Below, piece after piece: positions 1 through 64,000 of a DNA stretch of 64,000 nucleotides. The translations under genes and the position numbers were made by a program. Position 1 is the first letter of the stretch. Each line of letters opens with the position of its first letter. The notes beneath the pieces are model-generated. The model ran no database searches and was not told where the DNA came from. It was given only the letters and a program-made list of their open reading frames with translations. This DNA is from Sthenelais limicola (Eukaryota; Annelida; Polychaeta; Phyllodocida; Sigalionidae), in assembly GCA_942159475.1 (NCBI GenBank), contig OW804094.1, positions 19,821,067 through 19,885,066 on the forward strand, in the 5' to 3' direction.

Positions 1-3000
1 CTGGCCAAGATTGACATTCACAGGGGCTCTGACGCATCAATAGGTTTGATGTTCGAGCCCGACCAGAGATTGCTGACTGAATTTGCCCTTGGAAGCCTTG
101 ATACGTATATATCGGCTGTCAGTCCGACTGCTGTGGTAGTTTTCAGCAATCCGTCCGACCAAACCCTTCGTCTTGATACAGATGTGGTGGTTGGAAAAGT
201 AAGTGAGGTGACGCTGCAATCGTCCCCTCTTACTTGTCCGGAGGGGGTGGATCAAGAGATCAAGAAAGCAATTGTCAACTCAATACAGGTGGTAGAAATA
301 CCGTCTGTAGTAGATGATGAGCTGATTATGCCGGACACTCCCGTACCACCTAGTACGGAATGTCCGCTGAAGAAACTTGTTCGAGATACAGACTTGACGG
401 ATCCTGGTGAGAAATCAAGGCTGTGTGGTCTCCTCGACGAGTTTAGGGGGTGCTTTTCTCTACCTGGAGACGGGTGGAAAAAAAAGCCCGGATGTACCCA
501 TGTGGTCCGTCACGTCATTGACACTGCGAATGCCCGCCCTATCAAACTTCCATATAGGCGGATTCCGGTGGCAAAGCGTGACGCAGCGGAAGCAGATATC
601 TGGAAGATGTACGAACAGGGACGCATTGAGCACTCTACTAGTCCGTGGGGAGCACCCATTGTGATGGTAGGAAAGAAAGATGGTACTCAGCGTTTCTGTG
701 TCGATTATCGCCAGTTGAATTCCGTGACAATGAAGGATAGCTTCCCACTCCCCAGAATTGATGAATGTGTTGAGGCGCTAGGCGGAAACAAGTGGTTCTG
801 CGCCCTCGACTTGGAAAGCGGATACTGGCAGATAGCCATGGATGAGGAAAGCAAAGCCAAAACAGCTTTCCTGTCCAGTGTGGGATTGTTTCAGTTCAAT
901 GTAATGGCCCTTGGACTGTGCAATGCCCCAGCTACCTTCCAGCGAATGATGGATCGGATGCTAGACGACCTTAAATGGAAGTCTTGCCTAGTCTATCTGG
1001 ATGATGTGGTGGTGTTCGGGAGAACGTTTGAACAATGTCTCCAGAACCTCCGACTCGTCCTGGAGAGAATCCGGGACTATGGATTGAAATTGAAACCCAA
1101 GAAATGCGAACTCTTCCGCCGAGAGGTGGAATACTTGGGCAGATTGGTCTCAGACAAGGGCATCCGCGCCAACCCTAAGAAGGTGCAGAAGGTCCAAGAT
1201 TGGCCGAGACCAGCAAACGCAAAGGAGATCCGGCAGTTTATAGGATTCGCGTCCTATTATCGAGAATTTCAGCCGAAATTTGCCTCGACTGTCGCTCTCT
1301 TGCAAGCAATAGTAACCGCAGCCGGAAAATATAAGCGGTACGCTAGATCCATAGAATGGACTCCGGAATGTGAAGTTGCCTTTCGCGGAGTCAAGGAATT
1401 GCTAACTACAGATCCAGTGTTGGGATATCCCCAGAAAGAAGGGAAGTTTATCCTTGATACGGATGCTAGTGGGTTTGGCATGGCGGGCGTCCTGTCCCAG
1501 ATACAAGACGGAAAGGAGGTAGTACTTGGGTATGCAAGCAACAGCTTGGATAAATCCCAACGAAATTACTGTGCTACGAAGCGAGAGCTTCTAGCAGTAC
1601 TAACCTATCTGAGGAAGTTCCGGCATTACCTGCTAGGGAACCGGAATTTCTGTGTGCGGACGGACCACGCATCCTTGCGGTGGTTGCTCAACTTCAAAGA
1701 TCCAATGGACATGCTCGCACGTTGGCTAGCCCAACTGCAAGAGTATGGCCTGGATCAGGGCATGATTCTCCATAGGGCGGGGAAGAAACATCTAAATGCT
1801 GACGCGCTTTCTCGACTTCCAACGCGGAAGTGCGGACGCTTAGATTGTGAAGATTGTGGGGCTCATGAAGCAGTTGTCGCTGAGGCAACTGTGACAATGG
1901 CCTCACCGAACGAGATAATCCAGAAGGCTCAGCAGGATGATCCGCTGATCCAGCGAGTTATCGATGTGGTGGAAGGTAGAAAACCGCCCCCGGACAAGCA
2001 GTCACTGTCAGGGGAGTCGGATGAATACTGTACCTACATCAATAACTTGGGGAGTTTGAAGATGAGAGAAGGTGTGTTGTGCTTGACTTGGGTTCGGCGA
2101 CGCACTGGAAGGACGTACGTCAGTAAAGTTATTCCTACTGCTCTCCGTTCAGAAATATTCCGTGGAGTGCATGGACCTAAGACCATGGGTCATTTTGGGT
2201 TCTTCAAAACCTCCTGGGCTGTGAAGTTGAAATATTTCTGGCCTGGCATGAGGGGAGACCTGAAACGCTGGATTAGGGCCTGCCCGGAATGTAGTATGCG
2301 GAAGAAGGTGGTTGCGGAATCACCCCTCTGAAGAAGGAATTGCATGGAGAACGATGGAGCCGAGTGGCTTTGGATATTATCGGTCCCTTTCACCCTACCC
2401 CTCGGGGAAACAACTATGTGATGGTTGTGGTGGACCACTTTTCGAAGTGGGCGGAGGCCTATCCAATGCCAGATCACACAGCAGAGCGATATGCGGAAGT
2501 GCTCTTCCGGGAATGGATCTTGCGCTTCGGGTACCCTGTGTCGTTACAAACAGACGGAGCCCCGGAATTCAGATCTACCCTGTTGAAGAGTCTGTTTGAG
2601 ATGCTGGGAATCGAGAAATTGATCACCCTGCCATATAGACCGCAGTCTAATGGGCAGGCGGAAAGATTTAATCGGATCCTAGTGGAGCAGCTGTCTTGTC
2701 TGACGGATTACAGTTCCACGGACTGGGATATGCTGGCTCCGTGTATTGCTCATGCCTATCGGGCTAGCATACACGCGAACACGCTGTGCACGCCGAATTC
2801 TATCGTATTCGGGACGGACTTGGTCACTCCGATGGACTTGATCTACGGAGTAGAGCCGGGTACCCTGGATTTTCCATGTCGTGTGGCGTTCGTTGAGAAC
2901 CTAAGACATTGGATGAGGCTAGGGCATCAGTTTGTTCGGGAGTATCGGCAGTGCACCAGAAACGAGATTATGACCGGAAAGCAAACCCTAGAATCTTTGA

Positions 3001-3703
3001 AGTGGGTGCTGTTGTATACCGCTACAACCACCCTCAGGCTAGTAAGAAGATCGGTCCCAAGTGGGATGGGCCCTTCAAGGTGAAAAGATTCATAGGAGGC
3101 ACAACCTATGAACTTGAGACAGTAAAGGGTATCGTGAGATGTCATGTAGATTATCTCAAACCTGCCTTTAACGAGAACGGACCTATTCAGGTGGTAAATC
3201 TAGATAGAACACCAGAATTTCGTGCTCTGAAAGAGGCTGGACGCGATGTCCTGAGGCTGGAAAGTGGCAAAGTCCTTCCAGGGAAGGAATGTCCTGAATT
3301 GAAAAAGAAAGATAAAGTCTCTGTATGTGTGAAACAAAGGGGACGACGGAAGAAGCCGGAGGGGGTAAAAGATAACACTCCTCCTCCAGTGCTAGCCGCC
3401 CCCAGAGTTAGCACAGAAAAGAAAAAGAAGAAAGTTGGGAGACCTCGTAAAACGATGGGTAAAACCAGAGTAATACCAGTGCTTCCCAAGAGAAAGAGAG
3501 GCCGACCTCGGAAGATTCCAGTTGACACTGTGGCTCCGCCAAAACCAAACTCTCCCAAAGTGAAGAGAGGTAGGCCGAGGGGAGCTAAAGGGAAGACTGG
3601 AGACGGAAGAGGGAAGAAAGGAGAGCATGACGTCTCCCCTGGGAAAACTGTAACGAGAAAACGAGTGCGCTGTCCTCCAGATCGGTTACAGTTGGGAGTT
3701 TAG
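1..3703 (+). pseudogene. pol: Retroelement pol polyprotein (RT, RNase H, integrase), two frameshifts
   Basis: The frame is open from base 1 to the stop at 2329-2331. RT occupies about 540-1100, with the catalytic YLDD at 994-1005. RNase H begins at about 1441 (ILDTDASGFG). The integrase HHCC zinc region lies at about 2166-2310 (CPEC visible). The frame then shifts near 2328-2340. The next frame (about 2340-2960) carries the DD35E core: Asp at 2373-2375, Asp at 2553-2555 and Glu at 2661-2663, 35 residues apart. A second shift near 2960 leads into the C-terminal frame ending at 3703, which contains a GPF/Y-like block (KWDGPFKVKRF near 3060-3090) and an AT-hook-rich tail. All catalytic residues I can check are present, so the lesions are the two indels. 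The gene is open at the left edge, so its start is not visible. Confidence 0.93.
3420..3703 (+). other. AT-hook-like basic tail of the integrase
   Basis: The last stretch of the pol frame is very rich in Lys, Arg, Gly and Pro. It holds three copies of the AT-hook core: GRPRK near 3438-3452, RGRPRK near 3496-3513 and RGRPRG near 3564-3581. AT-hooks bind the minor groove of AT-rich DNA. Many Ty3/gypsy integrases instead end in a chromodomain, which I do not see here. A role in tethering the integration complex to AT-rich chromatin is inference. Confidence 0.75.
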
Positions 3704-4789
3704 ACCATGTTGTGTGTGCCAACAAGGGGAATTATGATCTGATTCCCCGAGTAAACACAACGAGAAGTCGACTGGAAGTGTAAGACGGAAAAATACACTG
3801 AAGTCCCCGAACGACACATGTGAACTGGATGTTCCATGTGGCTGGGAGTAACCTTGATTCCAGGAATTAGTAGTTGCTAGAGTAACTGGAGCTGTACAGC
3901 CGGCTTGGGTTAGGGCTGCGAAGCATAGAGAATCTAACTTCGTGGTACTGTTTGCCCTGAATCTTGTCTGAAATGACTTGAAATTGCTATTTGACAGCGT
4001 TGCTACCTATGAAAATGAACGGAATTCAATTCCACTCTTGTCTCAGTGGAAAGAATAGCGGGTTGCGGTGGTAAGGACTCCGGTCTGAACCCCGTACGCC
4101 TATGCTAGACATGCAAAACCGGGTAACGTTATCAGGCAGGTAGTGGCGGGACACGGTGGCGCTGCGAGCGTATGGCAAGAGGGCGAACTAGCGTTGCAAG
4201 GTGGTGCTAACGGAAGTGGCATCCGGTTGACACTGGTTCTCTCCGCCTCGTGGCTCACTTTGCTTCCGACCGCCAACCTGTAAGTATGCTACTCTATCAT
4301 GCACCTTATTCCACTGATCCTTGCTTGAATATTCTATGAGGTAGTATTTGATAGTTGAACTACTTGAGAAAGAATGCTTTTAAGACACTGTAGATGGTTG
4401 ACGCGGAGTCGTACGTCTAGTATAAGACGAAAGTTTCGGTGTTTCTGTGTGTGGAGATAGATCACCGGCGCTACGACCCACGCCGCCATGTTGGATGCTG
4501 TAAGCGGTGTGACCACGCTAGTATTTCTATCGAGTATTACGCTGATTTGGTCCACCCTAGGGTTCCGGGAATACTGTTTTTAGTTATAAAACATTCTTGG
4601 GGATGGTACTACTCAGTTCACTGTCTCCCGGAGTGATTTTTAACGAAATATTGTGTACATAATGTTCTGGTTGCAATCGTCCCTGTGACTAAGCATGTAA
4701 TGTTATGTTATAGGAACGAGAACTCAACGTGACCGCTGCCGTCTGAAGTGTATCCTGTGAATCCTGAGCTTTGAGAAAACTGACTGAAA
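3704..4789 (+). other. Non-coding gap between pol and downstream ORF; possible splice signals
   Basis: There is no long ORF. A strong donor-like sequence (CTGTAAGTATG) lies at about 4279-4289. An acceptor-like TATAG follows a T-rich stretch ending near 4713, shortly before the ATG at 4790. This would suit production of the downstream ORF from a spliced message, but that is inference. The region is part of the retroelement, as its composition matches pol. Confidence 0.4.
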
Positions 4790-6868
4790 ATGAGTGAATC
4801 GGATACTCATGAGAAAGCTGCTAGTGTAGACTTGGGCGAGTCTGGTGGTTCCGACCAGGAGCTCGACGTGGAGGCGGAATCCCAGTTGCTGGAAGAGACC
4901 GGTGACGGTCCCGGCCATGTAGCTGAGATGAAACCTCTGACGGAGAAAGATGTCTGTGATACCGGGAAAGGCTCCGTGGAGACACGGCAGTCCTCTCGCG
5001 GGAGACGGAAACAGGGGTCTCCAGCCAAGTCTACTAGCAAGACCCGGAAAGCGTCCAAGTCCCCAGCTACGGGTCGACAGGGCGTTGAACGTGGACGGGA
5101 CACACTTCGGAAACTCGCTGAAGTCTGAGTAGTGGTCCAGCCCATGGAAGTGGTAGAGACTACCTCTACCACTAAGAAATCTGATTCGAAGGAGAGTGAT
5201 ACCCAGAGCAAGGAGAGTGTTACCCCTTCGAGCCAGAAAGGAAAGAGGAAAGTGGTGAAATCCCATAGACGTCGTTCCGTGTGGAGGGACAGCCAGTTCC
5301 GGAGTCTTCCGCGTGGTACTGACACCCGTTCCACGTTTGACACCGGAGTAGGGGTGGTGAACGTGAACCCTGATATGGATATCCCCGGCGCCATGGCTAC
5401 CATGGCCAAGGAGAGTGAAGATGAGTCAGATGTGGAGGGGTTGGAACACGGTATGATGGACCGTTACGAAAGCCAACTCTTCCCGAGTCTGCTCAGGCTG
5501 GGTTCCGTGGACACAGGCAGTTATGAGAAGGTTGTGGGCGCTGTGGACTTGTGGGAGCCCGGCTTCCGTTGTCCCTTTGCCGTCTGCCGGTACCTTCCCT
5601 TCAACGGAAAAGGAGTCCGTGTCTACGCTACAAGGCAGAGACTATTCCGCCACCTGTGTGAGGAGCACACTCCCAGGTTGGAGGTCTGGACCTGCCCTTC
5701 TGCCCGTTGCCAGCAGAGGCTAGACCGGAGATGTGAGCTTGTGCGCCACTTGCAGTACGGAGAGGAAGTGTGCCACAACAAGGGATTGTCAGAGGCCGTC
5801 CGGAAAGCCATGGCGGTGACGCCCACTCGTGAGCCGTCCCCCAGGTTTAACTTGATGAGCTATCTGACTGCAGAAGACCTACAGCAGGTGAGACGAGCTA
5901 CCTCGGTTGGAAAGTCCTCCACCAGCTTGAGGCAGTTTGTTAAGCCTAAAGACTGGAAAACGCCTTCTGCAGCGGAAGCATGTGCTCCTGATCCAGAGCC
6001 ATCCACCGGCAAAGGCAAGACAAAGAAGCAGAAGAAGAGAAGGAGAGAACGTTCCAGTTCCTCTCGCTCTGAGTCCATGTGCAGTGACCGGAGCTCTTCT
6101 CCTGCCCCTAAGACTGCGAAAGTACTGAATCCGGTAGCACAGCAGGCCTGTGCTAAGTTGGAAGCAGAGCTCCCGGAGCAAGCTTCCACGGAAATGCTAC
6201 TGGAGAAAAGTGAGACCGAAGTCCGTGATGTGTTGGATTTGGCCAACGATGCATTAACGGAGGTTGGAGAGAAAGTGACAGCAGCATTCCAGACCTTGGC
6301 GGAACCACTGTCACAGCTGAGAACAGTACGAGAACAGATCCGCGAGCTAACGACTCTTCGTGAGGAGAATCGTGCGCAAGCCGGTCTGATCCGAGACCAG
6401 AGATCGTGGCTCAAGGAGAGAGATGCGAAAATCCAGTCCCAACTGGAAGAGATTAGCGCTCTCCGGGCGGAGTTGGAGGCTTTCCGTAATCCTTCATCCT
6501 CTAGCGGGTCACAGCAGACGGAGAACATCATGTCAGGGATCCGCCCTCTGGGAGGCACTACCCCGACACGGATGTGGAGTGGAATGGAGGCAATACCCCC
6601 CATGCAGCCACAGCAAGCCTTGGTGGGAACCGGTTTCGGAGGTCAAGTAGACTTCAACGAAATGCGGAACCTAATGATGATGGGAAGGTTGTTCCGGGAG
6701 ACCATGGCACAACCTCTCCCCTTACCAAGGCAGGAACTTCCAGGGGAGACTCCGTTAACCCCCGGAAGGAATTGGACAGTGAACACCCCTGCAGCTGCAG
6801 GTAGTGCCCCAACTGGTTCCGAGGAGGTAAAGAAACCAGATGGTGGGACGTATAAGTGTTTTTGCTAA
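4790..6868 (+). pseudogene. Retroelement accessory ORF: zinc-finger and coiled-coil protein with one in-frame TGA
   Basis: One reading frame of 693 codons runs from the ATG at 4790 to the stop at 6868, interrupted by a single TGA at 5126-5128. The N-terminal third is acidic, then Ser/Lys/Arg-rich and low in complexity. Two C2H2-like fingers follow: CPFAVC with HLCEEH (about 5570-5670), and CPSARC with a later H-x8-H (about 5697-5775). A basic Ser-rich stretch (about 6000-6090) leads to a heptad-like coiled coil (about 6205-6490). The ORF lies downstream of pol on the same strand, where env or accessory ORFs sit. No signal peptide or membrane segment is visible, so it does not look like an envelope protein. 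It could be a displaced gag-like protein. Family unrecognised. Confidence 0.7.
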
Positions 6869-7480
6869 AGTAGCCACGCTGGTTACTTACTGTTCAAGAT
6901 TACCTTGCGATGCGGAACGACCATGGACTTGCCCCTGACCTCGGAACCTGTACGTGTGGATAGACGGACCCCTTTGATAACCCGGAATTGCCCCTCGGAA
7001 ACCTGAAAGCTCGGAAATGTAAGAAACCGCTGATAAACCTTGGACTCTGACTACCTCTTGACGATTCAAATGGATTGACAGCTGCTGACTCGGAACAACC
7101 TCGGAAGCCGGAAATTTTTTTCTGCCGATTCGTAAGAAGTTTAGTACATTTTACTTACAGCCTGGTGCTTTTCATAAATGAAATGTTTTGTCGTAGCAGG
7201 TCTACCAAAGCTCCTTATGTAAAGGCTGTTTAAAACTTTTGAGTATGTTGATTCAGAAGGAATCACTTACAATGTAAAATGTAATTCTAGAGATGTCGCG
7301 ATTTATTGTTCGTGCGGAGGTCACAAGTATGCTCCTGCCTGTACTGATTCGCAATGTTAATTCTCTATGTCATTTCTTACTTTACTTTGATGTTCCGTGT
7401 TGATGTTCACAGTATAATTTATTACTCCCGTATAGATTGTTTACAAAGTTGGTAAAAATCTTAAATTATAGAGGGGGTAT
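6869..7480 (+). other. Retroelement 3' untranslated region and polypurine tract
   Basis: There is no ORF. The region ends in the purine run AGAGGGGG at about 7470-7477, three bases before the LTR. This is the expected position of the plus-strand primer (polypurine tract) in an LTR retroelement. Confidence 0.7.
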
Positions 7481-7784
7481 TGTAGTAGATCGGAGGTTAT
7501 ATATAGCCCTCCGCGTCAAGAGTGTGTATAAATCAAATGTCCTTGACCTTCCCGTGTCTCCGTAACGCTTCACTGAGCACGGAATGCTGTTGTTATTTCA
7601 TTTTGATGCTATTGATAGAATTGTTATTTGAAGGGAATATTCACTTTGTATATGTATATTAATTGTACTGTATGCGAGATGAAAAAGATTATAATAATAA
7701 AATTAGTATAAAACCTATATAAGCTATTTATTGTTATTGTTATATAACATCGTTATTATTATATAAGATCCATGAACCCCTACA
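7481..7784 (+). repeat. 3' LTR of the retroelement (304 bp)
   Basis: It begins TGTAGTAG immediately after the polypurine tract and ends CCCCTACA, giving the inverted TGTAG/CTACA ends typical of an LTR. It contains TATATATAG near its start and an AATAAA at 7698. The partner 5' LTR is outside the window, so the boundaries rest on the end motif and the tract. The first 100 bases are matched, inverted, at 13823-13923. Confidence 0.8.
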
Positions 7785-8290
7785 ATACTCATTAAACGTT
7801 AATATACCCATAATGTAATGTTAATATAACCATAAGTTAACGTTAATTTGCTAGTCAAAATAAGGTTATTCAATGATCCGTGAAACTCCCAAAATATTCA
7901 ACGTTAATATAACCATAATTCAACGTGAATTTGCCAGTGCAAATAACGTCAATCTACCCCGTCATTAACGTTGAGTCGATCTCAATTGGATGTTGATGTC
8001 ACGTTTATTTGACCATGCAGTATTGCATGGCTCGGCCATGATATTAACGTCAAATTGATGTTAGATTGTCATCCCAATTGGACATCAAACGAACGTGGAA
8101 ACAACATCATCCTCACGTTGATTTCACATCAAATAAAAAACGTTAATTCAACGTTGTTCAGATAATGGGATCACTTAACGTTAATTTGAGGTTGATTTGA
8201 GTCCAGGTATATGGCAGTGAAACTAACGTTAGATATTGAGGGTGTTTGCCCTGTTATGGCCGTTAATTTGAGGTTGATTTGACAGGATTT
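7785..8290. repeat. Degenerate interspersed AACGTTAATTTG-type repeat cluster
   Basis: The words AACGTTAATTTGAGGTTGAT and AACGTTAATATAACCATAA and their variants recur about ten times in both orientations. No coding potential is visible. It looks like nested ends of old DNA transposons or a decayed tandem array. Confidence 0.5.
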
Positions 8291-8390
8291 TGTTACCTGG
8301 GGAAGACCTCCCCTCTGCAGGAGACATTCCTTTGAATGTCACCGACTGAAATAAAATGTTTTCTCATTCTAATGCTTATTCTAAAAAATG
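8290..8390 (+). repeat. 3' tail of a retroposon (copy 1)
   Basis: The block AGGAGACATTCC...GACTGAAATAAAATGTTTT, followed by an ATTCT-like tail, recurs at about 15772-15845. A shared 3' end with AATAAA and a short tandem tail is typical of LINE or SINE insertions. No coding part is recognisable upstream. Confidence 0.55.
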
Positions 8391-9520
8391 AAATGTGGTT
8401 CCTCACATATTTCTCAAATAATTATCGCCAAAATAATCATATATTGCGATATTTAACTGCTCAAAGCCAATATATGATATGGTCGAGCTTACATTAAAAG
8501 TCGTCAAATTAGTGGATATGGCTACATGCGGTTTCTCTAAACAAAACACATAGTGTGGATCAGTTAATTGAAGAGTTCATAACAATATAAGTTGTGAGTT
8601 GTGATATTGTAAAATTGACAAGCATAAATTGTCTATATTTTAAGTTAAAGTGGTCTCATTCAGCCACACATTCGTCACGCCCCTACCGGCCAGAAGGCTC
8701 CATACACTTTCTTACCACCACAACACTCGCGTATTTCTTATCATTCCAAAGTCCAAAGGTACAGGTGAGGTCCAGGTCTGACCGTTATCTCAAAGTCGAT
8801 CACATGGAAAGGGAGAAAACCTGGTCACCTCCCAAAGAGATTGGTCAGAGTGGCAGTGGTCACTCTGAACCTCGTTTTGATATTTTCCTGTCATTGTTAT
8901 CCTGTGGCTGATTGGATCTCTCATCTAACCTGTTGATTAATTGGTCCAGCAAGACCTAAGCCAATCAGCGCAGGCCCAGTCTATTCGTTCTAATCTGTCT
9001 AGTATAAGAATAAAGATCAGTGATTAGTTCGACCTCTTTTTAAGTGATCCTACTGATCTGAAGCATACATCTCTGTGTGTTGTGTTGATTAATTTCTCGC
9101 CCAACTACTGACCCTGAATTATTACAAAGAATGTCCGGCATTTCTTCAATATAATAAGAGTTACAAATCAGGCTAAGATGAATTACCCTCCTAAGATCCC
9201 TCATAGCAAAAAGTCTGTCCATGTGCACAATAAACAACATGAGTACAGATGTAAAGAACAATTTTGTCCACCCATGATCTGCTATCTGGGACGAGGCAGA
9301 CATGACCAACTTTAACCACTTGATCTTTGGTTAAAGGTTAACCTATACAATATTGATGCTCAGTCAGTGCTTGGTTCTCCAGCCCTCAACTAGAACAATA
9401 TGGGATTAATCAGGTTTGTAATGCGATTATTTCATGGTACTGCACTAGTTCTAGGTGTCTCTTCGCACAGGTTGTATGTTGTTTTAGGATGCTAATATGA
9501 TGCTTTTATCTCCAAGGCTG
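8391..9520. other. No gene recognised
   Basis: AT-rich sequence with only short ORFs lacking any recognisable motif. I see no exon-like block with splice signals that I would defend. Confidence 0.5.
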
Positions 9521-9529
9521 CAAATTCCT

Positions 9530-9705
9530 CTCATAAATCCTGCATAGGAGGCATAGCTTTGAGCATTGATAGATCAGAGATAGTAGGTATAACTTTGAGA
9601 TGGACAGGAATACCATACCTCCTATGCAGGATAAATCCTGCATAGGAGGTATGGCTTTGAGCTTTAATAAATCGTGCATAGGAGGCATAGCTTTGATAAA
9701 TAATA
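9530..9705. repeat. Short motif array TGCATAGGAGGYATRGCTTTGA
   Basis: The motif (core GCATAGGAGG(C/T)AT) occurs at about 9540, 9640 and 9675, with a weaker version near 9580 and an inverted copy (CCATACCTCCTATGCAGG) at about 9612-9630. Motif spacing is irregular, unlike a simple satellite. The style resembles the element-specific motifs inside elements A-E, but I find no terminal repeats here. Confidence 0.5.
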
Positions 9706-10622
9706 TTATGTTATGCAGGTATTAAGACAAAAATGACCAAGGGACATAGCGGAAAGATGTATCGTCCCGTATTGTCCTACGCCCGCGGTCAGATACGGAA
9801 GCCAAGGCATGATAGATGTAGGCCTATTGGTAAAATTAAGTTAGGCCTACATTCGTCTTGGTTGACATCCGACGTTGTTGTTGAGATCATGATGGCCGTC
9901 ATGGGGCGTCATGACCCATTTGTGTATTTCTACGTGCCGTTTTTCCGACCAGCAAGGGTCTGGACTATATTTTAGAATGCAAAATTATTTAATTCTGCAT
10001 TGTGGTTTTACTTACTGTTGTGCAGTAAATTACTATAATAAACATATTCACTTATTTTTTTGTAATTTTTCAATTCATTCATATGCAATAATACTATAAT
10101 TGCTAGGGAACTATATTCATTCCATATCAGGCCTGAGGCCTGATACGGCCATTGTATTGGTCAGGACTGAGTTGCGCTCTCAATGTTAACTCAATGGGCC
10201 ATACATATTGACCACATTCAAAGGTGAAATAAAGCTCTGATATCTGATAAATCAGACAGAGAAGTTATACCTTTGAGTTTTGACTTCAGACCTCTGTATC
10301 TTCATTGAGGAATATAATTGTAAATAGGAAAACACTAATAAAATATACAAAGATGCTTTGTAAAATACAAAAGGCAGGCAAGAGGATATGACCCTTAGCT
10401 TAGTATCCATAGTCTTCCTATTTTGTCTTCACCTCCTGAATACATTACTGATACAGGGTGTTCCAAAAGGTCCTGTGATACACCTGGTAATATAACAACT
10501 CTCAGGCAAATAGACACAGAGATAGTGCTCCACATTCAGCAATTGCTTGAGGTTTTTAGGAGTACCTTTTGCAACAATGTCCAAACCAAAAAGAACAAAA
10601 ATTAAACAAGAAAAACAAGCAC
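9706..10622. other. No gene recognised; possible gene 0 leader region
   Basis: Unassigned AT-rich sequence. It contains the short direct/inverted segment ATCAGGCCTGAGGCCTGAT at about 10126-10144. The promoter of gene 0 should lie here or nearby, but no clear TATA box or initiator can be chosen. Confidence 0.4.
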
Positions 10623-10654
10623 ATGATGTTTCAAAGGTTAATATAATGTCATCT

Positions 10655-10735
10655 TTTCAAACATGATGGTATCTCAAGATCCATTTTTTTCGACTTATGA
10701 CTCGTTTTTCTGTGATACATCACATATTTTAGCTC
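10655..10735. repeat. End fragment of MITE family F
   Basis: ATGGTATCTCAAGATCC followed by CGACTTATGACTCGTTTTTC matches the right end of the complete copies at 20226-20648 and 45931-46325. The left part of the element is missing here. A left-end-like sequence (TATGTCACAAGTCG) stands separately at about 11952. Confidence 0.6.
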
Positions 10736-10958
10736 ACATGGATGACCTGCCCCTAGCAAATTGTGACGCCCTTTTCCACACTATTGTTCTGTATGTACAT
10801 GTACTTATGATGGAAAATACAAAAATAATTATATATGTATGATGACAGCCTGTATCATGGTAGAATTGGTGAAATATTAAGTATTAAATACAAAAAAAAT
10901 TAGCTCTACTATTACTCTACTAATATGAGGGTTTAACACTTTTTATCTATTTCTTCAG

Positions 10959-12656
10959 AGGGCCTACCCTTCTGGTGTTGTCTTTCTTCCTGGTGCACTT
11001 CCACGCCTCCAGCACCTGGGCCCAACAGTCATGTGACACTGACGATCCAATCAGAAATGGCTTCATTTTCCCTCGCACAATTCACATACATTCCTCAGGT
11101 CGACCTGCCGTTAACACCAAAGTTAACAGAGACTCCATGGCATGGGCACTTGGCAGCTGTGGTAACATTGATGATTATGCCATAGAATGTTTGGAGTTTC
11201 TTGAGTCGTATGGTGTCAATGTCTCTGAAGCTAAAAAAAAGCCTTTCATACCTCACAGCAGTCCAGGGAAGGTTATCAATCCTCTGAGACTTACCTCTGG
11301 CACAAATTACAGAGTAAGAATTAAATGTCAATTAAGTTAAATTCTATTTCTTTTTTGCTACTCTCTTTTTGTAAACAGAAAATTCAGGGCTTCATAAAAG
11401 TCCATGTAATATATATATTTTTGACACCTTCCATGCTCCTTTCCTGCAATGGCTTCACTTATAAATTTATTAATATTATGCTGGTGTTATAATTATGCAG
11501 TTATATGATTCATAATGACCAAATTTTGTTTGTTATAATGGCTACTAAACAAAATTTATCATTTGGATAACTGTTCAGACCCATCATCAATACATTGGAT
11601 TAGGATAGAGTACACACTGAGTTGATTCCGGACAGATTTTTAAACCAAATGAGAATATCATTGGTTGTTTGGTTGACAGCTCTACTTTCTCAAACATTTT
11701 TCATTCCTTCCTAGACATGAAATCTTATTAACAGGTGGTATCTGAGACATTCTACAACTATGCCAGGTTTCTGAATGTACCATTGACATGGGTACAGTGG
11801 AGTGCGTGGGTGAGAGATGAGCACAGAGGTCCTGCAGGTGTTCTTCCTGCTAACCACCACCTTGGTAATGGCATGTGGAGGTGAGTCATCATAGCCTCTA
11901 TCTTCAGCTAGATTAACCACAAATTCCTTTGCACATTATTACATATGGAATATGTCACAAGTCGAAAAAAGTTATATTTTTCAAATCAATTTTTAATTTT
12001 GGAGCGTTGAGTGGTCCTAGGAGCATGAATAGATTTATGTACTAAATTTCAAGACTGTGTATCAATATATCAACCTCCTATGGTTGATTACTTAATATGC
12101 TATCTCGCTGGTTTATTTGTGATTATTTAATATCTGTGCTTTCGCAGATTCAATTCATTACTGGCATGGGTAAAAGCACTTAAAAATGTACAATTCGCCT
12201 TCACCAATCTAATTTGGGACTAAAATGAGGTTCCAAATACAGTTTAGCACACATGTTATACTTGATTCAGTGCAATAACGAATGTATCCAAATATAGCTA
12301 TAGTATTTTAGCCTAATTCAGCAGACTTGATTAGATTTATAGAAACCTTGTGTAGACCATACATAACTCGTCATGTATGGATATTCATTCACTGATCATT
12401 TCTCTTTCTTTGTATACAAATGTTTCCTTTGGGCATTACCAATGACTAATAATTTTCTAATTGCAGGTATCAAGTAGATGGAAAGGATGTTTGTATTAAG
12501 AGTTGGTTCAGGAACCCCAGGTCCAGTACAATGAGAGAACTGGTAGAATTTGATAATATCATCTACAATAAGAACTGGGGTGATGGGGTGATACGCAGCA
12601 CCTACACCAACAAGAATGGGACTGTTGATCTGCGCCTCACCATGACATTCCCTTGA
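10959..12656 (+). CDS. Gene 0: secreted protein of the tandem family, divergent member with an extra intron
   Basis: Three exons are clear: 10959-11313, 11735-11880 and 12467-12656 (stop TGA at 12654). All are bordered by AG and GT. Exon 2 starts with one base of a split codon and continues into a hydrophobic signal-peptide stretch (LLVLSFFLVHFHASSTWA), then QQSC. The block NYR (exon 2 end) / VVSETFYNYARF...W.QWSAW (exon 3) aligns with NYNVLYSSFNNGF...WGGWRL of genes 1-4. The last exon joins in phase 2 and has YQVDGKDVCI, aligning with LGGKEECVYY. Four Cys are predicted in the mature protein, against three in genes 1-3. The first exon is uncertain: ATGATGTTTCAAAG at 10623-10636, before GTTAAT, has the right phase but a weak donor. 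The protein is about 230 residues. Function unknown. Confidence 0.82.
12160..12350. repeat. Decayed MITE of family H in the gene 0 intron
   Basis: AAAATGTACAATTCGCCTTCACC and the sequence after it resemble the left half of the family H element at 41734-41969. The outermost bases and the right end are degraded. Confidence 0.45.
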
Positions 12657-12691
12657 AGCCATTTTGGGGATGTTCCCAGGAAATTTGAATG

Positions 12692-12697
12692 AATAAA
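12692..12697 (+). promoter_or_regulatory. Poly(A) signal of gene 0
   Basis: AATAAA lies 36 bases after the stop codon of gene 0 and is followed by a T-rich stretch (12711-12726). Confidence 0.65.
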
Positions 12698-13371
12698 GGT
12701 TTCAAATGCTTTTTTTATTTTTTTTTAAACAACTTTATTCAACATGTCAACAAAACGTACTTCCTCTGGGTCGATAACACTTAAAAATACATCGAACCTC
12801 TTTTCGTTCCTTTATGTGAGACATTTATATGCGAAAAATCATACAAGCTCCTCGAAATTCAGGGATTTTGAGAATGAGATATGAAGGGGTGTTGAACCAT
12901 TTTCATGCTCAAAATGCCAGCATAGAATTTGATTTCTATTAATGAAGTGAAAAGTTGGCTCATGTACACCGGTCCACCCACCTTTGACCAAAATATTCAT
13001 GTTACTTATTGTAGTGAATTGCATCTATAGTAAATGTCTTTATTACTAGACGATTACCCAACCCAGGTTCTTTCTCCAACGGATCCAGATATCGACAAAG
13101 CCAAAGAATAACACCAACACGGAATGGCTCTTATTGGGATTTATTGCCACCCACGACCAGACTGCAAGTCTAACCAAGACCAAACGATCCGATCGTAGAT
13201 CGAACAGCTATACCTTACAGGCAGGAGCAAGTCATGCTTGTCCTCACATAGTAAAAGAGGTGTCGCACCAGGCGTACATTACCAATAAATGCAGTACATA
13301 AGAATAGGTCATACAGGAATACAGTAAATGGTTATACACAATACACATTCTGCTGTAGTTGAATACAATAT

Positions 13372-13573
13372 AAGAATCCTGCAAATGGGTGTTAAATAGA
13401 CAAAAGTGCCCGAGTCAGATATCTCTGGTGCATATTGCCCGAGGGCGTAGCGATTTCACCGAGTGCATGTAGTGCACAAGGTGAAATCGCGTGGCCCAAG
13501 GGCAATATGCACCAGAGATATCTGACTCGGGCACTTTTGTCTATTTATCACCCATTTGCAGGATTCTTATACC
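13372..13573. repeat. Near-perfect foldback element, arms about 90 bp
   Basis: The sequence from AAGAATCCTGCAAATGGGTG to about 13463 is repeated inverted up to 13573, with a loop of about 20 bp. The arms match almost base for base, with few mismatches, such as TTAAATAG against TATTTAT. As RNA it would form one long hairpin. It is most simply a hairpin-type miniature transposon. Confidence 0.8.
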
Positions 13574-13662
13574 ACCAGCTGCATGCATGAGTGATCACAC
13601 TGACCAGTCTGGTCACCATAGCAACACATACACACATGTTGGGTGTTTACCTTCCCACGGCG

Positions 13663-13790
13663 GATATTCGGAAAAGGAAAAGGATATTCCTAAAAGGAAA
13701 ATGATAATCCGAAAAGGAAAAGGATATTGGCAAAAAGGAAAAGAAAGTTGACAAAAAGGTGTTGAATATTCCAAAAAGAAAAGTCTTGGA
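13663..13790. repeat. Purine-rich GGAAAAGGAAAAGGATATTC repeat
   Basis: GGAAAAGGAAAAGGATATT-like words recur about five times in a row with drift. Simple-sequence expansion; the ORF across it is incidental. Confidence 0.6.
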
Positions 13791-13822
13791 TATTTTTTAT
13801 TTTTCCTATTTCACGTTTATAT

Positions 13823-13923
13823 CCTTTGAGTCAGTAGAGCGTTACCGAGGCACAGGAATGGCAAGGACATTTGATCACACACTCTTGATGTGGAGGGCTA
13901 TTTATAACCTCCGATCCACTACA
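13823..13923 (-). repeat. Antisense LTR fragment related to the 7481-7784 LTR
   Basis: Read on the minus strand from 13923, it begins TGTAGTGGATCGGAGGTTAT and follows the first 100 bases of the LTR at 7481, including AGCCCTCC, TCAAGAGTGTGT, AAATGTCCTTG and GTAACGCT, with scattered differences. Homology stops near 13823. This is a truncated LTR of a related element. Confidence 0.8.
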
Positions 13924-13929
13924 CTTATG

Positions 13930-15500
13930 TTATTTAAGATCTTTCTCACATAACCACTCATCAATCTCACTAATATGGCCTGGTCCTCTAAATAATTATG
14001 TTTGGCGATTTTACACCAAGAACAACAGGTCAAAGTCCTTTAATACTCTTCATTGATAACTTTTGGATGGGTCTTGAATGAATAGATCATTAAATAGACA
14101 ATTTCATGTTTGTACAGTGATTAGCTGATGAAAGTAATAATGACCATCAGTGCCATCACTGTTGCTCACCTCAGCAAGAGAGAAATGTCCTTAATTAACT
14201 CCTTACTTAAAAACATCATTATTATTGATAAACTATTGTTACTGGGGCTAGATCATTAACAAATTCTTACAACTGACACAAACTACACACTGCCTATCGA
14301 ATTGTAGATATATATATCACATGGTCTTGAAAACAGAACAAAATAATAATCAAACTAATAACCGTCAAATGCAGTTTAGTATAAAAACTGTCTACCCTAT
14401 AATGTCGCATGCACAAAAAATAAATCAAATATTGTTCAAGAGCATTTGATCAATATCACTTAATGATGTACAAGCTTAGGAACATAATAGCATATGATTG
14501 GGCAGGCACTCATTGATTTCCTGAAGGTGGATGAAGTGACATATTATATCAGCCAATACTTGCCAATACTTACAGTTGAAAATGTCATTAAGGAACTGAA
14601 TAGCAGAGAATATTAACAGCAGTGTTTTATCTTGGAAGGAATGATGTATTGTTAAAGTGGTATGATAAATATATTTGTATATCGCGCGAACAGAAGAGTC
14701 AGCATGGTTAAGTAATATATTTTATTTGGCTCGGACATGTTTTATCTTTCTGAATACAAATCCTCCTATGAAGAAAGAAAAGAAAAACAAAAATTTTTAT
14801 CCAACATGGACCGACTGGTCAACAGCTTTGAATGAATGTTTCAACCGTTTGAAATGCGTGGTAGTGGTTGCTAGGATACGGTCACTTCCTTCCGGTAGGC
14901 AAGGTCAAGGTGGTGATCTTCCCACTTCGATATAACAGTATAACAATGTCATACACATCATATAGGGCATATTTATATATAATATATAATCTAATAAATA
15001 CTCCTATGTTTTTTATGACCATTTCTTGATGGTCAATCACTACTAAAATAGTGAATACACTCCGTAGGATAACCTCAGATACATCGATATATTCAATACC
15101 CAGTTTTGGAATTTGAAATATGTCTTATATGTCAATTATTTATGAGACAAGCTAGCAAACAATGACAAGATGAGCAATTTTCCGTAGAACATTTATTCTG
15201 GGTATGAAGCAACAAAACTAGTTATTATAGGCGGATATTTATATATCAAAAAGTACTTTAAGTTTAACTAAGGTAGTGCTCATGCATCAAACTTCGACAC
15301 CTGTGTCTCCAGTAGAGTTTAGAACAATATTCAGCGTTGATCTATTAACTCTTACATTTGTGCCATAAAACCCAACAGACCAAATGTAACATACAACATA
15401 CAACGTCGCATCAATCATTCAGCATGGGCTAATAAAATAATCAATAAATTGCCTCAACAGACACGATCAACTATTATATCTAATGGAAACTAATGCCTCC
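13930..15500. other. No gene recognised
   Basis: AT-rich, with short ORFs only. I see no motif, terminal repeat or splice-bounded exon that I can support. Confidence 0.5.
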
Positions 15501-15754
15501 CACATTTTGAATGATCAATTATTTAAATGTCGAACATTTATAGCTTTCTACAGAGCTTCATGTATATCATAATGTATAATGCTCACATCACCAGTTTACA
15601 TACTGATAACTCGAGTAAAAAGCATTGTAATGATTTAAGCCATGTTCTAGAACACTGTAATTTGCAACATGACTATAATAGTAGAGAGCTGACAGCCTTC
15701 ATCGAATGCTGCAGTATTGTTCTCTGCTACAAAGATTGTAAAATAGCACGAGGG

Positions 15755-15850
15755 GCAAGAATACCTCCCATTTGCCGGAGACATTCCCTTGACTGCAGTC
15801 ATTGACTGAAATAAAATGTTTTTCTATTCTATTCTGTTCTATTCTAAAAC
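15755..15850 (+). repeat. 3' tail of a retroposon (copy 2)
   Basis: GGAGACATTCCCTTGACTGC...GACTGAAATAAAATGTTTTTC followed by (ATTCT)n. It matches the block at 8320-8385. The tail is a short tandem repeat rather than poly(A). Confidence 0.6.
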
Positions 15851-16506
15851 GTCCTCATTTTTATTTGAAGGACCCGCCCAAATTCCTTGCTATGATGACT
15901 TCAATTACTGTCGCTCACCGGCAGCCATTCTCTTCACTTAAAATACTTTTATAGGGACATGCAGCACACTATTGATAAAGTCAGTCCTATAGGCTAAGTC
16001 ATAATAGGAGTGAATTCGGCAAGATTTTGTTTGTCGTAATAGGTGAGAGTGCAGCTCTAATGAACCAAACACTCAAGTCAAACTGCAAGTATACCTGAAA
16101 ACAAATAAAATAATACAATAATTGAAATAAAATATCTCAATTTTAGGGCTAAGGGAATTGAGGACGGATCCAGCAAAATATTTGTCATATAAGTACCAAA
16201 ATCATTGTGACCAGTGGACAGGTGATTTGAGTGAGCCCCTGCCACGTTGGGATGATGCCATGCATGTAGATGAAGAAGACAATTAGAACACAGCTAAAAC
16301 TGTTAGCAGTAAACCACTGTAACTGCTGACAGTAATATCAAAGACTGTAACTGATAACTGTCACTGTTACTTGTTCTTTTCCTTATGTATTATGTACCCA
16401 ATCGAGAAAAGATGCTGAGCTGTTTCCGTGCTTATTGCATTATTCATAGACGGTTATAGGTTTTTCACTCACGACTATAGGATTTACATAGACATATCTA
16501 CTCAAC

Positions 16507-16564
16507 ATGGGATGGTATGGTTTCCTGTTATTGTTTGCCTGCATAGTAGCTCAAAGTGCAAAAG
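16507..16564 (+). CDS. Candidate first exon encoding a signal peptide (rest of gene not found)
   Basis: ATG at 16507 opens MGWYGFLLLFACIVAQSAK, a textbook cleavable signal peptide (aromatic start, hydrophobic core, small residues before the cleavage site). It is followed by a good donor, G|GTACGT. The exon ends in phase 1, unlike the phase-2 first exons of genes 1-4, so it would belong to another gene. No following exon is recognisable before the minus-strand remnant at 17.1 kb. It could be the relic of a disrupted gene, or its next exon could be too divergent to see. Confidence 0.4.
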
Positions 16565-16714
16565 GTACGTTTTTGGTCATTTTCAATTTTGCCAGGACCA
16601 ATCATGTGTTTGGCAAAACACAATTAGATTCTAACAGCTCTCCATTCTCAAATATTTCAAAATTCTTCCATTATTTTCATATTTTGGAACATCATTATGT
16701 TCACCATTACCCTA

Positions 16715-16790
16715 TGGGCACTGAGTGCAATGGAGTGCAATGGAGTGCAATGGCAGTGCAATACCATTGCACTGGCATTGCAGTATCTTA
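16715..16790. repeat. Short GTGCAATGGA repeat and hairpin
   Basis: GTGCAATGGA is repeated three times, then GCAATGGCAGTGCAAT is followed by its inverse ATTGCACTGGCATTGC. The same word, GACTGCAATGCCAGTG, recurs at about 16903-16918, possibly the other end of a small element. Confidence 0.5.
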
Positions 16791-17119
16791 TTTCTTTGCT
16801 ATATTACATTCTACAACAATCATCAAGTTACATTTATTATTTAGATCGCTAAAGGATCTTTTCCCGTTGAATTATTGCCGATTTTTTTTATACAAGAATT
16901 CCGACTGCAATGCCAGTGTATTTCTGGCATATGTTAGGGGAATGTGGACAAAACCTCACCTCCCGCCTCCATCTCAGAAACTGCCCAGTAGTAACACTTA
17001 CCAGATCCTGTTTTGCACCTTGGAATGGATTTATCCAGTTGACTTCAGGCATTTGCATGAGATTTTGTCCATCTTATTCATCTCAAAGCATTCTTGTCTT
17101 TTGTAAATCTTTATGCTGT

Positions 17120-18290
17120 CCATTCAACTCATCAATATTTAGCATGTCCTTCAACAGCTGAAAAAAGCTCCTATATTCTGCAATAAGGTAATAGTTGATG
17201 GCACCATGCTTTAGGCTGGAACCCTTAGTTCCCCCAGTTTGTGTGTCCTTATTAACTCTATGGGTTGATCCACAGGAATCTTTCCAAATGGATTAGAGGG
17301 ACCCATCTGTATTGAAAAGCCACCTGACCATACTCATGGATCCCATGATTAGTGTCTGGCAGATTGGTCATCTCACCATAGTATGCAGCCATAAGCAGAG
17401 CACCATGGCAGCATTGCTCAGACTGCAGCCAAATGTAGTGTTCAATCTCCTTCTTGAGATGCTCTTAAAAAGGTGAGCATTTTTTCAGGACAAGGATTGT
17501 CAATATATGACGTTCAGAAAGAAGCACGTTCTCCATTTTCATTGATAATCAAGATATTTCATGAAAATCTTGGTTATGTGGTTGCATGATGTATTTCCAA
17601 GAACTTGGGAAAACATATCCTGGCAAGTGTCTTGACACAGGTCTTTTATTTGATCTATGACAATATCAAGACGATAGAATTCTTGATGATGCTCCTTAAG
17701 CAATGATGAGAAATCGCTCCATGCTAATTGTAGCAAAGCTTTATATAGAACTTAGTAGAATCTGATAGCACGATTGTATTTATGACCCCCTATCACACCT
17801 GCTACTGATCCATCTGTAATGACTCCTGACTCAATGCAGAGGTCTTTCAACCCTGTTTTACCAAATCTTTTTCCTATTATGCCCTGCCAGGTGCAAATGG
17901 TATGAAAAATACCAAGTGGTGGAATGATGTTTGGGAATTTCTCTGGATGAAGCCACAGAATTTCAGATACCTTTGGATAGTGCCTGATCAAAAACTACCA
18001 CAATCCTCTCAGAATGCAAAGATGCCATTATCTCTGAGACTGCAGCAAAGTTCATGAACAGTTGACATGTCAGTAGCTGACATTTATGGTGGGAAGTACC
18101 CAACCACATCAAGTGAAATGTCAACTTTGTCCTGTACTGAGAAGTTAAATCCTGTCCAACTTGGGAGCATGTGCTCTGCAGAAGACTGTATCCTGGCTAT
18201 AACCCAGAGAATGTTCTTTTTCTTGGACTCACTCATGACTATGGTTAACAACAAAGAAATAATATTGGATGCTATGAATATCAATCATGT
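17120..18290 (-). pseudogene. Decayed coding remnant of a repeat-associated uncharacterised protein
   Basis: Three successive minus-strand open stretches (18284-18084, 17991-17752, 17736-17539) read as one broken protein. The middle part has PPLGIFHTICTWQGIIGKRF, GLKDLCIESGV and SYNRA-like HKYNRAIRFY. The next continues with LLQLAWSDFSSLLKEHH. The pattern resembles large, repetitive, uncharacterised invertebrate proteins containing G-F-H-x-x-x-x-x-x-x-x-I-G-K-R and L-x-E-S-G-V blocks. That comparison is from memory and cannot be checked here. Further sense downstream (17500-17160) is broken by stops and shifts, so this is a dead copy. Confidence 0.5.
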
Positions 18291-18311
18291 GTTTTATGCA
18301 TCAAACACTTT

Positions 18312-18832
18312 TCTATGACTCTGTCATGTTAAATACTTATTACAGAGCTCCATAATTTCGCACAGAGTCAGCCAATACATGCAGGTCCATAAATAATATA
18401 GAATTTTTCATATTTTATCCCCATTTTAACATTGACCTAGGTCATAGCAGGTAACCTTGACCTTGGATCAGAAAAATAATGGCTTAAATGGATTCCTCAT
18501 CTCTGAAACCCCCTAGAAACCAAATTTGAATGACATTGGATGGGTTTATGGTGTTAAAAAATATATTCATGTTTTTTTTTTCTCAGCATCATTTTTATGC
18601 TACTAGGTCATTCTAATGGCTCTGTCATATCAAATACTTATCACAGAGCTCCATAATTTCTCACAGAGCGAGTCAACACATGTAGGCCAGTAAATCCAGT
18701 GTCAGATCATCAATTATTGCCATACAATTGAAGTTATGAAAAACATAATAGAGCATTATTGATATTTTAGCCGGATTTTAACATTGAACTAGGTCACAGC
18801 AGGTGACCTTGACCTTGGATCTGATTCAGTAG
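18312..18832. repeat. Direct duplication with TGACCTTGACCTT-like core
   Basis: A block starting CTCTGTCAT(G/A)T and ending GTNACCTTGACCTTGGATC occurs at 18312-18472 and again at 18609-18822. The shared end contains tandem half-sites of the TGACCT type, which nuclear receptors can bind. It is probably just the conserved part of an old repeat. Confidence 0.5.
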
Positions 18833-19239
18833 ACTGGCCCAAGATTCACGATGGTTGTTTTTCTTTTGTCATATCCTGACTTATTGAATCCAGGCACCAC
18901 ATAATACTTACATGTGCGAATCCTTTTGAAATTGTTGTATTACTTTTTCATTACCATAATATATTGCTATGTTGTCACCATAATTATGGCGTTATACGGT
19001 TGCACCAAGTTTATGTATGGAAGATTATTTTAAGACATCTTTCTGTATTGTCTGTTTGGTCCAAACCAACCCGAACACTGTCTAGTTTATACCAACTCAG
19101 TCATTTGCTAAGTATACTTTTCAATGGGACACATACCTCTGATGATTTTAAAAAGCTTATCTATTTATGTTTAACCTTCAGAAACGCAAATAGCTATATT
19201 TTTATCGTTCCTTATACAACTGGTTTCATTTTGTTTTAA

Positions 19240-20225
19240 ATGCCACCGAAACGACCAATGACTTGTTTCTAACCTCTGCGAAACGGCTGCTATGTAGCCT
19301 ATCAGATTCTTTCCCAATGGTTTCCCCTTTGAGCGCTAGCCACCAGAAACGACCTACCGGCCGCCGAGGAGTGTTAACGGCGTTTGGTCATGCATAGGGC
19401 CGGCAAAGCTCAGGGGCAGACAAAGAATGCGACAGATTTTTTTGAAATAATGCGCGTCGTGGTAACGCTGACACAGGAGAAGTTATTAAGGATATAAGGT
19501 GATTGTGTGCATTGGAATACACGCGAAACCGTCAGCAACATGTGGTATTTTGAATGGTCCAAATCGGTCTAGATCTCGCAAGAAACTATATTTATCATTA
19601 TTACATATCTATATGGTCTAAATCGTTGGAATTAGTGATTTTTTCCCTCTATTACCCATTGCAAAATTTATATTGCTGAGTCTGCCATCTTGGAAATGGT
19701 TGATCAATTTATATACACTAACGGCCGTTTTCACAGCTTTATTCTGATGAGTGAGCAAATGGGGCAAGCTTTGCCTTGGATTAGCGGCGAGTATTCACAC
19801 TACAGGTCTATGACGTCATATGCGCTGATACGCTCAGAGCCTCGTGTATGACTTAGTATAAGGGTCGCTTCAGAAGTGTTAGTGGGGTGTATTCCTAGCA
19901 TGTGATTAAGGATGGAATTGTTTGTGGAAAACCGTGAGAATATTTAGATATAAATTGATCAACCATTTAGGTAATAGGTTGAACTGTATTTTGTAGAGGA
20001 TTGTGAAGTTGAATTGTACATATTCTGAAAATCCGACCCATTTCAAACCTGCATGCTATCTTTTGCAGAAATAATTGATCTACTTGTTTCCGCTTCTATC
20101 TCAGAAATTATTTGGGGTTCCTCCCTGTACTTTTAATTGCATTAAATAGTCAGACGTATCCACCCAACACATAGCAACATTTGATATGTAAATATTTTAC
20201 ATATCACCACGTTATATAGGCCTAT
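19240..20225. other. No gene recognised
   Basis: Mixed AT-rich sequence with a more GC-rich patch at 19300-19420. It includes an isolated family-H-like end (GAATTGTACATATTCTGAAAA) at about 20001-20022. No coding region supported. Confidence 0.4.
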
Positions 20226-20648
20226 ACATATATGTGATGTGTTCCAGGAAAATGAGTCATATGTCGCAAAAAATATATTTTTCAAAGTATTTATTTTACA
20301 AGGTTGCTTTATTGGAATGTTCTGATTTTTGGAGAGTATATCACTTATGGTTGCATCAATCGATGTGTCAAATTTCAGGACATTATATATAATATATCTT
20401 TTCGTTTTTAAGATCCACATATGGAGTATATTCAGTTACTTTACTGATTATTTCCTCCCAGAAATATTGGAAACTTTCTTTTTTCAAAATCGAATATATC
20501 AAACTTAAAATCTAGAAATACTTATTAGATTATTAGACTGTTTACTATCATTGGAATCGACTTGGTCTCATCTTTTCAAGTATAATAATATCTCAAAATC
20601 TATTTTTTGCGACTTATGACTCATTTTCCTAAAACGGATAACATATTA
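20226..20648. mobile_element. Family F MITE, complete copy
   Basis: The left end AGGAAAATGAGTCATATGTC GCAAAAAAT and the right end ATTTTTTGCGACTTATGACT CATTTTCCT are inverted copies of each other, extended weakly outward to about 20226 and 20648. The element is 420 bp with no coding capacity. The internal sequence matches 45931-46325 and 54803-55198. Confidence 0.75.
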
Positions 20649-20720
20649 CCACGATACCCATAAAAAAAACGGCAAGACCAACACAATTTTAGCCCGCTGC
20701 CTCCCGTCGACGGCGGGCGG

Positions 20721-23302
20721 TCATGAAGGGCAGACATGGTAAGCGGCGGTCTTCACTTGTAGGCTACCCGTGCCATGGCATTGTTTGTTTGGCTTTATGC
20801 CGCCATATTGGAGGCAGAAAGCAACTCTTATGAATGAGTTTTGTATTGTTTGTAGTTTATTAAGTAATGCTGTGGGTGCGACATTATAAATGCAATCACC
20901 AAAATCTATTATAGGCCTTACTGCTACTTTATAGAGTGTCATAATATTCATTGATGAGAGGGATTTCTGAATTTTCTTTATGGCCTTTAACCTATTTGAT
21001 GCTTGACATATTCTTTTGTTTAAATGCTCTTTAAACGTTAGGTTATTGTCAATAGTCAGACCCAGCTAGGTGTATGAACTTGTATAATTCATATTCTCTT
21101 TTCCAAGGGTGAAGGTATGTTTAGTATTTAGATCTTCATTCTTCGGTGGAAGTATTTCTAAGATATTACTTTTTTCTATGTTAATAGAAATTTTATTCTC
21201 CCTACACCATAGACTGACATTATCTAGGTCTTTTTGTAAATCTTCATTTACTTTTTGCCCGGAGGTATGAGAAGTATAAAGGACAGTGTCATCCGCGAAA
21301 TGCTGAATGTTAACACTTGAAATAACAGACGATAAATCATTAATATACAGGAGGAACATTAACGGTCCCAGACCAGTTCCCTGAGGAACACCTTGTGTCA
21401 CCCTTCTCAAACCAGAAGTAACATTGTTTATGTTAACTGTTTGGAATCTATTTTTGAGATAATTCTCAAACCATAATATGGTGTCATTACTTAAGTGAAA
21501 TGAAGCCAATTTATGTAATAAGATCTTGTGGTCCATCGTATCAAATGCTTTCCTGAAATCCAGGAAAGCAAGGGCAGTCTTCTGTTTATTATTAATGCTA
21601 TTATAAATTTGATAAAAAAGTCTGTGGTGAGCTTGATTTATTGAGTGTTCAGATCTGAAACCATATTGGTATTGGTAAAATAATTTTTTTGATTCTATGA
21701 AATTGTATAATTGATCATGAATTGCTTTTTCTAGAATTTTCGCAGGTAGTTTTATTAAGCTTATTGGTCGATAGTTCAACGGGTTATTTTTGGAACCTTT
21801 TTTATAAAGAGGAATTATCGTAGCAGTTTTAAAATCATTGGGTATTTCCTTCTGGTTTAAGGTAAGATTACATAAATAAGTGAATTGTTCCACCAGCTCA
21901 AATAAACATGGTTTGAGAACTCTGGTCGGTAGAAAAGGTATTCCAGATGCTTTACTAGTTTTCGATTTTCGTATATAATCAGAGATTTCCTGGGTGCTAA
22001 ATTCCTTGAAGGAGAAGAGCTCATCACCATTTATGAGATTAGACTCTTTAAGAAGGTCTTTCTCTTTACTGTCTAACGGTGTAATATTACTAGCTAATTT
22101 GTCACCTATTTCAGAGAAAAATTTGTTTTGCATTTCTGCTGCTTCCATACCAGTTTTTAGTGAATTATCTTCGCCTATAAGGCTGATAATTTGTTTTGTT
22201 TTCACTTTGTCTGGAGTTAGAAAAGGTTTTATAGTGTCCCAGAAATGTTTACTATCACCAGGGTTTTTGGTTAGTTCTTCTCTAAGATGATTTGCCTTTA
22301 AAGTTTGAATTTTTGAATTCATTTGATTTCTTATTTTCTTAGCTTGATTCCAATCTTCAATTTTGTTAGACTGTCTAGCTAGTTTAAATGCTTTGTCTCT
22401 CTCCTTCGATAAATTCACCAACTCTTTAGTATACCAGTGAGGCCTCTCTTTGACCTTTTTAAACCTCTTTTTTGGACACATTCTATCCAAGAAATGATTT
22501 ATTTTGTTTTGCATAAAATCCCAACAGAAATTAACATCTCTTGATTCATAATATTGAGACCAGTCTTCATTTCTCAATATCTCCTTGAGTATTTTAGTAT
22601 CCAAGGATGCCCAGTTCCTGGCAGTGAAAGAAGAATAAGTATACCTATTCCTGTCCTTCTTTTTGATTACAAATACAGGGAAATGATCACTCGTATTATT
22701 ATTGATCGTACCAGCATGGGCTATTGATTTAGAATTGGTATAAATCTGGTCTATAGTGGAAGATTTCCTGCTTATTCTGGTCGGGACATTTATCATTTGT
22801 GAGAGACCAAACTGTTTAATAAAGTCGATTTGAGACGCATTTCTTTCGATAATTTAATCTGCTCCAGAATATTTTTTAATAATTTTAAACCTTCAACAAT
22901 ACTGGCTTGAGGTGGTCTATAGACATTGCTCACTATTATTGTTTTAGCTTGATTTCTTCTACACTCAAAAACTTGAGCTTCAATAAGTGAGTTGGAGATA
23001 TTTAACTTTTCATACATTGTTTCGTTAATAACAAAGCCTTCTTTGACAAAGGTTACTAATCCACCACCACTTTTCTTAATTAACCTGTCTTGTCTTATAG
23101 TATGATAACCATCAATTTCCACTTGGGTTGAGTTGATTCCTTTATGTAACCATGACTCCTGGATGGTCAGTATGTCTACATCAGTATTACTAACAAAAGT
23201 ATTTACTTGAAGGCTTTTTGGAGGAAAACTCCGAATATTCCAAGATGCTATCCTTAGACCTTTCATTTCTGATATCTTATTTTCTTCTATTTCTTGATAC
23301 AT
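20721..23302 (-). pseudogene. CR1/L2/Jockey-type LINE ORF2 (endonuclease and reverse transcriptase), dead copy
   Basis: Read on the minus strand, 23302-22793 encodes the N-terminal part of an AP-type endonuclease (IASWNIRS, IQESWL, NVYRPPQ). It joins a second frame at about 22830 that reads FIKQFGLSQMINVPTR and then SDHFP. The stretch that should hold the Asp-x-Asn active-site block is missing, so the endonuclease is deleted internally. The RT frame, 22796-21066, has NYRPISL, LDFRKAFDT, QGVPQGTGLGPL and the catalytic FADDT. It ends at an in-frame TAG (21066-21068), after which the same frame continues as a C-terminal domain (LYKVAVRPIIDFGDCIY). Homology is lost near 20820. The clade is judged by motif style only. 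Confidence 0.88.
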
Positions 23303-24104
23303 TTAGGAGAAAATTTGATATCATGCCCAGTGTTTCTGGGTGTGAGATAACGGCTCCTTTCAAGGACAAACATAATTTATAAACAGCATTGATAACAACA
23401 AACATATAAGTCCTGTGGTATTGCGCACCAAAAGGACTAAAATACACATGAGATTTCCCTGTAGAAAATCTTATTAATCCCGAGATAGATACTCTCTCAG
23501 GTTACAAGGCTTTGAAAGGTATTCTACTATGAGATACCTATTACATATATCTAAAGATATATGTTAAAATATAACAGTACAGTTATATTCCTCTTAACTT
23601 CCTACTTTACTAGTTGCAATATCTGCAATTCTTGTAAAGTCTTCTTCCTTCTTTCTTTTGAATTCTCCTTTAGGTATTTTATAATTATACTTGTACAAAT
23701 CAACCTTATCAAGGTCATGAGACCTTATTTGTGGATTTAACTTTTCTGTTTTAATTATATAAATTTTCTTTGTTTACATCTTGACCGTCTTAATTGATAA
23801 ACCTATAAACCATATCAATGATCACAGAGATTCTCATTATAATTAAGTATTTATATTGAGAAATACGTGAGAGAGCTGGCGGCTATCACCCTGAGCATTG
23901 AAAAAACTCTGTTGTTGACAACTACCAACTCTTCACCCTCTGATATTGATGTCATATTTTATATCAAAGATTCATCTCCAATTCTCGTCGAATTCTCATC
24001 ATATTAAAACTTTTTCCAACATTTAAGCGATGTTGCCATAAATCTTAGATTCGTCGGGTTAACTGATCCCCAATAAGTTCAGTTCCAATAATTGTAAGCA
24101 GAGA
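23303..24104. other. LINE 5' flank and AT-rich sequence
   Basis: Upstream of the LINE ORF on its strand. The first few hundred bases may be its 5' untranslated part, but no boundary can be seen. No other gene. Confidence 0.4.
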
Positions 24105-24644
24105 TGGCCAATTCCACCAATTTGACAACATTTGGCCCCCAACCGTGGAAAGTGATAAAATGGTCTTAATACAAATTAATTACCATTAATTTGATTATTT
24201 TTTTTGATTGGATGGTTCTACCAACCTGTGGAACCACATTTTTGGTATTTCTAGCCCAATTTTTTTTTTTTTTTAATTTCAAAATCCTATTTTGGGGGCA
24301 AAAATCATTTTTTTAAACTGCCATTAGTCCGTGGAATTGCTAAATTTCTAAATAATCTTCAGAATTGAACATTTTTCTTTATATGTTGTCATAGTAGGTT
24401 ACTTGAACATGATCTGTGTAAAAAAAAAATTGCAAAAATTTGTTTTTCCAAAATCCATCAAAGACCGGATTTTTTTTGTGTGCCGTCACGCTGTGTGCTT
24501 AAGGTCGAATAAAAAAAAATAAAAATAAAAAATTCTTCAAATTATGATGAATAATGATAAAATGCATGGGATTATATGTGTTTAGAATCGATCTGATGAG
24601 ATTCTGGAAGGTTTTTTTTCTTTATAGATTCCCTCTAAACCACT

Positions 24645-24870
24645 TCCGTCCCCATAGATCCGTCCCTATAGATCAGTATCAAGCCTATAGTTCAGTCTCA
24701 AGACTCCCTATAGATCAGTATCAAGACTTCCGTCTCCATAGATCAAGACTTCCGTCTCCATAGATCAAGACTTCCGTACTTCCGTCTCCATAGATCAAGA
24801 CTTCCGTCTCCATAGATCAAGACTTCCGTACTTCCGTCTCCATAGATCAAGACTTCCGTATCCATAGATC
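24645..24870. repeat. Minisatellite in element A, unit about 22 bp
   Basis: Units of the form AGACTTCCGTCTCCATAGAT plus CA recur about eight times, with shortened variants (CTATAGATCAGTATCAAG) at the left. Confidence 0.8.
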
Positions 24871-24904
24871 AACCCAACCCTGTCACGTATAGAATGAAAA
24901 AAAA

Positions 24905-24985
24905 AGCTAAAGGACCTGACGAGGCTCGAACCCTCAACGTTCTCCGCAGAAGTCGAGCAGCCTAACCACTACACTACAGAGCTGG
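24905..24985 (-). repeat. tRNA-like segment (SINE head or tRNA pseudogene)
   Basis: On the minus strand, TGTAGTGTAGTGGTTAGGCT resembles a tRNA D-arm (A box), and GAGGGTTCGAGCCTCG a T-arm (B box), 30 bases apart. The ends that should form the acceptor stem do not pair, so I do not call a functional tRNA. Confidence 0.5.
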
Positions 24986-25041
24986 TGGAGATATAGCGGC
25001 TGAATGTTGCTACCCTACCCGGACCGCTTAGAGTTCAAGGC

Positions 25042-25625
25042 GACTTTCGAATGAAATCCTCCGTGCGCTATATAGACTACCGTACACAATGCAACGCCAA
25101 GTGAACGTGCACATGAGTGGGTATGCCGAAGGATCTTCACATCTCTTCCGGTCTACGAAACGTAAGCACGTATAGCTTCTGAACTGGCCATTCATTTATT
25201 ACTCGATTCCCGTCGACTAAATCTTCGCTATCGGGCTCAAACACTATTTAAATCATTCCTACCGATTCAAATCTTTTATTTATTTCTTTTTTAAGTCCCT
25301 GGACACACGGACACGGCATTCGTAGATGCTTCGTTTGTTGACGTGCGGGTCACTTTCGAAAGAAATCCTCCGTGCGCTATATAGGCCACCGTACACAATG
25401 CAACGCCAAGTGAATGTGCACATGAGTCGCTATGCCGAAGGGTCTCCACATCTCTTCCGGTCGCACGTATAGGTTCTGAACTCGCCATTCATTTATTGCT
25501 TGATTCCCGTCGACTAAATCTTGGCTATCGGGCTCAAACACTATTTAAATCATTTCTACCGATTCAAATCTTTTATTTATTTCTTTTTTAAGTCCCTAGA
25601 GACACGCAACACGGCATTCGAGAAC
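25042..25625. repeat. Tandem duplication of about 290 bp in element A
   Basis: Sequence from GACTTTCGAATGAAATCCTC (25042) through AAGTCCCTGGACACACG is repeated from about 25348 (CACTTTCGAAAGAAATCCTC) to about 25605, with scattered substitutions and a small deletion near 25460. Confidence 0.8.
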
Positions 25626-25845
25626 CGGAAGTGTCCGATGCTTGCCGCGTTAGTCGGAAACTGCATGATACCACGACGGCTGGCCAAGTGAAGTGGGCGG
25701 GGCTTAGCGGAGAAACAGCCAATCAGAGGTGCGTATTCGCTAATGTTTACGTTCAGCCAGCCGCCGTGTTTTCGCAAGGTTCCGCTGCTTGCTATCCAAA
25801 GCATCGTTTTCAGTAAAATAGGGAAATCACTTCCGGTCTCATAGA
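25626..25845. promoter_or_regulatory. Promoter-like GC-rich block inside element A
   Basis: Within 220 bp are ACCGGAAGTG (ETS-type), GTGGGCGGGGCTTAG (GC box), AGCCAATCAGAG (CCAAT box) and CACTTCCGGTC (ETS-type, inverted). The composition differs sharply from the AT-rich surroundings. Such a cluster is typical of TATA-less animal promoters. Whether it is active, and in which direction, is unknown. Confidence 0.45.
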
Positions 25846-25972
25846 AAGGCTCACGACTCGCATGGCTTTTGCATGATATTTTGGATGTTTTTGGATGTTT
25901 TTGGACGGAATAAAGAAGGTTTGTCTATCTTTTTTGCTCTAACATTAAGGAAATCTCATCAATTCTCTTCTA

Positions 25973-26102
25973 AAAGCAATAATTTCCTCGGATTTTTCTG
26001 CTCGCGGTGTCTATAGCGTCAGGGAATTCTCGGGCTTCGCCCTCGAACTCCCTGACGCTATAGACACCGCGAGCAGAAAAAACCTCGGAAATTATTCCTT
26101 AA
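25973..26102. repeat. Foldback inside element A, arms about 55 bp
   Basis: TTTTTCTGCTCGCGGTGTCT and the following 30 bases (to about 26030) are repeated inverted at 26040-26100, with a loop of about 15 bp. The outer parts (AATAATTTCC/GGAAATTATT) also pair. As RNA it would be a stable hairpin. Confidence 0.8.
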
Positions 26103-27081
26103 ATAGAACATCAAATGTATTGATTTGAGTTTTTCTTGAATTGTAGCAGAGAAATAACATGAGGGCATAAGGTGGTGGGTACCATAGCCCCTGTCGTGTG
26201 CCGTCACGCCTATTTTAGGGTTTTTAGAGCCTTATAAGGCATAAATTTAATAATAAACCTTAAATTTGACATTTATTATTGGCTTTGCTTATAATGAATC
26301 TATGTGGATTGAAATTCATAATTTCCGAGTAGTTTTTACATGATTCTTACAGCAAAATGCTTAAAAAAATTGCCGTCACGTTGTGTCGTGTGCCATCACG
26401 CCTGCCGTTGTGAGCTGTCACGCCTGCCGTCACATAATATCAGAAATTATATCTCTAACATATATACATAATATTAGAACATTTATCCTTGAAGATTTTG
26501 CCTCTAAATACTTTAACAGAACAGGAACAATCAATACAAGTATTCGAATCAACTTAAAATTAAACAAGGGTAATAAATAATTTATATTCTATATAATATG
26601 TGTGGGCATATATTCTGAATGTTCTGTATGGGCAGAGGGTCAATGACCTGTCACCCTTACCGCTGCCATTATGACTACCATTACTGAATGGTTAGTTGGC
26701 TATAACTTTTCTTCTAGTTAGAATATTTTCACAAAATAAAAAGTGTTATGACCCTTATGTCGAGACCTATTTAGTACAACATAGTTCAATACATTATATG
26801 CATATTTGTTTTATTTATTTCTAATTTAAATCCTCATTTATGTAGAAATATGTACCATTATTCGTCATGCTATTTTTGGCATTTTTTTTCATATTTGGGA
26901 TCTATTTTTCGACCCCCTGTCAAAAAATTACTAATAATCAGAATGGTTCTAAACTTAACAGTTAAATGCGCATATATATAAGGTTGGTAGAAAATAACAA
27001 ATCAACTGATAAATGTAAAAACTATTTTTGGGTATTCAGGGGGTGTCTGGGGGCCCAAATGTTGTCTAATTGGTGGAAATA

Positions 27082-27085
<4 letters not shown>

Positions 27086-27132
<47 letters not shown>
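27086..27132. repeat. (AT)n microsatellite
   Basis: About 23 AT dinucleotides directly abut the right end of element A. Confidence 0.95.
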
Positions 27133-27134
<2 letters not shown>

Positions 27135-27139
27135 ATTCG

Positions 27140-27795
27140 AGAATATGTGTTCATTTGGGACTTAAAAACTCCAAAAATGAGCAGCTAGGGATCAGAATGT
27201 AATGAAAACTTGATCCAGGGCAATTCTAATTCTGCGTTGGGAACATTTCCTCCCCATCATTCCTCATAAAAGAAGTTAATTGCTGAATGGTTGCCTTTAA
27301 CTACAATTGAAATTCATTTATTTAGATATTACAAAATCCTCAGCCTTTAATGTAAGAATATAACAGCCAAGCTTTCAAGCTTAGATAAGACTATACCAAT
27401 TATGATCCCCAGGACACTAGCGAGGTCTCGGCCTGGATATTCCGAAGATGATGATTGATAAGTTGTCAACAAAAACTAAAAGCTAAATTTAAAGTGGACC
27501 CCTAGATAACCTGAAACTGTTAATAGGATTCTGATTCACAGCCCTCAGAGCTCTGTTGCATCTTAAGGCAACGATTTGATAACACAGACCTTTATGCAAC
27601 AACAGTGTATTGATAACAGATCGCAAACAGATCGCTATTAATAGTCTAGCAATACAATATAACAAAAAAGGTCTTGCAATGGGCCCCTGGGGGGTCAGAA
27701 GAATCAGGTTACTCACTCTTTATTTTTTGTCATAATTGGCGTCATGCTTCACTCCTGTATGAATGCAACCACTTGAACGTTCAGCTCATCCATTT
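27140..27795. other. No gene recognised
   Basis: AT-rich sequence with short random ORFs only. Confidence 0.45.
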
Positions 27796-28030
27796 GGGTC
27801 AGATTTTCAGAAAATGTACAATTGGCAGCTCTAAACATTTAGCAAATTATTCTAAAGCCGAATGAAAAATGTTTAATGCTGGCTATAACTGAATATATTT
27901 GGTATTGCCTTGACTCAAAGGATGTGTTTGGTTATGTGGAATTGTATTTTGATTGTCATTTTTGTTTTAAATATGGGTTATTTGGGAGGGTTTCTGAATG
28001 TGAATTGTACATTTTCTGAAAATTACACCC
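27796..28030. mobile_element. Family H MITE, complete copy (235 bp)
   Basis: It starts GGGTCAGATTTTCAGAAAAT GTACAATTGGC and ends GAATTGTACATTTTCTGAAA ATTACACCC, the inverse with few mismatches. Length and ends match the copy at 41734-41969, which lies at the equivalent place upstream of gene 2. It was therefore probably present before genes 1 and 2 separated. Confidence 0.75.
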
Positions 28031-28149
28031 ATCAATGCACATGACCTAGTTGACTACTTAACTATGGACAAAGTTGGAGTGCCAACACTCAGCAGAGATT
28101 GCCAACACTCAAAACATCTACCTTACACCAAAAACGATTCACGTAATTT

Positions 28150-28655
28150 ATGGTGAGCCATATGGTCACTTCATAGACGCATAGAGATCTCTCTATTACA
28201 AAAGAGATATCTCTATTCCAAATAGAGATATCTTTGTTCCTAATAGAGATTTGAATGCATTGATGTGTCACTAATGTACATTAGAGATATCTGTATTAAG
28301 AATAGAGATATCTGTATTCCTAATAGAGATATCTCTATTTCTAATAGCTGAGGTCTTGTTCCTAGACCTGTTGACCCGGCCGAAGCAACATAGTCTCTTG
28401 ATCAAATGGCTTTAGTAGCCATTTGTTGGGATGTTACTTAGACAAAAGCAGCCACAAATGAAACACGTCCATTTCGTCCATCTTGTGTGCATAGAAACGT
28501 CCCAATGTATCAATGAAGAGTTTGTTTTTGGTCCCCCTTTTTGGATGACAAAGACATAATAGAGATATTTCTATTCATTTAATAAATGAACCTATGGCTT
28601 GCCATACATATTTGGATGTCAGCTGTTGCATACCTGTCGTTATTCCACAATAATT
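28150..28655. repeat. Insertion upstream of gene 1 carrying AGAGATATCTCT palindromes
   Basis: Compared with the upstream region of gene 2 (42060-42118), the gene 1 upstream region contains about 500 extra bases. At 28185-28345 the palindromic word TAGAGATATCTCTATT and its variants recur about eight times, with one more near 28560. Possible inverted ends are TTATGGTGAGCCATATGG (left) and CCTATGGCTTGCCATAC (right). Confidence 0.5.
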
Positions 28656-28687
28656 GTCTCAGTGGGTTGTGGAACCTGGTTATGAGG

Positions 28688-30169
28688 ATGGAGTTCTTGC
28701 TGATCAGATTCAGGTGAGAGATAAGAAGACGGCCAAGGTGGAGTGCTAAGATAAAGATAATAGACTAATGTTAGATATATTTAAATGATATTTTGTACTT
28801 GTAAGTAGTTAGTGCATAGATGCCAGGGAATATTTACAAAGATTTAAATAATGCCTAACAGATTCAATACACTGATCACTCTCCTGGTGTTGGGTGTATA
28901 TTGGGACTACTGCCAGTCTGGCAGGAAATAAAGGTTTTTTTACAGGAATTTTGTATGAAAAATCATGTGTCTTCAAAATAAAAAGTGCTGATACAAAAAT
29001 ATATGTAGTAATGTTAAGTGTATACTCTCACTGTAAAGAAATACATTCATAAAAACCCTGTTTTTGTAAAACCCTGTTATACTGACAATGGTGGGAATGG
29101 TCAGCATATTTGCGGGTATCATGGAAGGCCTGGGTTTGATTCCTGGGAAAGACAGTTTACTGACAAGTAATATTTTTAATTGTTATTTGCTTCTGAAATG
29201 CCTAATCTTACTTACATTTGGTATTGATATTAACATGTAATGATATTTAAATAATTCATTGTAATCATTTGGTCCAGGTGGCTAGTCCTAGCTATAGGGC
29301 TGATGGCATTTCATTTGGCATCATCTGAGGAATGCAATTCCAATGATAAGGTAACCTTCAAGCGAATATTGCATTCTACCAACCGATCACCATTAGTTTA
29401 CCCTCCAATCGAAAAACCAGATGTCCTTGAAGGCCTGGGGAACTGTACAAGTCCTGAAGAATTTGCAAGGGGCATGATGGAGTACTTCTCTGGGTATGGA
29501 GTCGATCTATCAATCATTCAGGACCCATATGTTAAGTATGATGGGGTTAATTTTGAACTAGACATGATGGCTGGAAGAAACTACAATGTCTTGTATTCCG
29601 CATTCAACAATGGTTTTGGAAAGTTTGTTAACAGGAGGAATTACTGGGGAGGATGGAGATTGACAGCAAAACAAAGATTCACAGGGCCATCAGGAACACT
29701 TGAGAGAAACCATAGGATGATATACGGAGTTGAAAGGTAGATTGCTGCATAGATCCCTGGCAAGGATCTCACTTATCCTTGATTGCAGGAGTGAAATTCT
29801 TCACTCACATTTTGTTACGATGTCACTCAGTCAAGAGATTGTAGTATACATTTTCAGAATAAAGCTTAATGAGGCCTAATTACAGTAGAGGTATAGGTTA
29901 TGAAAATGAATGTGTAAAATTGCTAATTAGTAACTTATATATTTCATATAATATATTTCAGATTATACTTGGGCGGCAAGGAAGAATGTGTTTACTACTT
30001 TCATCGCAAACCAGTAGATTTAGGTTCTGCACCACCTGATCTGTTCTTATATGTTCTGGGCAGCTTGCATGCAGAGTGGGGAGATGGAGCATTTTCTGGT
30101 CTATACAGAATAACTGATGACACTGTTGAAGGAGGTGGAATCTATACATTCCCAGCAAATAGTGATTAG
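28688..30169 (+). CDS. Gene 1: secreted protein of the tandem family
   Basis: Three exons: 28688-28713 (MEFLLIRF plus two bases), 29278-29736 and 29962-30169 (stop TAG). Donors are GTGAGA and GTAGAT; acceptors are TCCAG and TTTCAG. The joins give an unbroken 230-residue frame. An in-frame ATG six bases upstream (28682) is an alternative start. The signal peptide runs across exons 1-2 (RWLVLAIGLMAFHLASS), then EEC. The mature protein has Cys at EECN, GNCT and EECVYY, a repeated-aromatic block (NYNVLYSAFNNGFGKFVNRR then WGGWRL) and an N-glycosylation sequon at NCT. Exons 2-3 and the upstream DNA align with gene 2. No membrane anchor. Extracellular role inferred; family unrecognised. Confidence 0.85.
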
Positions 30170-30767
30170 ATTTGTGATATAATTAATTCCTTGAACGTCC
30201 TGGTTGTCTGAATGAAGACCTGTATACCTGTTTGATTTTAATTTCTTTCACTGCAGATAAGACAGAGCAAATTCGATGTTTCTCTAATTATGAACCTTTC
30301 TTAAGGGACCTTTTCCTGTTTTAGTGCTGCACCTATTATTTTTACATCTGGTAAATGTAGACTTAGTCATCTTTTTCACTCTTCTTTTACTATTTAGGCC
30401 TACTATATTGTTTCTTCTACTTTAAACAAATTCTTATTCCCTTTGCATAAGAAATCTCAAAACAAGTTGGGCGTCGAATTGAGATACTGTTGCATGTATG
30501 TTATAGTTAATACTTGACCATTTTTAACTGGCTAACAAAAAAAATAAACTACAATAAACTTAATCAATCCACTGTGTTTACGCTTCATCCTTATTTTCAA
30601 ATTTCCACGTAGAACCTTGCGTTCATTAACACCCAATAAATTTAGACCAGATTCATTCTCATCAACGGCCTCCTGCAAGCTTCTAATGAACTTTCATTTG
30701 GGACTTAACAAGAATTATATGAGCGCTAGGCTCCCGATCTGAGCGATATTTTAAATATGTCAGTATT

Positions 30768-31262
30768 TAGTAAATATCAGTATGAATATCAGTATGAATA
30801 TCAGTATGAATATCAGTATGAATATCAGTACGACTATCAGTATGAATATCAGTACGAATATCAGTATGAATATCAGTATGAATGTCAGTATGAATGTCAG
30901 TATGAATATCAGTATGAATGTCAGTATGAATGTCAGTATGAATGTCAGTATGAATGTCAGTATGAATATCAGTATGAATGTCAGTATGAATATCAGTATG
31001 AATATCAGTATGAATATCAGTATGAATATCAGTATGAATATCAGTATGAATATCAGTATGAATATCAGTCCGAATGTCAGTATGAATATCAGTATGAATG
31101 TCAGTATGAATATCAGTATGAATATCAGTACGAATATCAGTATGAATATCAGTATGAATATCAGTATGAATATCGGTATGAATATCGGTATGAATATCGG
31201 TATGAATATTGGTATGAATATCGGTATGAATATCAGTGCAAATATCAGTGCAAATATCATTA
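30768..31262. repeat. 12-bp tandem array (TATCAGTATGAA), about 41 units
   Basis: TATCAGTATGAA repeats with variants TGTCAG, TACGAA and TATCGG; the later units drift to CAGTGCAAA. The unit is a multiple of three and lacks stops, so several frames on both strands are open. I do not regard these as genes. Confidence 0.95.
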
Positions 31263-31337
31263 TAAATAAAATAGTTCATGTTGTTATAGGCTATTATAGT
31301 TTATACATGCTATTTCGTTAAAATGGCTCCTGCTATA

Positions 31338-31900
31338 GGGTCTGATTTTCAGAAAATGTACAACCGGCAGCTCTTCACATTTAGTAAATTATGCGAACTA
31401 GAAAAATAATTTTTAATTCTCCTCCTTCTCTGTGGCATAGAGGAGAAGAGAATACTATTCTCTTTCTTTCCATATCACAATGTAAGGGGAGGAATTGATT
31501 GTACAGGCAAGGTAAACAATGCTCTGTCTACCCATTATAGACAATATATGTGACAGTGTCTGTGATTTCCAGTTTTCGCTGACCAGGCAATAAGACTGGA
31601 AATCACAGAGACTGTCACATATTATATTCTAATATCCTGTATGACACATTTAATATCATAAGATATCTTATGTAGTACGAGTTCCTGTTATTTTTATGAA
31701 ACACCCCCCAGGTTACTTATTCTTTTTTTTCTTCAAAATAGGTGTCATGCTTCACTCCTGTACCAATGCGACCAACCTTTATTTTTTATTTTGTTTCCTG
31801 GGATTTTCTGTGATTGATGTATATGTTCACTCCGCGCTAACCAAAATATTCACATATCGTTTATATCACTCTAATGTTGATGTATAACTGAGGTGTTTGG
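31338..31900. repeat. Family-H left end and flanking repeat
   Basis: GGGTCTGATTTTCAGAAAAT begins here and continues like the 27796 copy for about 60 bases; no matching right end is near. A second stretch (GTCATGCTTCACTCCTGTAC at 31743) also resembles 27744 (GTCATGCTTCACTCCTGTAT). The segments around 27.7 kb and 31.3-31.8 kb are thus related, in rearranged order. Confidence 0.4.
31540..31625. repeat. Small foldback, arms about 30 bp
   Basis: TGTGACAGTGTCTGTGATTT CCAGT is followed after about 20 bases by ACTGGAAATCACAGAGACTG TCACA. One mismatch in the arms. Transcribed, it would form a pre-miRNA-sized hairpin. Confidence 0.75.
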
Positions 31901-31924
31901 TTTGTATTTTTTATATTTTTTTTC

Positions 31925-32330
31925 TGACATTTTTGTAAATGAAGTTACTATGTGTTCACAGTTTTGTTTTTTCTCGTAAATCTAATTTCTTAGGACTACA
32001 GTTGGTTGCTCGCATATAGATTATATCACATGAATGTTGATAAACAACTTCATGTGTAAGATTTTAGGTCATGTGTGATGGAAGTAATTTTCCTGTCTTG
32101 CTCATCTAAATGGTGAGGACTTGATGTATAACACTTTGGTGACCTGATTATATAAAAAGGCGGAGATGTACATTAATATTTTTCTTCCAGTGAATTATGG
32201 ATTTTTTTCCAGTAGAAGTAATGAAATATGGTAGTTTTTGCTGAGTGAATGATAACACAGTTCTACTTTTGAAGGAATTGCAAGTATTATTATATTTTTT
32301 TGAAAAGATTTTATTTGTGTTCAGTCTTAG
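31925..32330. repeat. Segment duplicated at 41155-41520
   Basis: TTTTGTAAATGAAGTTACTA and the following about 370 bases, including GACTACAGTTGGTTGCTCGC and ATAACACTTTGGTGACCTGA, match 41155-41520 in the same orientation with many substitutions. This fits an older duplication of the gene 1 to gene 2 interval. Confidence 0.65.
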
Positions 32331-32829
32331 GTAAACCTAAAATTGTCATGATACACAATTAAAAAAATACGATTATAAAGATTTACATTTGATCAATTTA
32401 CCAATTATATAATTCTGAGAATTTTGAATTCTTAACCATTTAAGATTATATGATAATTAGTTATTAATTTAATATCATTATTAAATTTGGTGTTTTTAGA
32501 ACACTTAAATCTGTCTGAGGAGAGCATGTGAATCATTATTATTAGTTGTTTGACGAATATGTTCATTATAACTAATATCCTCTGTTATTGTCATTGCAGT
32601 AGTTATATGTACATATATCTATACTTTCATTGAAATTATAGATCGATGTTAAAAATACATATTATATATCATAGTTTTGCTTTTTCTTAAAATGTACAAT
32701 TAGAACAGGAATATCTGAGAACAGCATGATGTAATGTAATGGTATCTCCTGTATACAAAAATCTTAAATCTTAATCTATTAATGATTTCCCTTTTAAAGC
32801 CTAATTAACAGTGAGTATTTGGCGAATAC

Positions 32830-33328
32830 AGGTATAAATCAGGAGGAGGCGGGGCCAGCCGGAAGTGACACCGCATCGTCTACCAAGGTTACCAGCACGT
32901 CGGTGTCTCACGTCAGTCGGCAGCCACTTTACCTTCAACCAAGAACTTTTTGTGGTGAAAAAAAATTTATATCAGAAAATCGTCCACGATTGGGTCATCA
33001 TGTCGGAGATAAACTGTAGTACCTGTGGCCGCATGCACGCTAGACCAGCATGTTCTCGTCTGAAGGCTATAAAAGCCCTGGGGCGAAATAGCTAGAAGAT
33101 TTGGCGAAAGACCTAAAAGTCGACCCGACAGAGCAGCGAAAGGCACAGCCGACTACAACAAGTGGCTTGAGATTAAAGTCCAGCGGGATAGAATGGAAAA
33201 AATGAAGCGAGAAGCGGATGCTGCCGCACTGGAATCTGAGGTATTTCAGTTGGAAACGGCCCTGATCGAAGATCACTCAGGCTTCGCCTCTGGGGGGAGC
33301 CACCATGACACCTTGCTTGCCATCTGTT
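32830..33328 (+). pseudogene. Gag-like or retroposed coding remnant with GC-rich leader
   Basis: A GC-rich leader holds GGCGGGGCC and CCGGAAGTGAC (32845-32872). The ATG at 33000 then opens MSEINCSTCGRMHARPACSR, a Cys/His-rich start, which stops at 33093. In another frame, 33140-33327 reads as a charged helical stretch (YNKWLEIKVQRDRMEKMKRE then ADAAALESEV) that looks like a coiled coil and ends at TGA. Together they resemble the N-terminal part of a retroelement protein, broken by a shift. The identity is uncertain. Confidence 0.35.
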
Positions 33329-33339
33329 GATCTGGGCTG

Positions 33340-33425
33340 TGTGCAAGACCTGGCCAAGCTACGCCCCGAAGGCACGAGAGTATTATTCGCACCGGTGAGC
33401 GCCCGCAGGTCGACACCGCATCACG
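33340..33425. repeat. Inverted partner of 41055-41120
   Basis: ACGCCCCGAAGGCACGAGAG and the following CACCGGTGAGCGCCCGCAGG occur inverted at 41055-41120. A GC-rich island in AT-rich DNA; probably two pieces of one repeat. Confidence 0.55.
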
Positions 33426-33429
33426 CCTC

Positions 33430-34430
33430 ACACTTGTAAACAGTATCCCATCGCCGCACTATAGTTCCCCAATGCATTGTAAGTTTTACAAGTATTTGTG
33501 GGGTCATCAAGACATAATTAGTTTTGATAACTCCTTTTATTAGTTCTAAAAGTATCTTGAGGTATTCAAATACTCCCAACTACCTCAAAATTTGCGTCCG
33601 GTCCGGCTATTGACTAGTGCACTGAGGCCGTAGTGTGCGACTGTACTAAAAGGTGCATGCCCCCCGCATGCCTCCCGCATGTCCCCACATGCCCCCGCAT
33701 GCTCCTACATGCCCCATAATGAAACTTAATTATGCTCCAAAATGTAAAATATATGTATCTCCGGTGATTTTGGGAATAGAGACAAAGCTGTTTGCTCTCC
33801 ATCAGTCAGCAGGGTGTGCCTCATAAATGATTTAATGTATGCCTAGCAATAATATCTAATATTTCATGCTGAAAAAAGTCAAATATAAAAGTTAACAATA
33901 AATATTTCAGTCAGGGCAGCTGGAATGGGCACGGCAGAATGGTACATATTTCAAAATAAATAACTATTTAAATTGGTTAGCAGGGAAAACTTTGGAATAG
34001 AATTGACAGTGAAGCAGTAGTGGTTGAAAGAACAGGAAATAGAAATGAATAAATACATGAAATATCATATAAAATATATATTTCTTCACTGAATACAAGC
34101 AAAGTGGATGTCTAAGTGGAAGTCTAAGTGGATGAGGAGTAATTACAACAATATAATATTATTTTCCTTTTTTATTCAAGTTTATTCATTTCCTTCCCGA
34201 ACAGGACAGGCACTGTGGCCAAAAAATGGACACTTTTTGGATAGACTTTGTATGAAATCAGAAAATGCTCAGAAAATTTATAATTTTAGCATGTTTAACC
34301 TTGTACAATTCAGGAGAGACTCAGACAAATTAAAAGAAAAGAAAATTTTGACTTTATTGATTTGAAAGTGGACATTTTCGGGAGCCCGCTCACATATAAT
34401 ATTTTGAATTAGTGTGTACTTCATATGTAT
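33430..34430. other. No gene recognised
   Basis: Contains a short CATGC-rich run (33655-33720: CATGCCCCCCGCATGCCTCC and similar words) and otherwise AT-rich sequence. No coding region supported. Confidence 0.4.
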
Positions 34431-34436
34431 CTTCAT

Positions 34437-36420
34437 ACGATGCCCTGAGGAAATCAATATTATTTTGTATGCCCTAAGGGAATCATTACAACCTTGTATG
34501 CCCTGAGGGAATCATTACAACTCTGTATGCCCTCAGTGAATCATTACAACTGTGTAATGCCCTGAGGTAATCATTACAACCCTGTATGCCCTGAGGGAAT
34601 CATTACATCATTGTATGCCCTGAGGGAATCATTACAACTTTGTATTCACTCAGGGAATCATTACAACCTTGTATGCCCTCAGGGAATCATTACAACATTG
34701 TATGCCCTGAGGGAATCATTACAACTTTGTATTCACTCAGAGAATCATTACAACTGTGTATGCCCTCAGGGAATCATTACATCTGTGTATGCCCTCAGGG
34801 AATCATTACAACCTTGTATGCTCTGAGGGAATCACTGCAGCTGCGTCCCTCAGGGAATCATTACAACATTGTATTCCCTCAGAGAATCATTACAACTTTG
34901 TATGCCCTGAGGGAATCATTACAACTTTGTATTCTCTCAGAGAATCATTACAACTGTGTATGTCCCCAGGGAATCATTACAGCTCCATAGGCCCTGAGGG
35001 AATCAGTTCAACTGTGTATGCCCTGAGGGAATCATTACAACTGTGTATGCCCTGAGGGAATCATTACAACCTTGTATGCCCCCAGGGAATCATTGCAGCT
35101 ATGTATGCCCTCAGGGAATCTTTACAACATTGTATTCTCTGAGAGAATCATTACAGCTCTGTATGCCCTGAGGGAATCATTACATCTGTGTATGCCCTGA
35201 GGGAATCATTACAACCTTATATGCCCTCAGGGAATCATTACATCTGTGTATGCCCTCAGGGAATCATTACAACATTGTATGCCCTCAGGGAATCATTACA
35301 TCTGTGTATGCCCTCAGGGAATCATTACATCTGTGTATGCCCTAAGGGAATCATTACAACTGTGTATGCCCTGAGGGAATCATAACAACATTGTATGCCC
35401 TGAGGGAATCAGTTCAACTTTGTATGCCCTGAGGGAATCATTACAAATACAATGTAGGCCCTGAGGGAATCATTACAACTGTGTATGCCCTGAGGGAATC
35501 ATTACAACTGTGTATGCCCTGAGGGAATCATTACAACTGTGTATGCTCTGAGGGAATCATTACAACCGTGTGAGCTCTCAGGGAATCATTAAAACTGTGG
35601 AAGCTCTCAGGGAATCACCATGTCCTTATATCTTTGTATTCCATCAGGGAATCACTATGACTTTGTATGCCTTTGTATTCCTAAGGGAATCATTACCATA
35701 GATAGTGACCAATCAATATGGGATAATTATCTCTATGTAACAACAGCACTATCAGTATTCAAGCTAGGTAAAGCTAATATAATCTATCATCATAACACAA
35801 CTTTGTATTCCCTCAGGGAATTATTACAATTTTGCATTCTCTCAGGGAATCAGTACAACTTTGTTATTCCTCAAGGAATCTTTACAATTTTGTATATGAG
35901 AACTCAGAATTCTTGGTATATGTGATATAGATATATTAACATATTCCTTGAGTGAAAACTTTGTATTCCTTGAGGAAATCATTTCATCTCTGTATTCGTC
36001 TGGGAATCATCTTTGACTTTGTATCCCTCAGGGAATCACCATGACTATGTATGCCCTGAGGGCATCATTGTGATTCTGTATGCCCTGAGGGCATCATTGT
36101 GATTCTGTATGCCCTGAGGAATCATTGTGATTCTGTATGCCCTGAGAGCATCATTGTGATTCTGTATGCCCTGGGGGCATCATTGTGATTCTGTATGCCC
36201 TGAGGGAATTATTGTGACTCTGTATGCCCTGAGAGCATCATCGTGATTCTGTATGCCCTGAGGGAATCATTGTGATTCTGTATGCCCTGAGGGAATCATT
36301 GTGGTTTGTATGCCCTGAGGGAATCATTGTGATTTTGTATGCCCACAGGGAACCATTGTGATTTTGTAAGCCCTCAGGGAACCATTGTGATTTTGTAAGC
36401 CCTCAGGGAATCATAGATGT
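34437..36420 (+). repeat. 29-bp minisatellite, forward arm of a giant inverted array
   Basis: Units of 29 bp contain TATGCCCTGAGGGAATCATT followed by ACAACTGTG or ACAACTTTG. The core CCCTGAGGG/CCCTCAGGG is nearly palindromic. About 60 units are present, regular at the left and increasingly divergent to the right (ATTGTGATTCTG replaces ATTACAACT from 36060). An interruption of unrelated sequence lies at 35700-35790. Stop-free reading across three units creates false ORFs. Confidence 0.95.
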
Positions 36421-36870
36421 TTTTTATATCACAATTGGGGTTGTACACCATGGAATAGAGTGAAATCTGACCGTTGTATCTCGTTGCATAGAATTTGCAT
36501 GGACATTTTTAAGATGCTTCAATGCCCAATGGACTGTAATAGCTAGGGGAGCATCAGGCAAAGTTTGATTGGCTGATATGGTAAATTTTGTAACATTTTA
36601 AACATGGGGCAATAATACTTTCATGATTTATACTTATTCATTGTACATATCTCATCTGTAAAGACCTCCTTTGCACAATGTCAAATGTGACTGTTGATGT
36701 TACCCTGGTACATGATGTCATGCCCATTTGTGATGTCATATGCTTCAGGATCGAAGTCAATAGGGCAAACATCGTCGCTAGCTAGGTAAATAGAGAAATT
36801 GTTTTCGACTTTTTCCTAAATAAGAGATGGTAATATAAGGGTTTGTCTCATTTAACTCATTTGTACAGAT
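36421..36870. other. Spacer between the two minisatellite arms
   Basis: About 450 bp of unrelated AT-rich sequence with no repeat units and no ORF of note. Confidence 0.7.
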
Positions 36871-39180
36871 CTGAGGGCAAATACATTTGTACAGACCTGA
36901 GGGTTACCAAAGTCATGATGATTCCCAGAGGGAATACAAAGTGATAAAGATTCACTGAGGGCTTACAAAATTACAATAATTCCTTGGGGTCATAAATGCT
37001 CATGGTGATTTCCTGAGAAAATACAAAGTCAATGTTATAATAGACTACAAAGTTGTCATGATTCTCTGATGAAATACAATGTCATAATGATAGGCCCTAT
37101 TCCTGTTACAGCATGTTGTAGCATACTTATTTAACTGAATATTTCTTTAATCAAATATAACAAATATAGGTTTTGATTATTATCACAAAGTCATAAAAAT
37201 TCAATGAGGGCATACAAAGTTGTCATGATTCCCTGAGATAATACAAAGCCAAAATTATTCCCTGAGGGCATACAAAGTTGTAAGGATTCCCTCTGGGTAA
37301 ACAACGTTGTAATGATTCCCTCAGGGCATACTCAATCGTAATAATTCCCTCAGGGCTTACACAGTTGTAATGATTCTGTTAGGGCATACTCAGTTGTAAT
37401 GATTCCCTGAGGGCATACACAGTTGTAATGATTCCCTCAGGGCATACAAAGTTGTAATGATTCCCTCGGGCATACAAAGTTAAACTGATTCCCTAAGGGC
37501 ATACAACATTGTAATGATTCCCTGAGGGCATACACAGTTGTAATCATACCCTCAGGGTATACAAAGTTAAACTGATTCCGTAAGGGCATACACAGTTGTA
37601 TTAATTATCTGAGAGAATAAAAAGTTGTAATGATTCCCTCAGGGCATACACAGATGTAATGATTCCCTCAGGGCATACACAGTTGTAATGATTCCCTTAG
37701 GGCATACAAAGTTGTCATGATTCCCTCAGGGCATACACAGTTGTAATGATTCCCTTAGGGCATACAAAGTTAAACTGATTCCCTAAGGGCATACACAGTT
37801 GTATTAATTTTCTGAGAGAATACAAAGTTGTAATGATTCCCTGAGGGCACACAAAGTTGTCATGATTCCCTCAGGGCATACACAGTTGTAATGATTCCCT
37901 GAGGACATACAACATTGTAATGATTCCCTGAGGGCATACACAGTTGTAATGATTCCCTGAGGGCATACACAGTTGTAATGATTCCCTCAGGGCATACAAT
38001 GTTGTAATGATTCCCTGAGGGCATACAAGGTTGTAATGATTCCCTGAGTGAATACAAAGTTGTAATCATTCCCTCAGGGTATACAAAGTTAAACTGATTC
38101 CCTAAGGGCATACACAGTTGTATTAATTATCTGAGAGAATAAAAAGTTGTAATGATTCCCTCAGGGCATACACAGTTGTAATGATTCCCTCAGGGCATAC
38201 ACAGTTGTAATGATTCCCTTAGGGCATACACAGTTGTCATGATTCCCTCAGGGCATACACAGTTGTAATGATTCCCTTAGGGCATACAAAGTTAAACTGA
38301 TTCCCTAAGGGCATACACAGTTGTATTAATTTTCTGAGAGAATACAAAGTTATAATGATTCCCTGAGGGCACACAAAGTTGTCATGATTCCCTCAGGGCA
38401 TACACAGTTGTAATGATTCCCTGAGGACATACAACATTGTAATGATTCCCTGAGGGCATACACAGTTGTAATGATTCCCTGAGGGCATACACAGTTGTAA
38501 TGATTCCTTGAGTGCATACAAAGTTGTAATGATTCCCTCTGGGCATACACAGTTGTAATGATTCCCTCTGGGCATACACAGTTGTAATGATTCCTTTAGG
38601 GCATACACTACTGTAATGATTCCCTATGGGCATACACTATTGTAATGATTCCCTCTGGGCACACAAAGTTGTAATGATTCCCTGAGTGCATACAAAGTTG
38701 TCATGATTCCATCAGGGCATACACAGTTGTAATGATTCCCTGAGGACATACAACATTGTAATGATTCCCTGAGGGCATACACAGTTGTAATGATTCCCTG
38801 AGGGCATACACAGTTGTAATGATTCCTTGAGTGCATACAAAGTTGTAATGATTCCCTCTGGGCATACACAGTTGTAATGATTCCCTCTGGGCATACACAG
38901 TTGTAATGATTCCTTTAGGGCATACACTACTGTAATGATTCCCTATGGGCATACACTATTGTAATGATTCCCTCTGGGCACACAAAGTTGTAATGATTCC
39001 CTGAGTGCATACAAAGTTGTCATGATTCCCTCAGGGCATACACAGTTGTAATGATTCCCTGAGGACATACAACATTGTAATGATTCCCTGAGGGCATACA
39101 CAGTTGTAATGATTCCCTCAGGGCATACAAAGTTAAACTGATTCTCTAAGGGCATACACAGTTGTTGTAACGATTCTCTC
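36871..39180 (-). repeat. 29-bp minisatellite, inverted arm, with 319-bp higher-order repeat
   Basis: The same unit occurs on the opposite strand (GATTCCCTGAGGGCATACAC then AGTTGTAAT). It is divergent near the spacer and regular further right, mirroring the forward arm. From about 38380 to 39020 a block of 11 units (319 bp) is repeated with near identity, showing recent block duplication. A smaller block around 37580-37830 recurs at 38060-38340. Confidence 0.95.
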
Positions 39181-39206
39181 ATGCCCATTTGATAAAATTA
39201 CTCATA

Positions 39207-40576
39207 TGAGTAATTCCACTAATTGGTCGACAGATGACTATAAAATAGATTTTTGCATTTTTAATGAGAAATCTTGGTCTGGAGTTATTTTACTCAATTC
39301 TGTCAGATGCCCAGACAGGAAATACATCAGAAATACCCCCCTTTTACATATCTGGCATTAATATTTTAAATTCTAGAGGAAAGAAACCACTGTTTTATTG
39401 CCTAAGCATTAAAGAAAATCTTACTACTTCTGAGAAAAAGTGTGCAAAGAAAAAAAAATGATGTCAAATCAGTGTTACATGTTTATTCAAATTTCATATC
39501 ATGACCCTGGCTATCGAATAATTTGAAAAAAATATATTTCTAATAATCCATTGGTTGATTTGCAATGCAAAAATCTCTGGAAGTCTGTATATGACACCAT
39601 AACATGCCTCTTTAAAACTAGGATAAAAATTGATATAAACACCAAGATGGGTCAAGTGAATATGTTTTAGATAGTTTTCAATGTATTCTCCCATATAATA
39701 ATGAATGTATTGAATATTTTAGTTTTCTCTGGAATAAGAGCATATGATATATATATTTGGGAAGTTTCTATGTCACCATAACGTGCCGGACATTTTAGCT
39801 AAATAAAATATCTAGAGTTGAAAAAATTAAAGTATGGCTGAAGGTAAGTCATCCTATAGCTCAGACATAAACAGTTGCATTATCCCTCTGCTGTGCATTA
39901 TTGCACTTCAAGAGTGCTAAAACATGATGTCACCATAACGTGTCAGTACGTTACGGTGACATATATTATGTGACATACATTATATGACATATATTATGTA
40001 ACATACATGTATTGGCTGGACCTTTTCCCTAATAATTTTGCCTCTAAATACTGAAACAGAATGTAGATTTACTTTCATGAACTGATATAAGTATTCAAGT
40101 CAACTAAGCAAGAAAACAAGGGGGAAAGAATGTGATACATTTTTGTATAAATTCTAAATATAATGGATTATATATGTGTATGCATATGGGTATAGGGTCA
40201 ATGACCTGTAAGTATTGCTGCTGCCATTATCATTACCATTACTGAATCGTTATTTGGCTGTAACTTTTCTTCTAGTGGGAATATTTTCACAAACTAAAAA
40301 GTGTTATGACCCTTATGTCGATACCTGAGACGTACACAGTGATTCAAAACATTATGGGCATATTATTTCTATTTATTTCTAGTTTAAATCCTCATTTATG
40401 TTGAAATATGTACCATTCATTGGTGCCCTAACTACAATATTCATCATTAACAGTCCAACTTTCGTCTATATTATCAGCAATATGTCTATTAATATGTACG
40501 AAAAATAATAAATCAATACAAGCTATTTAAAAAAATTAAGAATTTTCAGCCAAATGACGAATGGTGGATTTGCTCA
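39207..40576. mobile_element. Element B: TA-flanked non-coding element
   Basis: The left end TGAGTAATTCCACTAATTGG and the right end GACGAATGGTGGATTTGCTCA are imperfect inverted repeats. TA stands outside both (39205-39206, 40577-40578), as for TA target duplication. No coding region. The motif TGTCACCATAACGTG occurs at 39591-39606 (variant), 39771-39786 and 39927-39942, with an inverted relative directly after. The stretch 40036-40430 aligns with element A at 26490-26880 (TTTTGCCTCTAAATAC, GTCAATGACCTG, CATTACTGAATCGTTATTTG). Confidence 0.75.
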
Positions 40577-40747
40577 TACATTGCTTTTAATAATAAAAAT
40601 AGACATTTAATGTCAGAAAATTGAATTTCGGCTGAAAAATCAGTAAAAAAAACCTCATTGGTATCAATTACTACCACCCATAATTCTAATTCTTCATTAT
40701 CTGACGATCTTGATTACTTGATGATTAACCCTGTAATTAGTACAATA

Positions 40748-40960
40748 TAACCCCCCCCCCCCCATCCCCCATAGCTTTGTCCCCACTACCCCACACTGCA
40801 ACCCCAACCCCCAACCCAGCAGTTTTGTATTCCATGTATTAGATTGATTATATTACCTCCCACCCCCAATAGCTTTAGCCCCCCCCCCCCCCCCACCTTC
40901 CCCTCCACCCCCCACCCCCCCTCCGCCCCAGCCCCCCGCCCCCGCCCCCAAACCCTTCAC
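40748..40960. repeat. Poly-C and C-rich tracts
   Basis: C runs at 40750-40763 and 40880-40893, and a further C-rich stretch to 40950. Simple sequence; possible G-quadruplex on the minus strand. Confidence 0.9.
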
Positions 40961-41054
40961 AGCACGCCACAAGTGAAGGCCTGAAACTGTGTGATGCCCC
41001 GATGGCATACACTGACTGAAGCCCGAAAGTAGTCCACTATTCCTGCGCCCAGCT

Positions 41055-41520
41055 TGGAGTTCACTGCGCCCGCAGGGCGCTCACCGGTGCGATTATTACT
41101 CGTGCGCCCCGAAGCCCACATGGTCCCGGAGAAAAAACACGCGGATCTCTCTTTGTTTTTGTAAACAAAGTTATTATGTGTTCACTGTTTTTTTTTCTCA
41201 TAAATCTAGCTTCTCAAGACTACAGTTGGTTCCTCGCATATAAATTATATGATATAATTTATGATAATCATTATCACATGAATGTGTAAAATGTTAGGTC
41301 AGGTGCAAAGGATATAATCAATTTTCCTGTTTTGCTCATCTAAACTGTGATGACCTGATGCATAACACTTTGGTGACCTGATTATATACATTGGCCGAGA
41401 TTTTTCCTGTGAATTATGGTATTATATCTGTAGAAGTAATGAAGAGTAGAGTGAATGAATGATAACATAGTTCTACTTTTGAAAGAATTGCACGTATTAT
41501 TATCAGTTGTTAGTTAGAGG
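41055..41520. repeat. Pieces related to 33340-33425 (inverted) and 31925-32330 (direct)
   Basis: 41055-41120 is the inverse of the GC-rich block at 33340-33425. 41155-41520 matches 31925-32330 in the same orientation. The two blocks are about 1 kb apart at the left locus and adjacent here. Confidence 0.6.
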
Positions 41521-41733
41521 CAACGCTTGAAAACAACCATGGTGGTCCTTTTGTAACTGTAATATTATATAGGCCTGAAATGGAGAAAAAAAAAACAAAA
41601 AAAAAGCAAAAACGTTTGGTTCATCCATCAATGCACATGACCCAATTGAGGGCCCACTGGAAGACCTAGATGTAGAAGTGGTGTACCCTATCCTGTACGT
41701 TCGCAGTCAGAATAGAAATTAATTATATAATAT

Positions 41734-41969
41734 GGGTCAGATTCTCAGAAAATGTACAATTCATCTTCACCAATTCCCTCAAATAACCCAAATTTCAGAC
41801 AAAGATAAAGTTGAAAATACAGTTCAACCATACCAAACCGATTGCTAGAATCACTGCAATGCCGAATATACTCGAATTTACCTAGTATTGACCAGAGTTG
41901 CAGCCTAATTTAGCAGAGTTTCCTAAATGTGTACAGCTGCCAATTGTACATTTTCTGATGATCTGACCC
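41734..41969. mobile_element. Family H MITE, complete copy (236 bp), upstream of gene 2
   Basis: It starts GGGTCAGATTCTCAGAAAAT GTACAATT and ends AATTGTACATTTTCTGATGA TCTGACCC. No coding capacity. It lies about 150 bp before the start codon of gene 2, within its probable promoter region. Confidence 0.8.
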
Positions 41970-42118
41970 ATATATGACCCAGTTGAGTACTTAACTAAGA
42001 ACAAAGTGGGATTGGTTGGAGATCTCCATACCTACTCCAACCCTCATTGCATCTACCTTACTACACCTTTTTCCACCAAAAATAACTCAGAGGGTTGTTG
42101 AATCTCGATACTTGGATC

Positions 42119-44777
42119 ATGGAGTTCTTACTGATCAAATTCAGGTGAGAGACTTTTTCTTTTAAGAATTTTATTCATACCGGGTTGTCAAGTCCCTTGG
42201 TATAGGGTTTTTCCACTTGTCCCAGTTTTTTACATACAAGCAAATAATCTGTTTCTTACCTTCATAATCATTAGATGATACTGAGATTATACAAGGATGA
42301 GAACATAGAAGGATGCCCAAGGACGAGTACTAAGATAAAGAGAATAGAAATTTGAACTAATATTAGGATATATTTGAAGTTATATTTTTTACTTGTAATT
42401 AGTTAGTGCATATAGATGCTAGGGAATATTTACAAAGATTTAGATGATGTCTTACATATTCAATACACTAATCACTCTCCGGGTGTCCAGTGTAAAAGCA
42501 AAAAAAAGTTTTTTCAGGAACTTTGTATGTTTCTTAAAATAAAAAGTGCTGATAAAAAAATATATATGTAGTAACCTCAAGTCAGGAATCTGCAAGTAAA
42601 AATACATTCATAAAAACCCTGTTTTTGGAAAATCCTGTTAAACTGACAATGGTGAGAATGGTCAGCATATTTGAGGGCATCGTGGAAGGTCTGGGTCCAA
42701 GGATTCCAGGTAAAGACAGTTTACTAACAAGTAATATTTGTATTTGTTATATGCTTCTGAAATGCCTGGTCTTACCATGATATTTAAATACATGATAGAA
42801 TAAGTAATATCTAACATTTGATTGTAATCATTTACATATTTACATGATACATGATTACATGATTTAGATGATAGAATTAGTAACATCTAATATTTCATTG
42901 TAATTATTTTGTTCAGGTGCTTAGTCCTAGCTATAGGGCTGATGTCATTTCATTTGGCATCATCTGAAGAATGCAATTCAAATGATAAGGTGACCTTCAA
43001 GCGGATATTGCACACTGCCTATCGAGGACCATTAATTGAGCCTGAAATCACAAGACCAGATGTCCTTGAAGGCCTGGGGAACTGTACCAGTCCTGAACAA
43101 TTTGCAAGGAGCATGTTGGCGTTCTTCGCTGGGTATGGAGTCGATCTATCAATCATCCAGGACCCATATGTTAAACATGATGGGGTTAATTACATATTAG
43201 ACATGAATGCTGCCAGAAAATACAATGTCTTGTATTCCTCATTCAACAATGGTTTTGGAAAGTTTGTTAACAGGAGGAATTACTGGGGAGGATGGAGATT
43301 GACAGCAAAACAAAGATCCACTGGGCAATCGGGAACACTTGAAAGAAACCAAAGGATTGTATACGGAGTTGAAAGGTAGATATATACTTAATAGATACAT
43401 GATAGAATTGGTACTATCTAACATTTCATTGTAATCACTGCTGTTGTTATGCACAACCCTAATGAAGGCCCGAGTTGGGCCGAAACACGTTTGGTAAAGA
43501 ATAAACAAAGTACTTCAAAGAAATGTGATGGAGTGATATTTACTGGGGTTCCCATACCTTATATCATCTATATACTTAATTCCCTATATTGTTAACAGAA
43601 CCTCCTATTTATGATAATCTTATCATGAATTAATTATTGCATAGATCCCTGTGAACAAGCTCAGATAGAGTAAAACCAGAGCGGTCCAATAGAATTGGTT
43701 ACTGCGCTTTCTATGCTCTTAAAAGATTTGCACTTTGTTTGAAGTGCACACACAGGCTGTTCCGCTAATATCTGACCTGTTTGATTTGAGTGCAATAATA
43801 TGACGCTCTTACTGCTTGTTTAATTAGCAGTCCAATAGCGCAATTAGAGCGGACCAACAGATTCGCCATTGATTTCATAAGGCAACAAGCGAATGAGTAG
43901 AATCGCTCTGAGCTTTATTGCGCTAGTAGAGCAAATGTTATGCTAGGGCTACACCAAGGTTTTTTTCCTTGCGGCGGATATGGTTCTCTAATCTGGCACC
44001 ATGGTTTACCATTAGATGTAAGGTGAAAACTGGATCAGCTGTAATGAAAAAAATCTCGGTGAAGATACACCTTAAAGCACATTATAACAAAGCAAAGCAA
44101 GAGAAAGCCATGCGCACAGATACAAGTGATCCAGTGGAATCGCAGCTTTAATCTTTGACTCCACTGGATCGCTTGTATCTGTGCTTATGCTTCACTATTG
44201 ACTTGCTTCTACATAGCGTGCATTTCTTATATTATAAAGAATCATTAGTACAGGCATTTTAGGTAGATTTAAGGCCAAACCCGGAATAAAATAATGTAAA
44301 GCTGATTTTTGGATATATGATGCGGGACACATTGGGGATCATTCCCTGAAAAGTCCCCCTCTGGGGACCGTGTGCTTTTTGAGATTTTGACGTTTTTGTG
44401 TCATTTTCCACAAAATAGCATTGGTCTCTATGGGAAAATGCACCTGGCTCAGCTTTACATTATTTTATTCCGGGTTCCATGCTAAAATGCCTGTACTACA
44501 TGTCCTATTGTCTCCCAAACATTTATAATTCCATCTAAGACCTAATTTCTGTTCTTCACAACATTTCAGATTCTCTCTGAATGGCAAGGATGAATGTGTT
44601 TACTACTTTAGTCGAAACCCAGTCGATGTAGGTTCTGGACCATCCAGTGTGTTTCCATATGTGTTGAACGCTTCACATGGGGAGTGGGGAAACGGAGGGT
44701 TCACTGGATTATACAGCATAACTGGTGTCACTTTCCAAGGAGAAGGGATTTATACATTCCCAGCAAACAGTGATTAG
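42119..44777 (+). CDS. Gene 2: secreted protein of the tandem family
   Basis: Exons 42119-42144 (MEFLLIKF plus two bases, donor GTGAGA), 42917-43375 (acceptor TTCAG, donor GTAGAT) and 44570-44777 (acceptor TTTCAG, stop TAG), giving 230 residues. The signal peptide CLVLAIGLMSFHLASS is followed by EEC. The mature protein has three Cys (EECN, GNCT, DECV), sequons at NCT and NAS, the block KYNVLYSSFNNGFGKFVNRR, WGGWRL, and an end in YTFPANSD. Intron 2 (1.2 kb) holds two inserted repeats. Exons 2-3 are nearly identical to gene 3. Unknown function; extracellular by inference. Confidence 0.87.
43455..43500 (+). ncRNA. Hammerhead-like motif in gene 2 intron 2
   Basis: CCCTAATGAAGGCCCGAGTT GGGCCGAAACACG has a GGCCC/GGGCC stem between a CTAATGA box and GAAA. 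This resembles the conserved CTGANGA-stem II-GAAA core of hammerhead ribozymes, with one core base altered, so it is probably inactive. The same motif is at 51283-51328 in gene 3, with one stem base changed. Confidence 0.35.
43670..44215. mobile_element. MITE family J in gene 2 intron 2
   Basis: About 540 bp rich in AGAGCG and GCGC words, ending in a hairpin (AGATACAAGTGATCCAGTGG and its inverse at 44157-44187). Related copies lie at 49066-49357, 51485-52020 and 57929-58380. The best-kept one starts GCTGCGATTCCACTGGCTCA and ends GTGATCCAGTGGA, suggesting inverted ends. Confidence 0.55.
44246..44498. mobile_element. 253-bp MITE with 3-bp target duplication, absent from gene 3
   Basis: Ends TAGTACAGGCATTTTAG and CTAAAATGCCTGTACTA, with inner CCCGGAATAAAATAATGTAA AGCTGA also inverted at the other side. 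It is flanked by CAT at 44243-44245 and 44499-44501. The gene 3 intron has a single CAT at 52065-52067 with no insertion: a clean empty site. Confidence 0.9.
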
Positions 44778-44936
44778 ATGTTATATAAATGAGAGACCCG
44801 TATAGTTCACATTAATACTTACCAAATAATTAATTGATTGTCATTCTAATTAATTGAGTGCATATTGTATATGTCGAAAGAAAAATTCCAGCTAAATTCA
44901 ATAGTAAATGAAACTCATTTAGAACTGGACGTAACA

Positions 44937-45290
44937 TGGCCCGTGCGAAAACCATTTTCGACGAAAATAAAGACAAGCTTACAACTGCCACCCATACCTC
45001 TATAACAGAGAACCTATACATCTCCAAACTCCATCCAACAGACTTTTCTCCCTTAATTCGACCTTAGACTCTCTAATTCTTCCACCAGGGACAGGGAATT
45101 GCATTAATAACTACATGTGTGTGTTTAAAAGGAATCCGAGGCCCAGAGGTGAAGATATAAGTGAATTAAAAAATAAAATGACTCGAAAATGGGACAAACT
45201 TAAAAAAGCTGGCTGCTCTGAGACTCAACCTCACAATGTCCAGTTTGGAAGTCCAAAGCTTTAGCCACTTGGCTATAGGGAAATACATTA
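44937..45290 (-). repeat. tRNA-headed SINE-like repeat (family K)
   Basis: On the minus strand, TAGCCAAGTGGCTAAAGC (A box) and TGAGGTTGAGTCTC (B box) mark a tRNA-like head near 45230-45285. The body runs to 44937 (CGAAAACCATTTTCG). Copies at 52500-52850, 48545-48900 and 57405-57760. RNA polymerase III origin is inferred from the boxes. Confidence 0.6.
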
Positions 45291-45930
45291 GGACACATGC
45301 ATCACAATGAAGGTTTACTTAAGTCCGCCATTGTCCTCATGACGATTGAGGAGAATGGGGGAAATACACTATCTTTGAAAGTCCCTCTGTTTGACTTAAT
45401 AACTCAAACTAATCATGAAAATATATCTTGCTACTGCATTCTATTTCTATAACAAGCAAATGCAGGACTAGTTCTGCACACTTCCTGGACTTCTTTCTTC
45501 ACACTTTGATGTTAAACTACCTATAAAACTGATTGCAACGCCGTTTATTCCATCCCAAAACACCCACCCGATACAAAACTACAGCTATCTCAATAAGTAA
45601 AGCCTAAAGATTATCCATATAAGGAAAAATGTTATTTGTGGCATGGTAACCAAGACAATGTGTCCTTCCTTGACAACGGTCTAGTTTCAATCTTACACAT
45701 TATTAATATCCCTCACGATTTTAGAGGTATAGACAATCCCTAAAGAAGGCATTATAATATCACTTTGGATTCAGAATAATGTACAACATCCAAAGAAATA
45801 AAACATCTTTCTCAAACCCATCTGGGCAGGCAAAAGGGTTTTTGGCGTTACAACTTGAAAATATTTATATAAATGTAATTCACTTGAGTTCACTTCACTC
45901 CATTCCTGCACTTCACCTCTTGTAAAATAT

Positions 45931-46325
45931 ACATATGTGATGTGTTTTAGGAAAATGTGTCACAAGTCGCAAAATTATTATTTTTGAAAGTATTTTTTTC
46001 TCAAGATCTCTTTATTTAAATGCTCTGATATTTAGAGGGTTTAGCACTTATGGTCATATGAATCAACATAACAAATTTCGGGACATTGTATTAAATGCAT
46101 CCGTGGGTTTTGAAGGCCTTCGTATTGAGTATATTTAGTTACTTTACTGGTAATTACCCATCCAAAAACTTTTTTCTTTTTTTTCAAAAATACATAATTA
46201 TTTATTATAAGGTGTCCTAGTGTTTAGTATCATTGAAATCACCTTGATCTCCTCTTCTCAAATATGGTGATATCGCACAATCCATATTATTTTTTGTGAC
46301 TTATGACTCATTTATGACTTGTTTT
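45931..46325. mobile_element. Family F MITE (left duplication copy)
   Basis: Left end GGAAAATGTGTCACAAGTCG CAAAA and right end TTTTTGTGACTTATGACTCA. The interior matches 20226-20648. Present in both duplication copies, so inserted before the duplication. Confidence 0.75.
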
Positions 46326-46515
46326 TCTGTCCCTACCCCATCTCCAATTTCCCCCCGATCCCCGATCCCCTCTTCCTCATGCTCCCCCTATCCGCTTTCT
46401 CTCCCTCCCCTCTCTCCCTTCCCCTATATCCTCTTCCTCCTCCCTTCCCCCCTCTTCTTTCCCTCCCCCTCTCCTATTCCTACACCCTCTTCTTCACTCT
46501 CCCATTCCTCTGCAT
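46326..46515. repeat. Pyrimidine-rich (CT) tract
   Basis: About 190 bp almost entirely of C and T, repeated at 55199-55387. It yields Pro/Ser/Leu-rich false ORFs. It begins at the edge of the family F MITE. Confidence 0.85.
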
Positions 46516-46529
46516 GTAGTTAGGTCTCC

Positions 46530-48400
46530 CTGGACGTAGGTTGTGGGAAATGATGTAGGGGTTTTCCCAGGCTATAAATAGAGTGTAGAGATCACAATTT
46601 AAAAAAGGCTTCAAAATCCTATTTTCATCCCAGATACCTGCATAAACCACATATAGTGTCCTCCAGAGAGGGTGGACAGAACTCTACAGATTGTAAAACA
46701 ACAAAAATCCGAGAACATGTGAGACAAAGAAACCCCTCTTTTCTACCTAAGAAACCCTTCTTTTCTACCTCTTTTCGTAGAAATCGCTCTTTCCGTATAT
46801 TATATGGATTGTTGCTAAATACTTGTATGTCAGGTTTGAACTGAATCTATCCCAGCAGGCACTGTTATAGACATGCGCAGTGAGAAATGCGAATCCCCTA
46901 TAGCAGTTGCAACATGCCTCATGATAAGAAAGCGTCGCCATCTATCGCAGAAATATTCGCAGAAATATTTGACATGTTTAATATTTGTTGGTGGTATGGT
47001 TCTTTTGTATAATGAATGTATGATAAAGAATAAATAACATATAAAGTGCATGATTTTTCAAAAATGAAGTATATTCTATGCTGTTTTGTTGTATCAGTAC
47101 TTTTGTTCCTTTTTCTACTTTTTTGAACTACAATTACTAGAACTCATTACCTTCTGGGTAATGATTAAAGTAAGAAGATTTCTGCCTCATGCAGACTGAA
47201 GATTATGGAAGTTGCTTCCTAACTTTGTTCATTATAAACCTACTAGTCCAGATGAGAGCATGAAAAGGGCTGAACCTAGGACAAATTGCAACCAAAGGTT
47301 TCTCAACGGTTTTGGGTAGTATGAGTGCCCCTTATTAACATATTAACAGTCCCGGAAAATCTAGGTGGAACATGGCCAAATCAAAAAAAAAAGTAGCTGC
47401 CCTTAAAACTTTGGAACCCCATAACGAAAAACCCCATAACTTAAAATTAACACATAATCAAGTGTGAATACATTCTTTTTATGTTTTGAGGCATGGAGTA
47501 TCCATTGAAATTTGAATAAAATCAATTTAATCAATATTTAGCAATTTATTCTACTGACACAGAGAAAAAATGACAAAAAAACCTCCATTCAACTTGGTAG
47601 CCATGGATGGCAATCAGAGCGGAGTCAGAGGTGAGTGAAACCAATAGACTTTTAGTGACAGATGGTTGTCTGCTGTGTGCCCCCCCCCCCCCTCCTATCC
47701 CATCAAGTTTGTGTGAATCAAATTTTCAGGCAGTTCTTCTATCTGACAATCAATTCAGATGGAAGCAAAAATGGTTTAGTGAAAACCAGATTTGTGTGTA
47801 TTAAATGCTATGATAGGAAGTAACGAGGTTGGTATAAGATGCCCACAAGTATTTTCTACCAGGGATCGATATCCTTGGTAAAAACGAGTGGGCGTCATTT
47901 ATGGTAAGTCAGATACCGACCTAGTTGCATTCTATTTTTATACCACGATCCCATATTTTAAAATAAATTGCATAAACAAACTGCTTATTTACCTCACTTT
48001 GCTCCAAGAGCCCGCCATGTTGATTTGTGGTACCAAAGCGATAGACAAGACAATAACTGAGTGGATAATGAATGAGGGCACAGACTGCATAATGATTTCA
48101 CAAACGAACATGATATCATGAGCAAGCATAACATCAACCAATAGGGAGCCTTCTTATAAATAGGCTTAAAAAACATCAGATTTTTCGCGCGTGGATCCAC
48201 TTGACCAGATGCAATGGCAGGTATCACTGATTTGCAGCTTGTATAACCTTGAGATCGTGGTATAAAGTCCTTCAAATTACCAGTGCAGACTAATAATGCA
48301 AGCAGTAAAATGATAGTGGAGTATCATACAACAGCACTCAATATTGACATCTAATACACACTTCAAAGGAGTCACTTATTGGATTTGGGGAGTTACTGAT
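46530..48400. other. Intergenic DNA between gene 2 and gene 3 exon 1
   Basis: Identical in layout to 55400-57270. Short ORFs are preserved only because the duplication is recent. I see no independent gene. A poly-C run lies at 47682-47692 (shorter in the other copy). Confidence 0.5.
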
Positions 48401-48464
48401 CATCTTTTATTGCATTGCATTGCATAAAACTCTCAGGTGGTAGGGGAATCCAGACACATGAACT

Positions 48465-51400
48465 ATGGAGTACCTGCCAGCAAGATTAAGGTGAGAGAGG
48501 ACGCCTTTATAAAATGGCAAATACAAATCTTCTCTAGACGAGTTGTGGCCCCGTGCGAAAACCATTTTCATAAAAAATAAACACAAGCTTAGTATTGTGA
48601 CCCATAGCTCTGGTCCAGAGAACCATTGTATTCCAGAACCCCATTTAACTCACTTTTTTCGCTCAAATTGATCTTAGCCCATCTAAGACTTTCACTGATC
48701 GAAAGGGAATGATATCAAAAGCTAAATCTGGGAGTTTAAAAGTAAACCAAGCCCCAGATGTGGAGATATTAGAGAAATTTTAAAAAAAATTACCCCAAAA
48801 CAGGACAAATGTAAAAAGGCAGCCTGCGCTGGGAGTCAAATTCACTATGTACTAGCAATTTACAAGAAAAGCTAGGATAGTTTAAACAGCAGCAAAGCAC
48901 TTTGGTGGGTCAAAAAAATATGAATAAACCTTTAAGAAGCCCGCAATGAAAAACAATATTTATACAACTGTTCTCCACAATGTGAGTTGAATGACTTTCA
49001 GATGGGTGGAAAAGATTTAGATTTATATGAGTCGATTCCTTCACATTATGAGTGCCTCAGTCTGTAGAGTAAGGCTGCGATTCCACTGGCTCACTCGTTT
49101 GGTCCACTCATGGCCTGCTCTTTTTATTTAAAGTTAAAGTGAAACCAGAGTGGTTTAATAGAATCGGTTATTGCGCTTTCTATACGCTCTTTAAAAACTG
49201 CTATTTTCGCTTCTTTAGAAGAGCGCAGGACGTTGCGGTAATATCTGACGTGTTTGATTTGAGCACAACTACATGGCGCTCTTTCCACGTCTTTTAGGAG
49301 CGATCCAAGAGCGCAATGAGAGTGAACCAAGTAATTTACCATCGATTTCATAAGGAAATATATATATATAAGAATTTTTATTCATATAAATCAATACAGT
49401 TACATCAATGAAAAGGGCTTGGTCCTCTAGACGCGTACGCGAGTAGCTCTTCCAGCTAGTCCTTCTAAACATAGGATTTCTAGATCGACTTAGAGTCCCG
49501 TGGGACAAAATTAGTGTATACAATTATTGACAATTCCCAGATTTGTGCCATGTATTAAACTACAGTTGATAATAGTGGGTTAACATACTGTAATCAGTAC
49601 ACCAGTACAGGTTACTGCTGTTAGGATATTATAATACTGGATTGCTTTTGTAGCTCTGGTTTTTACTAGTTAACAGATATGAACTTGAGCTCATTAACCT
49701 ATGTATACTGGTTAATGTATTACTGGACAATCACATAATTAAAATGTTTCTACAGCGGAAACATCGGTATTAATGACAATCATTATGAGAGATTCCAAGG
49801 TTAAATAATTAGTTAGACAATTTACATACAAATGACAATCAATCATTTATGCGATCTAATAGTTGGATAAGACTTTTTAAGAAAAGTCACCCCTTCTACT
49901 TTTGTAGAATTATATACATATTATAACAATGAATTAACAGTGATAGGACAATGGAAATGGACGGTATCGATATCTCAATCTTAGAACATAGAAGGATGCC
50001 CAAGGACCAGTACTAAGATAAAGAGAATAGAAATTTGAACTAATATTAGGATATATTTGAAGTTATATTTTTTACTTGTAATTAGTTAGTGCATATAGAT
50101 GGTAGGGAATATTTACAAAGATTTAGATCTTAGTCTTACACATTCAATACACTAATCACTCTCCGGGTGTCCGGTGTAAAAGCAAAAAAAGTCTTTTTTC
50201 AGGAACTTTGTATGTTTCTTAAAATAAAAAGTGCTGATACAAAAATATATGTAGTAACCTCAAGTCAGGAATCTGTAAGTAAAAATACATTTATAAAAAC
50301 CCTGTTTTTGGAAAATCCTGTTAAACTGACAATGGTGGGAATGGTCAGCATGTTTGCAGGCATTGTGAAAGGCCTGGGTTCAAGGATTCCGGATACAAGT
50401 AATATTTGTAGTAGAGGGAAGGGGGCTCGCTGTATATCGGGGAGGCTGGCTTAAATAGTTGATGTAATTGATGAAAGAGCATAATAAACTTGATTGTTGT
50501 TTTATTTGGTTATCTCGAGCTTTCGGGCGACTTGCCCTTCTTCAGGAGTTGGTGATCAGTAATATTTGTAATATTTGTATTTGTTATATGATTCTGAAAT
50601 GCCTGATCTTACCTATTTAACATGCAAAGATATTTACATACATGATAGAATTGGTAATATCTAACATTTCATTGTAATCATTTACATATTTAAATAGATG
50701 ATAGAATTAGTAGTTTCTAATATTTCATTGTAATTATTTGGTCCAGGTGCTTAGTCCTAGCTATAGGGCTGATGTCATTTCATTTGGCATCATCTGAAGA
50801 ATGCAATTCAAATGATAAGGTGACCTTCAAGCGGATATTGCACACTGCCTATCGAGGACCATTAATTGAGCCTGAAATCACAAGACCAGATGTCATTGAA
50901 GGCCTGGGGAACTGTACAAGTCCTGAACAATTTGCAAGGAGCATGTTGGCGTTCTTCGCTGGGTATGGAGTCGATCTATCCATTATCCAGGACCCATATG
51001 TTAAACATGATGGGGTTAATTACATATTAGACATGAATGCTGCCAGAAACTACAATGTCTTGTATTCCTCATTCAACAATGGTTTTGGAAAGTTGGTTAA
51101 CAGGAGGAATTATTGGGGAGGATGGAGATTGACAGTAAAACAAAGATTCACAGGGCCATCAGGAACACTTGAGAGAAGCCAAAGGATCGTATACGGAGTT
51201 GAAAGGTAGATATATACTTAATAGATACATGATAAAATTGGTACTATCTAACATTTCATTGTAATCACTGCTGTTGTTATGCACAACCCTAATGAAAGCC
51301 CGAGTTGGGCCGAAACACGTTTGGTAAAGAATAAACAAAGTACTTCAAAGAAATGTGATGGAGTGATATTTACTGGGGTTCCCATACCTTATATCATCTA

Positions 51401-52343
51401 CATACTTAATTCCCTATATTGTTAACAGAACCTCCTATTTATGATAATCTTATCATGAATGAATAATTGCATAGATCTCTGTGAGCAAGCACAGATAGAG
51501 TGAAACCAGAGCGGTCCAATAGCATTGGTTACTGCAATTTCTATGCTCTTAAAAGATTGCACAGGTGCACAGGCTGTTCCGCTAATATCTGATCTGTTTG
51601 ATTTAAGTGCAATAACATGACGCTCTTACTGCTTGTTTAATTAGCAGTCCAATAGCATGACCAACAGATTCGCCATTGATTTCGTAAGGCAACAAGCGAA
51701 TGAGTAGAATCGCTCTGAGCTTTATTGCGCTAAAAATAAAAGCAGACATAGAGCAAATGTTATGCTAGGGCTACACCAAGGTTTTTTTTCTTGCGGCGGA
51801 TATGGTTCTCTAATCTGGCACCATGGTTTACCATTAGCCGTAAGGTGAAAACTGGATCAGCTGTAATGAAAAAAATCTCGGTGAAGATACACCTTAAAGC
51901 ACATTATAACAAAGCAAAGCAAGAGAAAGCCATGCGCACAGATACAAGTGATCCAGTGGAATCGCAGCTTTAATCTTTGACTTCACTGGATCGCTTGTAT
52001 CTGTGCTTATGCTTCGCTATTGGCTTGCTTCTACATAGCGTGCATTTCTTATATTATAAAGAATCATGTCCTATTTTCTCCCAAACATTTATAATTCCAT
52101 CTAAGACCTAATTTCTGTTCTTCATAACATTTCAGATTCTCTCTGAATGGCAAGGATGAATGTGTTTACTACTTTAGTCGAAACCCAGTAGATGTAGGTT
52201 CTGGACCATCCAGTGTGTTACCATATGTGGGGAACGCTTCACATGGGGAGTGGGGAAACGGAGGGTTCACTGGATTATACAGCATAACTGGTGACACTTT
52301 CCAAGGAGAAGGGATTTATACATTCCCAGCAAACAGTGATTAG
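48465..52343 (+). CDS. Gene 3: chimeric secreted protein of the tandem family
   Basis: Exons 48465-48490 (MEYLPARL plus two bases, donor GTGAGA), 50747-51205 and 52136-52343 (stop TAG), giving 230 residues. Exon 1 differs from that of genes 1-2 (MEFLLIR/KF) and equals that of gene 4, while exons 2-3 are almost those of gene 2. This follows from the duplication ends lying in introns 1. An upstream ATG at 48458 is out of frame with the splice phase. The signal peptide continues CLVLAIGLMSFHLASS. Against gene 2 I count about 11 amino-acid-changing and 9 silent differences, which suggests continued constraint rather than decay. Exon 1 assignment rests on phase, donor and conservation. Confidence 0.8.
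49358..49982. other. Spacer between the two duplication copies
   Basis: 625 bp starting with TATATATATAAGAATTTTTATTCATA. The same word (TTTAAGAATTTTATTCATA) stands at 42157-42175 just before the left duplication breakpoint, hinting that a dispersed repeat took part. No gene seen. Confidence 0.5.
50412..50572 (-). mobile_element. 150-bp insertion with hammerhead-like core in gene 3 intron 1
   Basis: Absent from the other duplication copy and flanked by AGTAATATTTGTA-like direct repeats. On the minus strand, CTGAAGA, then the stem GGGC-AAGTC-GCCC, then GAAA form a hammerhead-type core, followed by near-palindromic AGCTCGAGAT then A, as in short-stem-III hammerheads of retroelements. Ribozyme activity is inference. 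Confidence 0.5.
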
Positions 52344-52889
52344 ATGTTATATAAATGAGAGACCCGTATAGTTCACATTAATACTTACCAAATAATTAAT
52401 TGATTGTCATTCTAATTAATTGAGTGCATATTGTATATGTCGAAAGAAAAATTCCAGCTAAATTCAATAGTAAATGAAACTCATTTAGAACTGGACGTAA
52501 CATGGCCCGTGCGAAAACCATTTTCGCCGAAAATAAAGACAAGCTTACAACTGCCACCCATACCTCTATAACAGAGAACCTATTATATCTCCAAACTCCA
52601 TCCAACAGACTTTTCTCCCTTAATTCGACCTTAGACTCTCTAATTCTTCCACCAGGGACAGGGAATTGCATTAATAACTACATGTGTGTGTTTAAAAGGA
52701 ATCCGAGGCCCAGAGGTGAAGATATAAGTGAATTAAAAAATAAAATGACTCGAAAATGAGACAAACTTAAAAAAGCTGGCTGCTCTGAGACTCAACCTCA
52801 CAATGTCCAGTTTGGAAGTCCAAAGCTTTAGCCACTTGGCTATAGGGAAATACATTAGGACACATGCATCACAATGAAGGTTTACTTAA

Positions 52890-52960
52890 CCCTTTAAGGA
52901 CGGGAGGCTGCATTAATGCAGTATTTGTATTGAATATCAATACCTCCCGTCCTTAAAGGG
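52890..52960. mobile_element. 71-bp TTAA-flanked (piggyBac-type) MITE
   Basis: CCCTTTAAGGACGGGAGG and its inverse CCTCCCGTCCTTAAAGGG are the ends; TTAA flanks at 52886-52889 and 52961-52964. The left duplication copy has a single TTAA at the same site (near 45318). TTAA duplication with CCC-starting ends is the piggyBac signature. Confidence 0.9.
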
Positions 52961-53261
52961 TTAAGTCCGCCATTGTCCTCATGACGATTGAGGAGAATGG
53001 GGGAAATACACTATCTTTGAAAGTCCCTCTGTTTGACTTAATAACTCAAACTAATCATGAAAATATATCTTGCTACTGCATTCTATTTCTATAACAAGCA
53101 AATGCAGGACTAGTTCTGCACACTTCCTGGACTTCTTTCTTCACACTTTGATGTTAAACTACCTATAAAACTGATTGCAACGCCGTTTATTCCATCCCAA
53201 AACACCCACCCGATACAAAACTATAGCTATCTCAATAAGTAAAGCCTAAAGATTATCCATA

Positions 53262-54490
53262 TGAGTAATTCTCCCAATCGAGCATCATTTGGTTTTCCAG
53301 CCTAGGGTGTCTACAACCTGTATTTGGGATGATCACACATGATTATAACCATTTTAATTCAATTACTTGGCCGAAATGAGGCTGTGGGAAGTAGGGTTTA
53401 ATAGTTCTCATGCCAGAATCTTCGCCGCTATTGCAATATAAGTGCTTTTTCAGGCTAGAAAATAAGTAATAATTATGGTATTTGAATATAATACACAGGC
53501 GCATTTAGAAAATATATTACTTTTGCTGACAAAAAATGGTTCAAACACATGCACACATGTTGGTTATTATGAAAAACACAGTATTTAAGGAATCTCTGGT
53601 CTAAACTGATCTAGACATGGAAAATATCATTTTGGAATATTTGTGTCGCGTTATGACATGTATTAGCTTCAAAATAATGAAATACCCAAAGAGTGACAAT
53701 AAATATTATATTGCATTTAGTATTGGAGGGGAGGGAAGATGTACACATAGGTATCTTTCGATAAAAATAAAAGCTATTAGCCTATAATGTGTATGAACCC
53801 TCTTATTTCCTGAAATGAAATTCAATGAATTGATATGGGAATGTTGTATGTCGCCTTACGACATGTAAAATAAATCCCATATTTAAAATAAAATATGTTT
53901 TTCATATAATTTCCTCTTTTCTAATAATTGCTTAGGCCTGCCTGAATTTGGTAAAAGATATAGATATGAATGTATACAGATGTTGTTGAATTGCAGTGAG
54001 CATATAATGGAATGTCGCCGTTACGACTATAGCGTCGCCGTTACGTCATAATTAATAGAAATAAAGAGATCCTGCTATATTAGCACCATTATTTTATAGA
54101 AATAAAAAAGATATTTTGACAAAAAGTTATTCAAACTTTGGTTAGAACCATATCCTTTGTTGGGAGCCATCATCGATTTCCTAGCTGTTACTTTGTCATT
54201 TAATATTGCTGGCATAATTAATGGATATCTCATCTAAAATTTACACAATATTATTTGATAAATCTGGCTTGATATAGGCAAAATAAGGCACAAAATAGGC
54301 AAAAATGGGGTTTCTGAATCATAGATGTAGGAATCGAAATATTTGGCACAGCCTTCCCAAACTTTGTATGTGTAATCTTAATATTCTCTTCTATATGTAT
54401 GCCCAAAATTGTAGAGATTCGACGAATTTTATTTTTTCTAAAAAAATGGCCCCCTGAAATCAAATGCTCCCCGTTTGGGAGAATTACTCA
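53262..54490. mobile_element. Element D: 1.2-kb TA-flanked element, recent insertion
   Basis: The ends TGAGTAATTCTCCCA and TGGGAGAATTACTCA are perfect inverted repeats. TA flanks both (53260-53261, 54491-54492), with one TA in the unoccupied copy (45618-45619). No long ORF. The motif GTCGC(C/G)(G)TTA(C/T)GACA is found at 53643-53660, 53848-53865, 54012-54027 and 54034-54050. The ends resemble those of element B. Confidence 0.9.
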
Positions 54491-54802
54491 TATAAGGAAA
54501 AATGTTATTTGTGGCATGGTAACCAAGACAATGTGTCCTTCCTTGACAACGGTCTAGTTTCAATCTTACACATTATTAATATCCCTCACGATTTTAGAGG
54601 TATAGACAATCCCTAAAGAAGGCATTATAATATCACTTTGGATTCAGAATAATGTACAACATCTAAAGAAATAAAACATCTTTCTCAAACCCATCTGGGC
54701 AGGCAAAAGGGTTTTTGGCGTTACCACTTGAAAATATTTATATAAATGTAATTCACGTGAGTTCACTTCACTCCATTCCTGCACTTCACCTCTTGTAAAA
54801 TA

Positions 54803-55198
54803 TACATATGTGATGTGTTTTAGGAAAATGTGTCACAAGTCGCAAAATTATTATTTTTGAAAGTATTTTTTTCTCAAGATCTCTTTATTTAAATGCTCTG
54901 ATATTTAGAGGGTTTAGCACTTATGGTCATATGAATCAACATAACAAATTTCGGGACATTGTATTAAATGCATCCATGGGTTTTGAAGGCCTTCGTATTG
55001 AGTATATTTAGTTACTTTACTGGTAATTACCCATCCAAAAACGTTTTCTTTTTTTTCAAAAATACATAATTATTTATTATAAGGTGTCCTAGTGTTTAGT
55101 ATCATTGAAATCACCTTGATCTCCTCTTCTCAAATATGGTGATATCGCACAATCCATATTATTTTTTGCGACTTATGACTCATTTATGACTTGTTTTT
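54803..55198. mobile_element. Family F MITE (right duplication copy)
   Basis: Copy of 45931-46325, with GCGACTTATGACTCAT kept better at the right end (GCG rather than GTG). Confidence 0.75.
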
Positions 55199-57327
55199 CT
55201 CTCCCTACCCCATCTCCAATTTCCCCCCGATCCCCGATCCCCTCTTCCTCATGCTCCCCCTATCCGCTTTCTCTCCCTCCCCTCTCTCCCTTCCCCTATA
55301 TCCTCTTCCTCCTCCCTTCCCCCCTCTTCTTTCCCTCCCCCTCTCCTATTCCTACACCCTCTTCTTCACTCTCCCATTCCTCTGCATGTAGTTAGGTCTC
55401 CCTGGACGTAGGTTGTGGGAAATGATGTAGGGGTTTTCCCAGGCTATAAATAGAGTGTAGAGATCACAATTTAAAAAAGGCTTCAAAATCCTATTTTCAT
55501 CCCAGATACCTGCATAAACCACATATAGTGTCCTCCAGAGAGGGTGGACAGAACTCTACAGATTGTAAAACAACAAAAATCCGAGAACATGTGAGACAAA
55601 GAAACCCCTCTTTTCTACCTAAGAAACCCTTCTTTTCTACCTCTTTTCGTAGAAATCGCTCTTTCCGTATATTATATGGATTGTTGCTAAATACTTGTAT
55701 GTCAGGTTTGAACTGAATCTATCCCAGCAGGCACTGTTATAGACATGCGCAGTGAGAAATGCAAATCCCCTATAGCAGTTGCAACATGCCTCATGATAAG
55801 AAAGCGTCGCCATCTATCGCAGAAATATTCGCAGAAATATTTGACATGTTTAATATTTGTTGGTGGTATGGTTCTTTTGTATAATGAATGTATGATGAAG
55901 AATAAATAACATATAAAGTGCATGATTTTTCAAAAATGAAGTATATTCTATGCTGTTTTGTTGTATCAGTACTTTTGTTCCTTTTTCTACTTTTTTGAAC
56001 TACAATTACTAGAACTCATTACCTTCTGGGTAATGATTAAAGTAAGAAGATTTCTGCCTCATGCAGACTGAAGATTATGGAAGTTGCTTCCTAACTTTGT
56101 TCATTATAAACCTACTAGTCCAGATGAGAGCATGAAAAGGGCTGAACCTAGGACAAATTGCAACCAAAGGTTTCTCAACGGTTTTGGGTAGTATGAGTGC
56201 CCCTTATTAACATATTAACAGTCCCGGAAAATCTAGGTGGAACATGGCCAAATCAAAAAAAAAAGTAGCTGCCCTTAAAACTTTGGAACCCCATAACGAA
56301 AAACCCCATAACTTAAAATTAACACATAATCAAGTGTGAATACATTCTTTTTATGTTTTGAGGCATGGAGTATCCATTGAAATATGAATAAAATCAATAT
56401 AATCAATATTTAGCAATTTATTCTACTGACACAGAGAAAAAATGACAAAAAAACCTCCATGCAACTTGGTAGCCATGGATGGCAATCAGAGCGGAGTCAG
56501 AGGTGAGTGAAACCAATAGACTTTTAGTGACAGATGGTTGTCCGCTGTGTGCCCCCCCTCCTATCCCATCAAGTTTGTGTGAATCAAATTTTCAGGCAGT
56601 TCTTCTATCTGACAATCAATTCAGATGGAAGCAAAAATGGTTTAGTGAAAACCAGATTTGTGTGTATTAAATGCTATGATAGGAAGTAACGAGGTTGGTA
56701 TGAGATGCCCACAAGTATTTTCTACCAGGGATCGATATCCTTGGTAAAAACGAGTGGGCGTCATTTACAGTAAGTCAGATACCGACCTAGTTGCATTCTA
56801 TTTTTATACCACGATCCCATATTTTAAAATAAAGTGCATAAACAAACTGCTTATTTACCTCACTTTGCTCTAAGATCCCGCCATGTTGATTTGTGGTACC
56901 GAAGCGATAGACAAGACAATAACTGAGTGGCTAATGAATGAGGGCACGGACTGCATAATGATCTCACGAACCAACGTGATATCATGAGCAAGCATAACAT
57001 CAACAAATAGGGAGCCTTCTTAAAAATAGGCTTAAAAAACATCAGATTTTTCGCGCGTGAATCCACTTGACCAGATGCAATGGCAGGTATCACTGATTTG
57101 CAGCTTGTATAACCTTGAGATCATGGTATGAAGTGCTTCAAATTACCAGTGCAGACTAATAATGCAAGCAGTATAATGATAGTGGACTATCATACAACAG
57201 CACTCAATATAATACACACTTCGAAAGAGTCACTTATTGGATTTGGAGAGTTACTGATCATCTTTTATTGCATTGCATTGCATTGCATAAAACTCTCAGG
57301 TGGTAGTGGAATCCAGACACATGAACT

Positions 57328-59486
57328 ATGGAGTACCTGCCAGCAAGATTGAGGTGAGAGAGGACGCCTTTATAAAATGGCAAATACAAATCTTTTCTAG
57401 ACGAGTTGTGGCCCCGTGCAAAAACCAGTTTCATAAAAAATAAACACAAGCTTAGTATTGTGGCCCATAGCTCTGGTCCAGAGAACCATTGTATTCCAGA
57501 ACCCCATTTAACTCACTTTTTTCGCTCAAATTGATCTTAGCCCATCTAAGACTTTCACCGATCGAAGGGGAATGATATCAAAAGCTAAATCTGGGAGTTT
57601 AAAGGTAAACCAAGCCCCAGATGTGGAGATATTAGAGAAATTTTTAAAAAAATTACCCCAAAACAGGACAAATATAAAAAGGCAGCCTGTGCTGGGAGTC
57701 AAATTCACAATGTACTAGCAATTTACAAGAAAAGCTAGGATAGTTTGAACAGCAGCAAAGCACTTTGGCGGGTCAAAAAAATATGAATAAACCTTTAAGA
57801 AGCCCGCAATGAAAAACAATATTGCAGTTCTCCACAATGTGAGTTGAATGACTTTCAGATGGGTGGAAAAGAATTAGATTTATATGAGTCGATTCCTTCA
57901 CATTATGAGTGCCTCAGTCTGTAGAGTAAGGCTGCGATTCCACTGGCTCACTCTTTTGGTCCACTCATGGCCTGCTCTTTTTATTTAAAGCTAAAGCGAA
58001 ACCAGAGTGGTTTAATAGAATTGGTTATTGCACTTTCTATACGCTCTATTTACGCTTCTTTAGAAGAGCGCAGGACGTTGCGGTAATATCTAACGTGTTT
58101 GATTTGAGCACAACTACATGGCGCTCTTTCCACGTCTTTTAGGAGTGATCCAAGAGCGCAATGAGAGTGGACCAAGTAATTTACCATCGATTTCATAAGG
58201 AAATAAGCAAACCAGTAGAATCGCTCTGTGCTTGTATTGCGCTAAAAATAAAAGCGACAAAGCGCAAATGAAAATGACAATATAAAGAAGTGAGGCAAGA
58301 GCAAGCCAGCCAGATGCAAGCAAGAGCAAGGAAGCCAGTGCAGATACAAGTGATCCAGTGGAAACACACCTTAACTCCTTAATTTGCATTATAGCAACTT
58401 CACTTTTTTTACTGCAAATTGAGGCCCCCTTTTGGCTTTCGTTGGTTATTTTTAGATACCGAACGTTGAAGGGCTGTAATCCAAAAATGAGCACAGTGAC
58501 CCATTGATTTTTTCCCCATTTTTATGACCAGAAACACTCCAAGAATCAAATCACAAAGTTTCAGAAAAATGACATTTATTTTCATTTTCCACTAGATAGT
58601 TGCATTTGCCTTAATGGAATCTGAAGCTGGACTTTACTAGTCAAAACTGTTCTTTAATTGTATCTGCTGTTAACATTAGATAAACCTATATTCCTCTCTA
58701 AGAGTGATCTTTCAATGCATGTTCAATACAATTTTCCTGTAATCCTCTTTTATATTAGGGTTCTAGGGTTGACAGCTGGTTTAATCTTTGACACGTAATA
58801 CAAATATATTTGCAGTTATAAACATTGAGATAAAATACAAGAAATACAATATTATATTCTGAGAAGTATAATATAATAAATCCTACTTTTTGATTACCAT
58901 GGAACAAAATTATTTGTATTTTTGGAGTGTTTAACTTGTACGTTAAACATTGTATCATTGATTTTTCTTTTCAGCAAGGTCAACTAAGTACATTTACAGT
59001 ATAGAATTAACATAAATCATTTCCATGGCAATGTTATTTCAGGTTCATTCTCCTTACTACATTACTGAAGGTATCTTTTAATTTGGCATCCACTGAACAA
59101 TGCGTCAACCCAGTAGCCTACAAGCAAATGTTCCATTCCTCCTACTATGGACCTACAACTCAACCTGAAGACACAAAGGAAGACATGCTTGAAGGATTGG
59201 GCAACTGTACAAATCCTGAACAATTTGGAAAGAATGCATTGGAACTTTTCTTGAGCTTTGGTATTGATGTTTCACTCATTCAGAACCCATATGTGCGGTA
59301 TGATGGAGTGCACTTCTCTCTAACTCACAGCACTGCTAAAAGCTACAATGTCCTGTATGCTTCATTCCAAAATGGCTTTGGAAAATTCGTCAACAAGAGG
59401 AATGGTTGGGCTGGATGGAGATTGCAAACAAAACAAAGAACGGGAAGACTTGAGAGAGGCCACAGGATAGTCTATGGTGTTGAAAG
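57328..59486 (+). CDS. Gene 4: secreted family member, last exon not found in the window
   Basis: Exon 1 at 57328-57353 (MEYLPARL plus two bases, donor GTGAGA) and exon 2 at 59043-59486 (acceptor TTTCAG, donor GTAAGT, a perfect match). Exon 2 completes a signal peptide (FILLTTLLKVSFNLAST) and reads EQC, GNCTNPEQF, YGV-like FGIDVSLIQNPYVRYDGV, SYNVLYASFQNGFGKFVNKR and WAGWRL. It is 15 bases shorter than in genes 1-3 and clearly diverged. The C-terminal exon (Cys-V-Y-Y block) is not visible downstream, where elements E and C fill the intron. It probably lies beyond the right edge, or is lost. Confidence 0.75.
58384..59040. other. Gene 4 intron 1, unassigned sequence
   Basis: AT-rich, with no repeat or exon that I can define. 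Confidence 0.4.
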
Positions 59487-59619
59487 GTAAGTAGTCCTAG
59501 AGCCCCCTATATCCTGAAATGCGAAATTTCATATTACCTTGTCTCTCCCCTTCTTTAACTATCCTCCCTCGTATTCTCTATACTATTTCTTACTATACAC
59601 ATGTATATATATATATATA

Positions 59620-62283
59620 TGGTCAAATCCGGAAATTTTGTAACATTTTTTTTTCAAAAATATTTTCTTTGATCATTTTCATCTTTTGTCCATATAATGT
59701 CGATAATATATAGATTAATCCCTGAAAATATCATTTCTTATTTTTCTATATTAAGAGGAGGGTTGATGGTTGAAACACAAAGTGAATTTCATACTTTTAT
59801 ACTACGAATCCATTGATTTATGCTGCTTTTATGCTTTTCTTTACCCTCTATGAATTGATCCTGGTTATTTATTGATTAGTCCCAGTAAAAGGAATGTTTT
59901 GGTGGCCTGAAAAACAGGTGAGAAAGTTAATGAACTTCATTCTTTCATATTTTTTCATCTCATGACATTTTTAATCAGGAGCTCCTGGAACCAGTCGAAA
60001 TTGACATTAGGTTGTGGCAAACCCAATAAATAATAGGACAAAGGAGTTAGATAATAAAGATTTCATGCTAGTCCAACCTGAGAGTTGTATCTATGGTATC
60101 ATAAACTTTTCATGGTGCTGAGATCATCAATAAATTCACTATGAGAGACCAAAGAAATGGATTCGTAGTATAAATTTAAAGCAATGAATCTCTAATTTTG
60201 AAATATATGAAATGTTGTATCGTACCTGATTCCAATATCAATCTAGTATAATTCCTGAAACTGTGTGTAGAGGAAGCTGTCAGCATCTGTAAAACATTTC
60301 TAAAAAAAAATTGATGTTAAACAATATTATTTCCTATGTAATTACATGGATTTGTAGTATAAATATTCTCATAGTGGATTTGTAGTATAAAATTAATTAT
60401 TGAAATTGAATGGCTTGATTTTCATCCTGTATGTAAGTTCTAAAATTATTTTAATCTTCATCCTTGGTGACCAGGGATATTGTAGCATGGTTTCAGGTAT
60501 TTTTTATCCATCTATGCGAAAGCAATTTATTTTTCTGGAATGAATCTCTAATTTTGAAATATATATATGAAATGTTGTATCGTTCCTGATTCCAATATCA
60601 ATCTAGTATAATTCCTGAAACTGTGTGTAGAGGAAGCTGTCAGCATCAGTAAAACATTTCTAAAAAAAAATTGATGTTAAACAATATTATTTCCTATGTA
60701 ATTACGTGGATTCGTAGTATAAATATTCTCATGATGGATTCGTAGTATAAAATTAATTATTGAAATTGAATGGCTTGATTTTCATCCTGTATGTAAGTTC
60801 TAAAATTATTTTAATCTTCATCCTTGGTGACCAGGGATATTGTAGCATGGTTTCAGGTATTTTTTATCCATCTATGCGAAAGCAATTTATTTTTCTGGAA
60901 TGAATCTCTAATTTTGAAATATATGAAATGTTGTATCGTTCCTGATTCCAATGTCAATCAAGTATAACTCCTGAAACTGTGTGTAGAGGAAGCTGTCAGC
61001 ATCTGTAAAACATTTCTAAAAAAAAATTGATGTTAAACAATATTATTTCCTATGTAATTAAGTGGATTCGTAGTATAAATATTCTCATAGTGGATTCGTA
61101 GTATAAAAGTAATTATTGAAATTGAATGGCTTGATTTTCATCTAATGTGTACGTTCTAAAATTATTTTAATCTTCATCCTTAGTGACCAGGGATATTGTA
61201 GCATGGTTTCAGGTATTTTTTATCATATTGTCCTAGAAGCATTTCTCTTCCCACAGCAAGCATTTAAATCCGACAGACATAATGGTAGTTATAATAATAA
61301 TAGAAATAAAAAAGCATAATTATATGATACGTCCACTGGCATCCAATCGACTAAATTACCTCTAGCAACATTCATTTCCTTCAAAATGATGGTAAATATG
61401 CCAAGAATTTGAGTGAAAAACGCTTAAACTATAAATTACATTTATACTACGAATCCATTTATACTACAAATCCACCTATGTTAACCATCAATACCAAAAG
61501 AACCAGTTACAAATAAGCGGTGAACAGCTCCTATTATTGCTCAGGCCGTATGGCCAATGGATTCATTGTGAAAATTTGACTTAAATATGGCTAAAACGTA
61601 AATTATGGCTGAATTGATCGTCCTGATCTTTAATATTTCTGACTTTATAAGACAATCTATCAAGAAAAACAGTAGAAATAAGACTTACATTGGTTTCAAT
61701 GGCACAAAGCTTGAATGGTCATTGACACTGGATAAGTCAGCTAAGCAGTAAAATGGTAGGTGGTGGCACTGTTCATCAAACTAACACTAGATGACATTGT
61801 GGATTTGTAGTATAAATATTTGGCATTTGGCTTTTTTCAGACTGGCTCCCACCACACCAAATGCATAAACACTAAATCTTTATAACTTTGCCCATAGAAT
61901 CACAAGAATCTAATAATGATAATTTGAAAAGCTGGATTCTTATTCTTTTTTATTTCTTTAGATATCTCATTTAGAAGTGGATTCGTAGTATAAAAGCTTT
62001 TTTGGTCCATTTTTAGACATTTTTTGTCTTTCCCTGCTCAGTCCTAAGATATTATAGCCAGGTTACAAATCTTATGCCACACTTATTCTGACATGTGATG
62101 GGTATCTCAGAGATATATTAATTAAATTATAATTAAAATAATTTTACTGATTCTTGTGCCATGAAAATGGATTCGTAGTATAAAACTTATTTATATCATG
62201 AATCAGGGGCTATAATTGATAACTAAAGACATGGACTACAGTGATAAAATTTTCCAACATCATATAATACATATTTTCGTACA
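59620..62283. mobile_element. Element E: member of the A-D family, right end not identified
   Basis: The left end TGGTCAAATCCGGAAATTTT GTAACATTT matches the element A end at most positions and is preceded by TA. Inside, GGATTCGTAGTATAAA or its inverse occurs about 13 times (for example 59797-59812 inverted, 60159-60174, 60347, 60375, 60706, 60736, 61061, 61090, two inverted near 61445-61478, 61801, 61979, 62169). No ORF of note. Its right terminus is not recognisable before element C starts, so C may be inserted in it or E may be truncated. Confidence 0.55.
60185..61225. repeat. Three tandem units of about 358 bp in element E
   Basis: TGAATCTCTAATTTTGAAAT starts units at 60185, 60541 and 60901; the third is incomplete. 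Each unit carries two copies of the GGATTCGTAGTATAAA motif about 28 bases apart. Confidence 0.9.
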
Positions 62284-64000
62284 TGGCCAATTCCACCAAT
62301 TTGACAACATTTGGCCCCCAACCGTGGAAAGGGATAAAATGGGCTTAAATCAAATTAAAGGTATATGCGGGTGTTCAATGGAAAAAAAATTGGTCGGTGA
62401 CTTTTTTATGAAACGTTCAGGGATCATTCCTGACTACATAAGAAAGCAAGAAATGAAAAAAAAAGTACATGTCAACGACTTATTTTTTTTTCTACAGCCC
62501 CATGAAAATAACAGTGCTTTAGCATTGAAGTCTATGGGAAAATGTTGTTTTTTTCACATTTCAATATATAAAAAAATAATGATCGGTGACTTTACATCAA
62601 AACTTTCTATACATATATTTGGTATATTATGCTACAGATTTACCAAAGAAAAACAGTATGTTGACGAGGTTAAAAAAAAGTTGTGGTCATTTGAAGATGA
62701 CCACATCACCCAAATTTAGTAATCAAACAGCATAATCAATAAAAATGAATCCTGAAAAACATGACTCCAAACTGCTTTAATAAAAATAAACCCTGTTGAT
62801 ATTGAAAATGGAGCACAAATACATCTCAACTTATGATGATAATAAACTACTTCAAAGAAAAATAGGAGCCGCTAGGTGGCGTGTGTGATGACACCCGCAT
62901 ATATCTTTAATTACCATTAATTTGATTATTTTTTTTGATTGGATGGTTCTACCAACCTGTGGAACCACATTTTTTTCATTTTTAGCCAATTTTTTTCATT
63001 TTTTTTATTTCAAAATCCCATTTTGGGGGCAAAAATCGTTTTTTTGAACTGTCATTACATGGTGGAATTGCTAAATTTCTAAATAATCATCAAAAGCCAA
63101 CATTTTTCATTATATGTTGTGATAGTAGGTTACTTGTACATGATTTGTGTCAAAAAATTTAGCAAAAAAATGATTTTCAGGGTGAAAGCCATAAAAAACA
63201 GATTTTTTTTGGAATGGGTACCCCTGGTGTCCACTAACGAACATTTATTTGCCTAAGGTGGAATAATTTTTTTCAAAATAATGAAAATTATCCAATTATA
63301 ACAAATAATGATAAAATGCATTGGATTTGATATGTAATGAACATTAAATGTATTGGTTAAAGTTTTTCTTGAAACATAGCAGAGAAAATGCATAGTGCCA
63401 AGAACCTATAGGAACTGGAGATAGTGTCCACTAACGAACACCCTATTTAAGGCTTTTTATGGTTTTATAAGGCAGTATTTTAAGAATGAACTTTAAATTT
63501 GACATTTATTATTGATTTAGTATAATATCAGTTTATATAGATCAATAGTTAATATTTCTGCCTAATTTTCATATGATTTATACAGCAATATGGCCCATTG
63601 TCCACTAACGAACATATGTGTCCACTAACGAACATATGTGTCCACTAACGAACATATGAGTCTATTAACATCACTTTGTGAGTCAGAAATGAACTAGATT
63701 CTGTGGCCATTATTACTAATCGATTTCATTATGAATAATAAACAGATTTCATTCAAAATTATGATTTCAGACCTTATTAATATGTTAAAAAATGACTCTC
63801 TAATTGTAAGAAAGTGTATCAATGAAGCCTCCATTCAAGCCAGGAATAATGGATATAATATAGGCGGGGTCATTAAACTTGTCGCTGCCATTATGATTAC
63901 CATTACTGAATGGTTATTTGGCTCTAACTTTTCTTCTAGTAAGAATATTTTCACAAACTAAAAAGTGTTATTACCCTTATGTCGAGACCTATAAAGTACA
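62284..64000. mobile_element. Element C: relative of element A, runs off the right edge
   Basis: It begins TGGCCAATTCCACCAATTTG and follows element A closely for the first 75 bases, then again from 62911 to about 63210 after a nested insertion, and near 63340-63580 and 63876-64000. At the places where A has GCCGTCACG words, C has TGTCCACTAACGAACA: 63228-63243, 63425-63440 and three copies at 63598-63655. The right end is outside the window. Confidence 0.75.
62359..62906. mobile_element. 548-bp TTAA-flanked MITE nested in element C
   Basis: Ends AGGTATATGCGGGTGT and ACACCCGCATATATCT are inverted repeats with one mismatch, flanked by TTAA at 62355-62358 and 62907-62910. Element A shows the unoccupied site (CAAATTAATTACC at about 24173-24185). 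The end sequence does not start with CCC, so it may not be classical piggyBac. Confidence 0.88.

Follow-up and report, generated by a model that had tools for sequence, protein, structure and literature searches.

The window analysed here, a stretch of 64,000 nucleotides from the annelid Sthenelais limicola, holds five transposable elements (A to E), each of which carries its own version of a short motif. The locus thus raises the question of what these motifs are for and how they came to differ between elements of related structure.

Architecture of the elements and placement of their motifs

A–E all belong to the DNA transposons. Their inverted ends are related, as the original prediction had proposed, and read TGG/TGA, and their target duplications are 2 bp long. 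Their features are as follows.

24105..27085, plus strand: element A, ends TGGCCAATTCCACCAATTTG.. and ..TAATTGGTGGAAATAGCCA; about 1,455 bp without its insert
24478..24492, plus: A motif site 1, GTGTGCCGTCACGCT; exact GCCGTCACG at 24482
24580..26105: insert in A relative to C, about 1.5 kb, with tandem and 297-bp repeats inside
26196..26210, plus: A motif site 2, GTGTGCCGTCACGCC; exact GCCGTCACG at 26200
26368..26436, plus: A motif site 3, cluster of four copies (26372 exact; 26392, 26414 and 26426 with 1 mismatch)
26627..26859, plus: A, conserved right block, 85% identity to B
39207..40576, plus: element B, TA on either flank
39590..39606, plus: B motif site 1, TGTCACCATAACGTG with 2 mismatches at 39592
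39769..39785, plus: B motif site 2, exact TGTCACCATAACGTG at 39771
39926..39963, plus: B motif site 3, cluster (pair); 39928 exact, the second at 39947 on the minus strand with 2 mismatches
40185..40417, plus: B, conserved right block
53262..54490, plus: element D, 1,229 bp, TA flanks; empty site in a paralogous copy at 45610-45626
53644..53658, plus: D motif site 1, TGTCGCGTTATGACA, variant read by eye
53849..53863, plus: D motif site 2, TGTCGCCTTACGACA, variant read by eye
54013..54047, plus: D motif site 3, cluster of two copies, 54014 and 54034
59620..65286 (past the window end at 64000), strand not given: element E, end TGGTCAAATCCGGAAATTTTGTAACATTTT, split by C
59796..62184, both strands (10 sites and 3 sites): E motif array of 13 sites with at most 1 mismatch, 9 of them exact
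62284..64306 (right end beyond the window), plus: element C, CA on either flank, nested in E
62360..62909: insert in C, 550 bp, TTAA flanks, inverted ends
63227..63243, plus: C motif site 1, exact TGTCCACTAACGAACA at 63228
63424..63440, plus: C motif site 2, exact TGTCCACTAACGAACA at 63425
63598..63654, plus: C motif site 3, cluster of three copies with a period of 20 bp; exact TGTCCACTAACGAACA at 63599, 63619 and 63639
63883..64000, plus: C, conserved right block, in-window part

A position check of A–E found the motifs within a few bases of where they had been predicted, each element with its own version; the variants at D sites 1 and 2 were new to our analysis. Once inserts are set aside, the distances of the three sites to the left end match in A, B, C and D (382-402, 573-599 and 730-773), and both the proposed equivalence of the A and C positions and that of the B cluster hold on this measure. 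The similarity of D to A and B outside the motifs is no greater than that of shuffles, so the D sites are matched by their spacing, the ends and short stretches of shared flank. Within the conserved right block, 118 bp of A (26661-26778) are 93% identical to C. Three of the four copies in the A cluster carry a CpG-type change. E contains a 360-bp tandem. Among 11-mers with at least three dispersed exact copies, of which 20 shuffles gave 0-2 each, only the C and E motifs of the five were recovered; the A, B and D motifs have too few exact copies to be assessed in this way and are supported by position and by the genomic copies. A scan of the window with Rfam (gathering scores) and for tRNAs found nothing.

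The motifs are exchanged in step within an element while their surroundings are retained, as had been claimed. For four elements and three sites, motif identity was 0.853 within an element and 0.572 at the same site between elements, whereas flank identity showed the reverse (0.393 within, 0.474 between). In a permutation test of this grouping, 27 of 20,000 permutations reached the observed value and none exceeded it, the floor of the test being set by the observed grouping as about 1 in 576 possible ones. When A is compared with C in 13-bp windows, the lowest identity in the left part (0.23; mean 0.79) falls on sites 1 and 2. The sites stand out less in other class pairs: for K-I, I-H and H-C they rank no lower than the 7th to 14th percentile, and A/T tracts diverge just as much. 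Neither of two contrary outcomes, motifs varying no more than their flanks or sites at non-homologous positions, was what we found.

Motif versions among genomic copies

A pattern from the block common to A, B and C gave 1,675 genomic matches, 70 of which were read as copies. Repeat finding that presupposed no core ranked the motif first in most of them; in 12 of the 70, by the analyst's reading, another repeat or none came out on top. On the basis of repeat finding in these copies, the analyst named the classes and their motifs, which are laid out as two single sites and one cluster at about -720, -525 and -350 to -310 relative to the block. All 58 classed copies are uniform in motif version: a search for eight class motifs, with up to 2 mismatches allowed and A/J and B/B2 each taken as one version, gave no copy of mixed superclass, which bears out the prediction on genomic copies. 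The 12 copies without a class comprise L062 and L063 (K motif), L046 (E inside a B copy) and nine others in which much of the left part is missing or replaced. Equal 2-bp flanks were seen in 46 of 50 two-ended copies and a 3-bp match in none; the 46 pairs are TA in 36 cases and other dinucleotides in 10.

The original prediction had described the tags as exchangeable, which is too strong, since classes mostly coincide with flank clades. On trees of the motif-free parts, built from 57 of the 70 copies (the 12 unclassed and L013 left out) and with several long branches, class changes number 9 for the left part and 8 for the right, compared with a minimum of 7 and shuffled means of 36.5 and 36.9; the B2 rows are unclustered in the left-part tree. 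Because classes mostly follow flank clades, tags are replaced along lineages and not shuffled between copies. In lineage L, site 1 and the cluster differ at 2 of 13 bases in 5/5 copies, and in the consensus the change at site 1 is also present at site 2.

Class pairs involving H or C have a motif identity of 0.27-0.60 at a flank identity of 0.71-0.92, with sites 1 and 2 alike. Copies of one class have retained the motif somewhat better than the rest of the element: in classes with at least 4 copies, CpG decay affects 27 of 438 cells in the motif and 61 of 482 elsewhere, and non-CpG positions differ in 4.5% and 6.6%, respectively, in a count that leaves out classes J and B2, treats cells that are non-independent and includes some neighbouring bases in the motif columns. 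Motif sites occur on both strands in B, G and E, and the versions have a common core ending in ACG (comparison of 57 of the 70 copies, excluding L013 and the 12 unclassed). One analysis of the read copies left out L013, L018 and L059 as well as classes B, B2 and G.

A long coding relative and its proteins

The search for autonomous copies that the original prediction called for was successful in part: it yielded one long E-type element, L115 (8.9 kb, with a protein-coding middle), which was the one long copy read, and no coding copy for the A, B, C, D, G, H, I and K lineages. Other long pairs of E ends, among the first 100 or so places listed, lie on C3 (14.7 kb), C6 (5.4 kb) and C2 (5.2 kb). 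L115, which is linked to A–D by its ends and the motif core, contains 17 E motifs where 0.12 are expected; the interval from 1,537 to 6,916, in which its ORFs lie, has none, and the arrays are found on both sides of it.

The 578-aa ORF of L115 would encode a DDE-like candidate transposase. D359, D442 and E475 are invariant across 15 aligned sequences, the ORF and 14 of its 120 listed relatives, with which it shares 29-39% identity, the D/D/E-like pattern and a GHGKGPCDG pattern. The listed relatives are uncharacterised proteins, most of 350-930 aa, and include sequences from the marine invertebrates Amphiura, Lytechinus, Mytilus, Pinctada, Ruditapes and Argopecten; for none of the 120 is a Pfam domain or function given, and the 578-aa protein itself has no credible Pfam match. 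A DBF-type zinc finger in the 718-aa ORF passes the Pfam cut-off.

Several other candidates were set aside. The coding debris in E within the window (MPACSGC ORF, L084) was rejected as a partner protein: it is part of a repeated gene, with 150 scored matches among 613 candidates, and does not occur in the E copy L046. By eye, ORFs of about 400 aa of this gene type resemble retroelement gag. Long ORFs near L012, L031, L035, L036, L057, L061 and L018 had no supportable link to element ends. One tandem gene in the window had no homologs at E 0.001 (17 candidates). Pattern scans of viral contigs gave no match; of two scans of a prokaryote genome collection, one gave none and the other three matches in bacterial assemblies, which we took as chance.

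Possible function of the motifs and comparison with known systems

We consider it fairly likely, judging from the sequences, that the motif serves as a recognition site in cis for a fast-changing DNA-binding protein encoded by the elements, with A–D as non-autonomous copies within one high-copy DNA transposon family and E more distantly related and represented by a long coding form. The protein, either the transposase itself or a zinc-finger part, would have to locate its own motif at several spaced points of an element before acting on it. As its specificity drifts, the lineage served would have its motif sites replaced by selection, with spacing and flanks unchanged. We infer that the motif is bound by a protein, that the elements themselves encode this protein and that the two co-evolve; the protein's action may be transposition, relief of silencing, or both. 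Of the three meanings originally proposed, binding sites fit best, on account of one version per copy, sites on both strands, the common ACG core, the better keeping within classes and the flanking arrays in L115. Calling the motif a self/non-self label restates this idea.

The third proposed meaning, targets or decoys of host small RNAs whose change escapes silencing, is highly improbable. Escape would produce turnover at every site of a lineage, and RNA-directed methylation acts on VANDAL noncoding regions in Arabidopsis (PMC10398659). However, flanks 71-99% identical between group-1 classes would remain targets, the positions are fixed, sites on both strands are unlike what small RNAs predict, and within a class the motif is the better kept part. 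The motifs could instead be sites of host factors, such as promoter or insulator proteins, to which subfamilies were differently recruited. Host transcription factors are also compatible with fixed positions, both strands and CpG-containing cores, but the related core ending in ACG that the versions keep suits one changing protein family better than unrelated host factors, and the arrays on both sides of the L115 coding part likewise speak against this reading, which we regard as unlikely. It is quite improbable that short repeats were merely homogenised by conversion or slippage inside a founder and then copied. Slippage is at work in the 20-bp tandem of C site 3 and the 360-bp tandem of E, each class may stem from one founder, and lineage L, with sites 1 and 2 alike and the cluster different, demonstrates that sites can part; yet sites spaced about 160-200 bp apart with unlike flanks would require very short conversion tracts, in the same way in several lineages, and neutrality does not predict better keeping within classes.

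The recognition-site reading has counterparts in plants. VANDAL elements, which are Mutator-like, have target duplications of about 9 bp, in contrast to the 2 bp seen here in 46 of 50 two-ended copies. In Arabidopsis, according to PMC5735166, related VANDAL elements have different short noncoding motifs, each studied VANC protein acts on elements with its own motif, and the authors proposed protein-motif co-evolution. The likeness lies in related elements with version-specific short motifs in noncoding regions; the VANDAL motif, however, accumulates as tandem repeats, whereas two of the three places here are single fixed sites. A scan of the three L115 ORFs against Pfam, in a profile set without VANC, showed no VANC-type gene. 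CACTA/En-Spm elements, including soybean Tgm1 and Tgmt*, combine conserved ends with subfamily-specific subterminal motifs that occur in both orientations and have a common part, and parallel divergence of TNPA-like binding proteins was suggested (PMC2613891). Our elements resemble them in all these features of ends and motifs. They differ in having TGG/TGA and not CACTA ends, duplications of 2 and not 3 bp, and, in A–D, few fixed sites in place of long subterminal arrays. CMC elements have CACTA-like ends and duplications of 2-4 bp (PMC4482050), so duplication length alone would fit, but the ends do not. In Galileo, PMC3688188 reports several internal sites for one THAP transposase domain, that of the G subfamily binding K ends weakly and N ends not at all. 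Multiple internal sites per element are a shared trait, but Galileo belongs to the P-element superfamily and has very long inverted repeats, and the L115 ORFs have no THAP match.

Other superfamilies agree less well. Tc1/mariner elements duplicate TA (PMC4344528), unlike 10 of our 46 equal pairs, and no Tc1/mariner or pogo catalytic domain was matched by Pfam in the three L115 ORFs. ISL2EU (PHIS) elements have AT duplications, GG ends, a THAP transposase and a YqaJ protein (PMC4482050), as against TA-preferring duplications and TGG/TGA ends here; neither THAP nor YqaJ was matched by Pfam in the L115 ORFs. What we did find are the general traits of cut-and-paste DNA transposons, namely inverted ends, target duplication and the D empty site. 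Our literature search found no report of the pattern outside plants, which is not proof of absence.

We tentatively suggest, at somewhat less than even chances, that the elements form an unnamed animal superfamily with 2-bp TA-preferring duplications and a DDE-like protein outside Pfam families, and that they carry a self-recognition code in which a lineage's own CpG-containing motif at fixed sites is read by a fast-changing domain of that lineage's protein. Such a code would be an animal counterpart of VANC and TNPA, and lineage L would have been caught in mid-change. Over a thousand block matches in a family with spaced sites replaced in step are a natural record of possible protein-target co-change. 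Should every class turn out to have a coding copy, the recognition code could, together with its intermediates, be tested directly, probably outside plants, against host silencing.

Ends, nesting and target duplications of the elements

Elements A–D span 1.2–1.5 kb, inserts excluded, and their inverted ends are related (TGGCCAATTCCACCAATTTG or TGAGYAATTCYMCC). The larger element E is flanked by TA, while the element C nested within it is flanked by CA:

59620–65286: element E, flanked by TA, holding the nested element C
right end at 64306, past the window edge: element C, cut by the window

A second E copy (locus L046; 2,760 bp, flanks AG) lies within a B copy. Equal 2-bp flanks were found in 46 of 50 two-ended copies, of which 36 have TA and 10 other dinucleotides; shuffling the flank pairing gave 27.8 equal pairs on average and 34 at most.

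D is an insertion, because its empty site is present in the paralogous stretch 45610–45626. This stretch belongs to a segmental duplication (45610–49360 versus 54483–58205, 97% identity) of which one copy alone contains D; thus D inserted after the duplication, or the other copy lost it. Reverse-transcriptase genes are also present in the window, as are four tandem paralogous genes or exons with a signal-like start judged by eye (29250–29742, 42889–43381, 50719–51211 and 59011–59490); one of them had no homologs at E 0.001, and the two that were scanned had no Pfam match. A 29-bp repeat (TGAGGGCATACACAGTTGTAATGATTCCC) forms long arrays in both orientations at 34440–39165 and also adjoins the E-holding B copy in L046. 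The stretch 7740–8524 is rich in AACGTTAAT-like motifs and terminates in a sequence resembling a decayed A end (8524, minus strand), whose score falls within the range reached by shuffles; this region is perhaps an older relative carrying yet another motif.

Motif classes across the genome

We searched the genome (1.13 Gb, 161 contigs) with a 33-bp pattern from the block conserved among A, B and C, allowing up to 3 mismatches, and obtained 869 forward and 806 reverse matches; the reversed control gave zero. Seventy of these copies were read (30 + 40 loci), with L013–L015 being A, B and C of the window. In a repeat search that assumed no core, the motif was the top repeat in most of the 70 copies, and in 12, judged by eye, another repeat or none was on top.

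Motif classes among the 70 copies read; 12 copies are outside class assignment
Class; motif; copies
A; GTGTGCCGTCACGCC; 15
B; ATGTCACCATAACGT; 13
G; ATGTCAGCGTCACGT; 9
I; TCTTGCCGTCACGCA; 7
C; TGTCCACTAACGAAC; 4
H; TGAAGATTAACGACA; 4
J; close variant of A; 3
B2; close variant of B; 3

With A/J and B/B2 each merged into a superclass, none of the 58 classed copies mixed superclasses among the two single sites (1 and 2) and the cluster (site 3), against an expected agreement of 5.7% for three draws made independently. A gap pattern around site 1 matched 595 times genome-wide (controls 0 and 1), and the matches listed include another frequent class, K (GTCGTCTTCGTCACGC), as well as a lineage L. 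Among 20 additional copies, called with up to 2 mismatches of 13, 14 carry a single version throughout sites 1–3 (K 7, H 4, C 2, I 1), and one I copy has the I motif at sites 1 and 2 only. The other five, all of lineage L, show 2 differences in 13 bases when site 1 is compared with the cluster.

In five B copies (L019, L020, L027, L042 and L054), the right end lies approximately +893 to +904 from the block, versus +291; the shift reflects roughly 610 bp inserted on the right side and marks a B sub-lineage. The right block (26627–26859 and 40185–40417) is 85–93% kept between elements whose left parts hardly align. Because copies of both end types have it in common, we suggest that it is under constraint or that parts are exchanged among subfamilies.

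Divergence between classes and preservation within them

Among the group-1 classes, consensus comparison of H or C with the others gave motif identities of 0.27–0.60 versus 0.71–0.92 for the 73-bp flanks; A, J and I are mutually closer in motif (0.73–0.93) as well as flank (0.78–0.99). When A is compared with C, no 13-bp window of the left part scores below sites 1 and 2, whose identity is 0.23 versus a mean of 0.787. Motif sites rank in the lowest 1.5% of left-part windows for five classes together and at 2.7% for the K–C pair, but only at 7–14% for K–I, I–H and H–C, where A/T tracts are equally divergent. Trees built from the left and right parts with the motifs removed require 9 and 8 class changes (minimum possible 7), and none of 200 shuffles gave so few; in the left tree B2 is scattered and long branches were flagged.

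The motif versions have a common core of the form YNACG, which contains a CpG, and of the 12 changes listed for the motifs that A, B, C and E carry in the window, 7 are CpG transitions, four of these being one E change. Within classes of at least 4 copies, CpG decay affects 27 of 438 cells in motif columns versus 61 of 482 outside them (Fisher P 0.001, although the cells are not mutually independent; 8 and 29 changes of other kinds excluded), and 4.5% versus 6.6% of non-CpG positions differ. The motif is most divergent between lineages and best kept within them, the pattern expected if the site depends on a partner that itself changes.

A coding E-type copy and its putative protein

The E end matched 139 times (70 + 69; controls 0), and most pairs among the matches listed lie about 2.7 kb apart, while one on contig C2 spans 8.9 kb. 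This copy, L115, holds 17 E motifs (14 exact; expectation 0.12), in 210–1,536 and 6,917–8,741, and between these arrays ORFs of 143, 578 and 718 aa, all on one strand. The 578-aa ORF had no Pfam match above cut-off and 200 protein matches (E up to 0.001) among 7,995 scored, with named relatives in brittle star, sea urchin, mussels, pearl oyster, clam and scallop; that these are marine invertebrates suggests an animal host genome. Aligned with 14 relatives, D359, D442, E475 and GHGKGPCDG are invariant, making the three acidic residues a candidate D/D/E catalytic triad. Internal repeats occur in the 718-aa ORF, which also encodes a zinc finger of the DBF type (E 5.6e-7, 29.9 bits, Pfam cut-off 24.8); because its C-terminal YIGSVMDVDEATREYDVSFM resembles, by eye, the C-terminal portion of the consensus of these relatives, both ORFs may be pieces of a single protein that lie in different frames or exons. 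Elsewhere, an ORF of 563 aa (L105 3–1691, minus strand) that matches the Pfam family Herpes_teg_N at E 3.4e-12, some kilobases away from copy L035, probably belongs to another mobile element.

The L115 arrays, with motifs on either strand, flank the coding part on both sides and are retained in the short E form, as expected for putative sites of an element-encoded protein. By analogy, the family would work like the plant CACTA and VANDAL elements, as described in PMC2613891 and PMC5735166. We nevertheless do not class it with these, with strict Tc1/mariner or with ISL2EU, because its ends and target duplications depart from the features of these groups (for CACTA/CMC and ISL2EU, PMC4482050). 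The coding copy known here is of the E lineage, and its protein would bear on A–D by virtue of the motif core and of the related ends, at which A and E agree in 22 of 31 bases by visual count. As a putative recognition site of a fast-changing element-encoded protein, the motif would co-evolve with that protein.
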